This document shows, one piece after another, positions 1 to 64,000 of a DNA stretch of 64,000 nucleotides (the stretch's first letter is position 1; each line of letters begins with the position of its first letter). The notes beneath the pieces were generated by a model. That model was not told the DNA's origin and searched no databases. It worked only from the letters and a program-made list of their open reading frames with translations. The stretch covers positions 62,001-126,000 of the forward strand of contig NZ_JALKAA010000008.1 of the NCBI RefSeq assembly GCF_024171605.1, written 5' to 3'. This stretch comes from Pontibacter sp. HSC-36F09 (GTDB lineage: Bacteria > Bacteroidota > Bacteroidia > Cytophagales > Hymenobacteraceae). Made by a program: the position numbers and the translations under genes.

Positions 1-1137
1 GCCTTCGTCCACCACGTAGTCCAGTACTTCAGAACCTTCCACTTTCAGGATGGCACACTCCACGGCAAATTCGCGGGCTGCGCCCAGCATGGCTTCGTTC
101 TCGCCTTTGCCGGCAGCCAACAACTCCTGCTCTTTGCGATAGATGTCCATACCGCATCGGTACAAGGCCGACTCCACAGCATAGATGCGGATAGCCTGCT
201 CTGCCAGTTTGTAGCGTATAGCACCAAATTTCGAGATTGGCAGTTTGAACTGCTGGCGCTCGTTGGCATACTTTACCGACAGGTCTGCCACTTTTTTAGC
301 GGCACCCAAGGTAGCAGCGCAAAGCTTGATACGACCAATGTTCAGGATGTTGAAGGCAATCAGGTGACCTTTGCCGATCTCGCCCAATACGTTCTCTTTC
401 GGCACTTCGCAGTCCGACAGGAACACCTGACGCGTAGAAGAACCTTTGATACCCATCTTGTGCTCCTCGTTGCCAAGGCTCAGTCCCGGGTAGTTTTTCT
501 CTACAATGAAGCCTGTGAACTTGTCGCCGTCTACCTGCGCGAACACAATGAACACATCGGCGAAGCCAGCGTTTGTGATCCACATTTTCTGACCGTTCAG
601 GATATAATGCGTACCGGCTTCGTTCAATACGGCTTTGGTTTTGGCTGCCAGGGCATCAGAACCAGAACCTGGCTCAGTGAGGCAGTAAGCTGCCGCCCAT
701 TCGCCGGAAGTCAATTTCGGCAGATAATTCGCTTTCTGCTCATCTGTACCAAAGTACAGGATCGGCAGCATACCTATACCTGTGTGTGCCGCAAAAGCCA
801 CCGGGAAAGAGTGTCCACCTCCTACTGATTCTGTTACCAGCAGCGAAGTGTTAAAGTCCATGTTCAGACCACCGTATTGCTCCGGCATGGATACAGCAAA
901 CAGTCCAAGCTCTCCAGCCTTTTTCATCAGGCCTTCCATCAGACCTTCTTCGTGGTTGTCGAGGCGCTCGAGCAGCGGGTTCACTTCTTCGCGCACAAAG
1001 TCCAGGCAGGTCTGCGCCATCATGCGCTGCTCCTCGCTGAACTCAGCAGGTATAAACACGTCCTGCGGATTCGTTTCTTTGATCAAAAATTCACCACCGC
1101 GAACAGTGGCCTTCTTGTTATCTGTTACATTTTCCAT
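1..1137 (-). CDS. fadE: Acyl-CoA dehydrogenase, 3' end beyond window
   Basis: This is a flavoprotein acyl-CoA dehydrogenase, which introduces the trans-2 double bond in the first step of beta-oxidation. The window holds 379 codons from the ATG at 1137. The reading frame is open to the window edge, so the C-terminal part is missing; relatives of this type are about 600 residues. Family signatures are clear: the FAD/substrate motif YCLTEPGSGSDA, MWITNAGFADVF, and GIKGSSTRQVF followed by the GRIKLCAATLGAAKK helix. It is the last visible gene of a minus-strand block after fadN and fadA, 35 bp from fadA. The order fadN-fadA-fadE matches the Bacillus subtilis fadNAE operon. The family is certain; the symbol rests on this gene order. 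Confidence 0.93.
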   Translation of the reverse strand, partial: MENVTDNKKATVRGGEFLIKETNPQDVFIPAEFSEEQRMMAQTCLDFVREEVNPLLERLDNHEEGLMEGLMKKAGELGLFAVSMPEQYGGLNMDFNTSLLVTESVGGGHSFPVAFAAHTGIGMLPILYFGTDEQKANYLPKLTSGEWAAAYCLTEPGSGSDALAAKTKAVLNEAGTHYILNGQKMWITNAGFADVFIVFAQVDGDKFTGFIVEKNYPGLSLGNEEHKMGIKGSSTRQVFLSDCEVPKENVLGEIGKGHLIAFNILNIGRIKLCAATLGAAKKVADLSVKYANERQQFKLPISKFGAIRYKLAEQAIRIYAVESALYRCGMDIYRKEQELLAAGKGENEAMLGAAREFAVECAILKVEGSEVLDYVVDEG

Positions 1138-1172
1138 GGCAGATTATGATTAGTGTTTTAGGTACAGATTTT

Positions 1173-2351
1173 TTATTTGAGTAATTCATAGATGCCGGCA
1201 ACACCCTGACCGCCGCCAACGCATGCCGTCACGATGCCGTGCTTGCCACCTGTGCGGCGCAGGTCACTGAAGAGCTGCACGCTCAGCTTAGCACCAGAGC
1301 AACCTAGCGGGTGACCAAGGGCAATAGCTCCACCGTTGATGTTCAGTTTGGCTGGATCGAACTCCAGGTGACGCATTACGGCGATGGACTGAGCCGCAAA
1401 AGCCTCATTCATCTCGATCAGGTCGATATCGTTGAGGGTCATGCCAGCCATTTTCAGGGCTTTCGGAACGGCGGCGATCGGGCCCATACCCATAATGCGT
1501 GGATCCACACCGCCAGTGCCGTAGCTTACCAGGCGTGCAATTGGCTCCAGGTTAAGCTCCTTCACCATACGCTCGCTCATCACGACTACAAAGGCAGCGC
1601 CGTCAGAGGTCTGAGACGAGTTGCCGGCCGTTACCGAACCACCAGCTGCAAACACTGGCCTCAGACGCGCCAGCGCCTCCATAGACGTATCAGCGCGAGG
1701 GCCTTCATCCGTATCGACTATATAAGACCGGGTCTTCTTCTTGCCGTTCTCGTCCACGTAAGTTTCCTCTACTGTGATCGGCACGATCTGGTCTTTGAAG
1801 TAGCCGTTTTTGATGGCGTTTATTGCTTTCTGGTGTGAATTGAAGGCAAATTCGTCCTGGTCTTCACGTGAAACACTGTAGTCGGCGGCCACTGCCTCCG
1901 CTGTCAGGCCCATGCTCAGGTACCATTCCGGGTTGTGCTTGGCGATATTGTAGTTCGGCACGGTCTTCCAACCCGCCGTCGGCACCATCGACATCGACTC
2001 GGTACCGCCTGCAATAATGCAGTCGGCCATACCTGCCGCGATGCGGTTGCTGGCAATGGCAATGGTTTCCACACCCGATCCGCAGTAGCGGTTCACAGTC
2101 ATACCGGATACAGACATCGGTAGCGCCAGCAATGACACCATACGGCCGATCTGCAGGCCTTGCTCCGCTTCCGGCACGGCGTTACCCACAATGAGGTCAT
2201 CTACGCGCTCCGGGTCAAGGGCAGGCACTGAGGCCAAAAGATGTTTGATAACGTCAGCGGCCAGGTCATCGGGTCTGGTGAACCGGAAGCCGCCGCGCCC
2301 GGCTTTGCCTACTGCGCTACGAAATCCGGCTACGATATATGCGTTGTTCAT
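1173..2351 (-). CDS. fadA: Acetyl-CoA C-acyltransferase (thiolase)
   Basis: A thiolase of 392 residues that cleaves 3-ketoacyl-CoA with CoA to release acetyl-CoA, the last step of each beta-oxidation round. The nucleophilic Cys90 sits in NRYCGSG, the catalytic His347 in [11 protein letters not shown], and the second catalytic Cys377 in TACVGGGQG, all in their usual places, and the length is normal. It lies between fadN and fadE on the same strand, with a small GIY-YIG gene inserted upstream. A biosynthetic acetoacetyl-CoA thiolase is possible from sequence alone, but the fad neighbours favour the degradative role. Confidence 0.95.
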
Positions 2352-2445
2352 TTTGATGCTCTTTATAGTTTATACTATCAGCTATGATTCATTTTTATTT
2401 TGTCATCCTGTAAGGATCTTGGTAGTTAGGGTATAAGACTGTTAT

Positions 2446-2742
2446 TCAAGGATCTGCTATTAGAAATCGCAGGTATGGATTCTCACTTTTAATAAGCTCC
2501 ATTTTCTTCTCGCGATTCCAGCTTTTCAACTCCTTTTCTCTTTCTATTGCATGCTGCACGTAGGTATAGCGTTCATAGTAGAGAAGCTTGTAACAGAAGT
2601 AGCGACCTGCAAAAGTTTCAGGCTTGCCCCTGTTTTCCTTATGCTGTTCAATCCGATACACCAAGTCATTCGTCACACCCACATAAAGCACCGTTTTGCT
2701 TGGATTGGTCGTGATGTAGACAAAGTAATTATGGCTTTTCAT
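2446..2742 (-). CDS. GIY-YIG nuclease-like small protein
   Basis: A 98-residue single-domain protein of the GIY-YIG superfamily, in the group often called UPF0213 or YhbQ-like. The two signature strands are visible as YFVYITTNPSK and VLYVGVTND, followed by the helix with EQHKE and a later conserved block around ERYTYVQHAIEREKELKSW with the candidate catalytic Glu. The substrate is unknown for most members of this group. It sits between fadN (79 bp away) and fadA (94 bp away) on the same strand, so it is probably carried on the same transcript although unrelated to fatty acids. Such genes are often scattered as single inserts in Bacteroidota genomes, which suggests a late insertion into the operon. 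Confidence 0.85.
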   Translation of the reverse strand: MKSHNYFVYITTNPSKTVLYVGVTNDLVYRIEQHKENRGKPETFAGRYFCYKLLYYERYTYVQHAIEREKELKSWNREKKMELIKSENPYLRFLIADP

Positions 2743-2821
2743 AGCTAGGGCTTAACCTCCCTTTAACCAAGTTTCTTTCAGAATGACAAAGAACAAACAG
2801 CGAATGCTGCCTAAAACCACA

Positions 2822-5224
2822 TTAATTTCTCAGCGGCTTGCCTGTAGTCAGAATGCTCTGGATGCGCTCGAGTGTTTTGCGCTCGCCGGTCAGTGACAGG
2901 AAGGCTTCGCGCTCCAGATCCAGCAGGTATTGCTCGCTCACTTCAGTCGGGGCTGACAGGTCGCCGCCGCACATCACGTAGGCCAGTTTGTGCGATATTT
3001 TCTGGTCGTGCTCCGAAATGTAGCGGCCGCTCACCATGGCGTTAGCTCCCGTAAGGAACATACCTAAAGCGCCTTTACCCTGTACCTTGATGTTGGTCTT
3101 TTTAGCCGGCTGCGTATATCCTGCCTCGGCCAGGCGAATGGCCTGCGCCTTTGCGTCTGCTATCAGTCGGTTGCTGTTGAGGGTAATGGCATCGCCTTGT
3201 CGCATAAAGCCCAGATCAAAGGCCTCTTTCGCTGAAGTTGACACCTTGGCCATACCTATGTTCAGGTAGATATTTTTGAGCGTGTTGTACTCGATGTCGC
3301 CGTCTTCGTACATCTCTGCTGCGCGGAGCGTCATTTCTTTGGTACCGCCACCGCCAGGTATAAGGCCTACGCCAAACTCCACCAGACCCATGTAAGTCTC
3401 AGCCGCAGCCTGCACGTGATCGCAATGCAGGTTGAGTTCGCAACCACCACCCAGCGTAAGGCCGTGCGGCGCGCCTACTACAGGTATAGCCGAGTAGCGC
3501 ATGCGCATCATCGTGTTCTGGAACTGGCGGATGATCATGTTCAGTTCATCATAATCCTGATCCAGCGCATACATGTAGATAAGCCCCACGTTGGCACCGG
3601 CAGAGAAATTGGCACCCTGGTTACTTACTACCATGCCACGGAAATCCTTCTCGGCAAGCTCTATACCTTTGTTCAGCGCCATGATCACATCGCCACCGAT
3701 GGTGTTCATTTTGGTATGAAATTCCACGTTCAGGATACCATCACCGAGGTCAATCAAGCTTGCTCCTGTGTTTTTCCACACCACGTTGTTGCTGCGCAGG
3801 TTGTCGAGAATGATGAAGTTCTCGGCACCAGGTATAGCTTTGTATTCTTTGCTCTGGATGTCGTAGTAGCGGCGGTTGCCGTTCTCCACGATGTAGAAAG
3901 ACTCTTTACCGTTATTGAGCATCTCCTCTACCCAGGCCGCTGGCTGGTAACCAGCCTCAATCATGCGCTGCACCCCTTCGCGGGCACCGATTACATCCCA
4001 GTACTCGAACGGACCCAGTTCCCAACCAAAGCCGGCACGCATAGCGTCATCGATACGGTATAGCTCGTCAGAAATTTCAGGTATACGGTTGCTCACATAC
4101 TGGAACAGCCCAAAGAGAGACTCGTTGAGGAATTGCGCAGCCTTATCGCTTTGCTTGGAGAAGGCTTTTACCCGCTTCTTCAGGTCTTCGATAGGCTTAA
4201 GCACTTCGAGGCTCTGGAATTTTGCACGCTGCTTCGGCCCGTACTCCATTGTGTTCAGGTCGAGCGTCAGAATTTCAGTCTTGCCTTTGGCGTCTTTTGT
4301 CTTTTTGTAGAAACCCTGCCCGGTCTTGTCGCCCAGCCACTTGTTTTCTACCATCTTCTGCAGGTAATCCGGCAGCTTAAACAACTCACGCGATTCGTCC
4401 TGCTCGCCAGTTTGGTACAAGCCGTTGGCTACGTTTGCTAAAGTGTCCAGACCTACCACATCCAGCGTGCGGAAAGTAGCAGATTTCGGACGACCGATAA
4501 TCGGGCCGGAGATACGGTCTACTTCGTCCACGTTCAGGCCGAGCTTGTTCATCACCTGCAGGCCTTGCATGATGGCGTATATACCTACCCGGTTTGCAAT
4601 GAAAGCCGGCGTGTCTTTAGCCAGTACCGTGGTCTTACCCAGGTATAGGTCGCCGTAGTGCATCAGGAAGTCAACCACACTTTGGTCGGTTTCCGGCGTA
4701 GGTATAATTTCTAAGAGTTTAAGGTAGCGCGGCGGGTTGAAGAAGTGCGTACCGCAGAAGTGCTTTCTGAAGTCATCGGAACGACCTTCCAGCATCATAT
4801 GGATCGGTATACCTGATGTGTTGGAGGTGATCAGGGTGCCTGGCTTGCGATGTTGCTCCACCTGGTCAAACACCGTTTTCTTGATCTTCAGGTTCTCCAC
4901 CACTACCTCAATAGTCCAGTCGGCAGTGGCGATCTCCTTCATGTTGTCCTCAAAGTTGCCCGTCTGGATAAGGCGGGCGTCGGACTTGCGGTAGAGGGGC
5001 GATGGGTTAGAGTTGATGGCGGCTTGCAGCGCAGTGTTCACAATGCGGTTGCGGACGTGCTTGCTTTCCAGCCTGAGCCCTTTTTTCTCTTCGTCGGGAG
5101 TCAGCTCGCGCGGCACGATGTCGAGCAGCAACACCTGCACGCCAATGTTGGCAAAGTGGCAGGCAATGCGGGAGCCCATTACGCCGGAACCCAGCACGGC
5201 TACTTTCTTAATAATTCTTTTCAT
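2822..5224 (-). CDS. fadN: 3-hydroxyacyl-CoA dehydrogenase / enoyl-CoA hydratase
   Basis: A bifunctional beta-oxidation enzyme of 800 residues. The N-terminal half is the NAD-dependent 3-hydroxyacyl-CoA dehydrogenase: a Rossmann motif LGSGVMGSRIACHFA near residue 11, then the catalytic His region GTHFFNPPRYLKLLE and the C-terminal dehydrogenase domains. The C-terminal third is a crotonase (enoyl-CoA hydratase) domain with oxyanion-hole segments NFSAGANVG and GLTLGGGCELN and the acidic segment EFGVGLIPGGGGTKE. The dehydrogenase-then-hydratase order is that of B. subtilis FadN and the reverse of E. coli FadB. It follows the MarR gene by 26 bp and begins the enzyme part of the operon. Confidence 0.94.
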   Translation of the reverse strand: MKRIIKKVAVLGSGVMGSRIACHFANIGVQVLLLDIVPRELTPDEEKKGLRLESKHVRNRIVNTALQAAINSNPSPLYRKSDARLIQTGNFEDNMKEIATADWTIEVVVENLKIKKTVFDQVEQHRKPGTLITSNTSGIPIHMMLEGRSDDFRKHFCGTHFFNPPRYLKLLEIIPTPETDQSVVDFLMHYGDLYLGKTTVLAKDTPAFIANRVGIYAIMQGLQVMNKLGLNVDEVDRISGPIIGRPKSATFRTLDVVGLDTLANVANGLYQTGEQDESRELFKLPDYLQKMVENKWLGDKTGQGFYKKTKDAKGKTEILTLDLNTMEYGPKQRAKFQSLEVLKPIEDLKKRVKAFSKQSDKAAQFLNESLFGLFQYVSNRIPEISDELYRIDDAMRAGFGWELGPFEYWDVIGAREGVQRMIEAGYQPAAWVEEMLNNGKESFYIVENGNRRYYDIQSKEYKAIPGAENFIILDNLRSNNVVWKNTGASLIDLGDGILNVEFHTKMNTIGGDVIMALNKGIELAEKDFRGMVVSNQGANFSAGANVGLIYMYALDQDYDELNMIIRQFQNTMMRMRYSAIPVVGAPHGLTLGGGCELNLHCDHVQAAAETYMGLVEFGVGLIPGGGGTKEMTLRAAEMYEDGDIEYNTLKNIYLNIGMAKVSTSAKEAFDLGFMRQGDAITLNSNRLIADAKAQAIRLAEAGYTQPAKKTNIKVQGKGALGMFLTGANAMVSGRYISEHDQKISHKLAYVMCGGDLSAPTEVSEQYLLDLEREAFLSLTGERKTLERIQSILTTGKPLRN

Positions 5225-5250
5225 AGAAAAAGCTTGATGGTCTACTATGG

Positions 5251-5685
5251 TTAGAAAATCTCTTTATTTTCGATCATGCTGATGATGCGCTCAGACACCC
5301 GGAAAAAAGTATTCAGTTCTTCCTGCGGTATAGCCCCCTGCACTTTGTGGTTAAAATGCAGCACCGTACGGCGCGACACCTCCTTCTTCTCGAGCCCTTT
5401 CTCTGTCAGAAAAATCCGCACCAGCCGCTTGTCCTTGTCGTCCGACACTTTATAGATAAGGCCTTTCTCCTCCATGCTTTTCAGGATGCGGGTCAGGCTA
5501 CGCGCCTCCAGCCCAAGCAAAGGGGCTATTTTAGTGGCGGGAGTTCCTGTCTCCTGGTTGATGTTGAGTAATACGAATCCTATGGAAGTGGTAATATCGT
5601 TTTTGGCAGCCTCTGTATTATACATACGTGAGATAGCATGCCAACATACCTTTACATTATAATCTACGGTCTCTTCAGGCTTCAT
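5251..5685 (-). CDS. MarR family transcriptional regulator
   Basis: A 144-residue winged-helix repressor of the MarR family. The recognition helix region (EARSLTRILKSMEEKGLI) is followed by the wing with the typical DDKDKRLVRIFLTEKG pattern. It is the first gene of the fad block, 26 bp ahead of fadN, so it probably controls the operon and itself, perhaps in response to acyl-CoA. A TATATTTG box and a TATGC-AA-GCATA dyad lie directly upstream. In B. subtilis the comparable operon is controlled by a TetR-type FadR, so the use of a MarR protein here is a difference. The ligand is not known. Confidence 0.9.
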   Translation of the reverse strand: MKPEETVDYNVKVCWHAISRMYNTEAAKNDITTSIGFVLLNINQETGTPATKIAPLLGLEARSLTRILKSMEEKGLIYKVSDDKDKRLVRIFLTEKGLEKKEVSRRTVLHFNHKVQGAIPQEELNTFFRVSERIISMIENKEIF

Positions 5686-5703
5686 GCATTATAGTGTTTA
5701 TAC

Positions 5704-5711
5704 CAAATATA
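5704..5711 (-). promoter_or_regulatory. Putative -7 box of the marR-fad promoter
   Basis: Read on the minus strand this is TATATTTG, an exact match to the Bacteroidota -7 consensus TAnnTTTG. It lies 18 bp before the marR start codon, giving a very short leader. A clear TTTG -33 box at the usual distance is not seen; that position is occupied by the dyad at 5723-5734. Confidence 0.5.
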
Positions 5712-5722
5712 TAAAATAATGT

Positions 5723-5734
5723 TATGCAAGCATA
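5723..5734. promoter_or_regulatory. Candidate MarR operator upstream of fad operon
   Basis: A perfect 5-bp-arm dyad, TATGC-AA-GCATA, sits where the -33 region of the marR promoter should be. Its size and place fit autorepression by the MarR protein. The minus-strand half AGTATGCTT recurs exactly at 7710-7718, just upstream of the acyl-CoA ligase gene. Function is inferred from position only. Confidence 0.4.
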
Positions 5735-5845
5735 CTATTTTAGGAAAAATATTAATTCCCCATCCGCTTTCGCTCACGAAAGCGGATTACGTGCTATAGT
5801 ACCTTTTGCTCTAGTTTATGTATAATCCGGAGAATGGTTACAAAC

Positions 5846-5878
5846 AAAAAACCCTTTCCGGTCGGGAAAGGGTTTTTT
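5846..5878. terminator. Bidirectional rho-independent terminator
   Basis: A 14-bp perfect stem with A and T tracts at its outer ends and a 5-nt loop (GGTCG). It lies 37 bp past the stop of the acyl-CoA ligase gene, which is read towards it on the minus strand. Confidence 0.85.
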
Positions 5879-5914
5879 GTTATTCAGACGGTCTACCGTT
5901 TATTTTGGAATCGA

Positions 5915-7672
5915 TTAATACATGCTGTCGATTTCTTTCTGGTAGTTGGCCGTAATGTTCTTGCGCTTCACTTTCAGGGTTGGTGTCAGCTCGCCGCTTT
6001 CTACGGTCCACATATTCGGTACGAGCGTGAACTTCTTAATGGTCTCGTACTGCGCCAGGCCTTCGTTCGTCTTCTCTATCTCACGCTTATACTTTTCCAG
6101 AATCTCTGGTTTCTTTATCATATCGGCATCAGAGGTATACGGTATACCTTTGTGAGCGCACCAGTCCTGCAGGCCCAGGAACGAAGGCACGATGAGCGCG
6201 GCGGCGTACTTTTGTCCGGCACCTACCACCATGGCCTGCTCAATCACCACTGACTCCTTCAGCTTGTTCTCGATTGGTTGCGGTGCCACATACTTGCCAC
6301 CCGACGTCTTGAACATTTCTTTCTTGCGGTCCGTGATCTTTATATACTTGCCGTCTACCAGTTCCCCAATGTCACCGGTATGGAACCAGCCTTCAGCATC
6401 GATCACTTCAGCCGTCAGGTCTGGCTTTTTGTAATAGCCTTTCATTACGTGCGGTCCGCGGGTGAGGATCTCGCCGTCCTCTGCAATTTTCACTTCCACA
6501 CCGTCAATCGGCAGGCCAACGGTGCCAATCGCATTATTTTCCGGCTCAAAACGGTTCACAGCGATTACGGGAGAGGTTTCTGTTAATCCATAGCCTTCCA
6601 TCACGCGGATGTTGGCCGACCAGAACACGCGCGCCAGACGTGGCTGCAGCGCAGCGCCACCCGAAACGATCGCAATAATGTTGCCGCCCAGCGCCTCACG
6701 CCACTTACTGAAGATCAACTTATTGGCCAGTTCGAGCTGTTTGTTGTACCACCAACCTTTGTCTTCGCGGGTATCGTACTCCAGACCGAGTTCGAGCGCC
6801 CAGAAGAACAGCTTGCGCTTTACGCCGGTCAGCTCCATACCTTTGGCCACGATCTTGTCATATACCTTCTCAAGCAGACGCGGCACGGTGGTGAACACAT
6901 GCGGCTGCACTTCTTTCAGGTTGTCGGCCACTTTCTCGATGCTCTCGGCATAGTAGATGGACACCCCGATGCGCATGTATAAATAAAGGAGCATGCGCTC
7001 GAAAATATGGCAAAGCGGCAGGAAGCTCAGCGCGCGATGGTGCTGGTTAACCGGCACATAAGGTAGTGTGCCCGTTACGTTGCTGATAATGTTGTTATTG
7101 GTCAGCATCACCCCTTTCGGGTTTCCGGTTGTTCCAGAGGTATAGATAATGGTCAGGACATCGTCAGGCGAAACAGCCGCTTTCATCGGTTCAAGTTTCG
7201 CCACATCCTCTCCTTCAGCCATTTTCACCACTTCTTTCCAGTGCCTGGCGCCGTGTATCTCGTCGAAGGTATAGATTTCTTTGATGCTCTTCATCCCCTC
7301 GGTCGCGGCCACCACTTTGTTATAGAGTTCAGCGTCAGAAACAAACACCGCCTTCACCTCCGCATCGTTGAAGATGTAGCGGTAATCTTCTACAGTAATG
7401 GTCGGGTACATCGGCACGCTGATAGCGCCTATCTGCTGGATGCCGAAGTCAGCGAACACCCATTCCGGGCGGTTCAGGGAAATGATGGCTACTTTATCGC
7501 CTTTGCCTATACCTAGCTTCAGCAGACCAAGACTCACCTTGTTGGCCATGTCCTGCACGTCCTGCGTGCTGTATTTAATCCATTGTCCGTTAACTTTTGT
7601 GGCAAGACAGTCGGGCTGAGGCAGATTTTGCAACTGAAAAGGCAGCAGATCCAGGGCGCGGGTTACATTCAT
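5915..7672 (-). CDS. Long-chain acyl-CoA synthetase (AMP-forming)
   Basis: A 585-residue ANL-superfamily ligase of the long-chain fatty-acid-CoA type. It activates a fatty acid through an acyl-adenylate and transfers it to CoA. Motifs are in order: the P-loop-like YTSGTTGNPKGVMLT near residue 175, the adenylate-binding GYGLTETSP, WFHTGDIGELVDG, and the hinge DRKKEMFKTSGGKYVAP with its Lys. The late part carries the long-chain-type ending. It feeds the beta-oxidation block next to it but has its own transcript, ended by the hairpin at 5846-5878. An AGTATGCTT half-site like that of the marR dyad lies about 40 bp upstream of the start. Confidence 0.94.
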   Translation of the reverse strand: MNVTRALDLLPFQLQNLPQPDCLATKVNGQWIKYSTQDVQDMANKVSLGLLKLGIGKGDKVAIISLNRPEWVFADFGIQQIGAISVPMYPTITVEDYRYIFNDAEVKAVFVSDAELYNKVVAATEGMKSIKEIYTFDEIHGARHWKEVVKMAEGEDVAKLEPMKAAVSPDDVLTIIYTSGTTGNPKGVMLTNNNIISNVTGTLPYVPVNQHHRALSFLPLCHIFERMLLYLYMRIGVSIYYAESIEKVADNLKEVQPHVFTTVPRLLEKVYDKIVAKGMELTGVKRKLFFWALELGLEYDTREDKGWWYNKQLELANKLIFSKWREALGGNIIAIVSGGAALQPRLARVFWSANIRVMEGYGLTETSPVIAVNRFEPENNAIGTVGLPIDGVEVKIAEDGEILTRGPHVMKGYYKKPDLTAEVIDAEGWFHTGDIGELVDGKYIKITDRKKEMFKTSGGKYVAPQPIENKLKESVVIEQAMVVGAGQKYAAALIVPSFLGLQDWCAHKGIPYTSDADMIKKPEILEKYKREIEKTNEGLAQYETIKKFTLVPNMWTVESGELTPTLKVKRKNITANYQKEIDSMY

Positions 7673-7887
7673 GGTGATTGCTTAGGTTAGTGTCAGTCTT
7701 ATGTAGGGCAGTATGCTTAATGGCACAACATCGGCCATGCCTGCGTTCTTTAGTGCATTTTAACTATTTTTTTCTGAAATTTCTATACCTGCCTGCACAA
7801 ATATTTGTCAATCCTTATATTGATAGCACTTTTTACACTAAAAAGTTATACTTAGCTAAAAGGCGCTCGCAAAAGCTGCATTTTTGC

Positions 7888-7895
7888 TATATTTG
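7888..7895 (+). promoter_or_regulatory. Putative -7 box for the arginase-fold gene
   Basis: TATATTTG, an exact TAnnTTTG match, 19 bp before the start codon at 7915. No good TTTG -33 element is seen about 20 bp upstream. Confidence 0.4.
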
Positions 7896-7914
7896 ACCTT
7901 CCTGATACTGTTGT

Positions 7915-9066
7915 ATGAATCTTTCTATTTTCTTCGAGCCTCTGAATGAGGACGTCTTTGCGCTGCTTGACAAGCCGCGCACGCTCGGTGCCTACATTGG
8001 CCGCTTCACAGGCAAGTTCCCGGATTGGCGCTCCGCCGATATTGCCCTGATCGGTGTGAATGAGACCCGCGGACGGGGAGAAGAGACAGAATCGGAGGTG
8101 TTTCCGGCCCGTGCCGTGCGTAAAAAACTCTACAGCCTGCATAAAGGAACCGGCCGCTGCAACATAGTAGACTTAGGCAACCTGCGCTCAGGTATAACGC
8201 TCGATGACACTTATTTGCGCCTGAAAGAGATTGTGGAAATTCTTATTTCGCACAACACCATACCTGTCATCATTGGTGGTTCGCATGATCTGGAGTATGG
8301 GCAGTACATGGGCTACGAGCACCTGGATCGCGCCGTGAACATGGTGACTGTGGATAGCAGCGTGGACATGAGCGAAGACAATGATGTGCCCACCAACAAA
8401 AAGCAGCTGCACCAGATTCTGATGCACGAACCCAACTACCTCTTCAGCCTGGGGCAGATTGGCTACCAGTCGTACCTGGTGGACCCGGAGGTGATGGCTA
8501 CCTTTGAGAAGCTTCACTTTGAGGCTTACCGTGTGGGCGAGGTGCACCGCAGCCTGCAGGAAATGGAGCCCGTTGTGCGCCAGGCCGACCTGCTCACCTT
8601 TGATATCTCCGCTATCCGCCATCAGGATGCGCCGGGCTATACCCCGGCCAATCCGTTTGGGCTCACCGGCGAGGAGGCCTGCCAGCTGTGCTGGTATGCG
8701 GGCCTGAGTGACCAGATGACATCGCTGGGAATCTATGAATATGAGCCGGAACAGGATGGACAAGAGCTTACGGCCATGACGATTGCTACCATGGTCTGGT
8801 ACTTCATCGAGGGATTCTACCACCGCAAGCACGAAACAGAGTTCAGCTCCAGCAAGTTTACCAAATATGCTGTGGCCTTCAACGACACTCCCGACCGCAT
8901 GACCTTCTTTAAAAGCAAAGTGAGTGAAAAGTGGTGGATGGAGGTGGAGCCTCTTTCAAGCGAGAAGAGCCCACGCATTGTATCCTGCAGTTACGAAGAC
9001 TATCTGCAGGCCATCAAAGGCGAAGTACCCAACCGCTGGATACTGACACAGGCCCGTATTGGCTAA
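7915..9066 (+). CDS. Arginase/formiminoglutamase-fold protein with altered metal site
   Basis: A 383-residue member of the ureohydrolase (arginase, agmatinase, formimidoylglutamase) superfamily. The three metal-binding motifs can be located but are changed. GGDHS is GGSHD (residues 121-125, His124 kept). DAHxD is DSSVD (147-151, the middle His replaced by Ser149). SFDxDxxDP is TFDISAIRH (Asp230 kept, the second Asp replaced by Ser232). By comparison with rat arginase all ligands of one Mn site remain, while the two specific to the other site are lost. It may be a mononuclear enzyme, use another metal, or be non-catalytic. Bacteroidota homologues are commonly named formimidoylglutamase, but no hut genes are nearby. 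Confidence 0.8.
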   Translation: MNLSIFFEPLNEDVFALLDKPRTLGAYIGRFTGKFPDWRSADIALIGVNETRGRGEETESEVFPARAVRKKLYSLHKGTGRCNIVDLGNLRSGITLDDTYLRLKEIVEILISHNTIPVIIGGSHDLEYGQYMGYEHLDRAVNMVTVDSSVDMSEDNDVPTNKKQLHQILMHEPNYLFSLGQIGYQSYLVDPEVMATFEKLHFEAYRVGEVHRSLQEMEPVVRQADLLTFDISAIRHQDAPGYTPANPFGLTGEEACQLCWYAGLSDQMTSLGIYEYEPEQDGQELTAMTIATMVWYFIEGFYHRKHETEFSSSKFTKYAVAFNDTPDRMTFFKSKVSEKWWMEVEPLSSEKSPRIVSCSYEDYLQAIKGEVPNRWILTQARIG

Positions 9067-9137
9067 AACTCAGGGGGCCGAACAAAGAAACAAACCTGAT
9101 TCTGCTCCGTTTGCCCCAATCACTAGGGCAGGATTAT

Positions 9138-9145
9138 TATATTTG
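9138..9145 (+). promoter_or_regulatory. Putative -7 box for the cytochrome b5 gene
   Basis: TATATTTG, an exact TAnnTTTG match, 30 bp before the chosen start at 9176. A TTTG lies at 9110-9113, 24 bp away, slightly longer than the usual spacing. It supports the short form of the protein, since an upstream ATG at 9059 would lie before this promoter. Confidence 0.45.
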
Positions 9146-9175
9146 CAAACCGGGCTCCGTAGAGCCTGCCATTTA

Positions 9176-9433
9176 ATGGAAGAAAATCTCCCGGAATATA
9201 CCCTGCAACAGCTCGCCCTGCGCAATGGCCAGGACCGTGACGATGTGTGGGTAGCCTACAAGGGGCTGATCTACGACGTAAAAAAATCGAGGCTCTGGCG
9301 GAGCGGCAACCATTACGAACACTGGGCCGGACAGGATCTGACCGAGGAACTAAAGGACGCCCCGCATACCGAATATGTGTTTGACAAATTTGAGGTGATC
9401 GGACTAGTCAAAAACTCAGTATACCGAAAATAA
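9176..9433 (+). CDS. Small cytochrome b5-like heme-binding protein
   Basis: An 85-residue cytochrome b5-fold domain standing alone, without signal peptide or membrane segment, so probably a soluble cytosolic heme protein. The fold signature is YTLQQLALRNG, then DVWVAYKGLIYDV, then the core WRSGNHYEHWAGQDLTEEL and APHTEYV. Candidate axial His ligands are His46 or His49 and His64; the HPGG of classical b5 is absent, as in other short bacterial members. The ATG at 9176 begins the domain, whereas an in-frame ATG at 9059 adds 39 residues without features and precedes the likely promoter. No redox partner is adjacent and the physiological role is unknown. Confidence 0.8.
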   Translation: MEENLPEYTLQQLALRNGQDRDDVWVAYKGLIYDVKKSRLWRSGNHYEHWAGQDLTEELKDAPHTEYVFDKFEVIGLVKNSVYRK

Positions 9434-9494
9434 AGCAGAGGGAGTTTGCTAGCATAGCGGGCAGACTTCTGATCAACTATAATTTACCAATACT

Positions 9495-10355
9495 ATGATT
9501 CTGATAGCTGACAGCGGTGCTACCAAAACAGACTGGCGCACCATTGATGTCGACAACGAGTACGAACAGGTAACCACCACTGGCATTAGCCCCCAGTACC
9601 TGGATACTGACAAGATCTACACCATTTTTGAGGCTGAGCTGCTGCCTCAGCTAAAAGAGAGAAACATCAGCGCCATTTACTACTATGGCACCGGCTGCAG
9701 CTCCCCTGAACGCAACAAACGTGTGGAAGATGCCCTGAGCCGTGCTTTTCCAGGTATACCTAACTACGTGGACCACGACCTGCTGGCAGCTGCGCGCGCG
9801 CTGTGCGGTCACAAGCCAGGTATAGCCTGTATCCTGGGCACAGGCTCCAACTCCTGCCTCTACGATGGCAAGAACATCATCGACAACGTGACTTCGCTGG
9901 GTTTCCTGATGGGGGACGAAGGAAGTGGCGCCTACCTGGGCAAGCTGCTGATCAAAGCCTACATGTACCGCGAGCTTCCTGAAGAACTGGCGACTTCACT
10001 AACAAACAGGTATAACCTCACCAAGAACGGTATTCTGGATGCGGTGTACGGCTCTGACATACCCAGCCAGTACCTGGCGACTTTTGCCAAGTTCATGCAC
10101 GAGAAGCGGAAGAACCCAGTGATCAAGGAAATGATTTACGAGAACTTCGAGGAGTTCTTCGAGCGCCACGTGAGCAAGTACGAGGGCTTCGGCGAACTGC
10201 CGGTAAACTTTGTGGGCTCCATCGCGTTTCATTTCGCAGACACGCTTAAGCTGGTGGCGAAGAAGTATGGCTGCCACATTGGGGTCATCATCTCCAGCCC
10301 AAGCGAAGGCCTGATCAAATACCACCAGGAGCTGCTCAAAATGCAGAATGCCTAA
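9495..10355 (+). CDS. BadF/BadG-family sugar kinase (MurNAc or GlcNAc kinase-like)
   Basis: A 286-residue ATPase of the BadF/BadG/BcrA/BcrD family in the ASKHA fold, the group that contains N-acetylglucosamine and N-acetylmuramic acid kinases. The N-terminal phosphate-1 loop is ADSGATKTDW and the second phosphate loop is ACILGTGSNSCLYDG, followed by GFLMGDEGSGAYLGK. It lies 47 bp ahead of murQ. A kinase beside murQ is the arrangement of murK in Tannerella forsythia, where MurK makes MurNAc 6-phosphate for MurQ. That role is likely here, although a GlcNAc kinase cannot be excluded from sequence. Confidence 0.82.
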   Translation: MILIADSGATKTDWRTIDVDNEYEQVTTTGISPQYLDTDKIYTIFEAELLPQLKERNISAIYYYGTGCSSPERNKRVEDALSRAFPGIPNYVDHDLLAAARALCGHKPGIACILGTGSNSCLYDGKNIIDNVTSLGFLMGDEGSGAYLGKLLIKAYMYRELPEELATSLTNRYNLTKNGILDAVYGSDIPSQYLATFAKFMHEKRKNPVIKEMIYENFEEFFERHVSKYEGFGELPVNFVGSIAFHFADTLKLVAKKYGCHIGVIISSPSEGLIKYHQELLKMQNA

Positions 10356-10402
10356 GGGCACGTATACTTATTTTCTGAAATCAAATTTGACTTACCACCA
10401 CA

Positions 10403-11221
10403 GTGTCTACTACCGAATCTGACTCACTTTACAATAAATTAGAGCAAATGCCCGTGCACGAGCTGCTCACCTGCATCAACCAGGAAGACAAAAGTGTGCC
10501 TATAGCCGTTGAGCGGGTAATTCCGCAGATTGAAACCCTGGTGAACACCACTGTAGAACGTCTCCGCGAGGGCGGTAGGCTCTTTTACATTGGGGCAGGC
10601 ACCAGCGGACGACTCGGCATTCTGGACGCATCAGAATGCCCTCCCACATACGGTGTGCCGCATGGCATGGTCATTGGCATAATTGCAGGTGGCGATGGCG
10701 CTATCCGGAAGGCGGTGGAGTTTGCAGAGGATGACACAAAACAAGCATGGAAAGACCTGCAGGAGCATACCATCACGGACAAAGACATGGTGGTAGGTAT
10801 AGCCGCATCGGGCACAACACCTTATGTGGTGGGTGGCCTGGAAGCTTGCCGTCGTGCAGGTATAGCCACCGGTTGCATTGTATGCAATGCCAACAGCCCC
10901 GTGGCTGCCGTTGCCGACTTTCCTGTAGAAGTGATTACCGGCCCGGAATTTGTGACCGGCAGCACCCGAATGAAAGCCGGCACTGCCCAGAAACTCGTGC
11001 TCAACATGCTCACCACAGCTACCATGATTCAGCTTGGCCACGTGAGAGGGAACAAGATGGTAGACATGCAGCTATCCAACACGAAGCTGGTAGAACGTGG
11101 CACACGCATGCTGATGGATGAATTGCAGCTGGCAAAACCAGAGGCTGCTGCTCTGCTCAAGAAGTACGGCAGCGTACGAGCCGCCATCGAGGCCTACCGC
11201 AATGGCAATGCTATTTCATAA
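10403..11221 (+). CDS. murQ: N-acetylmuramic acid 6-phosphate etherase
   Basis: The 272-residue SIS-fold lyase removes the D-lactyl ether from MurNAc 6-phosphate, giving GlcNAc 6-phosphate in cell-wall recycling. The sugar-phosphate site and catalytic Glu are in GTSGRLGILDASECPPTYGV, and STRMKAGTAQKLVLNML is the second conserved block. The start is taken as GTG at 10403: the next residues TESDSLYNKLEQM align with the usual MurQ N-terminus and no ATG lies just upstream. It is slightly shorter than E. coli MurQ. It forms a unit with the kinase gene upstream and ends at a strong hairpin. Confidence 0.95.
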   Translation: MSTTESDSLYNKLEQMPVHELLTCINQEDKSVPIAVERVIPQIETLVNTTVERLREGGRLFYIGAGTSGRLGILDASECPPTYGVPHGMVIGIIAGGDGAIRKAVEFAEDDTKQAWKDLQEHTITDKDMVVGIAASGTTPYVVGGLEACRRAGIATGCIVCNANSPVAAVADFPVEVITGPEFVTGSTRMKAGTAQKLVLNMLTTATMIQLGHVRGNKMVDMQLSNTKLVERGTRMLMDELQLAKPEAAALLKKYGSVRAAIEAYRNGNAIS

Positions 11222-11234
11222 AGCCTATACCTAA

Positions 11235-11285
11235 AAAACAGATCGGCCTGCCAGAATAAGAAAACGCGGCAGGCCGATCTGTTTT
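11235..11285. terminator. Bidirectional terminator after murQ
   Basis: A perfect 18-bp inverted repeat (11235-11252 and 11268-11285) with a 15-nt loop and A/T-rich outer ends. It lies between the convergent murQ and the lipoprotein-like gene at 11305, and probably serves both. Confidence 0.85.
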
Positions 11286-11304
11286 GGTATACGTCTGGAA
11301 ATAG

Positions 11305-12387
11305 CTAATCCAATATGGCCATACTCTCTACCAGTACTTTCGCTGCTTCTTTGCTCGGCACTTTATAATTGATCACCGCCCAGTCATAGCCCAGCTTAAA
11401 GCGATCGTCTTTTATAGCGTACCGCATCTTCTCGCGGTACGCGGCTACAGGTTCCAGACCAAGTTCCTGCCGCAGTTCGTTTGCCTTTGCCTCTTCCTCC
11501 TCACTCATACGCTGCACCAGGTAGCGGCTCGACAAATCGCCAAACTCCTTATCATCTTTGCAGTCTTCCGGTTTATTACAAATGACGCGTGCCAGCACTT
11601 TGGACCGGTATAGGTTCTTGCCCTGCTGCTGGTCCATCAGGTAGGCAGCTGCATGCGGGTCGAGCTTGCCCTCCTGCACTGCCTGGGTGAGCACCGTCTT
11701 GAAATCAAATCCGTTTCGGGCAGTAGTCTGCCTTTGAATCACAATGCTGAAGCGGGGCAACACCTCCAGCGTGTCGGGCAATCCAATCAGATCCTCTCCC
11801 GGATAGCCGTGCTTGCTGACCCAGGCCAGCAGTCTTTTCACGTTGTCAGCCTCTATTTTCCGGATCGTATCAGCATGAACGCGCAGGCCTCCTTTCGCCT
11901 GGCGGAAGAACTGATCCCGTGCCCAGAGTTCGTCCAGGTCAGCACGCAGGTCGATGTTCGTGTTCTCCCGGAAGGCTTTGCGGCGCTTCGGGTACTTCTT
12001 GACAAACTTCTTCCAGCCTTTGTGAGCTCTCAGGGTATCAAGCGGCTCCTGCTGCTCCAGGTATTCCAGCGACACCCCTTTTTCTACCAACTTCTCCAGA
12101 TAATTTATACCTTGTTTTGCGTGCCCAGTGAGCCCGGCGCATACGGCCGCATTGTAGTAGTCGCGGGCAAAACCATGTGGCACGGCCGCAAAAGCCTGCT
12201 GGTATACCTGCAGCGCACCTGCGTAGTCATTCGCCATCACCAACCGTTCGGCTTTGTTGATGTGGGGGTGGTAGTCTTTGGTATAATCTGCCTTGGCCAT
12301 TGCCTGGGCACTAAAGCATAGCATGGCCAGCAGGAAGAGTATAGCACCCGCAGGCTTAAAAAATTTGGGTCTGAATGTGAACTGCAT
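11305..12387 (-). CDS. Exported hypothetical protein with N-terminal TPR-like region
   Basis: A 360-residue protein of unknown function. Residues 1-31 look like a Sec signal peptide (basic start, hydrophobic LFLLAMLCFSAQ, cut after AMA), so it is probably periplasmic. Residues 40-100 have helical-repeat character (AERLVMANDYAGALQVYQQAF, YYNAAVCAGLTGHAKQGINYLEKL) resembling tetratricopeptide repeats. The second half is charged and includes HGYPGEDLIGLPDTLEVL and a two-Cys stretch CNKPEDC; it somewhat recalls the DUF6624 family, but that is uncertain. It is transcribed alone towards murQ. Confidence 0.65.
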   Translation of the reverse strand: MQFTFRPKFFKPAGAILFLLAMLCFSAQAMAKADYTKDYHPHINKAERLVMANDYAGALQVYQQAFAAVPHGFARDYYNAAVCAGLTGHAKQGINYLEKLVEKGVSLEYLEQQEPLDTLRAHKGWKKFVKKYPKRRKAFRENTNIDLRADLDELWARDQFFRQAKGGLRVHADTIRKIEADNVKRLLAWVSKHGYPGEDLIGLPDTLEVLPRFSIVIQRQTTARNGFDFKTVLTQAVQEGKLDPHAAAYLMDQQQGKNLYRSKVLARVICNKPEDCKDDKEFGDLSSRYLVQRMSEEEEAKANELRQELGLEPVAAYREKMRYAIKDDRFKLGYDWAVINYKVPSKEAAKVLVESMAILD

Positions 12388-12610
12388 AGAAGATGGGTGG
12401 TGTTTTCAGTTGGAACGTGCCATGTTATAACGTACTCAGGAAAGCCTTAGCATATACAGTGGCTATTTTGTACCCGCTTATACCTGCATCAGCACATAGG
12501 AGTTGACTTAATCAGGAGATTTCTTCCTTAAATATAGCCAACTTTGTCCATAATCTTTAAGTAGACTGACAAATGCCAGCCTCTGACACAGGCGCAGAAT
12601 AGATTGACTT

Positions 12611-13180
12611 ATGCACGACATTGAACCCTTTTATAACTGGCTGGAGCTATACTCAGCTGCCGAGGACCCACGCTCTCCGCTATATGGCGCCGAGAACAGC
12701 CTGCTGCAGTACACTCATACCATCTATGGTTACTACATACACCCCCAGTGGGACGACATCGACTCTGAAACGCTATTTCTGAAAATCCTGTATGCCGACT
12801 ACGACCTGGGCTTTGCCGTGATCGAGTTTATAGGGGAGTGGAACGATGCGCTCCACAACGACATCATGAAGCTCAAACGCAACATCATTGATCCGCTGGT
12901 GCAGGAAGGCATCAAGCACTTTATCCTGATCGGCGAGAATGTGTTCAACTTCCACGGTTCGGAGGACGACTACTACGAAGAGTGGTTTGAGGATGTGGAG
13001 GAAGGCTGGATCGCGGCCATTAGTTTCCGGGATTTTGTGCTCAGCGAGATGCGCAGCTACAACATTGACTCCTACGTCAACACGGGTGGCACACTGGATG
13101 AGTTGCATTGGCGTACCTATACTCCAAAACGGCTCTTTGCGCTGGTAAACAGCATGATTCAAAAGCGGCTGGGCCCGTAA
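12611..13180 (+). CDS. Conserved hypothetical protein, acidic
   Basis: A 189-residue soluble protein with no signal peptide or membrane segment. It is rich in aromatic and acidic residues (for example ENVFNFHGSEDDYYEEWFED). The middle segment, FAVIEFIGEWNDALHNDIMKLKRNIIDPLVQEGIKHFILIGENV, reads like an alternating strand-helix-strand core. I do not recognise a family with a known function. Codon use looks like its neighbours. A hairpin terminator follows after 22 bp. Confidence 0.65.
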   Translation: MHDIEPFYNWLELYSAAEDPRSPLYGAENSLLQYTHTIYGYYIHPQWDDIDSETLFLKILYADYDLGFAVIEFIGEWNDALHNDIMKLKRNIIDPLVQEGIKHFILIGENVFNFHGSEDDYYEEWFEDVEEGWIAAISFRDFVLSEMRSYNIDSYVNTGGTLDELHWRTYTPKRLFALVNSMIQKRLGP

Positions 13181-13202
13181 TCGGTTTAAACCAAGTAAAA
13201 AC

Positions 13203-13235
13203 AAAAGAGCGGACTCGTCGTGAGCCCGCTCTTTT
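13203..13235. terminator. Terminator hairpin
   Basis: A 14-bp stem with one A-C mismatch and a 5-nt loop, flanked by AAAA and TTTT. It lies between the convergent hypothetical gene (ending at 13180) and the small lipoprotein gene (ending at 13258). Confidence 0.75.
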
Positions 13236-13257
13236 GCTGTGTATACGTAACGTGAGA

Positions 13258-13449
13258 CTACTGAACTACAGCCGTGTCGCCGTCTTCAATACGATCAGCT
13301 TCTTGCTCACCAGCTTCTTCAATCTGATCCGCTTGCTCTTCAGCAGCGTCTTCTACCTGGTCAGCTCTCTCATCAGTTGCAGAGTCGCAAGATGCGAATG
13401 TGAATGTAAAAAGACCAGCGGCGAGGAAAAGGTAAATTGACTTTTTCAT
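13258..13449 (-). CDS. Small acidic lipoprotein
   Basis: A 63-residue predicted lipoprotein. The signal peptide MKKSIYLFLAAGLFTFTFAS ends in Cys20, a candidate lipidation site. The mature part is almost entirely Ala, Glu, Asp and Gln in an imperfect repeat (ADQVEDAAEEQ, ADQIEEAGEQE, ADRIEDGD), which suggests a short helix or coiled coil. It ends in TAVVQ, nearly the same as the TAVQ ending of the next gene, so the two are probably duplicates. No function is known. Start and stop are supported by the lipoprotein signal and the nearby terminator. Confidence 0.7.
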   Translation of the reverse strand: MKKSIYLFLAAGLFTFTFASCDSATDERADQVEDAAEEQADQIEEAGEQEADRIEDGDTAVVQ

Positions 13450-13565
13450 GTTTATAAGTTTAATGTGATGGTGGAAAATGGTTGGTTATCGCAACGGGCA
13501 CCACCCTGCACCGAAGCTTGAATGCCAATACGCAGCCTGTACATATTAGTTGAGGTATATATATA

Positions 13566-13593
13566 AAAAAAGCACTCCAGGGAGTGCTTTTTT
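13566..13593 (-). terminator. Terminator of the 60-residue lipoprotein gene
   Basis: A 13-bp perfect stem with a tight loop and a T-tract on the minus strand, 41 bp past the stop at 13635. Confidence 0.75.
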
Positions 13594-13634
13594 CTTTCGC
13601 CGGGCCTTGCGGCCGGTAGTACTGGTACTTGTGA

Positions 13635-13817
13635 CTACTGAACAGCAGTTGTGTCTTCCTCGATAGTAGCAGTAGTGTCTGCCTCTACTTCAGTCTCAAC
13701 TTCAACTGTCTCTACAGTTTCAGTAGTTTCAACTTCAGTTGCAGTTTCTTCTGCGTTGTTGCATGAAGCAAATGTGAAAAGACCTGCAACGAATAGTAAA
13801 CCGAATACTTTTTTCAT
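13635..13817 (-). CDS. Small Thr/Glu/Val-rich lipoprotein
   Basis: A 60-residue predicted lipoprotein. The signal peptide MKKVFGLLFVAGLFTFASC places the lipid-modified Cys at residue 19. The mature part consists almost wholly of Thr, Glu, Val and Ala in a two-residue alternation (ETVETVEVETEVEADTT), favouring an extended or disordered acidic tail. Signal peptide and C-terminal TAVQ resemble the neighbouring 63-residue lipoprotein, pointing to duplication followed by drift of the low-complexity part. Function unknown. Confidence 0.7.
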   Translation of the reverse strand: MKKVFGLLFVAGLFTFASCNNAEETATEVETTETVETVEVETEVEADTTATIEEDTTAVQ

Positions 13818-13889
13818 AATGTTTTGTGATTGGTTAAGGATGAAGCTTCAAATATAACTCTATATCTGAATATATTGATACAGAAGCTT

Positions 13890-15203
13890 TTATTTTTTCT
13901 TAAACAACACTTTGATCGGCACTCCTTCAAAGCCAAAATGCTTCCGGATACTGTTTTCCAGATAGCGCGTATACGGCTCCTTTACATACTGCGGCAGGTT
14001 GCAGAAAAACGCAAACGTCGGGTTGTGCGTCGGCAGTTGCGTCACGTACTTTATCTTGATGAACTTGCCTTTCACGGATGGTGGCGGGTAGCGCTCAATA
14101 TCCGGCAGGATCTTATCGTTCAGCTTTGAAGTAGAGATTTTACGGGTTTTCTGCTCGTATACCTCCATCGCCGTCCCAACAGCTTTGTGCACACGCTGCT
14201 TGGTAACTACCGATGTGAAAATGATCGGCACATACTTAATCGGGGCAATCGCTTCGAGTATCTTCTCTTCGAACTCCTTGGTGGTGTGCGTATCCTTCTC
14301 CACCATGTCCCACTTGTTCACCAGTATCACGATGCCTTTGCGGTTTTTCTCAGCCAGCGAGATAATGTTCACGTCCTGCGACTCTATACCTCTGGTGGCG
14401 TCCAGCATCACAATACACACATCGGCATCTTCCAGGGCACGCACCGAGCGCATCACCGAGTAGAATTCAATGTCCTCGCTCACTTTGCTTTTGCGGCGCA
14501 GACCAGCCGTGTCGACAATGATAAACTCTTTGCCAAAGGCGTTGTAGCGGGAGTCGATCGCGTCGCGGGTGGTACCAGCAATATCGGTTACGATGTTACG
14601 CTCCACGCCCAGCAGCATGTTTACAAATGAGGACTTGCCTACGTTCGGGCGGCCTAGCACGGCAAGTCTGGGTATACCTGCATCCGGATCTTCTGTACCA
14701 TCAGTTTTGAAGTGCTTCACCACCTCGTCCAGCAGGTCGCCGGTGCCGGAGCCACTTTGCGACGATACCGGGAATACGTCTATACCTAGGCCCAAAGCAT
14801 AAAACTCCCCCATCTGGTGGGCACGGGCATTCGTGTCGGCTTTGTTAGCCACTACATAGATGGGCTTGTCGGTGCGGCGCAGTACGTTGGCAAATTCTTC
14901 GTCCAGGCTGGTTACGCCTGCCTCTACGTCTACCATGAACAGGATCACATCGGCTTCTTTAATAGCCAGCTCTACCTGTTTGTTGATTTCTCCTTCAAAA
15001 ATATCGTCTGAACCGTGCACATAGCCACCTGTGTCGATCACGGTGAAGTACTTGCCAATCCAGTCGCCGTGGCCGTAGCTGCGGTCGCGGGTCACGCCGC
15101 TCTCGTTGTCCATAATGGCCTGGCGGCGCCCTACAAGGCGGTTAAAAAGTGTAGACTTGCCCACGTTCGGGCGGCCTACGATTGCAATGATGTTGGTTGA
15201 CAT
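13890..15203 (-). CDS. der: Ribosome biogenesis GTPase Der (EngA)
   Basis: A 437-residue protein with two consecutive GTPase domains and a C-terminal KH-like domain, the unique architecture of Der, which acts in maturation of the 50S subunit. The first domain has GRPNVGKSTLFNRLVG at its P-loop and DTGGY in switch II; the second has GRPNVGKSSFVNMLLG and DTAGLRRKSK. NKAD and NKWD are the base-specificity motifs. The length is normal. It lies 63 bp downstream of era on the same strand; the two GTPase genes may share a transcript. Confidence 0.97.
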   Translation of the reverse strand: MSTNIIAIVGRPNVGKSTLFNRLVGRRQAIMDNESGVTRDRSYGHGDWIGKYFTVIDTGGYVHGSDDIFEGEINKQVELAIKEADVILFMVDVEAGVTSLDEEFANVLRRTDKPIYVVANKADTNARAHQMGEFYALGLGIDVFPVSSQSGSGTGDLLDEVVKHFKTDGTEDPDAGIPRLAVLGRPNVGKSSFVNMLLGVERNIVTDIAGTTRDAIDSRYNAFGKEFIIVDTAGLRRKSKVSEDIEFYSVMRSVRALEDADVCIVMLDATRGIESQDVNIISLAEKNRKGIVILVNKWDMVEKDTHTTKEFEEKILEAIAPIKYVPIIFTSVVTKQRVHKAVGTAMEVYEQKTRKISTSKLNDKILPDIERYPPPSVKGKFIKIKYVTQLPTHNPTFAFFCNLPQYVKEPYTRYLENSIRKHFGFEGVPIKVLFKKK

Positions 15204-15266
15204 CGAAATAAAATAAAATAGTTAAAGTGCCCCCGGAGCACCTTGCCCCGAAGCTTTAATAGTGCG

Positions 15267-16154
15267 CTACTCGCTGTAGCCGAATCGGCGTAGCAGCTTC
15301 TGGTCGGTTCGCCAGTTCTCGTTCACGCGCACGTATAAATCAAGAAATATCTTTTTCTGGAAAAACTGCTCCATATCCACGCGGGCCTGTGTGCCCACTT
15401 TTTTCAGTGCCTCGCCTTTGTGGCCGATCACAATGCCCTTCTGGCTCTTGCGCTCCACGCTAATCTCGGCACGGATACGGATGATGTCCTCTTCTTCCTT
15501 AAACTCCTCTACCACCACTTCGCAGCTATAGGGAATTTCCTTTTTGTAGTTGAGTAAAATCTTCTCGCGGATGATCTCAGACACAAAGAAACGCTCAGGC
15601 TTGTCAGTCAGTTCATCTTTCGGATAAAAAGCCGGGTGCTCTGGCAACAAAGCCATCAATCGGGCGAACAATTGCTCTACTCCGAAATTATGCAAAGCCG
15701 AAATCGGATGGATCTCGGTCGGGTTCATCTTCTCCTGCCAGTAGGCTACCTTCTCGTTCACTTCCTCCTCGGTGGCCTGGTCAATTTTGTTGATGAGCAG
15801 CAGGATCGGCACATTGGCGTGCTGCAGGCGTTTGATCACATCGTCCTCATCGTGCTTTTCATAAATGTCCGTCACAAACAGGATGATGTCTGCATCCTCC
15901 AGCGAGGTGCGCACAAAGCTCATCATCGACTCGTGCAACGCATACTGTGGCTTGATGATGCCAGGCGTGTCAGAGTACACGATCTGGAAATCATCACCGT
16001 TCAGGATACCCATGATGCGATGACGGGTGGTCTGAGCTTTGGATGTGATAATAGACAGCTTCTCCCCCACCAGGGCGTTCATAAGCGTGGATTTACCTAC
16101 ATTGGGCTTCCCCACTATACTCACAAAACCGGCTTTGTGCGGACTTTCGGACAT
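15267..16154 (-). CDS. era: GTPase Era
   Basis: A 295-residue GTPase that binds the 3' end of 16S rRNA and helps assemble the 30S subunit. The P-loop is GKPNVGKSTLMNALVG, switch II is SDTPGI, and NKID gives guanine specificity. The C-terminal KH domain contains the RNA-binding GHKGEALKKVGTQAR loop. The length is typical. It is the first gene of the era-der pair, and a TAATTTTG -7 box lies just ahead of it. Confidence 0.97.
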   Translation of the reverse strand: MSESPHKAGFVSIVGKPNVGKSTLMNALVGEKLSIITSKAQTTRHRIMGILNGDDFQIVYSDTPGIIKPQYALHESMMSFVRTSLEDADIILFVTDIYEKHDEDDVIKRLQHANVPILLLINKIDQATEEEVNEKVAYWQEKMNPTEIHPISALHNFGVEQLFARLMALLPEHPAFYPKDELTDKPERFFVSEIIREKILLNYKKEIPYSCEVVVEEFKEEEDIIRIRAEISVERKSQKGIVIGHKGEALKKVGTQARVDMEQFFQKKIFLDLYVRVNENWRTDQKLLRRFGYSE

Positions 16155-16173
16155 ACACTAAAATTTAAGGATG

Positions 16174-16181
16174 CAAAATTA
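16174..16181 (-). promoter_or_regulatory. Putative -7 box for era
   Basis: On the minus strand this reads TAATTTTG, an exact TAnnTTTG match, 19 bp before the era start codon. No clear -33 box is seen. Confidence 0.4.
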
Positions 16182-16474
16182 CTCCTTTTTTTACGAAACA
16201 CGGTGAAAATGTGTGGATTTCAGTTTAATATGTGATTGAGCGATTTGGTGAATTGTTAAATTGTTGATGGTTAATTGTTGTTCGTGCGAGATTTGGTCAG
16301 GCTACTACCTATACCTGTTTGGCCACGGCTGATCTGTTAGACGCTCGCGGGTCTAAAGCCACCGCGAGGTCTTGGCGCCTACTTTCAAACATTTCAGCCC
16401 CCTTTAGCTTTATACCCTGCCACCCTCTATCAGGGCATAGAAACTATCGATCATAACTAACTCGTTATACTTCG
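16182..16474. other. Intergenic region between era and hemH
   Basis: A divergent intergenic stretch. It contains an AT-rich imperfect repeat around 16236-16280 built of GAATTGTTAAATTGTTGATGG-like units, one TATACCT motif near 16310, and a short dyad CTCGCGG (16344-16350) / CCGCGAG (16362-16368). I see no gene or tRNA in it. Confidence 0.4.
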
Positions 16475-16482
16475 TATCTTTG
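16475..16482 (+). promoter_or_regulatory. Putative -7 box for hemH
   Basis: TATCTTTG, an exact TAnnTTTG match, 26 bp before the hemH start codon. A TTTG -33 element is not evident. Confidence 0.45.
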
Positions 16483-16508
16483 TAAAGCAACAGCACTATT
16501 TGTTATAG

Positions 16509-17537
16509 ATGAGCAAGAAAAAAACAGGCAAGATTGGGGTTTTGCTGGTAAACCTGGGCACACCGGATACGCCCAATACTCCTGACGTAAGAAAATACCT
16601 GCGCGAGTTCCTGCTGGACCGCCGCGTGATCGATATTAACCCTGTAGGCCGCTATGCGCTCGTTAACGGCATTATCGCGCCGTTCCGGGCACCTAAGTCC
16701 GCCAAGGTATACAAGCAGCTCTGGACCGAACGCGGCTCGCCCCTCATGTACCACGGCCGCGACCTGCAGGTCAAACTGCAGGCTGCCCTGGGTGATGACT
16801 ACCACGTGGCTTTTGGTATGCGTTACCAGAGCCCAAGCATCAAGAGCGCACTGGAAGAGCTTCAGGATAAGAGTGTCTCCCGCATCATTGTGGTGCCCCT
16901 GTTCCCACAGTACGCCTCTGCATCAACCGGTTCGGTGCAGGATAAGATCATGGAGATCGTCAGGGAATGGTGGATTATCCCGAGCATCAACTTCATCTCG
17001 ACCTACTGCGACGACCCGGGCTTCATCAACGCCTTTGCGGAGCTGGGCAAAAAGTACATGGCCGAGGACGACTACGACCATGTGGTATTCAGCTATCACG
17101 GGGTGCCGGAGCGGCAGGTGCTCAAGGGCAGTGACCACGGCTATTGCAAGCTGGGCTCATGCTGCAACAGCTACAACAAGCGCAACCGCTACTGTTACCG
17201 TGCTTCCTGCTTTGAGACCTCCCGTTTGCTGGCTGCAGCACTTGGTCTGCGCGAGGACCAGTATACCATCGCTTTCCAATCCAGGCTGCTGAGCGACCCT
17301 TGGTTGCAACCCTACACCGACGAGATACTAAAGACCATGCCAGCCAAAGGCATCAAAAAAGTGCTTGCCTTCAGTCCTGCTTTCGTGGCTGACTGCCTGG
17401 AGACCACTATTGAGGTGGGTGAAGAGTTCAAGGAGATGTTTGAGCACGCCGGTGGTGAGAAATGGGTGCTTGTCGAGAGCCTGAATTCCAGCGACACCTG
17501 GGTAGAAGCCCTGAAAAACATGGTGCTGGAGAATTAG
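16509..17537 (+). CDS. hemH: Ferrochelatase with internal cysteine cluster
   Basis: A 342-residue ferrochelatase inserting Fe(II) into protoporphyrin IX to form protoheme, a cytosolic or membrane-associated enzyme. The N-terminal VLLVNLGTPDTPNTPDVRKYL block and the catalytic SYHGVPERQ His are present. Residues 213-234 carry five Cys (Cys213, 218, 219, 229 and 234) after that His. Such a cluster is characteristic of microbial ferrochelatases that bind a [2Fe-2S] centre, and it probably does so here. It is transcribed alone with a TATCTTTG box upstream and a long perfect hairpin downstream. Confidence 0.95.
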   Translation: MSKKKTGKIGVLLVNLGTPDTPNTPDVRKYLREFLLDRRVIDINPVGRYALVNGIIAPFRAPKSAKVYKQLWTERGSPLMYHGRDLQVKLQAALGDDYHVAFGMRYQSPSIKSALEELQDKSVSRIIVVPLFPQYASASTGSVQDKIMEIVREWWIIPSINFISTYCDDPGFINAFAELGKKYMAEDDYDHVVFSYHGVPERQVLKGSDHGYCKLGSCCNSYNKRNRYCYRASCFETSRLLAAALGLREDQYTIAFQSRLLSDPWLQPYTDEILKTMPAKGIKKVLAFSPAFVADCLETTIEVGEEFKEMFEHAGGEKWVLVESLNSSDTWVEALKNMVLEN

Positions 17538-17540
17538 AGC

Positions 17541-17576
17541 GATTTGAAAATTTGGAGATGTGAAGATTTGAAAATG
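17541..17576. repeat. Low-complexity intergenic repeat
   Basis: Imperfect tandem units of the form GATTTGAAAAT / GATTTGAAAATG follow hemH directly. Comparable drifting short repeats occur elsewhere in this window between genes (16236-16280, 17900-17940, 47254-47285). Confidence 0.5.
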
Positions 17577-17587
17577 ACTTCACAGGT

Positions 17588-17636
17588 ATAAACCAGAAGC
17601 GCCGCTGTAAGATTTACAGCGGCGCTTCTGGTTTAT
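17588..17636 (+). terminator. Perfect 23-bp hairpin after hemH
   Basis: Arms 17588-17610 and 17614-17636 are perfectly complementary around a 3-nt GAT loop, with the GC-rich core AGAAGCGCCGCTG. It starts 50 bp after the hemH stop. There is no long T-tract, so termination is likely but not textbook. Confidence 0.7.
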
Positions 17637-17639
17637 AAA

Positions 17640-17940
17640 TATCTCAGCCCAGCGGAGGTTATCCTAACTTTAGCCGCGCTTCTTACTTTGCTATACCTGC
17701 GTGCAACTCGAAGAGGTCGCGAATCCAAGTCGTCAAGTTCAGGGGCTGCTCCGCTGGTAATTGCCGCAGGTATACCTACGGATTGCAGACCCGAAAGAGC
17801 CGTAGGGCTGGAATTAGATACTTTCCGAACTGCAACTACTTAACGAACTTTGCCACGATCTATACCTACAAGCAGGCTTAACCTTTAAATCGCAACTGCT
17901 CAACAATTAACAACAACAGGCAGAAATTAGCAATCAACAA
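17640..17940. other. Intergenic region between hemH and the LOG gene
   Basis: No gene is seen in this convergent spacer. It holds a cluster of the TATACCT motif (near 17692, 17771 and 17863, the second as the palindrome AGGTATACCT at 17768-17777), an imperfect dyad CTACGG...CCGTAG near 17776-17805, and an A-rich repeat of AACAATTAACAACAAC type at the right end. A degraded REP-like element is possible but unproven. Confidence 0.35.
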
Positions 17941-18522
17941 TCAGATCCTCTTAAAATCGACCCAGTAATCGGAAGTGGTATCTGAATACTCTCTGATTTT
18001 CTGAAGCAGCACTTCCGGGTCACTTTCCACAATCAGGTTTTCACGATGATCAAGCTTCACGAAGCCCTCGCTAACCGTATGGTCGATCATCTCGAAGAAC
18101 TTGTCCCAGTAACCGTTAATGTTATAAAAGGCTACAGGCTTTTTGATGATCCCCAACTGATTCCAGGTGATGATCTCGCAAATTTCGTCGAAGGTACCAA
18201 AGCCGCCGGGCATGGCAATGAAAGCATCGGAACGAGCCGCCATAATGGCTTTCCGCTCGTGCATGGTCTCCACGACAATCAGTTCCTGCAAACCTCTATG
18301 CGCTACTTCCCTGTCTACCAGGCTCTGCGGAATTACGCCTATACCTGTACCTCCACCAGCCAGCACGGCATCCGCGATCACACCCATCAAACCCACATTG
18401 CCGCCACCGTACACCAGCTTTATACCTTGTGCCGCCATCAACTCACCTAACTGTGCCGAGGCTTCACTATACACTGGGTTCATACCTGTATTGGCTCCAC
18501 AAAAAACGCCTATACTTCTCAT
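17941..18522 (-). CDS. LOG-family (TIGR00730) nucleoside 5'-monophosphate phosphoribohydrolase
   Basis: A 193-residue Rossmann-fold protein of the LOG / TIGR00730 group. The diagnostic catalytic motif PGGFGTFDEICEIITWNQLG is intact, and the nucleotide-binding start VFCGANTGMNPVY and VYGGGNVGLMG are present. Plant and bacterial LOG enzymes release the base from cytokinin riboside 5'-monophosphate; in most bacteria the natural substrate is probably AMP or a related nucleotide. It is transcribed alone on the minus strand. Confidence 0.92.
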   Translation of the reverse strand: MRSIGVFCGANTGMNPVYSEASAQLGELMAAQGIKLVYGGGNVGLMGVIADAVLAGGGTGIGVIPQSLVDREVAHRGLQELIVVETMHERKAIMAARSDAFIAMPGGFGTFDEICEIITWNQLGIIKKPVAFYNINGYWDKFFEMIDHTVSEGFVKLDHRENLIVESDPEVLLQKIREYSDTTSDYWVDFKRI

Positions 18523-18561
18523 TGATTAAATTTATTCTGTTTCGGTTTTTGATTGATTAAG

Positions 18562-18591
18562 AAAGGCTCCAACATTCCTGCTGAAGCCTTT
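18562..18591 (-). terminator. Possible terminator of the cysteine desulfurase gene
   Basis: A 7-bp stem AAAGGCT / AGCCTTT around a 16-nt loop, 28 bp past the stop at 18620. The T-tract is short and broken, so support is moderate. Confidence 0.45.
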
Positions 18592-18619
18592 TTATAATTT
18601 TGACAAAGCGCGCCTATAC

Positions 18620-19762
18620 CTAGGCCAGTTCTTTTTTATACATTTTTGCAACTGTCTCGGCCACGTAATCGATCTCAGCCTCGGTGTTATACTTGCTGAA
18701 AGAGAAGCGAACAGAACCTCGAAGCGGGTCTACGCCCAGTGCGCGAAGCACATGCGAACCGGCATTAGCACCGCTGCTGCAGGCACTTCCGCCCGAAGCC
18801 GAAATTTTGGCAATATCCAGGCTGAACAACAGCATTTCGTTAATGTCAGAGGCCGGCAGGCTCACGTTAAGCACTGTGTAAAGGCTCTTATCACCAAACT
18901 CCGACATACCGTTGAAGCTCACGTCCTCCATCTGCTCGCGCAGTTTGTAGATCATGCGGTCCTTCAGGCTTTGCATATGCTTCTGGTGCTCGGCCATGTC
19001 GCGGTAAGCAATCTCCAGCGCTTTGGCCAGACCAATAATACCATACACGTTCTCAGTGCCGCCACGCATGTTGCGCTCCTGCGAACCACCCTGAATCAGG
19101 GGCTGGATCTTGGTCTCTGCATCGCAGTACAGGAAGCCAACACCCTTCGGACCATGGAATTTGTGCGCCGAACCTACCAGGAAATTAGCGCCAATCTGCT
19201 GTACATCGTGTTTGTAATGCCCCATGGTCTGCACCGTGTCAGAATGGAAAATCGCATCATACTTTCTGCAGATCTCTCCGATCTTCTCAATATCGTTGAG
19301 TGTTCCGATCTCATTATTAGCATGCATGATCGAGACGATCGTGCGCGGCTGGTTTGCCAGCAGCTCCTCCAGATGCTCCAGATCCAGGTTGCCGCGTTCG
19401 TCGTGGCGCAGGTAACTCAGTTGCACATCACCCTGCTTTTCCAGCATCTCCATGGTGTGCAGCACGGCGTGGTGCTCCAGTTTGGTCGTGATGGCGTGCT
19501 TTATACCTAGCGAACGGCAGGTACAGACAATAGCAGAATTATCAGCCTCGGTGCCACCGGAGGTAAAAAACACCTCAGCAGGCGACGTATTTAGCAGCGT
19601 AGCTACCGTGCGACGAGCTTTTTCGATGGCAGACCTCACCTCGCGCCCATGTGAATGGATGGAAGAAGGATTGCCGAAATGCTCCAGCATAAAAGGGGCC
19701 ATGGCATCAAAAACCTCTTTGTCAAGAGGAGTGGTAGCTGCATTATCTAAATAAACACGCAT
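18620..19762 (-). CDS. Cysteine desulfurase (NifS/IscS family)
   Basis: A 380-residue PLP enzyme that removes sulfur from cysteine as a persulfide for Fe-S cluster, thiamine or tRNA thiolation pathways. The start YLDNAATTPLDKEV is the classic N-terminus. The PLP Lys lies in SAHKFHGPKGVGF, and the persulfide Cys lies in ASGGSACSSGANAGSHVL, a short-loop class I type. No iscU, sufB or thiI neighbour is present, so the acceptor cannot be told. It could also support selenium delivery to the SelD encoded about 27 kb away, but that is speculation. Confidence 0.94.
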   Translation of the reverse strand: MRVYLDNAATTPLDKEVFDAMAPFMLEHFGNPSSIHSHGREVRSAIEKARRTVATLLNTSPAEVFFTSGGTEADNSAIVCTCRSLGIKHAITTKLEHHAVLHTMEMLEKQGDVQLSYLRHDERGNLDLEHLEELLANQPRTIVSIMHANNEIGTLNDIEKIGEICRKYDAIFHSDTVQTMGHYKHDVQQIGANFLVGSAHKFHGPKGVGFLYCDAETKIQPLIQGGSQERNMRGGTENVYGIIGLAKALEIAYRDMAEHQKHMQSLKDRMIYKLREQMEDVSFNGMSEFGDKSLYTVLNVSLPASDINEMLLFSLDIAKISASGGSACSSGANAGSHVLRALGVDPLRGSVRFSFSKYNTEAEIDYVAETVAKMYKKELA

Positions 19763-19802
19763 GATATTTTGTATTGGATTCTCTTAAACGAACTACTAAA
19801 GT

Positions 19803-19856
19803 ATAAAAAAAAGTTGCGCCGATGGAGAAAAAACATGGTTTCCCCTTTGGCGCAAC
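19803..19856 (-). terminator. Rho-independent terminator of glmM
   Basis: On the minus strand an outer stem GTTGCGCC / GGCGCAAC (19813-19820 with 19849-19856) encloses a long loop with further pairing and is followed by a run of eight or more T. It lies 41 bp past the stop at 19898. Confidence 0.75.
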
Positions 19857-19897
19857 CTTCGATTGCTAAGTTTTAAATATGCTACAGCAACAACACA

Positions 19898-21289
19898 TTA
19901 TGCTTTGGCAGAGATAATCTCTTTGATGTCAGCAATAATTTTGTTGGCCAGATGCTCGGCAGTGGCATTGCTCTCCGACTCGGCATAGATGCGGATGATC
20001 GGCTCTGTATTGGATTTGCGCAGGTGCACCCACTCTTTGTCAAACTCGATTTTCACGCCGTCAATTGTATTGATAGGTTGCTTGGCGTAGCGCTCCTGCA
20101 TTTGCTGCAGCACATCGTCCACGTCTACATCAGGCGTCAGCTCGATCTTATTTTTAGAGATATGGTAATTCGGGTAGCTGGCACGCAGGCGCGTCATGCT
20201 CATACCTGACTTGGCCAGGTGTGTCAGGAACAAAGCTATACCTACCAGGGCATCGCGACCATAGTGCAACTCTGGATAAATAATGCCGCCATTACCTTCT
20301 CCACCGATGATCGCATTTTCAGCCTTCATCATGTTCACCACATTCACTTCGCCTACAGCGGCAGCATAATAATTACCACCAGCCTTTTCTGTCACATCGC
20401 GCAGCGCTCTGGTAGAAGAAAGGTTAGAGACAGTATTACCTACCTGATTCTTCAGTACGTAATCGGCCACAGCTACCAGGGTATACTCCTCGCCGAACAT
20501 GCTACCGTCTTCATTGACCAGGGCCAGTCTATCCACATCCGGGTCTACTACTATACCTAAGTCGAACTTACCTTTCTCGATCACGCGCGCAATCTCACGC
20601 AGGTTCTCAGGCAGCGGCTCCGGGTTGTGCGGGAAATTACCGTCCGGCTCGCAAAACAGCTTTTCAACTTTATGTACTCCCAGCGCTTCGAGCAGCATAG
20701 GTATAGCTATACCTCCGGAAGAGTTGACGCAGTCGATGGCTACGCTGAAGTCTTTTTCTTTGATGGCGTTTACATCGACCAGCGGCAATGCCAGAATTGT
20801 ATCAATGTGCTTTTGCAGCGCTTCATCGTCACGTTGGTAACTGCCCAGGTCGTTCACCTGAGCAAACTCAAACGCTTCCTTGTCAGCCAACTCCAGCACC
20901 AGTTTCCCTTCGACATCGGAAATAAACTCGCCTTTCTGGTTAAGTAATTTGAGCGCGTTCCATTGCTTGGGGTTGTGACTTGCTGTCAGAATGATGCCGC
21001 CACCAGCTTTGTAGTCAGGCACTGCCATTTCTACTGTAGGCGTAGTAGACAGCCCCAGATCGACCACGTTTATACCTAGCCCCTGCAAGGTGGCGCAAAC
21101 CAGCTTGTTCACCATGTCACCCGACAGGCGTGCGTCGCGTCCTACTATAATGGTATTGTTGCCAGTAGTCTGCAATACCCAGGTACCGTAAGCGGCGGCA
21201 AATTTTACCACATCCACAGGAGTAAGTGCTTCACCTGCCTTTCCTCCTATCGTACCTCTGATTCCTGAAATTGATTTTATTAAAGCCAC
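19898..21289 (-). CDS. glmM: Phosphoglucosamine mutase
   Basis: A 463-residue alpha-D-phosphohexomutase. The phosphoserine active-site loop is TASHNPKQWNALK, the Mg-binding loop is VDPDVDRLAL, the sugar loop is GGEGNGG, and the C-terminal phosphate loop is KSNTEPIIRIYAES. The GEGNGG sugar loop and the overall type match Bacteroidota GlmM, which makes glucosamine 1-phosphate for UDP-GlcNAc synthesis; phosphomannomutase activity remains possible. It is divergent from mazG and ends at a strong terminator. The gene contains the 16-bp palindrome AGGTATAGCTATACCT at 20699-20714. Confidence 0.9.
   Translation of the reverse strand: MALIKSISGIRGTIGGKAGEALTPVDVVKFAAAYGTWVLQTTGNNTIIVGRDARLSGDMVNKLVCATLQGLGINVVDLGLSTTPTVEMAVPDYKAGGGIILTASHNPKQWNALKLLNQKGEFISDVEGKLVLELADKEAFEFAQVNDLGSYQRDDEALQKHIDTILALPLVDVNAIKEKDFSVAIDCVNSSGGIAIPMLLEALGVHKVEKLFCEPDGNFPHNPEPLPENLREIARVIEKGKFDLGIVVDPDVDRLALVNEDGSMFGEEYTLVAVADYVLKNQVGNTVSNLSSTRALRDVTEKAGGNYYAAAVGEVNVVNMMKAENAIIGGEGNGGIIYPELHYGRDALVGIALFLTHLAKSGMSMTRLRASYPNYHISKNKIELTPDVDVDDVLQQMQERYAKQPINTIDGVKIEFDKEWVHLRKSNTEPIIRIYAESESNATAEHLANKIIADIKEIISAKA
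20699..20714. repeat. Palindromic pair of the AGGTATA motif inside glmM
   Basis: AGGTATAGCTATACCT is a perfect 16-bp palindrome made of two copies of the overrepresented heptamer head to head. It lies within coding sequence. Confidence 0.6.
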
Positions 21290-21394
21290 TGCGAGAATAT
21301 TTTTTTCAGCTGCAAAAGTAATAAATTAGAATTAAGGTTTAGCAGTTTATGGAATTTAGCTGCCCGGTGCATCTAATATTTAAAAAGCATCCAT

Positions 21395-21432
21395 GCGATG
21401 TTGTACTGCTCCGTTTTGCAGTACAACATCGC
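21395..21432. promoter_or_regulatory. Inverted repeat upstream of mazG
   Basis: Perfect 15-bp arms (21395-21409 and 21418-21432, GCGATGTTGTACTGC and its complement) around the 8-nt loop TCCGTTTT. It lies in the divergent glmM/mazG spacer, ending 28 bp before the mazG start, so it is not at the end of any gene. An operator or attenuator is more likely than a terminator. Confidence 0.5.
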
Positions 21433-21447
21433 CCCAGATGATTTTAT

Positions 21448-21455
21448 TATCTTTG
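21448..21455 (+). promoter_or_regulatory. Putative -7 box for mazG
   Basis: TATCTTTG, an exact TAnnTTTG match, only 5 bp before the mazG ATG at 21461. If used, the mRNA would be leaderless or nearly so. Confidence 0.4.
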
Positions 21456-21460
21456 TGTTT

Positions 21461-22273
21461 ATGAATAAGACGCAAAAATTTGAAGACAGTCCGCGCGGAC
21501 GCCAACTACAGGCCTTTGACCGTTTGCTGGACGTGATGGATGAGCTACGCGAGAAGTGCCCCTGGGACAGAAAGCAGACTATTGAGAGCTTGCGCCATCT
21601 GACCATTGAAGAAACCTATGAATTATCCGACGCCATTATCCGAGAGGATATGCAGGAGATTAAGAAAGAAATTGGCGACATCATGCTGCACATGGTGTTC
21701 TATGCCAAGATCGCTTCCGAGCAAAAGACTTTTGATATAGCCGATGTTCTCAATTCACTCTGCGAGAAGCTCATTTTCAGGCATCCGCATATTTATGGGG
21801 ATGTCACCGCCAACACCGAGGAGGAGGTAAAGCAGAATTGGGAGCGTCTGAAACTAAAAGAAGGCAACAAGTCTGTGCTTGGCGGCGTACCAACCTCACT
21901 CCCGGCTTTGGTGAAAGCCATGCGGATACAGGAAAAAGCCCGGGGTGCAGGCTTTGATTGGGATGATAAGTCTGAGGTATGGAAGAAGGTGCAGGAGGAG
22001 CTGAACGAGTTTGAGTCTGAATTCAACACAGTGGATATCCAGTCGATTGACCATCAGAAAGCTACCGGCGAATTTGGGGATCTGCTTTTTTCGCTCATAA
22101 ATTTCGCCCGCTTTATTGACATAAACCCAGAAGAAGCACTTGAGAAAACCAATCTGAAATTTATAGATCGGTTTCAGTATATGGAGGAAGAAGCATCTAA
22201 AGACGGCAAACGACTACAGGACTTGTCCTTAAAAGAAATGGATATTTACTGGAATCAGGCAAAAAACAGATAG
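21461..22273 (+). CDS. mazG: Nucleoside triphosphate pyrophosphohydrolase MazG
   Basis: A 270-residue MazG hydrolysing NTPs or dNTPs to monophosphate and pyrophosphate, a house-cleaning enzyme. Two MazG domains are visible. The first has LREKCPWDRKQTIESLRHLTIEETYEL with the metal-binding ExxE and later EIGDIMLHMVFYAKIA. The second has the KKVQEELNEFESE and EFGDLLFSLINFAR blocks. The start ATG at 21461 begins the usual MNKTQKFEDSPRG N-terminus; an in-frame ATG at 21398 falls inside the upstream inverted repeat and adds 21 unlike residues. Confidence 0.93.
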   Translation: MNKTQKFEDSPRGRQLQAFDRLLDVMDELREKCPWDRKQTIESLRHLTIEETYELSDAIIREDMQEIKKEIGDIMLHMVFYAKIASEQKTFDIADVLNSLCEKLIFRHPHIYGDVTANTEEEVKQNWERLKLKEGNKSVLGGVPTSLPALVKAMRIQEKARGAGFDWDDKSEVWKKVQEELNEFESEFNTVDIQSIDHQKATGEFGDLLFSLINFARFIDINPEEALEKTNLKFIDRFQYMEEEASKDGKRLQDLSLKEMDIYWNQAKNR

Positions 22274-22575
22274 GCATGCATACATATTTAGCAAACATGC
22301 TTTATATTTATGATTCAATCCGTTCCCAAGCCCGATTTCAAACAAACTTATTAGGGTTTTATTTTTTTGTCATCTGTTAGTTTGAGCACTTTCTTCTTAT
22401 CATAACATTCTCCGGTCTGATTTATTACTATTACAGGAAGCTCTACACTGTCTGCATTCATACAGCATTACAGCAGGAGTTCACCGATGTTTGAATCGCC
22501 GGAAAGAAATGGAATGGAAGACACAAGTATCTGACCAGCAGAGTATATGAAAGGGCTAAATAAGAGTTGATGAGA
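22274..22575. other. Intergenic region after mazG
   Basis: AT-rich spacer without a convincing gene or terminator. It leads into the promoter and palindrome of the exbB operon. Confidence 0.4.
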
Positions 22576-22599
22576 TATCCAAAGTTTAAACTTTGGATA
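22576..22599. promoter_or_regulatory. 24-bp perfect palindrome, candidate operator
   Basis: The sequence is perfectly self-complementary over 24 bp, with the core CCAAAGTTTAAACTTTGG. Its right half contains the TTTG -33 element of the promoter at 22592-22623. With no loop it is suited to a dimeric DNA-binding protein rather than an RNA hairpin. No regulator gene is adjacent. Confidence 0.6.
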
Positions 22600-22623
22600 A
22601 GAATTTAAAATAAAATATATTTG
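22592..22623 (+). promoter_or_regulatory. Promoter of the exbB-exbD-exbD-tonB operon
   Basis: TTTG (22592-22595), 20 bp, then TATATTTG (22616-22623). This agrees with the Bacteroidota primary sigma factor consensus, TTTG and TAnnTTTG separated by about 20 bp. The predicted start of transcription, near 22630, gives a leader of about 225 nt before exbB. Confidence 0.65.
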
Positions 22624-22856
22624 TAAACCCGCAATATTTGCCATTAGAAGAGGCAATGGGAAATTTAATTTGGGCTGACTTTAGGGTATTTCGGTGAGAT
22701 TTTTCAAAATTAAAAGCGCTATATCGTTTGAAAATTGCGGAAAAAGCAGAAATTGCAAAACCAAAGAAGAACTAAATCCGAAACAATTACATTTTCATAT
22801 TACACAATCATTTTTAATTACAACACAAACAGCTAAACTTTAAACTTTTAAACAAA

Positions 22857-23723
22857 ATGGAAAAAAAGACTGCAGTAGTGAGCAAAGATGCTAATGTAGA
22901 AAAAAAGCCGAGCCCAATTGGCGGCGTATTTGCGAGCATTGTTATTCCGTTGGCATTGATAGCCTCTGTGCTTATCTATATGTTCGTTTTTGGCAATCCT
23001 GCCAACTTTGAAGGCGGAAGCAACGAGAACCACCCACTTCCAGGTAACTATCTTGGTATTGTTTACAAAGGTGGTTGGGTAGTACCGATTTTGCTTGCCC
23101 TTAACCTGTTGGTATTCATTTTCGCTATTGAGCGTGCTCTGACAATCAGCAAAGCAAAAGGTAAAGGAGGCGTTGCTCAATTCGTGCGCACGATCTCTGC
23201 TAAATTGAAGCAAAACGACATCAATGGCGCTATCGCTGCCTGCGACGTTCAGAAAGGATCTGTTGCTAACGTAGTGAAATCTGGCTTGATGAAGTATAAG
23301 GAAATGCAGAACGAGCCGGAACTGCTTAAAGCAGAGAAAGTAGCTGCTATCCAGAAAGAAATCGAAGAGTCTACTTCACTGGAGCTTCCAATGCTGGAGA
23401 AAAACCTGGTAGTTATCTCTACTATCGCTTCTATCTCTACACTGGTTGGTTTGATCGGTACGGTACTTGGTATGATCAAGGCCTTCTCGGCTCTTGCGAC
23501 TTCAGGTGCTCCTGACTCAGTAGCGCTTGCAAACGGTATCTCTGAGGCCCTTATCAACACAGCCCTTGGTATTACTGGTTCTACCATCGCGATCATCGCT
23601 TATAACTACTTTACAAGCAAAATCGACGAGCTTACTTATGGCATCGACGAGGCAGGCTTCAGCATGGTGTCTACTTTCACGTCTCAGCACGAAACACCAG
23701 CTGCAAGACCACATACTGTATAA
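22857..23723 (+). CDS. exbB: MotA/TolQ/ExbB proton channel protein
   Basis: A 288-residue ExbB/TolQ-family inner-membrane protein that with ExbD forms the proton-driven motor for TonB. It has an extra N-terminal membrane helix (VIPLALIASVLIYMFVFG, near residues 30-47), a second at VVPILLALNLLVFIFAIERAL, a cytoplasmic helical region, and the two conserved C-terminal helices (VVISTIASISTLVGLIGTVLGMIKAF and ALGITGSTIAIIAYNYF). It leads an operon of tightly spaced genes with two exbD and a tonB. None of the overrepresented AGGTATA heptamers occur here. Confidence 0.95.
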   Translation: MEKKTAVVSKDANVEKKPSPIGGVFASIVIPLALIASVLIYMFVFGNPANFEGGSNENHPLPGNYLGIVYKGGWVVPILLALNLLVFIFAIERALTISKAKGKGGVAQFVRTISAKLKQNDINGAIAACDVQKGSVANVVKSGLMKYKEMQNEPELLKAEKVAAIQKEIEESTSLELPMLEKNLVVISTIASISTLVGLIGTVLGMIKAFSALATSGAPDSVALANGISEALINTALGITGSTIAIIAYNYFTSKIDELTYGIDEAGFSMVSTFTSQHETPAARPHTV

Positions 23724-23753
23724 GTTAAGTTTAACCGTATTTAACCAGATAAG

Positions 23754-24356
23754 ATGCCTAAAGTAAAAGTAAAAAGAACGGCCCCCTCGTTGGACATGAC
23801 GCCAATGGTGGACTTATTCTTCTTGCTGGTTACTTTCTTTATGTTGACTGCAACAGCCCGTCCAGATGAGGCTGTTATAGTAGACACTCCTTCATCTGCT
23901 TCAGAAATCAAGATCCCGGACACTAACGTAATCACCATTACGGTTGATAAAAATGATCGGGTATTCTTTGGGGTAGACGGGCAGCAGACAAAGGAAGCAT
24001 TGCTTGACAGAATTGCTAAGAACTACAATATTGGTTTTACCGAAGAGGAGCGAAAAACATTTTCTCTTCTAAGCAACTTCGGCGTGCCAATTAACCAACT
24101 GAAAGGTTACCTGGCAATGGAGTCAAACGATCGTAAGGAAGTAAACCAGCCGGGGATTCCGGTTGATTCGGCACGTAATGAGCTTGGCGACTGGGTATTG
24201 CAGACACGTCTCACTAACCCTAAGGTGGTAATTGCCATCAAAGGTGACCAGGACGTAAGCTACCCGACAGTGAAGAGAGTAATGGACATTCTACAGGAGA
24301 AGAAAGTAGACAGGTTCAACCTCATTACGGACATGGAGATGAAGCCTACGAACTAA
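23754..24356 (+). CDS. exbD: ExbD/TolR family protein 1
   Basis: A 200-residue ExbD-family protein: short cytoplasmic N-terminus, one membrane helix, periplasmic domain. The hallmark LDMTPMVDLFFLLVTFFML near residues 15-34 contains the conserved Asp that carries protons in the ExbB/ExbD channel. The periplasmic part is longer than in E. coli ExbD. It starts 30 bp after exbB. Having two different exbD genes beside one exbB is usual in Bacteroidota. Confidence 0.94.
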   Translation: MPKVKVKRTAPSLDMTPMVDLFFLLVTFFMLTATARPDEAVIVDTPSSASEIKIPDTNVITITVDKNDRVFFGVDGQQTKEALLDRIAKNYNIGFTEEERKTFSLLSNFGVPINQLKGYLAMESNDRKEVNQPGIPVDSARNELGDWVLQTRLTNPKVVIAIKGDQDVSYPTVKRVMDILQEKKVDRFNLITDMEMKPTN

Positions 24357-24363
24357 TAATTAG

Positions 24364-24370
24364 AAAGGAG
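24364..24370 (+). promoter_or_regulatory. Unusually strong Shine-Dalgarno before second exbD
   Basis: AAAGGAG ends 8 bp before the ATG at 24379. Bacteroidota genes generally lack a good Shine-Dalgarno, and most starts in this window do, so this one stands out and fixes the start. Confidence 0.5.
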
Positions 24371-24378
24371 ATAAGATA

Positions 24379-24903
24379 ATGGCAGAAATGCAACAAAAGG
24401 CCGACTCTGGCGGCAAAGGCGGGAAAAAGCGCGCCAAACGCCAGTCGACCAAAATTGACATGACACCGCTGGTAGACCTTGCCGCCCTTCTGATTACGTT
24501 CTTCATGCTTACCACAACCTTCAATAAGCCGCAGACGATGGAAATCAACATGCCGAAGAAGGTTGACAACCCGGAGGAGCAGATAGCATTGAAAGCCAGT
24601 AATGCCATGACGATTATACTTGGCCCTGACGACGATCTATACTACTACTTTGGTTTGGCAGAGGACAATCCGGAGATTGTGGAATCGAGCTACGCCTCAA
24701 ATGGTATCCGCCAGGTACTGTTATCATCTAAAGTAAAATCGAACGATATGATGACAGTGATGGTAAAGCCAATGGAAAGTTCTCGCTATAAGAACGTGGT
24801 AGATATCTTGGACGAGTTGAAAATAACGGACACCAAGAGGTTTGCGATGGTAGAGATAGCCGAATCAGACAAGAAATTGGTACAAGAACAAATTGGGAAT
24901 TAA
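24379..24903 (+). CDS. exbD: ExbD/TolR family protein 2
   Basis: A 174-residue second ExbD. A basic N-terminus (GGKGGKKRAKRQSTK) precedes the IDMTPLVDLAALLITFFML membrane helix with the conserved Asp. The periplasmic domain differs from that of the first exbD. Spacing is 22 bp to the first exbD and 3 bp to tonB, so all are co-transcribed. The two ExbD may form a heterodimer within the ExbB pentamer, which is inference. Confidence 0.94.
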   Translation: MAEMQQKADSGGKGGKKRAKRQSTKIDMTPLVDLAALLITFFMLTTTFNKPQTMEINMPKKVDNPEEQIALKASNAMTIILGPDDDLYYYFGLAEDNPEIVESSYASNGIRQVLLSSKVKSNDMMTVMVKPMESSRYKNVVDILDELKITDTKRFAMVEIAESDKKLVQEQIGN

Positions 24904-24906
24904 GAT

Positions 24907-25737
24907 ATGGAAGTAAGTAAGTTAGAAAATGCATCGCTCGATGACATCGTCTTTGAAGGACGAAACAGAGCATACGGTGCCTACCTACTTCGCAAAATTT
25001 ACAATAAGCATATCACAATTGCCGCAACTGTAGCAATTGCATTGTTCTTCCTTTTCCTTAGTATCCCTTTGATTTCAAAAATGATCAAGGGTGACTCGGA
25101 AGAAGCACAAGTGGTAGATCGTATTGTAACAGAAGTAGACCTGGCTCCGCCACCACCACTGGATGAAGCAACACCGCCACCGCCGCCACCGCCGCCACCA
25201 GACCTTCCACCACCGCCGCCACCAGTACGTGCGCAGGTGAAGTTCACGCCTCCGGTAGTGAAGCGTGACAACGAGGTACAGGAAGAAGAGAAAGTGCCGG
25301 ATCAAACAGAATTGGAGGACGTAGACATCGGAACCAAAACGGTTGAAGGTGTTAAAGGTGCTCCACTCGATCTGGGTGACATCGACGGTACAAGCGACGT
25401 AGTTGCAGAAGTAGTAGAAGAAAAGCCATATACTTACGTTGAGCAGATGCCTGAATTCCCAGGTGGTGAAGGCGAAATGATGAAGTATTTGGGCAAGAAC
25501 ATCCGCTACCCAGCAGCTGCCCAGCGTGCCGGAGTAGAAGGCCTGGTAGTACTTTCGTTCGTAGTAAGCCGCACAGGCGAGATCTCAGAAATTGAGGTTG
25601 TGAAGAGCCTTGGCTCTGGTACTGACGAAGAAGCTGTACGTGTTGTGAAAACAATGCCGAAGTGGTCTCCAGGGAAGCAGAACGGTAGATCAGTACCTGT
25701 TCGCTATACCTTGCCAGTACGATTTGCTATCAAGTAA
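24907..25737 (+). CDS. tonB: Energy transducer TonB 1
   Basis: A 276-residue TonB. A short cytoplasmic segment with DDIVFEGRNRAYGAYLLRK is followed by one membrane helix (IAATVAIALFFLFLSIPLI, about residues 38-56). A periplasmic proline-rich stretch with a run of nine Pro and a second of six comes next. The C-terminal TonB domain holds the MPEFPGGEGEMMKYL and YPAAAQRAGVEGLVVLSFVV motifs. It couples the ExbB/ExbD motor to outer-membrane receptors such as those at 50-63 kb. It closes the exbB operon and is followed by a terminator. Confidence 0.95.
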   Translation: MEVSKLENASLDDIVFEGRNRAYGAYLLRKIYNKHITIAATVAIALFFLFLSIPLISKMIKGDSEEAQVVDRIVTEVDLAPPPPLDEATPPPPPPPPPDLPPPPPPVRAQVKFTPPVVKRDNEVQEEEKVPDQTELEDVDIGTKTVEGVKGAPLDLGDIDGTSDVVAEVVEEKPYTYVEQMPEFPGGEGEMMKYLGKNIRYPAAAQRAGVEGLVVLSFVVSRTGEISEIEVVKSLGSGTDEEAVRVVKTMPKWSPGKQNGRSVPVRYTLPVRFAIK

Positions 25738-25755
25738 ATCTTATTCTATACCAAT

Positions 25756-25785
25756 AAAAAAGGCCCTCACGCGAGGGCCTTTTTT
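25756..25785 (+). terminator. Terminator of the exbB-tonB operon
   Basis: A 13-bp perfect stem (AAAAAAGGCCCTC and complement) with the 4-nt loop ACGC and a T-tract, 18 bp past the tonB stop. Confidence 0.9.
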
Positions 25786-25795
25786 ATTTATACCT

Positions 25796-25840
25796 ACTGC
25801 TACAGGTATACCTATTGCAAACAGCTATACCTGTAGCAGT
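25796..25840. repeat. Inverted repeat containing AGGTATA motifs
   Basis: Perfect 15-bp arms (25796-25810 and 25826-25840, ACTGCTACAGGTATA and complement) with a 15-nt spacer. It carries three copies of the heptamer, including the AGGTATACCT palindrome at 25804-25813. It lies between the two tonB genes. Confidence 0.6.
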
Positions 25841-25874
25841 ATGCTATACCTTGGCGGAGGCAATGAGAGTCTCC

Positions 25875-25890
25875 ATACGAATGGTCGTAT
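25875..25890. promoter_or_regulatory. Short dyad upstream of second tonB
   Basis: ATACGA-ATGG-TCGTAT, perfect 6-bp arms, about 96 bp before the second tonB start. A regulatory site is possible; no promoter box is clearly attached. Confidence 0.25.
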
Positions 25891-25986
25891 ATTAAAAATA
25901 TTAAATGTGCTTGTGGAATAAGAGCACGTGGTGCATCCAATAAGAAAATGCAGGTAAAACTGCCTCACTTCTAAAATCTATGCGCC

Positions 25987-26829
25987 ATGAAAGAGAGCTA
26001 TTTATTCGACATGACCTTCAACAATGTAGTTTTTGCCGCCCGAAACAAGTCCTACGGAGCTTATGAACTAAGGAAAGACTATAGCAAGCACATGATGGCA
26101 GGGGCACTAATTGCAACAAGCTTGTTCGCAGTAGGGCTAGGCTGGCCATTATTAATGCCTGTGCAGGAAAAAAGTATTGCGACTATAGAAACACCTGCAA
26201 AGGACGATGGCCGCGTAGTGATCGAGGAATGGATACTGCCACCACCGCCTGAATCCGATCCTGAACCGAAGCAACAGGCAGCTATACCTGTTACCCAAGA
26301 ACAGATCAAAACGGTGAAAAATATTACGACCATAGTAGTGCCTGACACCCATCCCGGACCAGACGAGGCTCCTCCTACTGAGGAGGAAATGACAGGCGCT
26401 ATCATCGGGACACAGAATATAGACGGAGAATTGCTGAGCAATCTGAATCTAACAGATCTGGAGGGCGAGGGTAGCAATGGCACCACCGGCACAGGGAACA
26501 ATGAAAACAATAACATTGTCGATTTTGCAGAAGAAATGCCATCATTTGAGGGAGGAGAAGCTGCCTTGATGCGCCACATCAGCAAAAAAATACGCTATCC
26601 TAGACAGGCTATCACAGAGCAGATAGAGGGAATGGTTATTGTGAGTTTTGTGGTAAACAGGAATGGTAAGGTGACCGATGCAACCGTACTGAAAGGGCTT
26701 GGCTACGGAACAGATGAAGAAGCACTGCGCGTTATTCAAAGTTTACCTGACTGGACGCCGGGCAAACAAAACGGGAAACCAGTTGCGGTCCGCTATACCT
26801 TACCAATACGATTTAACTTGCAACGATAA
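25987..26829 (+). CDS. Energy transducer TonB 2
   Basis: A 280-residue TonB paralogue. It has the same opening pattern as its neighbour (FDMTFNNVVFAARNKSYGAYELRKDYSKH), one membrane helix around residues 38-55, a periplasmic linker with PPPPESDPEPK and an Asn/Gly/Thr-rich stretch, and a C-terminal TonB domain with MPSFEGGEAALMRHISKKIRYPRQA. The long proline runs of the first TonB are missing. It is separated from tonB 1 by a terminator and followed by its own, so it is probably controlled separately and may serve other receptors. Confidence 0.93.
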   Translation: MKESYLFDMTFNNVVFAARNKSYGAYELRKDYSKHMMAGALIATSLFAVGLGWPLLMPVQEKSIATIETPAKDDGRVVIEEWILPPPPESDPEPKQQAAIPVTQEQIKTVKNITTIVVPDTHPGPDEAPPTEEEMTGAIIGTQNIDGELLSNLNLTDLEGEGSNGTTGTGNNENNNIVDFAEEMPSFEGGEAALMRHISKKIRYPRQAITEQIEGMVIVSFVVNRNGKVTDATVLKGLGYGTDEEALRVIQSLPDWTPGKQNGKPVAVRYTLPIRFNLQR

Positions 26830-26846
26830 GTAACGATATAAAGTAT

Positions 26847-26886
26847 AAAGCAGAAGCTAAACTACACATAGCATGGCTTCTGCTTT
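26847..26886 (+). terminator. Terminator of the second tonB
   Basis: An 11-bp perfect stem (AAAGCAGAAGC and complement) with an 18-nt loop, followed by AATTTTT. Confidence 0.75.
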
Positions 26887-26941
26887 AATTTTTAAAGTAT
26901 AAACCTTAAATTTAGGCCTACATATATAGGCAAACCTGAAC

Positions 26942-27205
26942 ATGCTACGACCACGGAGAGGAGACGAGAGAACGTCCGTTACTGCATTCAATAAATTCGC
27001 ACGCTATTTCGGCATGCTGATGACATTGATTTACGTAGCGGCTGGGGTGTTTTTGCTCCTAATGGATACGGAGAAGTACAACCTGAATATGTCAGATCAG
27101 GCACGAACAATTTTTGGTGGGATACTCATCCTCTATGGCCTCATAAGATTTATCAGAGCATACCAGGTTAATTCCAAATCAAGGAGAGACAGACAAGATG
27201 ATTAA
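26942..27205 (+). CDS. Small two-helix membrane protein
   Basis: An 87-residue protein with a basic N-terminus and two predicted membrane helices (YFGMLMTLIYVAAGVFLLLM and TIFGGILILYGLIRFIRAY), joined by a short polar loop, ending in a basic tail. Its last 8 bp overlap the start of the PstS-like gene, indicating translational coupling. Function unknown. It begins a three-gene unit with the PstS-like lipoprotein and the TPR protein. Confidence 0.8.
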   Translation: MLRPRRGDERTSVTAFNKFARYFGMLMTLIYVAAGVFLLLMDTEKYNLNMSDQARTIFGGILILYGLIRFIRAYQVNSKSRRDRQDD

Positions 27206-28160
27206 AGCAGCCAAGGTGTTCCTGGGGCTCGCAGTGTTTGCACTGGCAGCCTGCAACAGCGACCCAAAGACAGAACGCGACACCTCTACAACAGGTACAA
27301 TCGGCATTCGGGTAGATGAAACACTGCAACCTATTATAGAAAGCCAGGTACACACCTTTGAGGGCATCTATAGGTACGCTAAAATAAATGCAGAGTACAA
27401 GGCAGAAGGCCAGGTGTTCAAAGACCTGCTCGATGACAGCACCCGCATTGCGATTGTGTCCCGCCAGCTGACAGACCAGGAAAAAACAGTCTTTGACCAG
27501 AGAAAGATTACGCCCAGGTATACCAGAATCGCCATTGATGCCGTTGCATTAATTGTGAACAACAAAAATCAGGACACGCTCCTGACCATGAACCAACTGC
27601 GCGACATCTTTTCAGGAAAGATAACCAACTGGAAGCAACTAAACCCTGAGAGCGGCTTACGGGATATTGCCTTGGTGTTTGACAACAATAACTCCAGCAC
27701 GGCCAGGTATATGCGCGACACGCTGATAGCCGGCAAGCCGTTGCCTCCAATAGCCACCGCTAGCAACTCCCACCCGGCCCTTATAGATTATGTAGCCAAA
27801 AATGAGAACGCGATAGGTGTAATCGGAGTCAACTGGGTAAGCGATCGAGATGACACGACCTCGGTTAATTTCCTGAAACAAATAAAAGTGGTGGGTATCA
27901 GCACGGAAGAGAATCCAATAACAACAGACAGCTACTTTCAGCCGTATCAGGCGTACATCGCACAAGGCGATTACCCACTCAGAAGATTCTGGTATATCAT
28001 TAGTACTGAGGGCCGTGCAGGTCTTGGCACAGGTTTTGCAGCATACGTGGCAAGTGACCGTGGGCAACGTATCATATTGAAGTCTGGGCTGGTGCCTGCC
28101 ACTATGCCTGTCCGTATAGTAGGTTTTAACAACAGGCCGAGTAAATTCAGACAAGATTAA
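27198..28160 (+). CDS. PstS-like phosphate-binding lipoprotein
   Basis: A 320-residue substrate-binding protein of the PstS type. The signal peptide ends in the lipobox LAAC with Cys19. The family motifs are visible: IAIVSRQLTDQE, then DAVALIVNNKN, LTMNQLRDIFSGKITNWKQL, and later the ENAIGVIGVNWV strand. No pstC, pstA or pstB permease genes are close, so it may not serve a classical phosphate transporter. In Bacteroidota such a gene often follows exbB/exbD/tonB together with a TPR gene, as here. Role uncertain. Confidence 0.85.
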   Translation: MIKAAKVFLGLAVFALAACNSDPKTERDTSTTGTIGIRVDETLQPIIESQVHTFEGIYRYAKINAEYKAEGQVFKDLLDDSTRIAIVSRQLTDQEKTVFDQRKITPRYTRIAIDAVALIVNNKNQDTLLTMNQLRDIFSGKITNWKQLNPESGLRDIALVFDNNNSSTARYMRDTLIAGKPLPPIATASNSHPALIDYVAKNENAIGVIGVNWVSDRDDTTSVNFLKQIKVVGISTEENPITTDSYFQPYQAYIAQGDYPLRRFWYIISTEGRAGLGTGFAAYVASDRGQRIILKSGLVPATMPVRIVGFNNRPSKFRQD

Positions 28161-28204
28161 AGATTAAAACAAACAATAATAACACAACCTAAATTAAACT
28201 AACA

Positions 28205-29809
28205 ATGACAAATAACTGGAAATATGCTTTACTGGTAGCTGCCATGTTCCCTACAGCAGCGGTATTCGCGCAGTCTGGCGATCAGGGCCGCAGAGCGGCA
28301 GAATTGGGGCGCTATCAGGAGGCTAAGTCTATTTATAAATCTCAGTTGAACAACAAAAATGCTGATAACGCTTATTTTGGACTGGGTGATGTATACCTGC
28401 GTTCTGAAAATCCGGACTCAGCCGCTTACTACTTCAACCAGGGTCTGGCGAAGAACTCAAAATCTGCCATCAACATGGTAGGACTGGGTAAGGTAGAGAT
28501 GGCTAAGGGAAATCGTGCAGGCGCTGAAAAGCACTTCGCCGATGCGATGAAGCGTGGTAAGAAGGACGCCTTCGTACTGGCAAGCATTGGAGAGGCCTAC
28601 CTGACAGCTCCAGAAGCGACAGAGCAGGATTACAATAAGGCAATCGAATACCTGAAGCAGGCTGTAGAGCGTGATAAGAACAATGCTGAGGCTTACCTGC
28701 TGATGGGTGATGCTTACTTGAAATTGGGTAACGGTGGTCAAGCTATGACTAGCTACGACAACGCTATCCGCATTAACGACAAATCGCCAAAGGCTCACCT
28801 AAAAAGAGGCCAGCTTTATACCAGCTCACGTAACTACAACGAAGCAGAAGAAGCTTACAAGAAAGCGATCGAGCTAGATCCGAATTTTGCACCTGCTTAC
28901 AGCGACCTGGGCGAACTTTATTACTTTGCGGGCCAATATGACCTGGCACTTTCTACGTTCAAGAAATTTGTAGACATGTCAGAGAACACCCCTGCGACAC
29001 GTGCCAAGTATGCTTCTTTCCTGTTCCTGACAAAGGACTATGAAGGAACACTGCGCGAAGTACAGGAAGTTCTAAAGTCTGACCCTGAAAACAAGACGAT
29101 GAACCGTCTGTTAGCCTACTCATACCTGGAGCTTGGCAAGCCTGAAGAAGCTCTTAAGGCGATGGAGAATTACCTGAGCAAGGTAGACCAGAACAGCCTG
29201 ATTGCAAGCGACTATGAGTATTATGGCAGAATCTTGGCAAGAAACAACCAGCCTGCAAAAGCTGTTGAGAACCTGGAAAAAGCGATTGCGCTGGAGCCAA
29301 CTAAACCAGAGCTTTATTATGACTTGGCGAACATGTACGCCCGTGAAAAGCAGTTTGACAAAGCGGTAGAGGTTTACAACAGAAAGCAGGAGAAGCTTGG
29401 TGCTTCCAATACGGACTACTTCCACTTAGGTAATGCCTACATGATGGCGGAGCAGTTTGAGAAGGCTGATGAGACTTATAAGAAGATCACGGATGCCAAC
29501 CCTACCTATGCTTACGCACACCTGTGGAGAGCCCGTGCGCAGGCCAACCTGGACCCTGAAACAGAAAAAGGTTTGGCTAAGCCTCACTACGAAGAGTTTA
29601 TCAAATTGACCAACGGTGAGACTGAGAAGTATAAAAAAGAGCTGATCGAGGCTAATACTTATCTGGGCTACTATTACTACTTGAAAGGCGAGCGTGACAA
29701 CGCTATCAAGTACTGGACAGATGTGAAAACGTTAGACCCAACCAACACACAGGCAGAAACTGCCTTGGCTGAGATCAACAAGACGAATGCTCCTAAAAAG
29801 AAGCGCTAA
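28205..29809 (+). CDS. Periplasmic tetratricopeptide repeat protein
   Basis: A 534-residue exported protein. A signal peptide (ALLVAAMFPTAAVFAQ) is followed by about ten TPR units covering nearly the whole chain, for example AEAYLLMGDAYLKLGNGGQAMTSYDNAIRI and AHLKRGQLYTSSRNYNEAEEAYKKAIELDPNF. It ends in a lysine-rich tail (NAPKKKR). TPR proteins act as scaffolds; the partner may be the PstS-like lipoprotein encoded 45 bp upstream. It closes the operon at a strong terminator. Only one AGGTATA-type heptamer is found in its 1.6 kb. Confidence 0.9.
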   Translation: MTNNWKYALLVAAMFPTAAVFAQSGDQGRRAAELGRYQEAKSIYKSQLNNKNADNAYFGLGDVYLRSENPDSAAYYFNQGLAKNSKSAINMVGLGKVEMAKGNRAGAEKHFADAMKRGKKDAFVLASIGEAYLTAPEATEQDYNKAIEYLKQAVERDKNNAEAYLLMGDAYLKLGNGGQAMTSYDNAIRINDKSPKAHLKRGQLYTSSRNYNEAEEAYKKAIELDPNFAPAYSDLGELYYFAGQYDLALSTFKKFVDMSENTPATRAKYASFLFLTKDYEGTLREVQEVLKSDPENKTMNRLLAYSYLELGKPEEALKAMENYLSKVDQNSLIASDYEYYGRILARNNQPAKAVENLEKAIALEPTKPELYYDLANMYAREKQFDKAVEVYNRKQEKLGASNTDYFHLGNAYMMAEQFEKADETYKKITDANPTYAYAHLWRARAQANLDPETEKGLAKPHYEEFIKLTNGETEKYKKELIEANTYLGYYYYLKGERDNAIKYWTDVKTLDPTNTQAETALAEINKTNAPKKKR

Positions 29810-29834
29810 TATTAATTAGATCGTTTGATCATAG

Positions 29835-29864
29835 AAAAGCCCGCTCCATCAGGAGCGGGCTTTT
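29835..29864. terminator. Bidirectional terminator, TPR gene / rluD
   Basis: A 13-bp perfect stem (AAAAGCCCGCTCC and complement) with an ATCA loop, flanked by A and T tracts, between the convergent TPR gene and rluD. Confidence 0.9.
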
Positions 29865-29897
29865 TGTTTATATACCTCAGATTATACGTAGTATACC

Positions 29898-30935
29898 TTA
29901 CTGATTTTCGTAAAGCGACCACTTTTCTAATACCGCCTGGAAGTCCTGAGGCAGTTCAGAGTTGAACTGAATAAACTCTTTTGTAGTCGGGTGAACGAAG
30001 CCGAGAGATTTAGCATGCAGCGCCTGACGCGGCATCAATTTAAAGGCATTCTCTACGAATGTTTTATAAGAGCCTGTTGGCATCCCTTGTAGTATCTTGT
30101 CTCCTCCGTAGGTTGCATCCGAGAAGAGCGGATGCCCCAGGTACTTCATATGTGCTCTGATCTGGTGTGTTCTTCCGGTCTCCAGATTACACTGCACCAG
30201 CGAGACATACTTAAATCTCTGTAGCACTTTGTAATGGGTAACGGCATGCTTTCCAAACGTTCCGTCAGGGTATACGGTCATCACTCTCCTGTCTTTTGCA
30301 CTACGCCCCACATGGCCTACAATTGTGCCTGCATCCTGTTTCGGCACGCCCCATACCAAGGCGTAATAAGTTCGCTCGATCGTGTGTTTGAAAAATTGCT
30401 TTGCCAGAAAAGCCATGCTATACTCCGTCTTCGCTATTACCAGCAAACCAGAGGTATCTTTATCAATGCGGTGCACAAGGCCGGGACGTCCCTCCCCATT
30501 GCGGGTGGTTGGGAGTTGCTGCAAGTGATAAGTAAGTGCATTTACCAGCGTTCCTGACCAGTTATTAAACCCTGGGTGCACCACCATACCTGGCTCTTTG
30601 TTAACGATCAGCAACTCATCATCTTCATACAGGATGTTGATCGGTATATCTTCCGGAATGATTTCGGTATCGCGTGGGGGAGTTGCCAGCGTGATGGTGA
30701 TTACATCAAGGGGCTTTACCCTATAGCTTACCTTTACCGGTTTTTGGTTCACCTGCACTGATTCGGAGCGTATGGCGCCCTGCAACTTGTTGCGGGTCAC
30801 GTTGGGCAACCGATCCATCAGGAACTTATCGATTCGGAGCAGCGCCTGCCCCTTGTCCACTACAATGCGGTGGTGCTCGTATAGTTCGTCCGAATCTTCT
30901 ATACTGTCCTGCTCTTCTTCTTCAAAGTCAATCAC
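29898..30935 (-). CDS. RluA-family pseudouridine synthase (RluD-type)
   Basis: A pseudouridine synthase with an N-terminal S4 RNA-binding domain (LLRIDKFLMDRLPNVTRNKLQGAIR) and the catalytic domain. The catalytic Asp is in VHRIDKDTSGLLVIAK, and HQIRAHMKYLGHPLFSDATYGG is conserved. It probably modifies 23S rRNA helix 69 like RluD. The start is placed at GTG 30935, giving 345 residues that begin MIDFEEEE. A longer reading from 31001 would translate across the terminator at 30963-30991 and gives the unlikely stretch MFYTSAFFLFIPK. The exact start remains uncertain. Confidence 0.9.
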   Translation of the reverse strand: MIDFEEEEQDSIEDSDELYEHHRIVVDKGQALLRIDKFLMDRLPNVTRNKLQGAIRSESVQVNQKPVKVSYRVKPLDVITITLATPPRDTEIIPEDIPINILYEDDELLIVNKEPGMVVHPGFNNWSGTLVNALTYHLQQLPTTRNGEGRPGLVHRIDKDTSGLLVIAKTEYSMAFLAKQFFKHTIERTYYALVWGVPKQDAGTIVGHVGRSAKDRRVMTVYPDGTFGKHAVTHYKVLQRFKYVSLVQCNLETGRTHQIRAHMKYLGHPLFSDATYGGDKILQGMPTGSYKTFVENAFKLMPRQALHAKSLGFVHPTTKEFIQFNSELPQDFQAVLEKWSLYENQ

Positions 30936-30962
30936 GGTACTGGATTTAGGTATAAACAAAAA

Positions 30963-30991
30963 GAAAGCCGAGGTATAGAACATCGGCTTTC
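30963..30991 (-). terminator. Terminator of the bamA-ompH operon
   Basis: On the minus strand GAAAGCCGA / TCGGCTTTC (9-bp stem, 11-nt loop) followed by TTTTTGTTTA, 24 bp past the ompH stop at 31015. The loop itself contains an AGGTATA heptamer. Confidence 0.75.
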
Positions 30992-31014
30992 CTGAACTCA
31001 CGAAGGAGTGTAAA

Positions 31015-31629
31015 TTACTTTTTCTTCTTCTTGGCTGGGGTAGTAGTTGCTGGCTTGGCAGCGGCTGGTTGCTGCTGCTGAGGCTGCGCCTGCTGTGCTG
31101 CTGCTGGCTGCTTGCTAGGGTCTACACCCAGTTTCTTGTACACCAGGTTATTGATGCTGCCGTTTTCAGGACCTTCCAGAATAGCCTGCTCACTCAGGAT
31201 ATAAAGGTAACCGTTCTCTTTCGCTACATCTTTAATGGCGTTCTCGATCTTTACAAGCACTGGCTGAATCAATGACTGCTCTTTTTCACGGATAGACATC
31301 TGAGCATCGTACTGGAACTTCTGGATAGCCTGCTCGAGGTTCATTAATTCACGCTCTTTGTCTTCGCGTACCACTTTGTCCATGGTGGAAGCGCCCTTCT
31401 GGTAAGCCTGCAGCTTCGTGTTGTACTCTGTTTCTTTTGATGCAAACTGCTCCTGCAGCTTCTGACCATATACTTCCAATTCTTTCTGCATGGAGGCTCT
31501 TTCTGGCATCTTGCTCAGAATCTCTTCTACGTTAGCATATCCTATCTTAGTCGCCTGCTCGTTCGTCTGTGCAAAAGAGGCAAAGCTGATAAAGAAAAAC
31601 GCTACTACTAAAAATTTGATTTTGTTCAT
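31015..31629 (-). CDS. OmpH/Skp-family periplasmic chaperone 1
   Basis: A 204-residue Skp-like chaperone for unfolded outer-membrane proteins. A signal peptide (FLVVAFFFISFASFAQ) precedes IGYANVEEILSKMPERASMQKELEVYGQKLQEQF and a long coiled-coil region of residues 45-120, as in Skp tentacles. The C-terminus is a disordered Gln/Ala/Pro tail ending in five Lys. It is the last gene of a bamA-ompH-ompH unit. In Porphyromonas gingivalis two ompH genes likewise follow the Omp85 gene. Confidence 0.93.
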   Translation of the reverse strand: MNKIKFLVVAFFFISFASFAQTNEQATKIGYANVEEILSKMPERASMQKELEVYGQKLQEQFASKETEYNTKLQAYQKGASTMDKVVREDKERELMNLEQAIQKFQYDAQMSIREKEQSLIQPVLVKIENAIKDVAKENGYLYILSEQAILEGPENGSINNLVYKKLGVDPSKQPAAAQQAQPQQQQPAAAKPATTTPAKKKKK

Positions 31630-31660
31630 GATTGGATGGTTAATTTGTTATTCTTGTTGT

Positions 31661-32323
31661 TTAGTTGTTTGACTTCTTCTTTGTTGGAGGCGTTTTTTTC
31701 TTGTCCTGCTGCGTCTGGTTCTCTTCGTTTTGTATACCTGTTTCAGGCAGGCTATCCGGATCATCCACTAACGCATCCTTCGGTTGTTTGCCAGGCACAT
31801 TTTGTTTATCGGTAGCAAGGCCCAACTCTTCCAGCACATACTCTGTGTAATCGTGGACCGGGTTGGTATAGATCATGATGAGGTCTCCTGACTTATCAAA
31901 TACCGTTTGCAGTCCTTTTGCCTTGGCAACTTTCTCTACTGCCGTAAACACCTCGTCCTGAATTGGCCTGATAAGATCCTGGCGACGTTTGAACATCATC
32001 CCCTCAAAACCGAAGACTTTGCGCTGGTATTCCCGCACTTCGTTCTCCTTGCGGGTAATTTCGGCCAGTCGCTTCTTCTTCATCTCTTCCGTCAGGAGGA
32101 CTTCTTCGGCCTTGTAGTCTTCCTTCATCTTGTCCACCGCCTGGTGCATCCCCTCTATCTCCTTCTGCCAGGCCGCACTTTGCTTGTCCAGCTCTACCTG
32201 TGCTTTGGCGTATGCCGGCATCTTGCTCAGGATAAAGTTAGAATCAATATAGCCAAACTTCTGCGCCTGTGAAACAGTCGTCAGGAAAAATCCGGCTAAA
32301 AAGATGAACAAAAACTTTTTCAT
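31661..32323 (-). CDS. OmpH/Skp-family periplasmic chaperone 2
   Basis: A 220-residue Skp-like paralogue with signal peptide (FLFIFLAGFFLTTVSQAQ), the conserved FGYIDSNFILSKMPAYAKAQVELDKQSAAWQKEI and a strongly charged coiled coil, then a disordered Lys/Pro/Asn tail. It lies 9 bp after bamA and 31 bp before the other ompH. The two differ enough in sequence to be old duplicates. Both probably escort clients to BamA. Confidence 0.93.
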   Translation of the reverse strand: MKKFLFIFLAGFFLTTVSQAQKFGYIDSNFILSKMPAYAKAQVELDKQSAAWQKEIEGMHQAVDKMKEDYKAEEVLLTEEMKKKRLAEITRKENEVREYQRKVFGFEGMMFKRRQDLIRPIQDEVFTAVEKVAKAKGLQTVFDKSGDLIMIYTNPVHDYTEYVLEELGLATDKQNVPGKQPKDALVDDPDSLPETGIQNEENQTQQDKKKTPPTKKKSNN

Positions 32324-32332
32324 ACTAATTCC

Positions 32333-34825
32333 TTATCGTATCTGCTGCCCGATCATGAAGTGGAATTGGCCACGCTTCATTTCCGGACGTCCAGGCACAT
32401 CGTCGAATCTCCAACCGTAGTCGAAACCAAGCAAACCGAAGGCCGCCATGAAGATACGCACACCCACACCACCTGAGCGGTACAGTTTAAACGGATCGTA
32501 TCGGTCATAAGTACCGAAGCTGTTACCTGCCTCCAGAAATGCCAGACCGTAGATTGTAGCACCCGGGTTAGGGGAGATCAACTGTCTTGCCTCCAATACA
32601 AACTTGTTATAAGCAATGCCACCTGTATTAATAAGATCCTGATCCGGGTTGTTGATCACAGACTCCTCATCGTAGCCACGCAGACCAATGTAGTCGGTTC
32701 CTACAAAGATATTAGCACCGCCCAAACCGTTACCTCCTAGTCTAAAACGCTCAAAAGGACCAATGCTTGTCTTTGAATTGTAGTTATTGAGGAAGCCAAA
32801 GTGGGCTCGTGTATTCAATACCAAATTCCCTGCCAAGTTCATGAAGAACGACGCATCGAACATCCATTTGTTGAATTCTACATACTCGTAGTTGTTGCGC
32901 TGCTCCGAGAACAGCGAGTATGGCGGCGTCAGGTTCACACTAAGTGAGATATTCGAACCTCTTCTTGGGAAAGTTGGGTTGTCAATACTTACACGCGCCA
33001 GTGTGTTGTTCAATGATATACTGTTCGAAACACCATTGTTGAATCCTCCACCGAACAGGTTGAAGTTCTTCAAGGTATAGCGGTTGTAGCTCAGGGAGTG
33101 ACTCAGCTGGAAAAAGTTGTCTGGCCAGTTTAGGGTACGGCCCAAACTCAAGGCTGCTCCGTCTACATTCAGTCGGCTGTCCACATCGGCTCTCGGGTCA
33201 CGACGGACGGTCTTGAACACACTCGCCGTAAGTGAGTTACGCTTACGACCGCCTAGCCACGGCTCAGTGAATGAGAAGGAGTAAGACTGGTAGTAGCGTC
33301 CGTTTGCCTGCACGTTAAGTGAAAGGCGCTGTCCATCGCCGCTAGGCAGTGGTCTCCACTCCGATAACTTCAGCAACTTGCGGGTTGAGAAGTTGTTCAG
33401 CGTAAGGCCTACTGTACCTACCGCTCCAATCGGGCCACCCCAACCTCCTGAAAGGCTGATCTGGTCATTCGGTCGCTCTGATACGGTATAGTTGATGTCC
33501 ACAGTTCCTTCTTCCGGATTTGGCATTGGGTTCAACCCAATGGTTTCCGGGTCAAAGTATCCTAAGTTCGCTAATTCATTTCGGGAGCGAATCAGGTCGT
33601 CGCGGCTGTACTTTTGGCCAGGCAAGGTACGGATCTCGCGGAGCACCACATGGTCACTCGTTTTAGTGTTGCCTGTCACAGTCACCTTGCTGATCGTCGC
33701 CTGCGGACCTTCCGATACACGCATCTCGATATCTATCGAGTCTCCCTCTACCGTTACTTCTACCGGGTCGATGTTAAAGAACAGGTAGCCGTCATTCTGA
33801 TAAAGAGCCGACACGTCTATACCTGTCGGGTTATAGTTCAGGCGCTTGTCCAGCTCCTGCTTGTTGTAAATATCGCCTTTATTAATGCCCAGAACACGCG
33901 TCAGATAGTCATCGTCGTACAGGTAGTTGCCATTCCAGGTAATGTTGCGGTAATAGTATCGGTCGCCTTCATCCATCACGATACGAATCCCTAAACGGTC
34001 TGGACTCACGTTATACACACTGTCAGACACAATGATCGCATCCCGGTAGCCTTCTGAATTGTAAAAGTCGAGCAATAGTTGCTTATCGTTCTCGTATTCG
34101 GAGCGTTGGAATTTTGAAGAGGTAAATATTTTGTGGAGGCGCTTCTCTTTTGTCTTTTTGAGCTGGCGACGCAGTTTTTTGTCCGCAAAGGCTTCATTGC
34201 CTTCAAAGTTGATCTCGGCTATTTTTACTTTGTCGCCTCTGTCAATGTCAATGTTTAGCACCACACTGTTTGGAAGCAGTGAGTCTGGGCGCTGCACGAT
34301 GTTGATCTTTGCATTGAGGTAGCTTTTCTCAGCGAAGTATTTGCGAATGGCTGCGCGCGTCTGATTCAGCACGGCATCTGTTACCACCTTTCCTCTGATC
34401 AGGTTAATCTTTTCGCGAAGTGCATCCTGCTGCGACTTATTTATACCAGTGAACTCGAAGCGGGACAGACGCGGACGCTCTTTCAAGTCGAAGTTCAGGA
34501 ATATCTGGTTACCCTCGATACGAGTTACGTACACATCCACGTCCCCGAGTATACCTTGGTCCCACAGTTTTTGAATGGCGCGACTGATGTCCTCGCCCGG
34601 CACGGTGATCTCATCACCCACTTTCAGACCCGAAACGGCCATAAGAGAAGCGGGGTCAAGAAATTTTATACCTGTAAACTCAATCCCGCCGATGCGGTAT
34701 TGTTGAGGCTGGGCGTAGTCTACGGGCTTGCTCTGTGTTTGATTATTCAGAACTTGGGCAGAAGCTGTGCCTGTCATTAGCAGCAACACAAGCACCCAGA
34801 TGCATCTTGTCATTAATATGTTCAC
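32333..34825 (-). CDS. bamA: Outer membrane protein assembly factor BamA
   Basis: An 830-residue Omp85 protein, the central component of the beta-barrel assembly machine. A signal peptide (residues 1-23) is followed by POTRA domains (YRIGGIEFTGIKFLDPASLM is the first; later ones include VTVTGNTKTSDHVVLREI) to about residue 450. The C-terminal 16-strand barrel contains the conserved RLGGNGLGGANIFVGTDYIGLRGY region, the VRIFMAAFGLLGFDYGWRFD strands and a last strand FHFMIGQQIR. The start overlaps uppS by 4 bp, a sign of translational coupling. Confidence 0.96.
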   Translation of the reverse strand: MNILMTRCIWVLVLLLMTGTASAQVLNNQTQSKPVDYAQPQQYRIGGIEFTGIKFLDPASLMAVSGLKVGDEITVPGEDISRAIQKLWDQGILGDVDVYVTRIEGNQIFLNFDLKERPRLSRFEFTGINKSQQDALREKINLIRGKVVTDAVLNQTRAAIRKYFAEKSYLNAKINIVQRPDSLLPNSVVLNIDIDRGDKVKIAEINFEGNEAFADKKLRRQLKKTKEKRLHKIFTSSKFQRSEYENDKQLLLDFYNSEGYRDAIIVSDSVYNVSPDRLGIRIVMDEGDRYYYRNITWNGNYLYDDDYLTRVLGINKGDIYNKQELDKRLNYNPTGIDVSALYQNDGYLFFNIDPVEVTVEGDSIDIEMRVSEGPQATISKVTVTGNTKTSDHVVLREIRTLPGQKYSRDDLIRSRNELANLGYFDPETIGLNPMPNPEEGTVDINYTVSERPNDQISLSGGWGGPIGAVGTVGLTLNNFSTRKLLKLSEWRPLPSGDGQRLSLNVQANGRYYQSYSFSFTEPWLGGRKRNSLTASVFKTVRRDPRADVDSRLNVDGAALSLGRTLNWPDNFFQLSHSLSYNRYTLKNFNLFGGGFNNGVSNSISLNNTLARVSIDNPTFPRRGSNISLSVNLTPPYSLFSEQRNNYEYVEFNKWMFDASFFMNLAGNLVLNTRAHFGFLNNYNSKTSIGPFERFRLGGNGLGGANIFVGTDYIGLRGYDEESVINNPDQDLINTGGIAYNKFVLEARQLISPNPGATIYGLAFLEAGNSFGTYDRYDPFKLYRSGGVGVRIFMAAFGLLGFDYGWRFDDVPGRPEMKRGQFHFMIGQQIR

Positions 34826-35565
34826 TTTGTTAGTTGTTCACTTGTCTTGCCAAAGCGGCGTTCTCTTCTCTGGAAGGCACATATGGCTTCGTAGAGGTGC
34901 TCTTTGCGGAAGTCAGGCCAGAGTAGCTCCGTAATGTATAGTTCAGTGTAAGCCAGCTGCCAAAGCAGGAAATTGCTGATACGCTGCTCTCCGCTCGTAC
35001 GAATCAGCAGTTCGGGATCCGGTATACCTGCTGTAGAAAGGTGCTGCGCGATAGTGGCCTCACTTATATCAGCTGCCGCTATAGTACCATGACCCACTTC
35101 AACAGCAATACGTTGCATGGCTTGCGCAATATCCCAGCGGCCGCTATAGCTAAGAGCCAGTACCAGCGTCATGCGGGTGTTACCCTTTGTTATCTCCATC
35201 GCCTCAAACAATTCTTTCTGGCATGCTTTCGGCAGGCTTTCTGTATTCCCGATCGTTTGCAGGCGGATATTATTCTTGTTCAGCGTCTCAGTCTCTTTCC
35301 TAATCGTGGATACCAGCAGTTGCATCAGTGCGGAAACTTCTGTTGCCGGTCTTGACCAGTTTTCGGTTGAGAAGGCGTATAGGGTAAGGTATTCGACGCC
35401 CATCTCTGCCGCGGCCTCCACTGTTTCGCGAACAGCTGTGATAGCACTCTGATGACCAAAAATTCGCAGGCCGCCCCGTTTCTTTGCCCAACGCCCATTT
35501 CCGTCCATGATAACGGCAATGTGTCTTGGCAAATTGTCTAAATCTACTTGTTCCCTAAAATTCAT
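34822..35565 (-). CDS. uppS: Isoprenyl transferase (undecaprenyl diphosphate synthase)
   Basis: A 247-residue cis-prenyltransferase making the C55 lipid carrier for peptidoglycan and other polymers. The catalytic motif HIAVIMDGNGRWAKKRG with the Mg-binding Asp is near residue 20, and LTLYAFSTENWSRP and LLIRTSGEQRISNFLLWQLAYTEL are the other signatures. The start at 35565 gives the common MNFREQVDLDNLP beginning; a second ATG seven codons upstream is less likely. It lies between porG-like genes and bamA, the same order as in Porphyromonas gingivalis. Confidence 0.95.
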   Translation of the reverse strand: MNFREQVDLDNLPRHIAVIMDGNGRWAKKRGGLRIFGHQSAITAVRETVEAAAEMGVEYLTLYAFSTENWSRPATEVSALMQLLVSTIRKETETLNKNNIRLQTIGNTESLPKACQKELFEAMEITKGNTRMTLVLALSYSGRWDIAQAMQRIAVEVGHGTIAAADISEATIAQHLSTAGIPDPELLIRTSGEQRISNFLLWQLAYTELYITELLWPDFRKEHLYEAICAFQRRERRFGKTSEQLTK

Positions 35566-35625
35566 CAAACCACAATTTCCTTGCAAGTTACAAAAAGCAA
35601 GATAATTTAATGAAATTTTAGCGGG

Positions 35626-36432
35626 TTAATCTAGTATTCCGGCTTTGCGCTTGTAAACAGGCGGGCAATTGAGTCGGTAGAAGGTATAAGAGAGGCTTAT
35701 ACCGTTGTAGAAGTACATATCTTTATCGAATGGATTGGCATATGACTTGGAGTTGCCTGCTCCCAGGTCGGTAGCCAGCGGTCCGGACCCGCTCTCCTGA
35801 AGGTAGTCCAGGTTATCAGTGAACATGAAGCGGGGACCAAACTCCAGACCCAGGTTCCAGTGCTTACTCAATGCATACTTCACTCCTACCCCAAAAGGAA
35901 TTGAAACGGTGAATTTGTTGTCGAATGGCTCCATCACATCACCTTGTCGGGTAAGCTGGTGATTAAAATTGAGTAGTGCCGCTCCAATAAAAAAATAAGG
36001 CGATACACGGTGTGGCTGTCGAATATCTTCGTAGTAATCGAGAAAGTTGTATTCTATACCTAACGAAAATTCCAGCATACTCAGCTTCAGCTCCGTGTCG
36101 CGCCAATCATGATGCGGCAGATTCTGTGACTCGTCCTTAAATGCTTTGTCGTCAAAAATGCGATGGCTGCCCATGAAGGCGGCCTTGAGCGTGATGGGAG
36201 CTGATATGTTATGACGATAGAAGATCGTCATGGCAGGCTGATTATTCAGGAAACGATAATTGGGTGAAATCTCACCAACGTAATTTAACCCACCTATGCC
36301 AGCGCCTATCTCGCTGGTAGTCACAGGCTTAATCTGCTGCAGCTGTGCCTTCGCAGTATGGCATAAAAAGACGCTCCCAATTTGCAGTAGTACACAAATA
36401 AGGAGCGTCTGTCTGAATGTATTCAAAGTCAT
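35626..36432 (-). CDS. PorG-like outer-membrane beta-barrel protein (DUF6089), copy 1
   Basis: A 268-residue exported protein of the DUF6089 family, which includes PorG of the type IX secretion system. The signal peptide runs to about residue 30 (CHTAKAQ). The family core is SEIGAGIGGLNYVGEISPNYRF, then FYRHNISAPITLKAAFMGSHRI, FSLGIEYNFLDYYEDIRQ, and PFGVGVKYALSKHWNLGLEFGPRFMFTDNLDYL, all alternating barrel strands. It lies 60 bp before uppS. A paralogue lies immediately upstream. Secretion role is inferred from family and gene order. Confidence 0.85.
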   Translation of the reverse strand: MTLNTFRQTLLICVLLQIGSVFLCHTAKAQLQQIKPVTTSEIGAGIGGLNYVGEISPNYRFLNNQPAMTIFYRHNISAPITLKAAFMGSHRIFDDKAFKDESQNLPHHDWRDTELKLSMLEFSLGIEYNFLDYYEDIRQPHRVSPYFFIGAALLNFNHQLTRQGDVMEPFDNKFTVSIPFGVGVKYALSKHWNLGLEFGPRFMFTDNLDYLQESGSGPLATDLGAGNSKSYANPFDKDMYFYNGISLSYTFYRLNCPPVYKRKAGILD

Positions 36433-36481
36433 GTAAACTTATTTCGGAGTTTAGGAGAACAACGCACTATACTCCGTTATA

Positions 36482-37483
36482 TTATCTGAATTTAGGTCTT
36501 CTTATACGTGGGTTCAGGATATAGTTAACACCTAGGCTGGTTTGGATATACCAGTCGTTATCAGAGCTGTTGCCACGCGTACGGTTGTTGCTTGTACCAT
36601 AAGGGCGCAGGCGGCTGAAGCCGTTTGGCTCCGTGATCAGGTCGTTTGTGAACCCTGATTCGGCGCTTCTGTCAGAGAAAATAACAGAGGCATTGCGGTT
36701 ATCCACGCGGTTACCATCGCTAAGTAGAACATCTTTGTCTACGTGGGCTGTACTTACGTCATCCAGGTAGTCTGTGAAAGTGGCTCTCCAACCTACCTCG
36801 AAGCTAAAGTCCCAGTTACGGTCCAGCTTGTATCTTACGCCTAGGCCAAACGGAATGGCAATCTGCACGCGGCTGTAAGGATCGCTAACAGTGCCTGGAT
36901 GATCCACGAACTGACCCTCTGTGCCGAGCGGCTGCAACGCATACCAGCCAGAAGGAATATCCTTGTCAGGCGAAAGGCCTGGGTGCGAGCCGTTTTCGTA
37001 GTACGCTTTCGGGTTGTGGTGCAATACTGCCACTCCAACAAAACCATAAGGCACGAAGTCAGGACGACGACGGTAGTAGTGACGGTTTTCGAAAAGGTCT
37101 ATGATGGCGACAGCGCTCAGTTCTTTGATGTCGTTGCGGAAAGACAGGTTACGTCTGTAACGGCCTAGGTTCTCCCCTTCATCAGGACCCGCGGCCAGGG
37201 CGTCATCACCCGCGATACGGTTCCAGTTGAAAGACACGCGCGAGGAAATACGCGGGAAGTGGCGCTTGGTGTAATTGATGCCTATGCTCGGACGCGTGGA
37301 CTTTACGCGCATACTCGTAAAGTTAGGCTGAGGCACCAGATCGCCGAAGTAGTTAGAAGCCCCCAGCTGGATACCCACCGTGGCGTACTGCTTTCGCTTC
37401 GTAAAGCGCTGTGCTTCAGCCTCTATGGCTACAGTAGTTAGCACAACAGTAAGTAATAAAAACAGCGTAGTAAATTTCTTCAT
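36482..37483 (-). CDS. PorG-like outer-membrane beta-barrel protein (DUF6089), copy 2
   Basis: A 333-residue exported barrel protein, paralogous to the next gene. Signal peptide: MKKFTTLFLLLTVVLTTVAIEAEAQ. Shared family blocks are YATVGIQLGASNYFGDLVP, FVPYGFVGVAVLHHNPKAYYENG, and IPFGLGVRYKLDRNWDFSFEVGWRATFTDYLDDVS. It carries extra loops compared with copy 1, including an Asn/Arg-rich one near residue 300. It is 49 bp from copy 1 and on the same strand. One of the two may be the true T9SS PorG, with the other specialised. Confidence 0.85.
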   Translation of the reverse strand: MKKFTTLFLLLTVVLTTVAIEAEAQRFTKRKQYATVGIQLGASNYFGDLVPQPNFTSMRVKSTRPSIGINYTKRHFPRISSRVSFNWNRIAGDDALAAGPDEGENLGRYRRNLSFRNDIKELSAVAIIDLFENRHYYRRRPDFVPYGFVGVAVLHHNPKAYYENGSHPGLSPDKDIPSGWYALQPLGTEGQFVDHPGTVSDPYSRVQIAIPFGLGVRYKLDRNWDFSFEVGWRATFTDYLDDVSTAHVDKDVLLSDGNRVDNRNASVIFSDRSAESGFTNDLITEPNGFSRLRPYGTSNNRTRGNSSDNDWYIQTSLGVNYILNPRIRRPKFR

Positions 37484-37606
37484 AGCGAACCAATTTCTTT
37501 TAAGCGTATTTCCGCAGGCTTACAATTCATCCAAATTAAACCTTCGTGACAAAAATAGAAATAATTTTCTGGTATAAAAATATGTATATCAAATATCGAA
37601 TATAAT

Positions 37607-38494
37607 TTACCTAAAAATATTTGTCCTTTTATCAAGACCCCAGTTTAACTTGCCCCTTAGCGTGGTCAGGAAATTTACATGATGCAGCTTAACGAGTCGT
37701 GCTACGAAGTTCTCCCGCCGCACGGCTATCTGAACTGACATGTCTACCGGTACGGATCTCGAATCGAGGGAGGCAAGGTATGTACTGCTGCGCCCTTCCA
37801 CCTCAAACGAGATCACGGTTTTATCTGACACAATCATGGGCCTTACGTTCAGGTTGTGAGGGCATACGGGTGAAATAACGAAATTGTTGGTCTGTGGCAG
37901 CACCAGCGGACCGCCACAACTGAGCGAATAGCCCGTCGATCCGGTTGGAGTGGCCACCACCAATCCGTCGGCCCAGTATGTGTTCAGATATTCTCCGTCT
38001 ATATACGCATGCACGGCTATCATGGATGATGAATCGCCCTTGAGCAAACTGAACTCATTTAACCCAAAGTTGATCCCATCAAATATCTCCAGATCAGAGT
38101 CCACGCGAATCAGCGCCCGGTCATCGAAGGTATAGTGGCCTTTGAAAAGAGCATCCAGCGCCAGGTTGATACTGTCGTGCGCGATGGTGGCCAGAAAGCC
38201 AAGCCGCCCTGTGTTGATGCCCAGTATCGGAATCTGAAGCGCCCCGACATAGGTAACCGTATCCAGCAACGTGCCATCCCCACCCAAACTCAGCACAAAG
38301 TCAACTCCCGACAGACTGTCGCCACGGTTAAAGGTTGAGATGCCCTCCGGCAGTTTAATGCGGTTCTGCAGAAAAAGGCTGAAGTGCTCCACTACCATCA
38401 ACTCTGTATTCCGGCGCTGAAGTTCGTCGAACAGATTCTGGATAAAAGGTCCGTATTCTTCGTCGAAGGGTTTTCCAAGTATAGCTATCTTCAT
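37607..38494 (-). CDS. nadK: NAD kinase
   Basis: A 295-residue NAD kinase making NADP from NAD and ATP. The catalytic GGDGTLLDTV motif is near residue 73, NTGRLGFLATI follows, and the NAD-binding TPTGSTGYSLSCGGPLV block is complete with the C-terminal all-beta domain. Length normal. It lies 14 bp after the POTRA/barrel gene in the conserved minus-strand envelope cluster. Confidence 0.96.
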   Translation of the reverse strand: MKIAILGKPFDEEYGPFIQNLFDELQRRNTELMVVEHFSLFLQNRIKLPEGISTFNRGDSLSGVDFVLSLGGDGTLLDTVTYVGALQIPILGINTGRLGFLATIAHDSINLALDALFKGHYTFDDRALIRVDSDLEIFDGINFGLNEFSLLKGDSSSMIAVHAYIDGEYLNTYWADGLVVATPTGSTGYSLSCGGPLVLPQTNNFVISPVCPHNLNVRPMIVSDKTVISFEVEGRSSTYLASLDSRSVPVDMSVQIAVRRENFVARLVKLHHVNFLTTLRGKLNWGLDKRTNIFR

Positions 38495-38508
38495 AAATCT
38501 TCTTTTAA

Positions 38509-39897
38509 TTAAAAAGGAAAGCGACCGCTTAGGTAAAAGCCGCCCATTTTCTCCCGGTTGATGGTATATTCGGCCCGGAACACAAAGTCATAAAACGTGA
38601 CCAGATGCAGTCCTGCCCCCACCCCTGCCAGTAACCGGTTGGCCAGCGGGTTGTCTTTCTCAAACACCTCATCCACAACATAGCCCGCATCTGTGAACAC
38701 GTTGGCATAGAGCGCGAGCGGCACTTTGTTGAACTTGGGACTTTTAATAAATTTCAGGTGCACGCCCTCATGTTTAAAGAGCTCCCGGGTAAGCCCCTGC
38801 TTAAACAATCCGAAGTGCTGACCACCCACTACCTGCAACTCATAGCCCCGCACCAGTGAACGAAAGCCCAGCGCCACGTTGTCAGCATAGGCATAACGCT
38901 TCGAGAGCCGGGCCTGTGCTTCGCCACCTACAAAATAATAATATTTGCCCGATAAGTGTTGATAATTTACATACTTCGCGCGAAGGGTAGTGATGGGCGT
39001 CCCGTTTCCATTCATAAAAAAGGTCTGCGCGGCGATCGCTTCAAAGTAACTACCTGTGAGCGGGTATACAAAGGAATTGCGCAGGTTTACCACTTTATAT
39101 ACCTCTAGTCGCAGGTACTGTCTGTCCTGTTTATCCTCACTGTAATATTCTGGATTTAACACCAGGACCGTATCAGCCACTTGTTCCTGCACATAAGTTA
39201 GTCGCAGGCCCTCTTGTCGCTGCACGCTCTGCCGGTGCGTAAGACCGGTCGTGAGCAGCGTGCGCTGAATGGGTACGCCACTCTCCTGCACAAAAAACCG
39301 CTGCCGGTTATTCAGCGTGCGGTAGTCGATGGCCTGGCTGCGGTAGTCCGCTATTCCGAAATCCACCCCCAACTTGTGGGTACGACTTATATAAGGTACA
39401 CGGCAGGTGAACTCCAGCCGTTTGTTAAAGCCCTGTTGCAGCCTGATGCGCACTTCTTCATTGCGTCCTCTGAAATTACGTCTGATTAGGTTAATGCCAT
39501 AATCGACACGGCTCCAGTCGCGGCGTTCGAGCCAGGCGTTGAAGTTGCGATCGGCTATGTCTAAGATAGGTATAGGGTATAGGTACCAGCGCTCCTGCAT
39601 GGTATAGGTCACAGTTACCAGCCCTTCGCGACAGGTATAGGTATAGCCCACCTCATGAAAAAGACGCAGGTTAAAGAGCCTTCTTCTGTTTCCCTCCAGT
39701 TTTTCCTCTAACTCAGCAGTCAGCAGGGTGTCGCCGGAAGCTATGTTGAGCTCAAAGAGGAGCATACGACTTTTGCTGACCTCGTTGCCCTCAAAATTAA
39801 TGCTGTCGATTATAACAGATTCGGTATGGCAGGGCTGCGCCACCAGGGTATGGCAAAGCAAACTAAAGCATAGCAGCAGGAAAGCGCGCAGGATCAC
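38509..39897 (-). CDS. BamA/TamA-like outer-membrane protein with POTRA domain
   Basis: A 462-residue small Omp85-superfamily protein. The signal peptide MILRAFLLLCFSLLCHTLVAQ is followed by a POTRA-like segment (ESVIIDSINFEGNEVSKSRMLLFELNIASGDTL) and then a beta-barrel with many aromatic strands, ending in GGFYLSGRFPF with the terminal Phe expected of an outer-membrane barrel. It is shorter than BamA and TamA. Its placement between nadK and the CBS-domain gene is common in Bacteroidota. Its client is unknown. Confidence 0.85.
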   Translation of the reverse strand: MILRAFLLLCFSLLCHTLVAQPCHTESVIIDSINFEGNEVSKSRMLLFELNIASGDTLLTAELEEKLEGNRRRLFNLRLFHEVGYTYTCREGLVTVTYTMQERWYLYPIPILDIADRNFNAWLERRDWSRVDYGINLIRRNFRGRNEEVRIRLQQGFNKRLEFTCRVPYISRTHKLGVDFGIADYRSQAIDYRTLNNRQRFFVQESGVPIQRTLLTTGLTHRQSVQRQEGLRLTYVQEQVADTVLVLNPEYYSEDKQDRQYLRLEVYKVVNLRNSFVYPLTGSYFEAIAAQTFFMNGNGTPITTLRAKYVNYQHLSGKYYYFVGGEAQARLSKRYAYADNVALGFRSLVRGYELQVVGGQHFGLFKQGLTRELFKHEGVHLKFIKSPKFNKVPLALYANVFTDAGYVVDEVFEKDNPLANRLLAGVGAGLHLVTFYDFVFRAEYTINREKMGGFYLSGRFPF

Positions 39898-39905
39898 GGA
39901 CAGGG

Positions 39906-40571
39906 CTATATGTCCAGGTATTTGAAAAGCATGTCCAAACGGTCACGGCCCACGTCGTATTTGGATCCGTCCTGGAACTGCGCCGTCACCCGGTATTCGA
40001 ATCGCTCCAGCGTAGCAATGATGCGGGTAAGATCGGACGTGTTAAGTTTAAGGGTGAGCTTGATATTATAGGGGTCTACTTCGTCAGGCGATACATAAGC
40101 GCTCAGGATTTTGGTATTCTCCTCCTCTATCAGGCGGCTGATCTGCCCCAGGGAGTAATCGCGCTCCGGCATGGTAAGCACTAGTATACTGCCCTGGCCC
40201 TGCAGCGCCGACATTTGGCCAAAGGCGGCCAGCGTATCGTTGATGGTGATGATGCCCATGTAGTCCTGCTCTTCGTCGAGCACGGGCACCACCTGTATCT
40301 TGTTCTTGATGGCGGCCTCCATCACATCATAAAAATGCTGGTGGTGCATCACAAACACATCCTGGTACTCCAGCTTGACCTGCTCCAGCGTCTGCCCACG
40401 GTCTGGCAGCTCGATCAGGTTAACTTCGGTGGCAAGGCCCATGTACTTGCGGTTGCGGGACACGGGCAACTCGTTTACGCGGAACTCATCCATCCATCGC
40501 AAAGCCTTCTCCACGGTGTCGTAAAGCTTGAGCGGCGGTATCATTTGGTTGATGAGTTCTTCTGCTATCAT
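39906..40571 (-). CDS. CBS-domain protein
   Basis: A 221-residue cytoplasmic protein with two CBS domains in the N-terminal 120 residues (LYDTVEKALRWMDEFRVNELPV and MEAAIKNKIQVVPVLDEEQDYMGIITINDTLAAF) and a C-terminal part of ACT-like character (GSILVLTMPERDYSLGQISRLIEEENTKILSAYVS). CBS pairs bind adenine nucleotides and regulate partners. The start overlaps the alpha/beta hydrolase by 4 bp. The regulated partner is unknown. Confidence 0.9.
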   Translation of the reverse strand: MIAEELINQMIPPLKLYDTVEKALRWMDEFRVNELPVSRNRKYMGLATEVNLIELPDRGQTLEQVKLEYQDVFVMHHQHFYDVMEAAIKNKIQVVPVLDEEQDYMGIITINDTLAAFGQMSALQGQGSILVLTMPERDYSLGQISRLIEEENTKILSAYVSPDEVDPYNIKLTLKLNTSDLTRIIATLERFEYRVTAQFQDGSKYDVGRDRLDMLFKYLDI

Positions 40572-41344
40572 GTGGCTTTTTCCCTTACTTCTGTTTTGGC
40601 CAAAAATTTATCTAAGATACTGTTAAATCTCTCCGGATGTTCCATCATTGGCGCGTGCCCGCACTTGTCTATGAAATAAAGTTCGGAATTCTGAATCAGT
40701 CGGTTGAACTCGTGCGCTACCAGCGGCGGCGTGATTGTGTCGTTCAGTCCCCATATTAACAGGGTGGGCACCTTAATGTTCTCCAGATCCTTACCCAGGT
40801 TGTGCCGCTGCGCCGACTTGGCAATGGCAATAATGCGCAGACACTTGGCATTGCTGTTAGTAATGTCGAACACCTCGTCTACAAGCTCTTTCGTGGCCGT
40901 TTCGGGACTGTAGAAGGTATAACCCACGCGCTCTTTCACATACTCGTAGTTGCCACGCTTCGGAAACGAGCCGCCCATAGAGTCCTCGAACAGGCCGGAG
41001 CTACCTGTGAGCACGAGGCGGTTTACTTTGGCCGGGTTCTTTAAGGTATAGACCAGCGCCACATGCCCGCCCAGTGAGTTGCCGAGGAGCGTCAGGTTGC
41101 TCAGGTTCTTAAATCTAACAAAATCTTCGATAAAAGAAACAAGCCCCGGCACTCCTGCTTTGTGAAGGGCCATTTCATAGATAGGCATGAGCGGAATAAC
41201 CACACGGTAACTCTTAGAGAAATAGTCTACTACGCCGTTCCAGTTGCTCAGGGCTCCGAACAAGCCGTGCAGCAGCAGCAATACATCTCCTTCGCCTTCG
41301 TCTATGTACTGAAATTCGCCCTCGTGTTTGACCTGTAGATTCAT
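40568..41344 (-). CDS. Alpha/beta-fold hydrolase
   Basis: A 258-residue alpha/beta hydrolase without signal peptide. The oxyanion motif is LLLHGLFGALSNW, the nucleophile Ser lies in LLGNSLGGHVAL, the acid is the Asp in WGLNDTITPP, and the His is in DKCGHAPMMEHPE, so the triad is complete. It resembles MhpC/BioH-type esterases; the substrate cannot be told. It overlaps the CBS gene by 4 bp and heads the minus-strand envelope cluster. Confidence 0.9.
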   Translation of the reverse strand: MNLQVKHEGEFQYIDEGEGDVLLLLHGLFGALSNWNGVVDYFSKSYRVVIPLMPIYEMALHKAGVPGLVSFIEDFVRFKNLSNLTLLGNSLGGHVALVYTLKNPAKVNRLVLTGSSGLFEDSMGGSFPKRGNYEYVKERVGYTFYSPETATKELVDEVFDITNSNAKCLRIIAIAKSAQRHNLGKDLENIKVPTLLIWGLNDTITPPLVAHEFNRLIQNSELYFIDKCGHAPMMEHPERFNSILDKFLAKTEVREKAT

Positions 41345-41386
41345 TTCTGTTAATCCTAAAAGTAATGTGATGTAGAAATCCGGCTT

Positions 41387-41959
41387 TTACCGACCTGCAA
41401 TATTAACAAAATCAAGCCAGTTTCGCAGCATGTCGAGCCCATAAGTCGTGAGGGCGGCCTCCGGATGAAACTGCAGTGCATGCAGCGGCAGTGTACTGTG
41501 CCTGAAGGCCATGAGCTCTCCCTCGGCAGTATACGCAAGGGGCACAATGTTGTCAGGCCACTTTTTCAAAACCAGCGAATGGTAGCGTACGACGGGCATT
41601 TTGGAGGGCAGTCCGGAAAAAAGCGGATCATCCTCACAAATAATCTCGGAGATTTTGCCGTGCATTGGTTTTATACCTTTGTCGAGCTGCGCACCGAAAA
41701 ACTCGCCCAGCGCCTGATGCCCCAGGCAGATACCCAGCATGGGCACTTTATCGTGGTAGTGCCGGATCACGTCCATCATGACCCCTGCCCGCTGCGGCTC
41801 TCCCGGCCCGGGCGACAAGACAATTCCTTCAATGGGCAGCGCCATGATTTCTTCCAGCTTCACATCGTTGCGCAACACGTGCACCTCCACCCCCAACTGG
41901 CCAAAATAGTCCACCAGGTTGTAGGTAAAGGAGTCGAAGTTGTCGAGCAGGAGCAGCAT
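41387..41959 (-). CDS. Anthranilate / aminodeoxychorismate synthase glutaminase subunit
   Basis: A 190-residue class I glutamine amidotransferase of the TrpG/PabA type, supplying ammonia to chorismate-using partners. The start LLLLDNFDSFTYNLVDYFG is diagnostic, the nucleophile is Cys78 in GICLGHQALGE, and the rest of the triad is His165 and Glu167 in QFHPEAALT. That last motif is usually FHPES; the Ala is a mild deviation. No trpE or pabB is adjacent, so trpG and pabA cannot be distinguished, and the subunit may serve both. Confidence 0.93.
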   Translation of the reverse strand: MLLLLDNFDSFTYNLVDYFGQLGVEVHVLRNDVKLEEIMALPIEGIVLSPGPGEPQRAGVMMDVIRHYHDKVPMLGICLGHQALGEFFGAQLDKGIKPMHGKISEIICEDDPLFSGLPSKMPVVRYHSLVLKKWPDNIVPLAYTAEGELMAFRHSTLPLHALQFHPEAALTTYGLDMLRNWLDFVNIAGR

Positions 41960-42260
41960 GGTACAGGTAATGTGGAAATTTGAAGAGGTAGAGCTGAATT
42001 AAAGCATCAACTTCTGTTCGCAGTTCATTTGTAGTGCAGTAGATCTTTTGATTTGAAATTACAGTACCGCAAAGTTCTGCTGCGCAAACTTGCAAGCCAG
42101 AGGCAAGTTCTGACCAAGGTATGGAGTAAGGTATAGGTATAGCTTTTACTTAAGCTGTACAGGTATAGCGCTATACCTGCCTGATTAAAATTACTGCCCG
42201 GAAAGATGTCAGCTCAAATTCTATTCTAAAAAATCAAGGCGAAATCCCTCCATATCATGC
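41960..42260. other. Intergenic region rich in the AGGTATA motif
   Basis: No gene seen. Between about 42128 and 42179 the heptamer occurs four times, ending in the 20-bp perfect palindrome at 42160-42179. Confidence 0.45.
42160..42179. repeat. 20-bp palindrome of two AGGTATA motifs
   Basis: CAGGTATAGC followed by GCTATACCTG, perfectly self-complementary. It is the longest palindromic form of the overrepresented motif in the window. Confidence 0.65.
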
Positions 42261-42779
42261 CTAAAAATGCTCCTTGAGCGAAAGCAGCAGCGACTTCACA
42301 AACGGTAGTACATAACTCATCACGCTGAGCGCATAGGGTGTTGTTTTTACGACGAACGGGTATACGATAGAGCTTGACGCTGTCTCGGGTGTGATGGCTA
42401 TACCTGCCATTTCTGATACGTAGAGCAGCAGACTCAGGGCCACGGTCCATTTCAAGGCTCCCAGCAGGGCGCCCAGAATATTGTCAAACATACCAAACGG
42501 GGTGAAATCGATCACTTTTTTGAGCAGGATGCCCAGCACTCTTACTCCTAAAATGATCGCCACGAAAATGACCAAAAAGGTGACAAAAGGCAGCAGACCA
42601 CCGGCATCGCCAATGTACTCTTTCATGATGGGCAGACCGGAATCAAGCAGTTTGAGGCCAAGCAAAATGCCCAGTACAAGCGCAAACAGCGAAATAAGTT
42701 CGAGCAGAAGACCTTTGCGGAAACCCATAAAGGCGCCGAACAGAATAGGTATGGCCAGGAAAATATCGAAGGTACTCAC
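42261..42779 (-). CDS. CvpA family membrane protein
   Basis: A 172-residue inner-membrane protein of the CvpA (colicin V production) family with four predicted helices. Examples are FDIFLAIPILFGAFMGFRKGLLLELISLFALVLGI at the N-terminus, LLPFVTFLVIFVAIILGVRVLGILL in the middle, and an amphipathic segment GMFDNILGALLGALKWTVALSLLLYV. The GFRKGL pattern after helix 1 is typical. The molecular role of the family is poorly defined, with links to envelope integrity. It stands alone between trpG/pabA and the yqeY gene. Confidence 0.88.
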   Translation of the reverse strand: MSTFDIFLAIPILFGAFMGFRKGLLLELISLFALVLGILLGLKLLDSGLPIMKEYIGDAGGLLPFVTFLVIFVAIILGVRVLGILLKKVIDFTPFGMFDNILGALLGALKWTVALSLLLYVSEMAGIAITPETASSSIVYPFVVKTTPYALSVMSYVLPFVKSLLLSLKEHF

Positions 42780-42884
42780 AGGATAAAAACATTAAAGGCA
42801 GAAGCGAACACCTGTCGCTCCTGCCTTCAAATATAGTGTAATTGCAACACGCACGCTAGTATGCGGGCAGCAAAAATCCTGATC

Positions 42885-43346
42885 TTAAAAATCTGTATTG
42901 TTCAGAAGGTCCCCTACGGCTTTGGAAATAGCACGTCCGTCGGCCTGTCCGGCCAGTTCGCGGGAAGCGACACCCATCACCTTGCCCAGGTCTGAAGGAC
43001 CGCTTGCGCCCACACGCTGAATAATTTCCAGCAGACGAACGCGCAAATCACCCTCATCGAGCTGCCCGGGCAGGTACTCTTCTATCACGGCCAGTTCCGC
43101 CAATTCTACCTGCTCCAGGTCAGCGCGCTGCTGTTTGGCATAAATCTCAGCCGACTCACGGCGCTGCTTGGCGGCTTTGGTGAGCAGTTTTAACTCCGTA
43201 TCCTCGCTGATCCCATCGGTGCCGCCTTTTTCGGTTTCGGCCAGCAGTATGAGCGATTTTATGCTGCGTAGCGCTTGCAGACGGGATCTGTCCTTGGCTA
43301 ACATTGCCTGCTTGATATCGGCTTCAATGCGTTGTTTTAAACTCAT
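42885..43346 (-). CDS. GatB/YqeY domain protein
   Basis: A 153-residue YqeY-family protein. The N-terminus (LKQRIEADIKQAMLAKDRSRLQALRSIKSLI) and the tail domain related to the tRNA-binding end of GatB (DLGKVMGVASRELAGQADGRAISKAVGDLL) are characteristic. Free-standing members may act on tRNA or amidation, but the function is not established. It is divergently transcribed from pdxJ. Confidence 0.93.
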   Translation of the reverse strand: MSLKQRIEADIKQAMLAKDRSRLQALRSIKSLILLAETEKGGTDGISEDTELKLLTKAAKQRRESAEIYAKQQRADLEQVELAELAVIEEYLPGQLDEGDLRVRLLEIIQRVGASGPSDLGKVMGVASRELAGQADGRAISKAVGDLLNNTDF

Positions 43347-43512
43347 AGTTTTATGGTTGATTGGTTATTTAAGGCAAGTGATGAACTCCCTGCCTCTACT
43401 TTATACACTACTACAGCCGGGGCCATAGGTTATCATCTTAATCAAATTTCCACTAATTTAGTCTTTCCGTATGCATACGTATCACCAGCCTACGGGCTAC
43501 AACAGACATACC

Positions 43513-44226
43513 ATGACCAAACTCAGTGTAAATATAAACAAAATAGCCACACTGCGGAACGCCCGCGGCGGCGACAGACCCAATGTAGTACAGGCCGCCA
43601 AGGATTGCGAGCGGTTCGGCGCTGAAGGTATAACAGTGCACCCGCGCCCCGACGAGCGCCACATCCGCTACCGCGACGTGTATGACCTGAAAGAAGTCGT
43701 GACTACCGAGTTTAACATTGAAGGCAATCCGACGCCCGATTTTCTGAAACTAGTAAAAGAAGTGCGACCAGCTCAGGCCACGCTAGTGCCTGATGCGCCC
43801 GACGCCATCACCTCCAACGCCGGCTGGGACACGTTGCAGCACAAAGATTTTCTGACGGACGTGATCGGCGAGCTGAAGGAACTAGGTATACGCACCTCTA
43901 TTTTTGTGGACCCGGATGTGCGGATGATCGAAGGAGCTTCTTTTGTTGGAACAGACCGGGTTGAACTCTACACCGAAGCCTATGCCAAAGGCTACCCAAC
44001 CAACCCTGAAGAAGCGATACGCTCATACCTGGTGGCGGCGCAAAAAGCACAGGAGTTTGGCATCGGGCTCAACGCTGGCCACGATCTCGATATCGACAAC
44101 CTGAAGTACTTAAAAGACACGCTGCCCGGCTTGCTGGAAGTGAGCATCGGGCATGCGCTGATCTGCGATGCGCTATACCTTGGGCTGGAAAATACGATCC
44201 AGCTATACCTGCGTCAACTTAAATAA
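43513..44226 (+). CDS. pdxJ: Pyridoxine 5'-phosphate synthase
   Basis: A 237-residue TIM-barrel enzyme condensing 3-amino-2-oxopropyl phosphate and deoxyxylulose 5-phosphate to pyridoxine 5'-phosphate. Conserved blocks are [17 protein letters not shown], the substrate motif [28 protein letters not shown], and [13 protein letters not shown] with [13 protein letters not shown]. The start at 43513 begins [10 protein letters not shown]; an ATG 14 codons upstream gives an unlike extension. It is followed after one base by mnmH. Its two Leu-Tyr-Leu stretches near the 3' end both use CTA-TAC-CTN and so form TATACCT. Confidence 0.96.
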
Positions 44227-44227
44227 A

Positions 44228-45256
44228 GTGGCCAAAACCATCACTATACAAGAGTTTTTGGCAAAAGCGAAGCAATTGCCAGTGCTGGATGCCCGCGCAC
44301 CCAAAGAGTATGCGATTGGCCGTATACCGCAGGCCTTAAGCTTCCCTATTTTTTCGGATGAGGAGCGGGCTACGGTGGGTGCCGCTTACAAACAACAGGG
44401 GCACGACCCGGCTGTGCTGATCGGGCTCGACCTGTTTGGCCCTAAAATGTCAGGGTTTGTGCGGGAGGCGGAGAAGCTGGCTCCGACCAAAGAGGTACTG
44501 GTGCATTGCTGGCGCGGCGGTATGCGCAGCAGCGCCATGGCCTGGCTCCTCGACTTTGCCGGATTTCAGGTATACCTGCTACAGGGCGGCTACAAAGCTT
44601 ACCGGCAGTATATGCACGAGCAGTTTGAGCGTGAGCGCCCGCTGCTCATTATCAGTGGCAATACCGGAAGTGGCAAAACCGACCTGCTCCCATACCTGCA
44701 GCAGCACAGTCAACAAGTCATTGACCTCGAAGGGCTGGCAAGTCACAAAGGCTCTTCTTTCGGGGGCATCGGCATGGAACCGCAACCCAGCACCGAGCAC
44801 TTCGAGAACCTGCTAGGTATGGCTATGCTCGAACTGGATGATCAAAAACCGCTTTGGCTGGAAGACGAAAGTATCGGCATCGGAAAGGTACAGTTGCCCA
44901 AGCCTCTCTACAATCGTATGCAGGTATCCCCGACCATTGTGCTCGATGTTCCGAAGTCGCTGCGTATACAGAAGCTCGCTGAGGAATATTGCTGCACCGA
45001 TCGGGTTGTGCTCGAATCTGCCATTCTAAGAATAAAGAAACGACTAGGCGGATTGGCTACCAAAGAAGCGATTGAAGCCATCTCAGCTGGCGACATGGAG
45101 AAGATGGTTGACATTGCCCTGACCTATTATGACAAAGCTTATACCTACGAACTGGCTAAAAAGCAAAGTGTGCTGCGCCTGCCTCTGGAAACTTTGAACC
45201 CGGAAGAAAACGCCCAGCGCCTGATTGAATTCGCAAAACAGCAAAAGCTGATTTAA
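44228..45256 (+). CDS. mnmH: tRNA 2-selenouridine synthase
   Basis: A 342-residue MnmH (SelU/YbbB), which replaces sulfur with selenium in the wobble 2-thiouridine of tRNAs using selenophosphate. The N-terminal rhodanese domain has the active Cys94 in VHCWRGGMRSSAMAWLL, and a P-loop SGNTGSGKTDLL opens the C-terminal domain. The start is a GTG at 44228, one base after the pdxJ stop, giving MAKTITIQEFL; a longer reading would lie over pdxJ. Its donor enzyme SelD is encoded 0.9 kb downstream with one unrelated gene between. Confidence 0.95.
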   Translation: MAKTITIQEFLAKAKQLPVLDARAPKEYAIGRIPQALSFPIFSDEERATVGAAYKQQGHDPAVLIGLDLFGPKMSGFVREAEKLAPTKEVLVHCWRGGMRSSAMAWLLDFAGFQVYLLQGGYKAYRQYMHEQFERERPLLIISGNTGSGKTDLLPYLQQHSQQVIDLEGLASHKGSSFGGIGMEPQPSTEHFENLLGMAMLELDDQKPLWLEDESIGIGKVQLPKPLYNRMQVSPTIVLDVPKSLRIQKLAEEYCCTDRVVLESAILRIKKRLGGLATKEAIEAISAGDMEKMVDIALTYYDKAYTYELAKKQSVLRLPLETLNPEENAQRLIEFAKQQKLI

Positions 45257-45368
45257 GGTAAAGCCAGTCTCTTTGATGAAGAAAGCGTTCCCTGTATGAG
45301 AACTTGTAATATAAATCAGGCGACAGAGCTTACATAAACTAGTAAGCAGGTATACAAGAGAATAAATA

Positions 45369-46025
45369 ATGGAAGAATATCTACTCAATTTAATTGAAAG
45401 AATGGGCAATGACAGTGGCCAAAACAATATGGAAGCTGTGTATGACAGTAGTAAAACAATCTCTTGGAAAGCATTCAGAGAAGCTGAAAAACAGGATAAT
45501 GAAAGTTACATTCCTCAATTAATGGAATTTATTGAGAAGGAAAAGAATAAGAAGAAAAAAGACAGAGCCTATTTCCTATTAGGTCACATAGCAAAAAATA
45601 CAGGAAATATAGTAGCAGTTAAGTTTCTGATACAGCAAGTAGAGAAGGAAACAGATAAATATGTAGTCTCTGCGCTGCTTGATATAATTGCGTATTTGAA
45701 GAAGCCAAATGGCATGGACTTGCAACCTATTCTCAATGCAATGAAAAGTGAGAAATGGTTAATTAGGCATAGTGCTATTTCCGCTTTGAAAGAATCTTCA
45801 GATGAAGAGGTAGAGAATGCCTTAGTTGAAGTTCTTAATAACTCAACTGACCCAAATGATTTGACTTATGCCAATGCAACTCTTAATAAAGTTGGTACAC
45901 CCAAAGCTATACCATACATTAAGAACCATCTAAGAAGCAGAAAAAGAGATGTTAAGTTGTCGGCTAAACTTGCAATAGAAGAAATTGAAAAACGATACAA
46001 GTCTACTAAAAGCACAGACCGTTAA
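45369..46025 (+). CDS. HEAT-repeat protein, AT-rich
   Basis: A 218-residue all-helical protein with HEAT/PBS-type repeats, for example WLIRHSAISALKESSDEEVENALVEVL and RDVKLSAKLAIEEIEKRY. It has no signal peptide and is rich in Lys and Glu. By eye its base composition is far more AT-rich than the surrounding genes, with many AAA, GAA and ATA codons, suggesting recent transfer. It sits between mnmH and selD on the same strand. No partner or function is recognised; HEAT proteins usually act as protein-binding scaffolds, and some in bacteria relate to lyases or immunity. Confidence 0.8.
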   Translation: MEEYLLNLIERMGNDSGQNNMEAVYDSSKTISWKAFREAEKQDNESYIPQLMEFIEKEKNKKKKDRAYFLLGHIAKNTGNIVAVKFLIQQVEKETDKYVVSALLDIIAYLKKPNGMDLQPILNAMKSEKWLIRHSAISALKESSDEEVENALVEVLNNSTDPNDLTYANATLNKVGTPKAIPYIKNHLRSRKRDVKLSAKLAIEEIEKRYKSTKSTDR

Positions 46026-46168
46026 GCAAGCATATATCACATGCTTCCGCAAAAGCCTTACAAGTAACACGCAGCCGTTGATAATAACTTAAAGGTATAA
46101 TTTATACACACAAGTCCATCACAGATATAACTAGCATAGCTTATACCTAGCATATACAACCATTTACC

Positions 46169-47221
46169 ATGGAAGAAATCAACACACAAGACATAAAACT
46201 CACCCAGTACAGCCACGGCGCTGGCTGCGGCTGCAAGATTTCCCCCAAAGTGCTCGATACGATCCTGCACACCGACATCCACTACCCCGAAAACGACAAG
46301 CTGCTGGTGGGCAACAGTTCCCGCGACGATGCCGCCGTGTACGACATTGGCAATGGCCGCGCCGTCATCAGCACCACCGACTTCTTCATGCCGATCGTGG
46401 ATGATGCCTATGACTTCGGCCGCATCGCTTCCGCCAACGCCATTTCGGATGTGTATGCCATGGGCGGCACGCCTACCATGGCTATTGCCGTGCTGGGATG
46501 GCCTATTGATAAACTGGCGCCAGAAGTTGCCAAGCGCGTGATCGAAGGTAGCCGCAGCATCTGCCACGAAGCAGGTATACCGTTGGCAGGCGGCCACAGC
46601 ATCGACAGTCCGGAGCCGATCTTTGGACTGGCCGTAAGCGGTATGCTCGACATCCCGAACCTGAAACGAAACGATACCGCCACCGCCGGCTGCGAGCTAT
46701 ACCTGACCAAACCGCTGGGTGTAGGCATTCTGACCACCGCTCAGAAGAAAGCCATCCTAAAACCGGAACATGCTCACCTGGCGCCACAGCAGATGATGCA
46801 GCTGAACAAAATCGGTGCAGACTTGGGGCAGTTGTCACAAGTAAAAGCCATGACCGACGTGACGGGCTTTGGTTTGCTGGGTCACCTCTCCGAGATGTGC
46901 GAAGGCAGCAACTTAACGGCAGAAATACACTTCGACAGAGTGCCGGTTATACCTGAGGCTTTAGATTACTTAGCGCAAAAAGCTATACCTGGCGGCACCC
47001 ACCGCAACTTTGACAGCTACGGTCACAAAATAGCTGAACTCACTCCAGACAAGAAACACCTGCTCTGCGACCCGCAAACAAGTGGCGGCCTGTTGGTAGC
47101 CGTAGACCCGATTGGTCGCGAAGAAGTGCTACAGCTGTTTGAAAAGTACGGTCTGCAACTCCAGCCGCTAGGTGTGCTGAGAGAGCGCGGAAGCGAAGAG
47201 AGGCTGATCCAGGTGGTATAG
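46169..47221 (+). CDS. selD: Selenide, water dikinase
   Basis: A 350-residue selenophosphate synthetase. The catalytic Cys20 and Lys23 are in [11 protein letters not shown], equivalent to Cys17 and Lys20 of E. coli; this enzyme uses Cys and not selenocysteine. Further signatures are [55 protein letters not shown] and [13 protein letters not shown]. With mnmH upstream and no selA or selB in view, the apparent use of selenium here is tRNA modification. The gene contains several TATACCT motifs, each with CTATACCTG or AGGTATACC context. Confidence 0.97.
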
Positions 47222-47253
47222 CGACCGTTTGCATCTTGCTTCCGTAAGCCTAC

Positions 47254-47285
47254 ATTGATAACTGATAATTGATCCCTGATCTCTG
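47254..47285. repeat. Short drifting repeat after selD
   Basis: Tandem units TTGATAACTGATAATTGATCCCTGATCTCTGA-like (TGATAACTGATAATTGAT core). Such drifting repeats are found between several genes in this window. Confidence 0.4.
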
Positions 47286-47291
47286 AAAAAC

Positions 47292-48062
47292 ATGAAACTA
47301 CACTACAAGGAAATGGGCCACGGGCAGCCGCTGCTGATCTTGCACGGGCTGTTCGGCACATTGGATAACTGGGCAACCCTGGCCAAGCGACTGTCGGAGC
47401 ACTACAATGTGTTCTTGGTAGACCTCCGCAACCACGGCCGCTCCCCGCACAGCGAACAGCACGACTACGATGCAATGGCCGAAGATGTGCTGCGCCTCGT
47501 GGACGAGCTGCAAATACCGACGCCGGCTATCATGGGGCATTCTATGGGCGGAAAAGTAGCAATGAACTATGCATTGAAATACCCGACCCGCCTCACCAAA
47601 CTGATTGTGGTAGATATTGCTCCGAAAGCTTACCCTCCGCATCACGACGAGATCATCGATGCCCTGCAGTCGGTGGACATAAGCAGCGTAACCAGCCGCA
47701 GCGAGGTGGATAAACAACTGGCCAATACGATCTCGCAGGAGGACGTGAGACTCTTCCTGATGAAAAACCTGTATCGCAAAGAAGACAACACCTTCGGCTG
47801 GCGCATGAACCTCGATGCGATTGAGAAAAACTACGATAAGATAGCCGCTCCTATCACTTCCGATATACCTTTCAAGAAAAACACGCTCTTCATCAAAGGC
47901 GGCAGGTCCAGGTATATTATGCCAGAGGATGTGTATGGCACTATTGAGCATTTGTTTACACTGGTAGAAGTCGAAACTATACCTGAGGCCGGCCATTGGG
48001 TACATGCCGAGGCACCGGACCAGGTATACGATCTGGTTACGAGGTTCCTGGATACTAACTAA
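47292..48062 (+). CDS. Alpha/beta-fold hydrolase, YbfF-like esterase
   Basis: A 256-residue esterase of the alpha/beta fold, closest in pattern to E. coli YbfF. The oxyanion segment is LILHGLFGTLDNWATLAKRL, the strand VDLRNHGRSPHS is the typical second motif, the nucleophile lies in IMGHSMGGKVAMNYA, and the His is in EAGHWVHAEAPD. It has no signal peptide and is probably cytosolic. The substrate (short-chain esters or thioesters) is not determined. Confidence 0.92.
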   Translation: MKLHYKEMGHGQPLLILHGLFGTLDNWATLAKRLSEHYNVFLVDLRNHGRSPHSEQHDYDAMAEDVLRLVDELQIPTPAIMGHSMGGKVAMNYALKYPTRLTKLIVVDIAPKAYPPHHDEIIDALQSVDISSVTSRSEVDKQLANTISQEDVRLFLMKNLYRKEDNTFGWRMNLDAIEKNYDKIAAPITSDIPFKKNTLFIKGGRSRYIMPEDVYGTIEHLFTLVEVETIPEAGHWVHAEAPDQVYDLVTRFLDTN

Positions 48063-48066
48063 GTCC

Positions 48067-48110
48067 GGATCAGGATTCTTAGGATTGTAAAAAAGATTTT
48101 CAGGATGGAA
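48067..48110. repeat. AGGATT-type intergenic repeat
   Basis: Repeated AGGATT / AGGATG units spaced by 8-16 bp directly after the esterase gene (CAGGATTCTTAGGATTG and TTTTCAGGATGG). Similar imperfect elements are common between Bacteroidota genes. Confidence 0.4.
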
Positions 48111-48293
48111 TATGTCTTTCCAGCGTGTTCCTGGTTGTGTAAACTCGGGCTAACATGGGAATCACTCTTCCGGAATAACCACAAGTGTATAAGCCGTGGC
48201 TACAAACTGCGGCTTATGCTTAAGGTATAGCCACCACAACAGGTATAACTCTGCAACATTCCAACCATCAGCAATTCCACAACTAAAAGCCTC

Positions 48294-49010
48294 ATGAAAA
48301 AAACCGGCACGCTATACCTGATTCCGACGATACTGGCTGACGACACAGCCGACCAGGTGATTTCGCCACAAGTAAAGGACACGGTTAGTCGCCTAAGGTA
48401 TTTCATTGTGGAGAACCTGCGCACCGCCCGCCGCTTTGTTAAAAGCATCTGCCCGGAACTGGTGATCGAGCAACTCAATTTTGTGCAGGTAGACAAGGAT
48501 GCCACGCCCGCTCAGGTGCAAGCCTCTCTAAAGCCACTGCTGGAGCAAGGTATAGACGCTGGTATTATTTCGGAAGCAGGTTGCCCAGGTATAGCCGACC
48601 CCGGGGCTGAGGTGGCCAGGTATGCGCATCAGAAAGGTATACGGGTAGTGCCTTTTGCCGGTCCGTCAGCTATTCTGCTCAGCCTGATGGCCAGTGGCTT
48701 CAACGGACAGCGCTTTGCCTTCCACGGTTATCTGCCCATCGAGAAAGGGCCACGACTGCAGGCACTGCGAAACCTGGAAAAGGAGATGCTACAGCGGGAC
48801 CAGACCCAGATTTTCATGGAGACGCCCTACCGCAACAACAAACTGCTCGAAGACCTGCTGCAGACGCTCAGCGGAGGCACCCGTCTCTGCATTGCGGCCA
48901 ACATCACCTCGCCAGAGCACGAGTTCATCCAGACCAAAACGATTGCCGAATGGAAAGGCAAGCTGCCGGATATTCACAAGCAACCAGCGGTATTTCTGAT
49001 CTACAAGTAA
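48294..49010 (+). CDS. RsmI-like SAM-dependent methyltransferase
   Basis: A 238-residue methyltransferase of the tetrapyrrole-methylase fold, the family of 16S rRNA (cytidine-1402-2'-O) methyltransferase RsmI. The SAM-binding patterns GIISEAGCPGIADPGAEVAR and VVPFAGPSAILLSLMASGF are clear, as are FHGYLPIEKGPR and FMETPYRNNKLLEDLL. It lacks the usual first RsmI motif, opening instead with GTLYLIPTILADDTADQVI, which identifies a Bacteroidota paralogue group distinct from RsmI itself. The target is probably RNA but is unproven. Confidence 0.88.
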   Translation: MKKTGTLYLIPTILADDTADQVISPQVKDTVSRLRYFIVENLRTARRFVKSICPELVIEQLNFVQVDKDATPAQVQASLKPLLEQGIDAGIISEAGCPGIADPGAEVARYAHQKGIRVVPFAGPSAILLSLMASGFNGQRFAFHGYLPIEKGPRLQALRNLEKEMLQRDQTQIFMETPYRNNKLLEDLLQTLSGGTRLCIAANITSPEHEFIQTKTIAEWKGKLPDIHKQPAVFLIYK

Positions 49011-49075
49011 TTGGCCTTAAAGCACATTTCAGCAATACCAGCTTTTAAGCTATACCTGAAGTTCCACACTAACAT

Positions 49076-50116
49076 CTACCAACCTTCAGGTATAACCCTG
49101 GTTGCGCCCTTCATTACCTCACAATCGTCGGGGTAGCGGAACGGGGCGAAAGGATAGTCAATATCATTGCGCAAAATGGTTACCTGCCTGATGCTTACTC
49201 CGGATACATCAAAAAAGCCGATCACCTGCTCATTTTCATTGTTTACGCTGGTGATGTTCCCTTTTACTTCAGCCGGTGGCGGATCAAAAACAGTACCTGT
49301 GGCGAGCTTTTGCTGCTCCAGGATACGAAAGAAATTGTAGGCATCCTCGCTGATCGAATGCTGGTATAGCGTCAGTTTGTTCTTCACGCCCAAATATTTT
49401 TCAAAAGGCATGAAGAGCACATTCTGACGAAGTACCTTCTTTCCATTGGTCAAGCGGTCATCTATCACTTTGAGTTGTTCAAGGTTTTCTTCCAGAAAGC
49501 ATTGCGTACAACATTCTTTTGGAGCGGGAAGCCCGGTGAACGGATGAATGTAATCCTGGGGCTGTGTTCTGACCTCGTACTGGGTAGCGAAAGACCATCG
49601 CAAAAAAGTCTTCTCTTCTGCCGGATCCTCGTAATCGACAAGTACATTATAGCCCGGAAGTAATTGCTGTTCGCGTTCTCCCGGAAAGGCAAATGTCTGC
49701 TCAGCAACTTCAAATTGAACAGAATCGATCGCGATTGGCTCTCTCATAACAACCGACTCCGATTGGTAGAGTTGGTCGCCTACCGTGACGTTGAGCGTAT
49801 AAGTACGTCCTGGGACTCCCGTTGCCTTGCCAAAAGTGGAAGGATAATAATACCCTGCCTTATCATAAAAGAACTGGTACCACTCTCCTTCATTACTTGT
49901 AACAGTTACAATCGCCTTTTCTTCAAACTCATTGTAGGGGGAGGAATGTGGCTGAGAATAACTTAGCCGCACAAAGTTCAAACTGGCCTCATTTGTAAAG
50001 TACCCTTCTACTACTAGGTGCTTTCTTTGGGTGCTCAGGTCCGTATCCACTGGGTCGATACAACTGGTGAAAATTAGCAGGAGAAAAAATGGCAGCAACC
50101 TTCGTAGCATACGCAT
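49076..50116 (-). CDS. DUF4249 outer-membrane lipoprotein
   Basis: A 346-residue DUF4249 lipoprotein. The signal peptide ends in the lipobox-like FTSC with Cys19. The sequence is beta-rich (VVEGYFTNEASLNFVRLSYSQPH, YTLNVTVGDQLYQSESVVM) and contains a central Cys-rich loop CCTQCFLEE. It starts at the last base of the TonB-dependent receptor stop codon, so the two are translationally coupled. DUF4249 proteins regularly pair with a receptor of this type, presumably as its surface or periplasmic partner; the ligand is unknown. Confidence 0.88.
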   Translation of the reverse strand: MRMLRRLLPFFLLLIFTSCIDPVDTDLSTQRKHLVVEGYFTNEASLNFVRLSYSQPHSSPYNEFEEKAIVTVTSNEGEWYQFFYDKAGYYYPSTFGKATGVPGRTYTLNVTVGDQLYQSESVVMREPIAIDSVQFEVAEQTFAFPGEREQQLLPGYNVLVDYEDPAEEKTFLRWSFATQYEVRTQPQDYIHPFTGLPAPKECCTQCFLEENLEQLKVIDDRLTNGKKVLRQNVLFMPFEKYLGVKNKLTLYQHSISEDAYNFFRILEQQKLATGTVFDPPPAEVKGNITSVNNENEQVIGFFDVSGVSIRQVTILRNDIDYPFAPFRYPDDCEVMKGATRVIPEGW

Positions 50117-52473
50117 TAGAATTTAACATTAAAATTAATTGAAGGTATAGGAGCCCCGATCACAGCTAGTTTATACGCCCCCGGTGCTTCTCCATAGTGG
50201 TGCTGGTAGAGCATAGAGTAGGCATTCTTTCTGCCATACAGATTATAAATGGAGAAGCTACCACTGTACTCCGCCTTGCCCCTTTTGATTATTTCCCGAT
50301 TCAAGGACACATCCAGGCGGTGATAGTCGGGCATTCGCTCCTGATTTCGGCCGGAATAATTGGCAAAGATCTGCCCCTGGTACCAATACCAGGAATCTGC
50401 TACAGTAACGGGTCTGCCGGTGGTATAAGTAAAGTTGGCCGTCACTTTCCATTTGGGCCAAAGATGATAATCGGCAAATATGTTCAGGTTGATCGGTTTG
50501 TCATAATTAGACGGATAAGCTTTCCCATCATTGATGGTTTCTGCTTCGGTTTTGCCGGCTATCGTTCTAAAAGACCTTGAGTACGTCAGGCTGACCCACC
50601 CAGTAAGTCGTCCTTGGTTCTTTTTCAGCATCCATTCAGAGCCGTAGGCCTCCCCATCTCCGAACAGTAAATCCGATTCGAGTGTGGGGTTGAGCAGGAG
50701 CGTTGCCCCGTCTTTGTAATCGATCTGGTTATAGAGCTTTTTATAATATACTTCCCAGCTGAAGTCATACCAACTCTCCGGATCCGAGTAGAAGTATCCC
50801 AAAGACACCTGATCTGCCACCTGAGGCTCTATGTGTTTGTTGGATAGTTTCCAGACATCCACCGGGGTGATGGCAGCCGTGTTTGAAATAAGCTGAATGT
50901 ACTGCCTGGTTCTGCTATAGCCTGCTTTAAAAGAAGTATTGTCCGTTAGAGAATATTTGAAGGATGCCCGTGGCTCAAGCCCATAGTAGGTTTGCACCAC
51001 CTTTCCTGTACCATAGGACAGCGTATCGACAATATTCACATCATTCTTAGGTTGGCCTTCTGCATACACGTAAGTATCTGATGGGCCTATTTTAGCAAAC
51101 TGAGAGAAACGCAGTCCCACTGACATCGACAGCCTGTCGGTAAGCGTCATTTCATCATTCAGGTAGACGGATGTTTCATATCCTTTATCGCTTTCTAATT
51201 GGCGCGGGTTAAGGCTAGAACTGCCATATGGCACTAATTCTCCTGGGTCAATGGCGTATACAGATGCGTCAGCACCAAAGTCAAGCTGATGTTTAGCAAG
51301 ACCGAAGTATCCAAAATCCAGCTTCAGCTGTGTCAGGTCTATACCTGAGTTAAGGGCAAATTCCTCCCCGACTGCTATACCTTCGACCTTATTTACATAG
51401 TTGCTCTTAACTACAGTAGCTATACCTGTAAAGTTGTTGTTGAAAAGATGACTCCACTTGAGCGTTCCCAGCGTGTTTTTCCACTGGTAAGTCGTATCGT
51501 TCGGGAATTTGAAGCCATCCGCACTATGGTAACCAGAGAAACTGACGGTGTTCTTTGCGTTCAGCTTATACTTAAATTTCAGGTTACCATCATAGAAATG
51601 ACCGGAGCTGTTTTTTATATTCTTGTTGGGAAAAAGCTTCATGATGTAGCCCGGGAACGCCCCTCTAACAGCAACCAGAAACGTTAGCTTGTCAGACAGA
51701 GGCCCGTCCATACTGAATTTGCCCGAGATAGGAGACACGCCGATCTCATACTTCATTCTCTCCTCATTCCCATCCCGCAGGCTTACATCCAGAATAGAAG
51801 AAATTCTGCCTCCATACCTGGCAGATATACCGCTGCGATGCAGTTCATAGCTTTTAAGGATATCCGGATTGTAGACAGAGTAGAAGCCGAACAAATGGTT
51901 GGCGTTGAATAGCGGGGCGTCATCCATCAGCACAAGGTTCTGGTCGGCACTGCCACCCCGTACAAAAAAGCCCGATGTTCCTTCGCCCGCATTTACTACT
52001 CCAGGCAATGCTGAAACACTACGCAGCACATCAGCCTCTCCTAATAGCTTTGGCATGCGTGTGAGCATCTTCTGATCGATGAACGAGCTACCCATGTGTG
52101 TGTTATTCACATCTGTAACAGGTCTGCTGGTGATCTCAACCTCTTTTAATTTGAAGTTGGCCAGTGTGAGCGTAAACTCAACCTCTTTATCAGCGGCTAT
52201 GGTAACTGACTCCCGGAAGGGCGCCATACCTATGTATTGACAGGCAATTTCGTAGTTACCCTTCTCTAATAGTAAGGAAAAGCGTCCCTGCTTATCAGTG
52301 AATACGCCTTTACCTCCTGGTGAAACTACTAAAAAAGCGCCTTCCAGTCTTTCTCCCCAGATTCCCTTCACTGTACCTGATAGTTTGTATTGCCTTGGAT
52401 TTACAGCTTGAGCCCATACGTTTAATGTGAAGACCATCAGTAAGAGGGTAATTGCGACTGATTTCCGGGGCAT
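50116..52473 (-). CDS. TonB-dependent receptor
   Basis: A 785-residue outer-membrane receptor. The signal peptide (residues 1-22) is followed by a carboxypeptidase-regulatory-like domain (YKLSGTVKGIWGERLEGAFLVVSPGGKGVFTDKQGRFSLLL), a plug domain (LLGEADVLRSVSALPGVVNAGEGTSGFFVRGGSADQNLVLMDDAPLF) and a 22-strand barrel ending in INFNVKF with the terminal Phe. It is not of the SusC type, being shorter and without the SusC-specific DNTE-like plug segment. It is paired with DUF4249. The substrate is unknown; peptides or small organic molecules are possible. Confidence 0.93.
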   Translation of the reverse strand: MPRKSVAITLLLMVFTLNVWAQAVNPRQYKLSGTVKGIWGERLEGAFLVVSPGGKGVFTDKQGRFSLLLEKGNYEIACQYIGMAPFRESVTIAADKEVEFTLTLANFKLKEVEITSRPVTDVNNTHMGSSFIDQKMLTRMPKLLGEADVLRSVSALPGVVNAGEGTSGFFVRGGSADQNLVLMDDAPLFNANHLFGFYSVYNPDILKSYELHRSGISARYGGRISSILDVSLRDGNEERMKYEIGVSPISGKFSMDGPLSDKLTFLVAVRGAFPGYIMKLFPNKNIKNSSGHFYDGNLKFKYKLNAKNTVSFSGYHSADGFKFPNDTTYQWKNTLGTLKWSHLFNNNFTGIATVVKSNYVNKVEGIAVGEEFALNSGIDLTQLKLDFGYFGLAKHQLDFGADASVYAIDPGELVPYGSSSLNPRQLESDKGYETSVYLNDEMTLTDRLSMSVGLRFSQFAKIGPSDTYVYAEGQPKNDVNIVDTLSYGTGKVVQTYYGLEPRASFKYSLTDNTSFKAGYSRTRQYIQLISNTAAITPVDVWKLSNKHIEPQVADQVSLGYFYSDPESWYDFSWEVYYKKLYNQIDYKDGATLLLNPTLESDLLFGDGEAYGSEWMLKKNQGRLTGWVSLTYSRSFRTIAGKTEAETINDGKAYPSNYDKPINLNIFADYHLWPKWKVTANFTYTTGRPVTVADSWYWYQGQIFANYSGRNQERMPDYHRLDVSLNREIIKRGKAEYSGSFSIYNLYGRKNAYSMLYQHHYGEAPGAYKLAVIGAPIPSINFNVKF

Positions 52474-52601
52474 ATGGAGCGAAATATTGTTTAAATACTT
52501 TTTTAAATATACAAAGTTTGGACATTCAATTACTACTAGCGCTAAAAGCTTTTCAATAAATCAACCTGACACTGCCTTTGCTATAAATTCCTACAAAAAG
52601 A

Positions 52602-52628
52602 AAAGGTCTCCGGATTCCGGAGACCTTT
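52602..52628 (-). terminator. Terminator of SusCD pair 1
   Basis: A 13-bp perfect stem (AAAGGTCTCCGGA and complement) with a tight loop, followed on the minus strand by TTCTTTTTG, 56 bp past the susD stop. Confidence 0.75.
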
Positions 52629-52683
52629 GCCAATGAAGAAGACTACTACCTAGTTTTCTTAAAATTCAATTACTATTTTATTA

Positions 52684-54114
52684 CTATCTAATATCCCAGA
52701 ATAGCTTAGTTGAGCTCGCATCACCGCCAATTGCTGACGCAGCAGCGGCATTGTTTGCCGGGTTGAGCGTTTGCTCGTTAACTGGGTAGATCAATCTTGT
52801 AGGTACGGTCAGGCCTTCTACTGGAGGAAGAAGCGTTGGAGCATCTAATCTTCTCCAGGTTATCCATGCGTCGTATCCACGGTTATAAAGTGCGATCCAC
52901 TCCTGTGTACCAATCTTCTGTCTCCAGTCGCCAGGAGCAGTCAGATAGTTTACGCTTGGCTGTAACAGGTATGCTGTAGCCTGAGCTGCTGTACCACCCC
53001 AATAGGTGATGGAAGCTGTAACAGCATTGTTGTAGTGCTCCATAGCAGTGCCACCTACATTGTAACCTCTTTCTACGGCTTCGGCAAGAAGGAATTCTAC
53101 CTCAGCGTAATCAAGCAACAGTGCTTCGAACGTAGGGTCAGCAATCTTCGGACTAACAGTCGAGAAACTAGTAAAGGTGTTAGGGAAGCCATACTTACCA
53201 CCTGCATACGCTCCATCAACCTGTGAGAAATAGAACTCTCTCCTTGGGTCATTACGCTGGTTCATAGCGTCAACCAGTGTGTTGGCAGCAACGTAGTCTT
53301 CACGAGTTGAAAGTGGACCTTTCACGTTAGAAGAGATCGGGTTGTTGTTCGGTGGTGCAGACAGGTATCCGAATGCTGCATTCTCAGCATTGCTTGATAT
53401 TACGCCACCTGCTACTGCTGATTCTGCTAAGGCTTTTGCTCTTGCATTGTCAACATCAGCTACTACCATACCTAGCTTCAGTTTAAGAGAGTTACCAAAC
53501 TTAAGCCAATTAGCCATGTTGCCACCGTAAAGAATGTCACCGCTTCCAGCAAATCCAGTTGTATTAGGATCAAGCTGTGCTACTGCTGTTTCAAGACGAG
53601 TTAGAATGTCCGCGTAAACAGTCTGTGCATCGTCGTATACAGGCAGTGCATTCTGAGAATTGAGCGCCTCAGAGTAGGGAATATCACCAAACGTGTTTAC
53701 CAGTACAGACCAGGTATATACTTCCATGATCTCGATCTGAGCCAACTGGTTTTTCTTAACGCCTTCAGCAAGCGTCGCATCTTCGGTAACGATTCTTTTT
53801 GCTTCAACAAAATCGTTCAGCACATCACGGTACAGGGTTGTCCACATGTTCTGTGGAATCAAACGTGATGTCATGTTATAGCGTGGCTCATCCAGGTACT
53901 GCGTGGATGTCCAGTGCTGCACATAAAAACGATAGTTGTTTGTGTTAACGTTTGGTGTTGTCAGCACATCTGCTAAGTTTTTGGTTGCACCCGTGAACAG
54001 GGTAACCGCCGGAACTACTGTCGCTTGTTTCTGGTCGACATTATACTCTTCCAGATCATCTACGCATGATGCCATAAACACCAGCGAGAATAAGCATATG
54101 ATAAGTTTCTTCAT
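52684..54114 (-). CDS. SusD/RagB-family outer-membrane lipoprotein, pair 1
   Basis: A 476-residue SusD-like lipoprotein of the SusD-like 2 type. The signal peptide MKKLIICLFSLVFMASC gives Cys17. The helical core includes IEIMEVYTWSVLVNTFGDIPYSEAL, and the C-terminal half has DYAEVEFLLAEAVERG and AWITWRRLDAPTLLPPVEGL. It lies 11 bp after its SusC partner. It is about two-thirds identical by eye to the SusD of pair 2, differing mostly in residues 30-60 and the loop region. Without nearby glycoside hydrolases the ligand may be a peptide or other nutrient. Confidence 0.94.
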   Translation of the reverse strand: MKKLIICLFSLVFMASCVDDLEEYNVDQKQATVVPAVTLFTGATKNLADVLTTPNVNTNNYRFYVQHWTSTQYLDEPRYNMTSRLIPQNMWTTLYRDVLNDFVEAKRIVTEDATLAEGVKKNQLAQIEIMEVYTWSVLVNTFGDIPYSEALNSQNALPVYDDAQTVYADILTRLETAVAQLDPNTTGFAGSGDILYGGNMANWLKFGNSLKLKLGMVVADVDNARAKALAESAVAGGVISSNAENAAFGYLSAPPNNNPISSNVKGPLSTREDYVAANTLVDAMNQRNDPRREFYFSQVDGAYAGGKYGFPNTFTSFSTVSPKIADPTFEALLLDYAEVEFLLAEAVERGYNVGGTAMEHYNNAVTASITYWGGTAAQATAYLLQPSVNYLTAPGDWRQKIGTQEWIALYNRGYDAWITWRRLDAPTLLPPVEGLTVPTRLIYPVNEQTLNPANNAAAASAIGGDASSTKLFWDIR

Positions 54115-54125
54115 TTTCTGATATT

Positions 54126-57100
54126 TTAGAAATTTAATTTAACGTTGAAGCCATAAGTTCTAACAGCTGGGTAAGCACCAGACTGATATCCTCTACCAGC
54201 GTTACCTGAGCTCAGACCTTCTTCAGGGTCAGAGTACTCCATGTTCTTGTGGATGATCCACAGGTTACGACCGATCAACTGCAGATCAACGCCTTTTACG
54301 AAGCCCAGGTTCCCAATAACTGACTCAGGCAAAGCATAAGAAAGAGCAACTTCTCTCAGCTTCACGAAGCTACCATCGAACACATACATGGCGCGCGGAG
54401 CACCATTGTAGTTATCAGCTGCGTAACCGTAAGGAGTCATACCGTCACCATCTTGGTTCTCAGCATAGATGTCGTTTGGAGTACCATCTTCCTTAACACC
54501 TGGCAGCTTTACACCACCACCTTCTGCAGCTGGGTCACGAGTAGGATTACCCTTATCGTTCAAGCCAGCAGTGTGGGCATACAAACCGGTTGCTTCGCCA
54601 TACCACTGGTCAAGAGAGAATACATCTCCACCCTTGCGAACATCGATCAGGAAGCCCAATGACACACCTTTGTACGTTAAGGTGTTGTTGAAACCGCCAG
54701 TCCAGTCTGGGTTTGGATTACCAATGATAAGGTCAGATCTTTCTGACAACAGGTAGTATCCGTTCTCTCCAACTGTTTTCTGACCATTCGTGTAAACGAA
54801 GTCGTTACCACGAATTACACCGTAAGGCTGGCCAATGGCAGCGTTCAGAGAAACACCACCCTGGAAAGAAGCAAGTGTCAGGTTCTCCACATCTTCGTAC
54901 AGGCTGATAACTTTGTTTCTGTTGCGAGCGAAGTTGAAGTTCATGGTCCAGGTAAGGTCACCTGTCTGAACTGGCGTTACAAAAGCAGCAATCTCAAAAC
55001 CTTTGTTTTCTACTTCACCAGCGTTAACGTAACGGTTTGTATAACCTGACGCAGCAGTCTGACTAACAGGCATGATCTGGTCAATCTGGTTTTCCTTGTA
55101 CACAGTGAAGTCGAATCCGAACAGGTTGTTGAAGAACTCAGCTTCTATACCTGCTTCCATACTCTTCTTTCTTTCTGGCTTCAGGTTAGGGTTGTTCTTC
55201 GTGCTTGGAAGCGAGAAGATCGGAGTTGAGCCAAAACCGGTTGGCTTAAAATACACATCATAGATACTCAACGGAGGAGCGTCGTTACCTACTTCTGCGT
55301 AGTTAATTCTCGCCTTACCATGTGATAACCACGATGTTTCCATAAGGTTAGAGAATATTACGTTCACACCAGCAGCTGGGTAGAAGTAAGCGTTATCGCC
55401 TTTTGGAAGTGTAGTAGACCTATCCTGACGAGCAGAAAGCTCCATGTAGTAGGTGTCTCTAAAGCCAAAGTTTACGTTGGCGAAAATACCGTCTACACCT
55501 CTGCGCCAGTAAGTTTCAGACGGAGGATTTACCGGGCTTGCTGAGTTGGAGATAGAGTACAGCTTCGGAACAACCAGACCACCGTTTGTTGCTGTAAAGA
55601 TAGATTCAGCACGGTCTCTGCGAAGGTTAGTACCTAACAAACCTGTAAAGCTCAACTCTTCAGAGATATCTTTGTTGAAGTTCAACATGAAGTCGAAGTT
55701 CGTCTCGTTGAAGTCTCTGTTATACCTGGAGTAGCTACTCAGGCCAGCACTACCAACTGCATCGCGCTCTTCCTGCATGTCACTGGTAGTGTTGAAAGCG
55801 GCTCTACCCATGGCGCTCATCCAATCAGTGATTTTGTAATTAACAGTTGCATAACCGTAGATGTTATCTCTGCTGTCATTCGCGTAGTTTTCGTACTGCG
55901 TCCAGTATGGGTTGTCAGAGTAAATAGGACCTGTGTTAGAGCTGTTCCAGTTCCAGGTAATGTTCTGGCGGTTTCTGAAGTAAGCGTCTTTCTGCTCTTT
56001 CAGATCCACGTTGGTTTGCCACCACTGGCGGAACTGCTGGTTAGGGTTAGTACCGCTATAACCAGTACCATATCTACCCATACCTACTGTACGCGTGTAG
56101 TTACCTGAAGCAGACACTGTCAGTCTTTCAGTAGCCTCGTAAGAAGCATTGAAGTTAAACATGTCTTTGTCTATTGTGGAGTTTGGCAAGTTACCTTTGA
56201 TATCGTTACGGGTGTAACCAAGGTTGAAGGTTGTCTTGTCGCTACCACCACTCAGTACCACGCTCTGGTTAGAGTTAAGGCCTGTTTCATAGAAAGCAGT
56301 AGGATCGTTTGCAGCAGCTACCCAAGGTCTTGTTTTGCCAAAGTTTGGATGAAGCGGATCGATTGCATCCCACTGGTAAACCTGCAGGTTCGGATCGAAT
56401 CTAGGACCGTACGAAGCGTCATCCTGGTATCTTACCACCGGTGCTACACCGCTGCCTAAATCTTTAGGAGCACGGAAGCCCTGGAAGTAACCACCACCAT
56501 ACTCTTTCTGGTATTTAACATAAGTGCTCTTATCGATGTTGCTCCAGGTAACACCGCTGTTCACAGCTATGTTAAGGCTATTTTTAGCACCTTTTTTGGT
56601 CGTGATCATGATCACGCCATTGGCTGCACGCGAACCGTAGAGTGCTGTTGCGGCTGCACCTTTCAGCACGTTCACAGACTCAATGTTATCAGGGTTCAAG
56701 TCGGCTGCAGCGTTACCAAAGTCAGCACCGCCACCACCAGTAGCCTGGCTAGAACCGTTGTTGTTGGCATTACTTACCGGCACACCGTCAATAACGAAAA
56801 GCGCTTGGTTGTTACCTGTAAGGGAAGAATAACCACGAATGATCACGTTAGTAGAGCCACCCATAGTGTTGTTGGTTCTGATGTCCAGACCAGCCACTTT
56901 ACCTGAGAGGGAGTTTACTACGTTTTCATTTCTGGCACGGGTGATCTGGTCTCCGCTAACTTCCTGAGCTGAATAGGCCAGCTCGTTTCTGTTACGCTCG
57001 ATACCGAGAGCGGTCACCACAACCTCACCCAACTGGCGGGTATCGGTTCCCATAGACACGTTTATGGTCGATTGGTTTCCGATTGGCCGTTCAACTGTCT

Positions 57101-57338
57101 GATAGCCGATGAAGCGAAATACAAGGGTGTTGCTGCCTTCCGGCACATTCACAGTAAAGGTACCGTCCGCCCCTGAGGCAGTACCCACTGATGTGCCTTT
57201 CACCAGGACTGTAACCCCTGGCAGCGGCTGATTGGTAGTAGCGTCTGTCACCGTACCGGTGATCGCCCTGACTTGAGCCATGGCCTCATGAATAAAGGCC
57301 GACACAAGCAGCAGGCATAGCATTAGAATTTTTTTCAT
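54126..57338 (-). CDS. SusC/RagA-family TonB-linked outer-membrane protein, pair 1
   Basis: A 1070-residue SusC-type importer. The signal peptide (1-21, ending AMA) is followed by a carboxypeptidase-regulatory-like domain (TGTVTDATTNQPLPGVTVLVKGTSVGT). Next comes the TonB-box region (LGEVVVTALGIERNRNELAYS) and the SusC plug (NSLSGKVAGLDIRTNNTMGGSTNVIIRG, VLKGAAATALYGSRAANGVIMITTKKG). A large barrel ends in FNVKLNF. It is powered by TonB/ExbB/ExbD and forms a pedal-bin complex with the SusD encoded next. It has a paralogue at 59805-63014. Very few AGGTATA heptamers occur here. Confidence 0.96.
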   Translation of the reverse strand: MKKILMLCLLLVSAFIHEAMAQVRAITGTVTDATTNQPLPGVTVLVKGTSVGTASGADGTFTVNVPEGSNTLVFRFIGYQTVERPIGNQSTINVSMGTDTRQLGEVVVTALGIERNRNELAYSAQEVSGDQITRARNENVVNSLSGKVAGLDIRTNNTMGGSTNVIIRGYSSLTGNNQALFVIDGVPVSNANNNGSSQATGGGGADFGNAAADLNPDNIESVNVLKGAAATALYGSRAANGVIMITTKKGAKNSLNIAVNSGVTWSNIDKSTYVKYQKEYGGGYFQGFRAPKDLGSGVAPVVRYQDDASYGPRFDPNLQVYQWDAIDPLHPNFGKTRPWVAAANDPTAFYETGLNSNQSVVLSGGSDKTTFNLGYTRNDIKGNLPNSTIDKDMFNFNASYEATERLTVSASGNYTRTVGMGRYGTGYSGTNPNQQFRQWWQTNVDLKEQKDAYFRNRQNITWNWNSSNTGPIYSDNPYWTQYENYANDSRDNIYGYATVNYKITDWMSAMGRAAFNTTSDMQEERDAVGSAGLSSYSRYNRDFNETNFDFMLNFNKDISEELSFTGLLGTNLRRDRAESIFTATNGGLVVPKLYSISNSASPVNPPSETYWRRGVDGIFANVNFGFRDTYYMELSARQDRSTTLPKGDNAYFYPAAGVNVIFSNLMETSWLSHGKARINYAEVGNDAPPLSIYDVYFKPTGFGSTPIFSLPSTKNNPNLKPERKKSMEAGIEAEFFNNLFGFDFTVYKENQIDQIMPVSQTAASGYTNRYVNAGEVENKGFEIAAFVTPVQTGDLTWTMNFNFARNRNKVISLYEDVENLTLASFQGGVSLNAAIGQPYGVIRGNDFVYTNGQKTVGENGYYLLSERSDLIIGNPNPDWTGGFNNTLTYKGVSLGFLIDVRKGGDVFSLDQWYGEATGLYAHTAGLNDKGNPTRDPAAEGGGVKLPGVKEDGTPNDIYAENQDGDGMTPYGYAADNYNGAPRAMYVFDGSFVKLREVALSYALPESVIGNLGFVKGVDLQLIGRNLWIIHKNMEYSDPEEGLSSGNAGRGYQSGAYPAVRTYGFNVKLNF

Positions 57339-58296
57339 TGCGCTGTTTGTTTAGGTAAGAATTAAATCAAAATAGTTAAGGTGTTATTTTATCACTTCGC
57401 TGGATAGCAGCGTCAGTTTGTTTGTTTTAAGTTAAATACTGAGCTAATGCTCGCTTTATTTGTTAATCACCTCCTTCATCTATGCTTCCCTTCACTTCCG
57501 AGATTGAATACTTTACAATAATGCCGACAAAAGCTTCTGATACAGGTTTATGTGCTTACTTATCTAAATTGCCGGAACCAACATATTCACGGGACAGAAG
57601 CACGACCCTAAACAGATAATTATCTTCAACAAAACTTGTATCAGATACCGAGAAAATTAAATTATATCAAATTATTTATCAAAATAAGGATATAGCTGTA
57701 GTTAGGACAGACAGTCTAAGCCTGCAAACTACAGTCAGATAGCCTTAAAATCAGGCTATGTAAATCGATAAATACTTAGGAGGCCGCTAGCTTTGCTGAA
57801 ATGGGTAAGCGGCAATGGGGCAAAGATAACTCTGAGAATAGTAGAGGTCTTTTCATTGTTTTAAATTGTTTAAGGTGAGAGATGCTCAATTTTAAAGAAT
57901 GTTTTCGGTTTTCACAAATATTTAATGCGTTTTTTGACCTCAAAAGCAAATCTTAAGAATTTTCACAGCGACTCATAGGTAGTTAATGTAAGCAGAATCC
58001 GAGCAAAGCAATAAAAACTCCTCCTTATACGGACTTGTATAGGAAAGGATAAATTTATTCAATACGATAACAAAAAAGTTAAATTTTTAAAACATAACGT
58101 GAACAAAATCAAGATTTTAGTCTCCCTTAGTGTCAGGTATAGCAACTTGATGAAACTGATCTATTTCTCGGTTTTTTAGTTGGCAGGCAATAAAACAGGG
58201 CTGTCTATGGATCGCAGCTAGCTTTCACTTTAAGGCTCCCGGGTATTTAATTACAATTCAACAGCTCATGATTTGAGACTTATCTGGTAGTAAAAG
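57339..58296. other. Long upstream region of SusCD pair 1
   Basis: About 960 bp of AT-rich sequence with no convincing gene on either strand. It holds a TATCTTTG box (minus strand, 57821-57828) that may start the SusCD transcript, and a weak dyad CCTTATAC / GTATAGG near 58022-58043. If that promoter is used the leader is about 480 nt. Confidence 0.4.
57821..57828 (-). promoter_or_regulatory. Putative -7 box upstream of SusC 1
   Basis: On the minus strand TATCTTTG, an exact TAnnTTTG match, 482 bp before the susC start codon. No -33 partner is clear. Confidence 0.3.
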
Positions 58297-58326
58297 AAAA
58301 ATGCCCCCGAACCCGGGGGCATTTTT
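58297..58326 (-). terminator. Terminator of SusCD pair 2
   Basis: A 12-bp perfect stem (AAAAATGCCCCC and complement) with a 6-nt loop, 45 bp past the susD stop and followed by a T-rich stretch on the minus strand. Confidence 0.85.
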
Positions 58327-58371
58327 CAATAGGTAAACTACTACTATATTAATCAGTCATGCTTTCGTCAA

Positions 58372-59793
58372 TCAATTCACATCCCAGAACAGCTTGGTAG
58401 AGCTTTCGTCTCCTCCTATGGCCGATGCCGCTGCTTCGCGGTTGTTCGGGTTCAGCGTCTGCTCATTGACAGGGTAGATCAATCTGGTTGGCACGATCAA
58501 TCCTTCTACCGGCGGTGTCAGGGTTGGTGCATCCAATCTTCTCCAGGTCAACCAAGCCTCATAACCGCGGTTAAAGAAAGCAATCCATGCCTGTTTACCT
58601 ATCTTCTGCTTCCAGTCACCAGGCGCTGTGGCGTAGTTAACTCCAGGTTGGGCCAGATAAGCAGTTGCCTCGGCTTCTGTTCCTCCCCAGTACAGAATGG
58701 ATGCCCTGATAGCTGCATTGTAATGTTCGGCGGCAGACCCGGCAATAAATCCCCTTTCTACAGCTTCAGCCAACAGAAACTCTACCTCGGCATAATCCAG
58801 CAGTACACCCGGAAAATCAAGGGCCGCTACTTTCTCACTTACGGTAGAGTTTTCTTCATAATTGTTCGCAAAGCCAACTCTGCCACCAATAAATTGTCCA
58901 TTAACATCTGTAAAGTACTGCGGTCTCCTGGGGTCATTCAGCGAATTCATCACATCAACCAATGTACTGGCTGCTATAAAGTCTTCTCTTGCTGAAAGCG
59001 GACCTGTCACGTTATCAGAAATCGGGTTGTTGTTCGGAGTTGCAGCCGTGTAGGGGAATAAGGCATTGTCTGCATTGCTTGTGAACACATTGGGCGCAGC
59101 TTCTGCTACAAGCGTTCCGGCTTTGGCGGGGTCAACATCGGCTATCACCATGGCTAACCGCAGCTTCAGAGAATTACCGAACTTCACCCACTGCGTCATG
59201 TCCCCATTGTAAAGCACATCCCCTTCTTCAAACCCAGATTCTTCAATGTTGATTAGACCAAGTGCCATATCAAGGCGCTCCAGGATATCGTTGTAAATCG
59301 CCTGGTCGTCGTCGTATACCGGCTGCGTATTGGTCGGATCAAGCGCCTCTGTGTAAGGTATATCACCAAAAGTGGTCACCAGAATAGACCAAGCGTATAC
59401 CTCCATGATCTCAATCTGAGCCAGCTGGTTGTTTTTAAGTACCGGATCAATCGTCTCATTGGCATTTAATAGCCTTTTGGCTTCTTTCAAGTCGGCCAGC
59501 ACGTCCCGGTATAGCGCATTCCAAAAGTTTTGAGGAATCAAGCGGCCAGTCATGTTGTACCTGGGCTCCTCTACATATTGCGTTGTAGCCCAGTGCTGCA
59601 CATACAACCTGATGTTGTTTGTGTTCACGTTCGGCGTGGTCAACACATCCGTCAGGCCCAACAGAGCATTGGTGAACAGCGTGGCGGGCGGGACATCGGT
59701 TGCCCGCTTCGTGTCAATATTATATTCATCCAGGTCGTCTACGCACGCTGCCATAAACACCAGCGAGAATAAGCATATGATTAATTTTTTCAT
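58372..59793 (-). CDS. SusD/RagB-family outer-membrane lipoprotein, pair 2
   Basis: A 473-residue SusD-like lipoprotein, paralogue of the one at 52684. The signal peptide is almost the same (MKKLIICLFSLVFMAAC, Cys17), and LTTPNVNTNN, EPRYNMT and AWLTWRRLDAPTLTPPVEGL are shared. Differences cluster in segments such as residues 25-50 and 180-200, where ligand-contacting loops would lie, so the two pairs may bind different nutrients. It follows its SusC by 11 bp. Confidence 0.94.
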   Translation of the reverse strand: MKKLIICLFSLVFMAACVDDLDEYNIDTKRATDVPPATLFTNALLGLTDVLTTPNVNTNNIRLYVQHWATTQYVEEPRYNMTGRLIPQNFWNALYRDVLADLKEAKRLLNANETIDPVLKNNQLAQIEIMEVYAWSILVTTFGDIPYTEALDPTNTQPVYDDDQAIYNDILERLDMALGLINIEESGFEEGDVLYNGDMTQWVKFGNSLKLRLAMVIADVDPAKAGTLVAEAAPNVFTSNADNALFPYTAATPNNNPISDNVTGPLSAREDFIAASTLVDVMNSLNDPRRPQYFTDVNGQFIGGRVGFANNYEENSTVSEKVAALDFPGVLLDYAEVEFLLAEAVERGFIAGSAAEHYNAAIRASILYWGGTEAEATAYLAQPGVNYATAPGDWKQKIGKQAWIAFFNRGYEAWLTWRRLDAPTLTPPVEGLIVPTRLIYPVNEQTLNPNNREAAASAIGGDESSTKLFWDVN

Positions 59794-59804
59794 CTCTCGT
59801 TAGT

Positions 59805-62800
59805 TTAGAAATTAAATCTGACGTTAAATCCGTAGTTTCTGAAGGCAGGGTATGCGCCAGACTGATACCCTCTGGATGCGTTGCCCGAACTCAAGCCTTC
59901 TTCCGGATCGGAGTAATCCATGTTCTTGTGGATAATCCACAGATTTCGGCCAATCAATTGTATATCGACCCCTTTGATAAAGCCAAGGTTTTCCATTAAG
60001 GTCTGTGGCAGGGCATAGGAAAGGGCAACTTCTCTCAGCTTCACGAAGCTGCCGTCGAACACGTACATGGCCCTCGGGGCCTCTATACCACCGGCAGCAT
60101 ATCCAAAGGGAGTCGCTCCATTACCGTCCGTATTCTCTGCATAGACGTCGTTCGGGGTTCCGTCCTCTTTCACGCCGGGCAGCAGTACACCACCGCCTTC
60201 AGCTACCGGAAGACGAGAAGGATTTCCCTTGTCGTTCAACCCGGCAGAATTCGGATACAGGCCCGTTGCCTCGCCATACCACTGGTCGAGCGAGAATATA
60301 TCACCGCCATGGCGCACATCTACCAGGAAGCCGAGCGACACACCTTTAAAGGTCAGCGTGTTGTTAACCCCACCGGTCCAGTCCGGGTTCGGATCACCGA
60401 TAATGTCAGACGCGTTGCCAGAGTTTATGTAGTAGCCATCGGAGTTCACGGTCTTTTGCCCATTTGTGTAGACAAAGTCAGTGCCTCTGATCACACCAAA
60501 TGGTTGCCCAACGGCAGCGTTAAGTGACACACCGCCCTGGAAAGTGGCCAGCGGTATGTTCTGAACATCCTGGTACAGGCTCTTGACCTCACTTCGGTTT
60601 CGGGCGAAGTTGATGTTGATGTTCCATGAGAAATCACCTGTCTGAACTGGCGTTGCAAAAGCAGCCACCTCAAATCCTTTGTTTTCCACCTCACCGGCAT
60701 TCACCCACTGTGCTGTGTAGCCTGTGGCGCCAGTAGTAGACACGTTGATGATTTGATCTACTGTGCTGGAACGATAGTAGGTGAAGTCAAATCCAAACAG
60801 GCTATTGAAGAAGTCTGCCTCAATACCAGCCTCAAAGCTTTTGGTTCTCTCAGGCTTCAGGTCCTCATTGTTTTTGGTATTCGGAATCGAGAAGAGAGGA
60901 ATGGAGCCTAATCCTGTTGGCTGTGTGTACACATCGAATATACTGAATGCCGGAGCACTGTTGCCTACCTCAGCATAGTTTACCCGAAGCTTACCCCCTG
61001 ACAGAAATGGTAGCTGGAGGAGGTTGGAGAATACCACGTTTCCAGCTATAGAAGGATAGAAGTAGGAGTTGTCTCCTTCTGGCAATGTTGTGGATTTATC
61101 CCGACGGGCAGAAAGCTCGAGGAAGTAGGTTTCTCTGAAGCCAATGTTTGCATTCGCAAAAATGCCGTCAACACCTATACGCTCAAAGTTTTCAATAGGC
61201 GCCGTGATGGGGTTTACTGAGTTTGACAGCGTGTATAACCTTGGCACGACAAGACCACCGTTGGTAGTCGCTCTAATATCTCTGAGCCGGTTTCTGCGCA
61301 GGTTGGTTCCAATTAAACCATTCAGGCTAATATCTTCTGTAAGATCTCTGTTGAAGTTTAAGAAGAGGTCATAGTTGGTTTCATTGAATTCCCTGTCATA
61401 TCGCTCAAACTCACTCACATCGGCACTTCCTACGGCTACACGCTCTTCCTGCATATCTGTGGTTGTGTTATAAGTGACTCTGCCCATTAAGTTTAACCAG
61501 TCTGTAAACTTGTAGGTAGCAGTTACATAACCATAGAAGTTGTCTCTGGCGTCGTTAGAGTAGTTCTCGAATCTGGTCCAGTAGGGGTTATCAGAGTAGA
61601 TAGGACCTGTGTTTGCCGCATTCCAGTTCCAGGTAATGTTCTGGCGGTTTCTGAAATAAGCCTCCTCCTGCTCTTCAATATCTACGTTGGTCTGCCACCA
61701 TTGCCTGAACTGCTGGTTAGGGTTACGGCCCTGGTAGCCTGTGCCATACCTACCTACACCCACTGTGCGCGAGTAATTGGCAGAAGCACTAACCGATATC
61801 TTTTCAGTTGCCTCAAAAGAACCCGTAAAGTTAAACAGGTCTTTATCGAGCGTTGCATTGGGCAGGTTTCCTTTTATATCGTTTCGGGTATAACCTACAT
61901 TGAAGGTAGTCTTATCGCCGCCGCCACTGATCATGATACTCTGGTTAGAGTTAACACCGGTCTCATAAAAATCACGGGGGTCGTTTTCAGCAGCTAACCA
62001 AGGCCTTGTCTGTCCAAAGTTCGGGTGAAGCGGATCAATAGCGTCCCATTGGTATACCTGTAGGTTCGGATCGAATCTTGGACCATAAGAAGCATCATCC
62101 TGAAAACGAACTACCGGCGCAACCCCACTGCCTAAGTCAGATGATGTACGGAACCCCTGGAAGTAGCCCGCCCCATACTCTTTCTGGTAGTCAACATAAG
62201 TGCTCCTGTCCATTGTGCTCCAGGTAACACCACTGTTAACTGTAATATTCAGGCTATTTTTTGCGCCTTTTTTGGTCGTGATCATGATAACGCCGTTGGC
62301 CGCGCGCGAACCATACAGCGCTGTTGCTGCTGCCCCCTTCAGTACGTTCACAGACTCAATGTTATCAGGGTTCAAGTCTGCAGCAGCGTTACCAAAGTCA
62401 GTACCCGTCCTGCCAGACTGCTGGTCAGCGGTATTGGTATTGGCATTACTTACCGGTACACCGTCAATAACGAACAGTGCCTGGTTATTGCCAGTAATGG
62501 ATTTGTTACCGCGAATAATCACGTTAGTAGAGCCACCCATAGTATTGTTGGAACGAATATCAAGACCGGCCACTTTACCTGAGAGGGAGTTCACAAAGTC
62601 GGCAGGTCTTGTACGTGTTATCTGTTCACCACTCACCTGCTGGGCAGAATAAGCCAGCTCATTCTTGTTTCGTTCGATACCCAAAGCTGTTACCACTACC
62701 TCGCCCAGTTGTTCTGCGGCCAGAGGGAGTGCTACATTAATAGAAGTAGCGTCTCCAATGGGACGCTCAGTAGTACGATAACCGATAAACCGGAATTCTA

Positions 62801-63014
62801 AGGTAGTGCCGCCGTCTGGGACCGTTATAGAGTAGTTTCCATCGGCACCTGTGGCGGTACCAACGGTTGTTCCCTTCACCAGTACTGCTACCCCTGGTAA
62901 AGGCTGATTTGTGGAAGCGTCCGTTACATTGCCGGTAATGACCCTTCCCTGGGCCAGCACCTGTAGCTGCAATGCAAAGATCAGTAAGAAGCTTATTGCT
63001 AGAAGTTTTTTCAT
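59805..63014 (-). CDS. SusC/RagA-family TonB-linked outer-membrane protein, pair 2
   Basis: A 1069-residue SusC-type importer with the same architecture as the pair-1 protein: signal peptide ending VLA, regulatory-like domain (TGNVTDASTNQPLPGVAVLVKGTTVGT), TonB-box region (LGEVVVTALGIERNKNELAYS), plug and barrel ending FNVRFNF. The plug is almost identical to that of pair 1 while barrel loops differ more (for example after SNANTNTADQQSGRTG). The two pairs appear to have arisen by tandem duplication. Right of it lies feoB, which is not obviously linked. Confidence 0.96.
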   Translation of the reverse strand: MKKLLAISFLLIFALQLQVLAQGRVITGNVTDASTNQPLPGVAVLVKGTTVGTATGADGNYSITVPDGGTTLEFRFIGYRTTERPIGDATSINVALPLAAEQLGEVVVTALGIERNKNELAYSAQQVSGEQITRTRPADFVNSLSGKVAGLDIRSNNTMGGSTNVIIRGNKSITGNNQALFVIDGVPVSNANTNTADQQSGRTGTDFGNAAADLNPDNIESVNVLKGAAATALYGSRAANGVIMITTKKGAKNSLNITVNSGVTWSTMDRSTYVDYQKEYGAGYFQGFRTSSDLGSGVAPVVRFQDDASYGPRFDPNLQVYQWDAIDPLHPNFGQTRPWLAAENDPRDFYETGVNSNQSIMISGGGDKTTFNVGYTRNDIKGNLPNATLDKDLFNFTGSFEATEKISVSASANYSRTVGVGRYGTGYQGRNPNQQFRQWWQTNVDIEEQEEAYFRNRQNITWNWNAANTGPIYSDNPYWTRFENYSNDARDNFYGYVTATYKFTDWLNLMGRVTYNTTTDMQEERVAVGSADVSEFERYDREFNETNYDLFLNFNRDLTEDISLNGLIGTNLRRNRLRDIRATTNGGLVVPRLYTLSNSVNPITAPIENFERIGVDGIFANANIGFRETYFLELSARRDKSTTLPEGDNSYFYPSIAGNVVFSNLLQLPFLSGGKLRVNYAEVGNSAPAFSIFDVYTQPTGLGSIPLFSIPNTKNNEDLKPERTKSFEAGIEADFFNSLFGFDFTYYRSSTVDQIINVSTTGATGYTAQWVNAGEVENKGFEVAAFATPVQTGDFSWNININFARNRSEVKSLYQDVQNIPLATFQGGVSLNAAVGQPFGVIRGTDFVYTNGQKTVNSDGYYINSGNASDIIGDPNPDWTGGVNNTLTFKGVSLGFLVDVRHGGDIFSLDQWYGEATGLYPNSAGLNDKGNPSRLPVAEGGGVLLPGVKEDGTPNDVYAENTDGNGATPFGYAAGGIEAPRAMYVFDGSFVKLREVALSYALPQTLMENLGFIKGVDIQLIGRNLWIIHKNMDYSDPEEGLSSGNASRGYQSGAYPAFRNYGFNVRFNF

Positions 63015-63520
63015 CGCTTTCTGGATTTAGTAAAAATCAGAGTATGGCTGGCTTATAGAATTATAGCCAATTATCCAGCGCCAGGATAGCGTCTGTTCAG
63101 AAGAAGGTAGATGTTGGTTCCCGGTGCCGCTAGGCAGCCGTTCAGTTGTAGGCGTAATATACCGGTGCCAGAGTGGCATCCGTAAAGTGGAGATATTTTA
63201 ATGATTGCAGCTAATCAGACCCTTTCAACATAGCTTGCCAGGAACCCACCACATTCGGTCACTGCATTTATTCCTGCGCCATATGTTATACCTATCGTGC
63301 AGAATATTTGTTATGACAATTTTAATTTAATTCTAATATTTTTAGTCACAAAGCAAATATTAAAAGTCAAATAATACAAAACCAAGTGTAACTAACTTCC
63401 TTTTATGATTTTCTGAAGTTTGCTCATTCTCTACCAAAATAGCAGTATCTGATGCGATACTCCCCAAACAACCAGGCGAAGTGAATAAGAGCGCTGCTTC
63501 AGACATAAAAACAAAAAGCC
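63015..63520. other. Intergenic region between SusC 2 and feoB
   Basis: About 500 bp without a convincing gene. It serves as the upstream region of SusCD pair 2; no clean TAnnTTTG box was found on the minus strand. One TATACCT motif lies near 63287. Confidence 0.4.
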
Positions 63521-63524
63521 CGCT

Positions 63525-63553
63525 CCTTTCGGCAGCGGGCTTTCCGGTTATCT
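63525..63553 (-). terminator. Terminator of feoB
   Basis: A 10-bp perfect stem (AAAGCCCGCT and complement) with a 9-nt loop and a T-tract on the minus strand, 13 bp past the stop at 63566. Confidence 0.85.
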
Positions 63554-63565
63554 TTAAGTCTTGGC

Positions 63566-64000
63566 TTAGCTCATCAGTTGGAAAACGGCAAAAGCGGACA
63601 CGTACGCCAGTCCCGTCATGTAGACCAGCTGCGCCAGCGGCCACATCCAGCTCTTCGTTTCGCGGCGCACAATGGCCAGCGTACTGATGCACTGCATAGC
63701 GAAGGCGTAGAAGATCAGCAGCGAGAAGGCTCTGGCCGGCGTGAAGAACGGATTGCCATCGGCGTCTTTCTCTGACATCAGCTTGTCTTTTATCGTCGTC
63801 ACGTTCTCTTCTTCGCCTATACTGTAGATCGTCGAGATGGTGCCGACAAACACCTCGCGGGCAGCAAAGGAGGTCAGCAGGGCTATACCTATCTTCCAGT
63901 CGTAGCCTAATGGACGGATGGCCGGCTCGATGGCATGACCGAACTTTCCAGCATAGCTCGACTCCAGTTGGTAAGAGGAGATCAGGTTATTTGTTTGCTC
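63566..64000 (-). CDS. feoB: Ferrous iron transport protein B, C-terminal part
   Basis: The C-terminal 144 residues of FeoB; the gene continues beyond the right edge, where the N-terminal GTPase domain would be. The visible part has the conserved GYDWKIGIALLTSFAAREVFVGTISTIYS region, typical of the FeoB membrane domain around the second gate motif, followed by TPARAFSLLIFYAFAMQCISTLAIVRRET, and ends in a last membrane helix (LVYMTGLAYVSAFAVFQLMS). FeoB imports Fe(II) across the inner membrane. The reading frame runs open to 64000. It ends at a terminator facing the SusCD pair. Confidence 0.92.
   Translation of the reverse strand, partial: EQTNNLISSYQLESSYAGKFGHAIEPAIRPLGYDWKIGIALLTSFAAREVFVGTISTIYSIGEEENVTTIKDKLMSEKDADGNPFFTPARAFSLLIFYAFAMQCISTLAIVRRETKSWMWPLAQLVYMTGLAYVSAFAVFQLMS

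Follow-up and report, generated by a model that had tools for sequence, protein, structure and literature searches.

A genus-wide chromosomal word with lineage dialects in Pontibacter, tentatively read as a self-recognition signal

The 64,000-nt stretch of Pontibacter sp. HSC-36F09 analysed here, referred to as the window, carries 126 copies of the heptamer AGGTATA/TATACCT (56 AGGTATA and 70 TATACCT on the plus strand). Base composition predicts 8.5 copies and a first-order Markov model 5.4, corresponding to a 14.9-fold and a 23-fold excess, respectively. The original prediction had given about 125 copies (56 and 69), an expectation of 8-9 and a roughly 14-fold excess, and the recount agrees with these figures. 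The word is the top heptamer in the window, the best non-overlapping runner-up, CTTCTTC, reaching 43, and its strand split is compatible with parity (binomial p = 0.25). The features of the window are collected in Table 1. The four-copy cluster is an instance of a short-range pair excess of the word in the own genome, and codon choice is possibly the constraint behind the longest desert, part of which is also low in GC. The der gene served as the query for 80 named relatives, which yielded the dialect map.

Table 1. Features of the window
Feature	Positions	Strand	Content
Whole window	1..64000		126 copies, about 2 per kb; extended consensus cAGGTATAGC
der (GTPase EngA)	13890..15203	-	TIGR03594, 539.6 bits against a cut-off of 306.7; 4 word copies
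Longest motif desert	21078..25704		MazG, ExbB, ExbD, ExbD and most of a TonB-like gene (Pfam)
Local cluster	25705..25851		TATACCT at 25705, 25789, 25807, 25826 and 25845; AGGTATA at 25804
Four-copy local cluster	42129..42178		42129, 42135 and 42161 on +, 42172 on -; two are full 10-mers
Densest kilobase	47801..48800		10 AGGTATA/TATACCT copies

The enrichment is not confined to the window. The whole genome (G000, 4.43 Mb) holds 4719+4563 = 9282 copies, about one per 477 bp, against 132+146 = 278 for the reversed word. In a 464-kb sample consisting of the window and 20 further stretches, called genes contain 593 AGGTATA copies where a synonymous codon shuffle gives 62.5 (9.5-fold), and non-called sequence contains 332 where a first-order (dinucleotide) model gives 16.5 (20-fold). 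Copies had been claimed in spacers and inside genes of every function, and the excess indeed holds in both compartments against models that preserve codon or dinucleotide use. The gene caller was home-made and under-calls (73% coding, with no genes called in stretch L019); part of the non-called fraction is therefore genic, which makes the ratio of gene to spacer density a rough figure. Within genes, all frames are used, some being favoured, such as GGT-ATA (Gly-Ile), and the copies divide into 303 sense and 290 antisense. In the sets of the related words AAGTATA and AACTATA, described below, there is a sense bias (210 vs 140, p = 0.0002, and 52 vs 35, respectively), which the codon shuffle reproduces (37 vs 14 and 11 vs 4). 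According to these counts, an RNA-level signal is unlikely. Residues encoded under 23 in-gene copies are 76% identical to those of five motif-poor relatives, compared with 80% elsewhere; this difference is not significant, and many copies thus make use of synonymous room.

The word was also predicted to be non-polar. Oriented by GC skew, copies number 492 vs 454 in G000 and 515 vs 508 over 20 stretches of the one-contig genome G085, and neither genome shows a bias; over 21 pieces of the own genome, strand asymmetry and GC skew are weakly correlated (r = 0.31). A polar signal such as Chi or KOPS was rejected on this basis: those are short over-represented chromosomal words that are polar along the replichores, unlike the word described here, for which no replication polarity was detected in these two genomes.

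The iterated word is real, but the original prediction missed that it spans about 10 bp, exists in lineage dialects, lacks palindromy in two of them and is near background on plasmid-like contigs. Among some 945 own-genome copies, C directly precedes the heptamer in 48%, G directly follows in 56% (T in 5%), and C comes next in 43%. The dialect forms read cAGGTATAGC in the own clade, aAAGTATAaa, and aAACTATAG in a third group; they are one- or two-position variants of A[A/G][G/C]TATA with a constant TATA core, and will be called AGG, AAG and AAC. Sequence logos of AGG and AAG show no conspicuous column farther out than one base upstream and two bases downstream of the heptamer. A repeat family or mobile element was ruled out because the flanks are not conserved beyond about 10 bp. 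The AGG and AAG dialects are non-palindromic, palindromic 10-mers being a minority (15 among 946 and 9 among 830 copies, respectively), whereas AAC is partly palindromic, the palindrome AACTATAGTT being over-represented (98 in G085 among 1023 copies, two per palindrome). Of the close pairs in the 464-kb sample, most either overlap in the same orientation, at 6 and 13 bp, or form the overlapping palindrome at 3 bp; spaced inverted pairs are not the usual form. The spacing of the word is over-dispersed (CV 1.15), with 12 gaps longer than 2.5 kb in 464 kb; contig C1 holds an array with one copy about every 234 bp.

Comparison with relatives, as had been suggested, revealed that the enrichment is genus-wide. 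In 39 of 50 Pontibacter genomes, AGGTATA, AAGTATA or AACTATA reaches 2000 or more copies per strand; the other 11 are motif-poor. Motif-poor does not mean motif-free: relative to the reversed control, for instance, AGG is 5.7-fold enriched in G115 and 3.9-fold in G075, and AAG 4.0-fold in G131. Motif-rich genomes average 4.59 Mb and motif-poor ones 5.71 Mb (p = 3.5e-6, with rounded sizes and uncorrected for phylogeny). The density of AAC reaches one per 330 bp in G085, the mixed genome G033 holds both AAG (3810+3742) and AAC (4096+4022), and a fourth, weaker dialect, GGTATAAA, was found in one genome. Outside the genus, no comparable enrichment was found for AGG in 150 genomes or for AAG in 285; AACTATA was counted within the genus only. 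In a quick LG+G4 tree of 45 rows and up to 10 proteins, which leaves out L082 and L100, the AGG dialect forms a single clade (support 100) and the AAC-bearing species one group (support 96) that contains three species with both AAG and AAC. The five labels require 7 changes on this tree, compared with 24.8 when shuffled, counts that alone do not separate gain from loss; named loci were labelled "none" when none of the three words reached one copy per kb over about 12-21 kb. The AAG form aAAGTATAaa is probably the ancestral dialect.

The AGG and AAG dialects switch in place. Over 34 loci (11 AGG, 13 AAG, 5 AAC or mixed and 5 motif-poor; L052, L056, L063, L070, L073, L079 and the window were left out), AGG sites read AAGTATA in aligned AAG species at 609 of 3493 species-pair sites (17.4%), compared with 3.2% for control words and 4.3% in motif-poor species; species pairs are not independent in this comparison. 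Only 157 of the 3493 (4.5%) retain AGG, compared with a control of 19%. In the reverse direction, AAG sites read AGG at 609 of 3137 (19.4%; control 3.1%), and they persist as AAG at the control rate (17.6% vs 18.3%), so that there is no selective removal of the old word. Weak switching links AAG and AAC (33/787, 4.2%; control 1.0%), and none was seen between AGG and AAC at 893 aligned sites. By their most frequent variants, sites in other dialects often differ by at least two bases. Inside the AGG clade, comparison of the window with 36 of the 40 loci L041-L080 (those under 15 kb, L052, L056 and L063, being skipped and L079 excluded) showed that 50-81% of word sites persist, against 26-58% of control heptamers.

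The word is scarce on DNA that may be foreign. Plasmid-like contigs carry 0-0.30 AAGTATA per kb, whereas the large contigs of the four genomes concerned carry 0.95-2.3; plasmid-like here means a small contig, with the addition of mobility genes for one (relaxase, TraG and TraM). Three of these contigs were read over 40 kb each and the fourth over its full 5.9 kb. A defence island is near background. Atypical, low-GC chromosomal bins have half the word density, although an AT-rich word is expected to be commoner there, and still hold about 5 times the composition expectation, so that they are reduced in the word rather than free of it. Of the 20 stretches of G085, the four with the lowest counts (L170, with 19 copies, L172, L173 and L175) all lie within 2.37-3.46 Mb, next to the rich stretches L171 and L174.

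We then looked for a reader of the word. A PilB/PilT-type ATPase (PF00437) gave no convincing match in the 50 genomes: the matches were partial and scored no more than about 25 bits, those of 3 of the 50 genomes lying just above the cut-off. The known route of DNA uptake sequences (DUS) and uptake signal sequences (USS) is therefore apparently absent, and we do not class the word as a DUS or USS member. ComEC is found in all 50 genomes, the 11 motif-poor ones included, and hence does not track the word; in-frame stop codons are present in the ComEC genes of AGG-rich G046 and of G089 (AAG). Transformation by a unique machinery is reported for Riemerella anatipestifer (PMC8459023), and DUF5689 is a domain of a transformation factor essential in that species. 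A DUF5689 surface factor was rejected as the reader in Pontibacter, as it occurs in 22 of 50 genomes, is absent from G000 and does not follow the division into motif-rich and motif-poor. As for methyltransferases, PF01555 was rejected as a necessary factor, because 19 of the 50 genomes lack it and 13 of these are motif-rich. N6-type matches are widespread and patchy (PF02384 in 50/50 and PF07669 in 47/50 genomes), lie in genes of many sizes and, for PF02384 in motif-rich G079 and G105, are weak (best 7e-5 and 1.5e-4 among the matches listed). None of these three families tracks the word in the 50 genomes. In the open-licence PMC literature, no report of transformation in Pontibacter was found, nor, among the titles and abstract starts listed, a description of an iterated word in Pontibacter or Hymenobacteraceae.

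Among the closest known systems is the Neisseriaceae DUS. As described in PMC3630211, it shares with the Pontibacter word thousands of copies of about 10 bp, a constant core, single-base dialects that follow phylogeny, and family members without the word. The same source records 5918 kingDUS in the 2.4 Mb of K. oralis, a range that includes the densities of G000 and G085, and two dialects in nearly equal numbers in Simonsiella muelleri, a state paralleled by G033. In contrast to DUS, the Pontibacter core is TATA rather than CTG, the host belongs to the Bacteroidota and has no convincing pilus ATPase, and close pairs mostly overlap instead of forming spaced inverted pairs. The USS of Pasteurellaceae is likewise a short self word in both orientations with clade variants; unlike USS, which has AT-rich outer tracts, the AGG and AAG logos lack them, and the ATPase search in the 50 genomes gave no sign of a type IV pilus. 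The original prediction named cyanobacterial HIP1 as the closest parallel. As a genome-wide word, HIP1 was a fair first choice, but the dialects, the width of about 10 bp, the lack of palindromy in AGG and AAG and the near-background level on plasmid-like contigs fit DUS-type dialects better. According to PMC4390886, HIP1 is a genome-wide over-represented palindrome with ties to orphan methyltransferases; some cyanobacteria have little or almost none of it, and exceptional genomes have lost it and gained wholly different HIP words. The Pontibacter word is similarly genome-wide, low in some relatives and replaced by other words in some genomes; it departs from HIP1, as described there, in that two dialects are non-palindromic and none of the three methyltransferase families tracks it.

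We tentatively favour the reading that the word marks the whole chromosome for self-recognition in the manner of DNA uptake signals, through a putative sequence-specific reader. An uptake signal was among the roles first proposed; methylation, another of them, finds no support in the three methyltransferase families. In favour of an uptake signal are the dialects with their constant core and fit to the tree, the in-place switching between AGG and AAG, the persistence of sites inside the AGG clade, the low densities on plasmid-like contigs and in low-GC bins, the non-polar placement, ComEC in all genomes and the Riemerella precedent. Against it stand the searches that found no reader and no convincing pilus ATPase, ComEC in motif-poor genomes and its in-frame stops, the patchy DUF5689, the weak or unseen switching that involves AAC, the persistence of AAG sites at the control rate, and the residual enrichment in low-GC bins and motif-poor genomes. 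A putative receptor, belonging to a Bacteroidota transformation system independent of type IV pili and probably located on the cell surface or in the periplasm, would prefer fragments that carry the word of about 10 bp and might drive the enrichment: uptake followed by RecA-dependent replacement would multiply the word by molecular drive, with weak selection per site. A change in receptor specificity would then found a new dialect, followed by overwriting of the old one. It is conceivable, with less confidence than for the signal itself, that Pontibacter has self-specific uptake free of type IV pili through a DNA receptor of a new class, that the specificity of this receptor has changed at least twice within the genus, with thousands of chromosomal copies then converted one by one each time, and that AAG/AAC mixtures are genomes in mid-change.

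Without any uptake, a HIP1-like word could be made and kept by an orphan DNA methyltransferase together with biased mismatch repair, as in Elhai's cyanobacterial model. The genome-wide placement, the HIP word replacement described in PMC4390886, the widespread N6-type matches and the excess palindrome of the AAC dialect are in line with this, but we regard it as unlikely given the non-palindromic AGG and AAG dialects, the 19 genomes missing PF01555, the scatter of PF02384 and PF07669 over genes of many sizes, the weak PF02384 matches listed for motif-rich G079 and G105, and the distance of at least two bases that often separates sites in different dialects. Somewhat less likely again is a binding site for a nucleoid or chromosome-segregation protein that is sequence-specific and drifts in its preference from clade to clade. 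The word is chromosome-wide, non-polar and scarce on plasmid-like contigs, as such a site could be, and the clustering of the four poorest G085 stretches would allow for some regional structure; yet rich stretches lie beside the poor ones, the spacing is over-dispersed rather than regular, with its long gaps, and some 10,000 site replacements per dialect change would be hard to achieve without a drive.

A Chi-like recombination hot-spot signal for an AddAB/RecBCD-type enzyme seems improbable. A dense, core-genome-specific word of 7-10 bp would suit it, and Chi words vary between species; however, Chi is strand-biased in well-studied species, at densities far below that of the Pontibacter word, which has no GC-skew strand bias in either genome. 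Least of all do we expect the word to be a side effect of codon or dinucleotide usage or to stem from a repeat family, readings to which the frame preference in genes and the 234-bp array on contig C1 might point. The synonymous shuffle, the antisense copies and the non-called sequence rule out a codon or dinucleotide artefact, and related clades of similar GC use another word.

To our knowledge, uptake-signal dialects are known from Neisseriaceae and Pasteurellaceae, both of which have type IV pili. If the uptake-signal reading is true, a Bacteroidota dialect system of such strength would be another, independent case, and would open a direct way into DNA uptake for a phylum whose outer-membrane step is poorly understood. 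The genus offers a series, from a probable ancestral dialect through two derived ones to mixed genomes and losses, in which the rewriting of a genome-wide signal can be followed, and the word provides an easy means of flagging foreign DNA in Pontibacter. Whatever its role, an iterated word that has dialects and switches in place is very well suited to testing how HIP1-like words originate.

The original prediction had counted 56 copies of AGGTATA and 69 of TATACCT on the plus strand of the window; the first figure was exact, the second is 70, and the excess, put at about 14-fold, is 14.9-fold when base composition sets the expectation and 23-fold under a first-order Markov model. Nor is it confined to the window, as the whole genome (4.43 Mb, 19 contigs) holds 4719 + 4563 copies of AGGTATA versus 132 + 146 of the reversed word, which served as control. 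The extended word derived from the logo (~945 copies in 464 kb) is cAGGTATAGC, with T strongly disfavoured right after TATA and no conservation past ~10 bp. In called genes of this genome 303 copies are sense and 290 antisense, with every frame represented, whereas shuffling synonymous codons within each gene leaves 28.6 and 33.9; the enrichment thus withstands a codon-preserving shuffle. Outside called genes there are 332 copies versus 16.5 expected. Residues at 23 in-gene copies are 76% identical to those of motif-poor relatives, versus 80% elsewhere. The in-gene copies exploit synonymous room, and AGGTATA is a DNA-level signal. Outside the window, contig C1 carries at ~67241-74945 about 31 AGGTATA copies spaced 231-234 bp apart, with a few double steps; this is a gene or array of ~78-residue repeats with one copy in most units.

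De novo word counts showed that AAGTATA and AACTATA replace AGGTATA in relatives. Whole-genome counts of each dialect word on both strands classed 39 of 50 Pontibacter genomes as motif-rich (at least one dialect word at ≥2000 copies per strand): 12 of the AGG dialect, 22 AAG and 5 AAC. Mixtures occur, since two AAG genomes (G033, G058) additionally have more than 2900 AAC words per strand, another (G043) has 1751 + 1780, and the AAC genome G018 has 2529 + 2581 AAG words. The flanks vary with the dialect (cAGGTATAGC, aAAGTATRaa, mAACTATAG). The remaining 11 genomes are motif-poor, yet not motif-free: G115 and G075 (AGG) and G131 (AAG) reach 4-6 times the reversed control. In G115 a weaker word, GGTATAAA, is enriched (949 + 898 versus 72 + 62 reversed), and it occurs 11 times versus 1.1 expected in a stretch of P. 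sp. E15-1; it is perhaps a fourth dialect or the remnant of one. Counts outside the genus covered AGG and AAG: across 150 genomes from the family's other genera AGG reached at most ~3 times control, and in the order 285 genomes from outside Pontibacter gave at most ~2.5 times for AAG. Open-licence literature (the titles and abstract starts listed) yielded no description of an iterated word for Pontibacter or Hymenobacteraceae.

A tree built from as many as ten concatenated proteins places P. harenae, P. silvestris, P. qinzhouensis, P. beigongshangensis and Botryobacter ruber, with less than 1 copy per kb, outside the motif-bearing group, whose joining branch has a support of 84. AGG species form one fully supported clade; the window genome is 97% identical to P. 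amylolyticus over the ten proteins and 99% in Der. AAC-bearing species, including AAG+AAC mixtures, form one group (support 96), AAG is spread widely, and the motif-poor P. ummariensis, P. diazotrophicus and P. sp. E15-1 are nested among AAG species. On the simplest reading AAG arose once, two dialects were derived later and the word was lost once, although counts alone leave the direction unfixed.

Switching was scored at aligned positions, as species-pair sites, against control words with the same substitution. AAGTATA stands at 609 of 3493 AGG sites (17.4%, versus 3.2% in controls and 4.3% in motif-poor species), where AGG itself is kept exactly in just 4.5% (controls, 19%). Conversely, AGG species show AGG at 609 of 3137 AAG sites (19.4%; control, 3.1%) and keep AAG at 17.6% (control, 18.3%), which speaks against any specific removal of the old word. 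The AGG/AAG switch therefore occurs in place. AAC is rarer at AAG sites (33/787, 4.2%; control, 1.0%) and was not seen at AGG sites (0/893). Within the AGG clade, 50-81% of AGG sites persist, versus 26-58% of control words.

Plasmid-like contigs of G073, G052, G129 and G087 contain 0-0.30 AAGTATA per kb, versus 0.95-2.3 on their large contigs; that of G129 carries genes for a relaxase, TraG and TraM. In G085, AACTATA is scarce in four of 20 stretches (L170, 19 copies; L172, 13; L173, 5; L175, 6), the other sixteen having 35-82 each. L175 encodes an RHS-repeat protein. L172, which contains the SecY/L2/EF-G region, is vertical, its low count probably reflecting codon constraint, and the MazG-ExbB/ExbD-TonB desert of the window may be constrained likewise. 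In 2-kb bins of the window genome, atypical DNA (GC <44%, including a glycosyltransferase locus) has ~2.2 AGGTATA copies versus 4.7 at GC ≥50%, the reverse of the composition expectation, which low-GC bins still exceed about 5 times. Mean genome size over the 50 genomes, uncorrected for phylogeny, is 5.71 Mb in the motif-poor and 4.59 Mb in the motif-rich ones, a difference that loss of mobile DNA through transformation would produce.

Word-poor features in G085 and in the window
Feature	Location	Strand	Remark
Defence island (L173): AIPR, Z1, PRTase-CE, ORC-CDC6-like	within G085 3010001-3030000		5 AACTATA in 20 kb
SusC/RagA TonB-linked receptor gene	window 59805-63014	-	followed by a 473-aa gene in the SusD-like position
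SusC/RagA TonB-linked receptor gene	window 54126-57338	-	
SusD-like gene	window 52684-54114	-	after SusC/RagA gene 54126-57338
Stretch of low AGGTATA density	window 52684-63014		

Spacing of AGGTATA is over-dispersed (CV 1.15), with clustering at short range and 12 gaps above 2.5 kb in the pieces of the window genome. The word was predicted to be non-polar, and indeed no replication polarity was seen in these pieces (492 versus 454 by GC-skew strand; r = 0.31 between strand asymmetry and GC skew in 21 pieces) or in 20 spread-out stretches of G085, a single contig of 4.34 Mb (515 versus 508). Of the rival roles, a HIP1-like methylation drive is unlikely, a nucleoid or segregation site rather less likely and a Chi-like site least likely. 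Among candidate readers, PF01555 methyltransferases are absent from 13 motif-rich genomes, which rejects them as a necessary factor, and PF07669 and PF02384 are patchy over the 50 genomes.

The other candidate readers were judged by the same presence criterion. ComEC, found in 50/50 genomes, is compatible with uptake but non-discriminating. It has an in-frame stop in two motif-rich genomes (AGG genome G046, contig C76 160505-161305; AAG genome G089, contig C1 2771217-2771876), reflecting either an error of assembly or a recent loss. DUF5689, found in an essential transformation factor of R. anatipestifer (PMC8459023), occurs in 22/50 genomes and is absent from that of the window. A PilB/PilT ATPase had no convincing match in the 50 genomes, and the search among these candidates yielded no reader. 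The closest behavioural match to the word is the DUS dialects of Neisseriaceae, where one species has two dialects in near-equal numbers (PMC3630211). The pilus expected of DUS and USS systems had no convincing ATPase in Pontibacter; we therefore do not class the word as either, and uptake is here a candidate role.

We tentatively favour, at somewhat under even chances, an uptake-type self signal. Word-bearing fragments would enter or recombine more often, and each new copy would thereby spread. Drive of this kind is the usual type of explanation for DUS and USS, and it would most easily account for the word's high density, its weak retention at single sites, its in-place switching and its scarcity on plasmid-like contigs.
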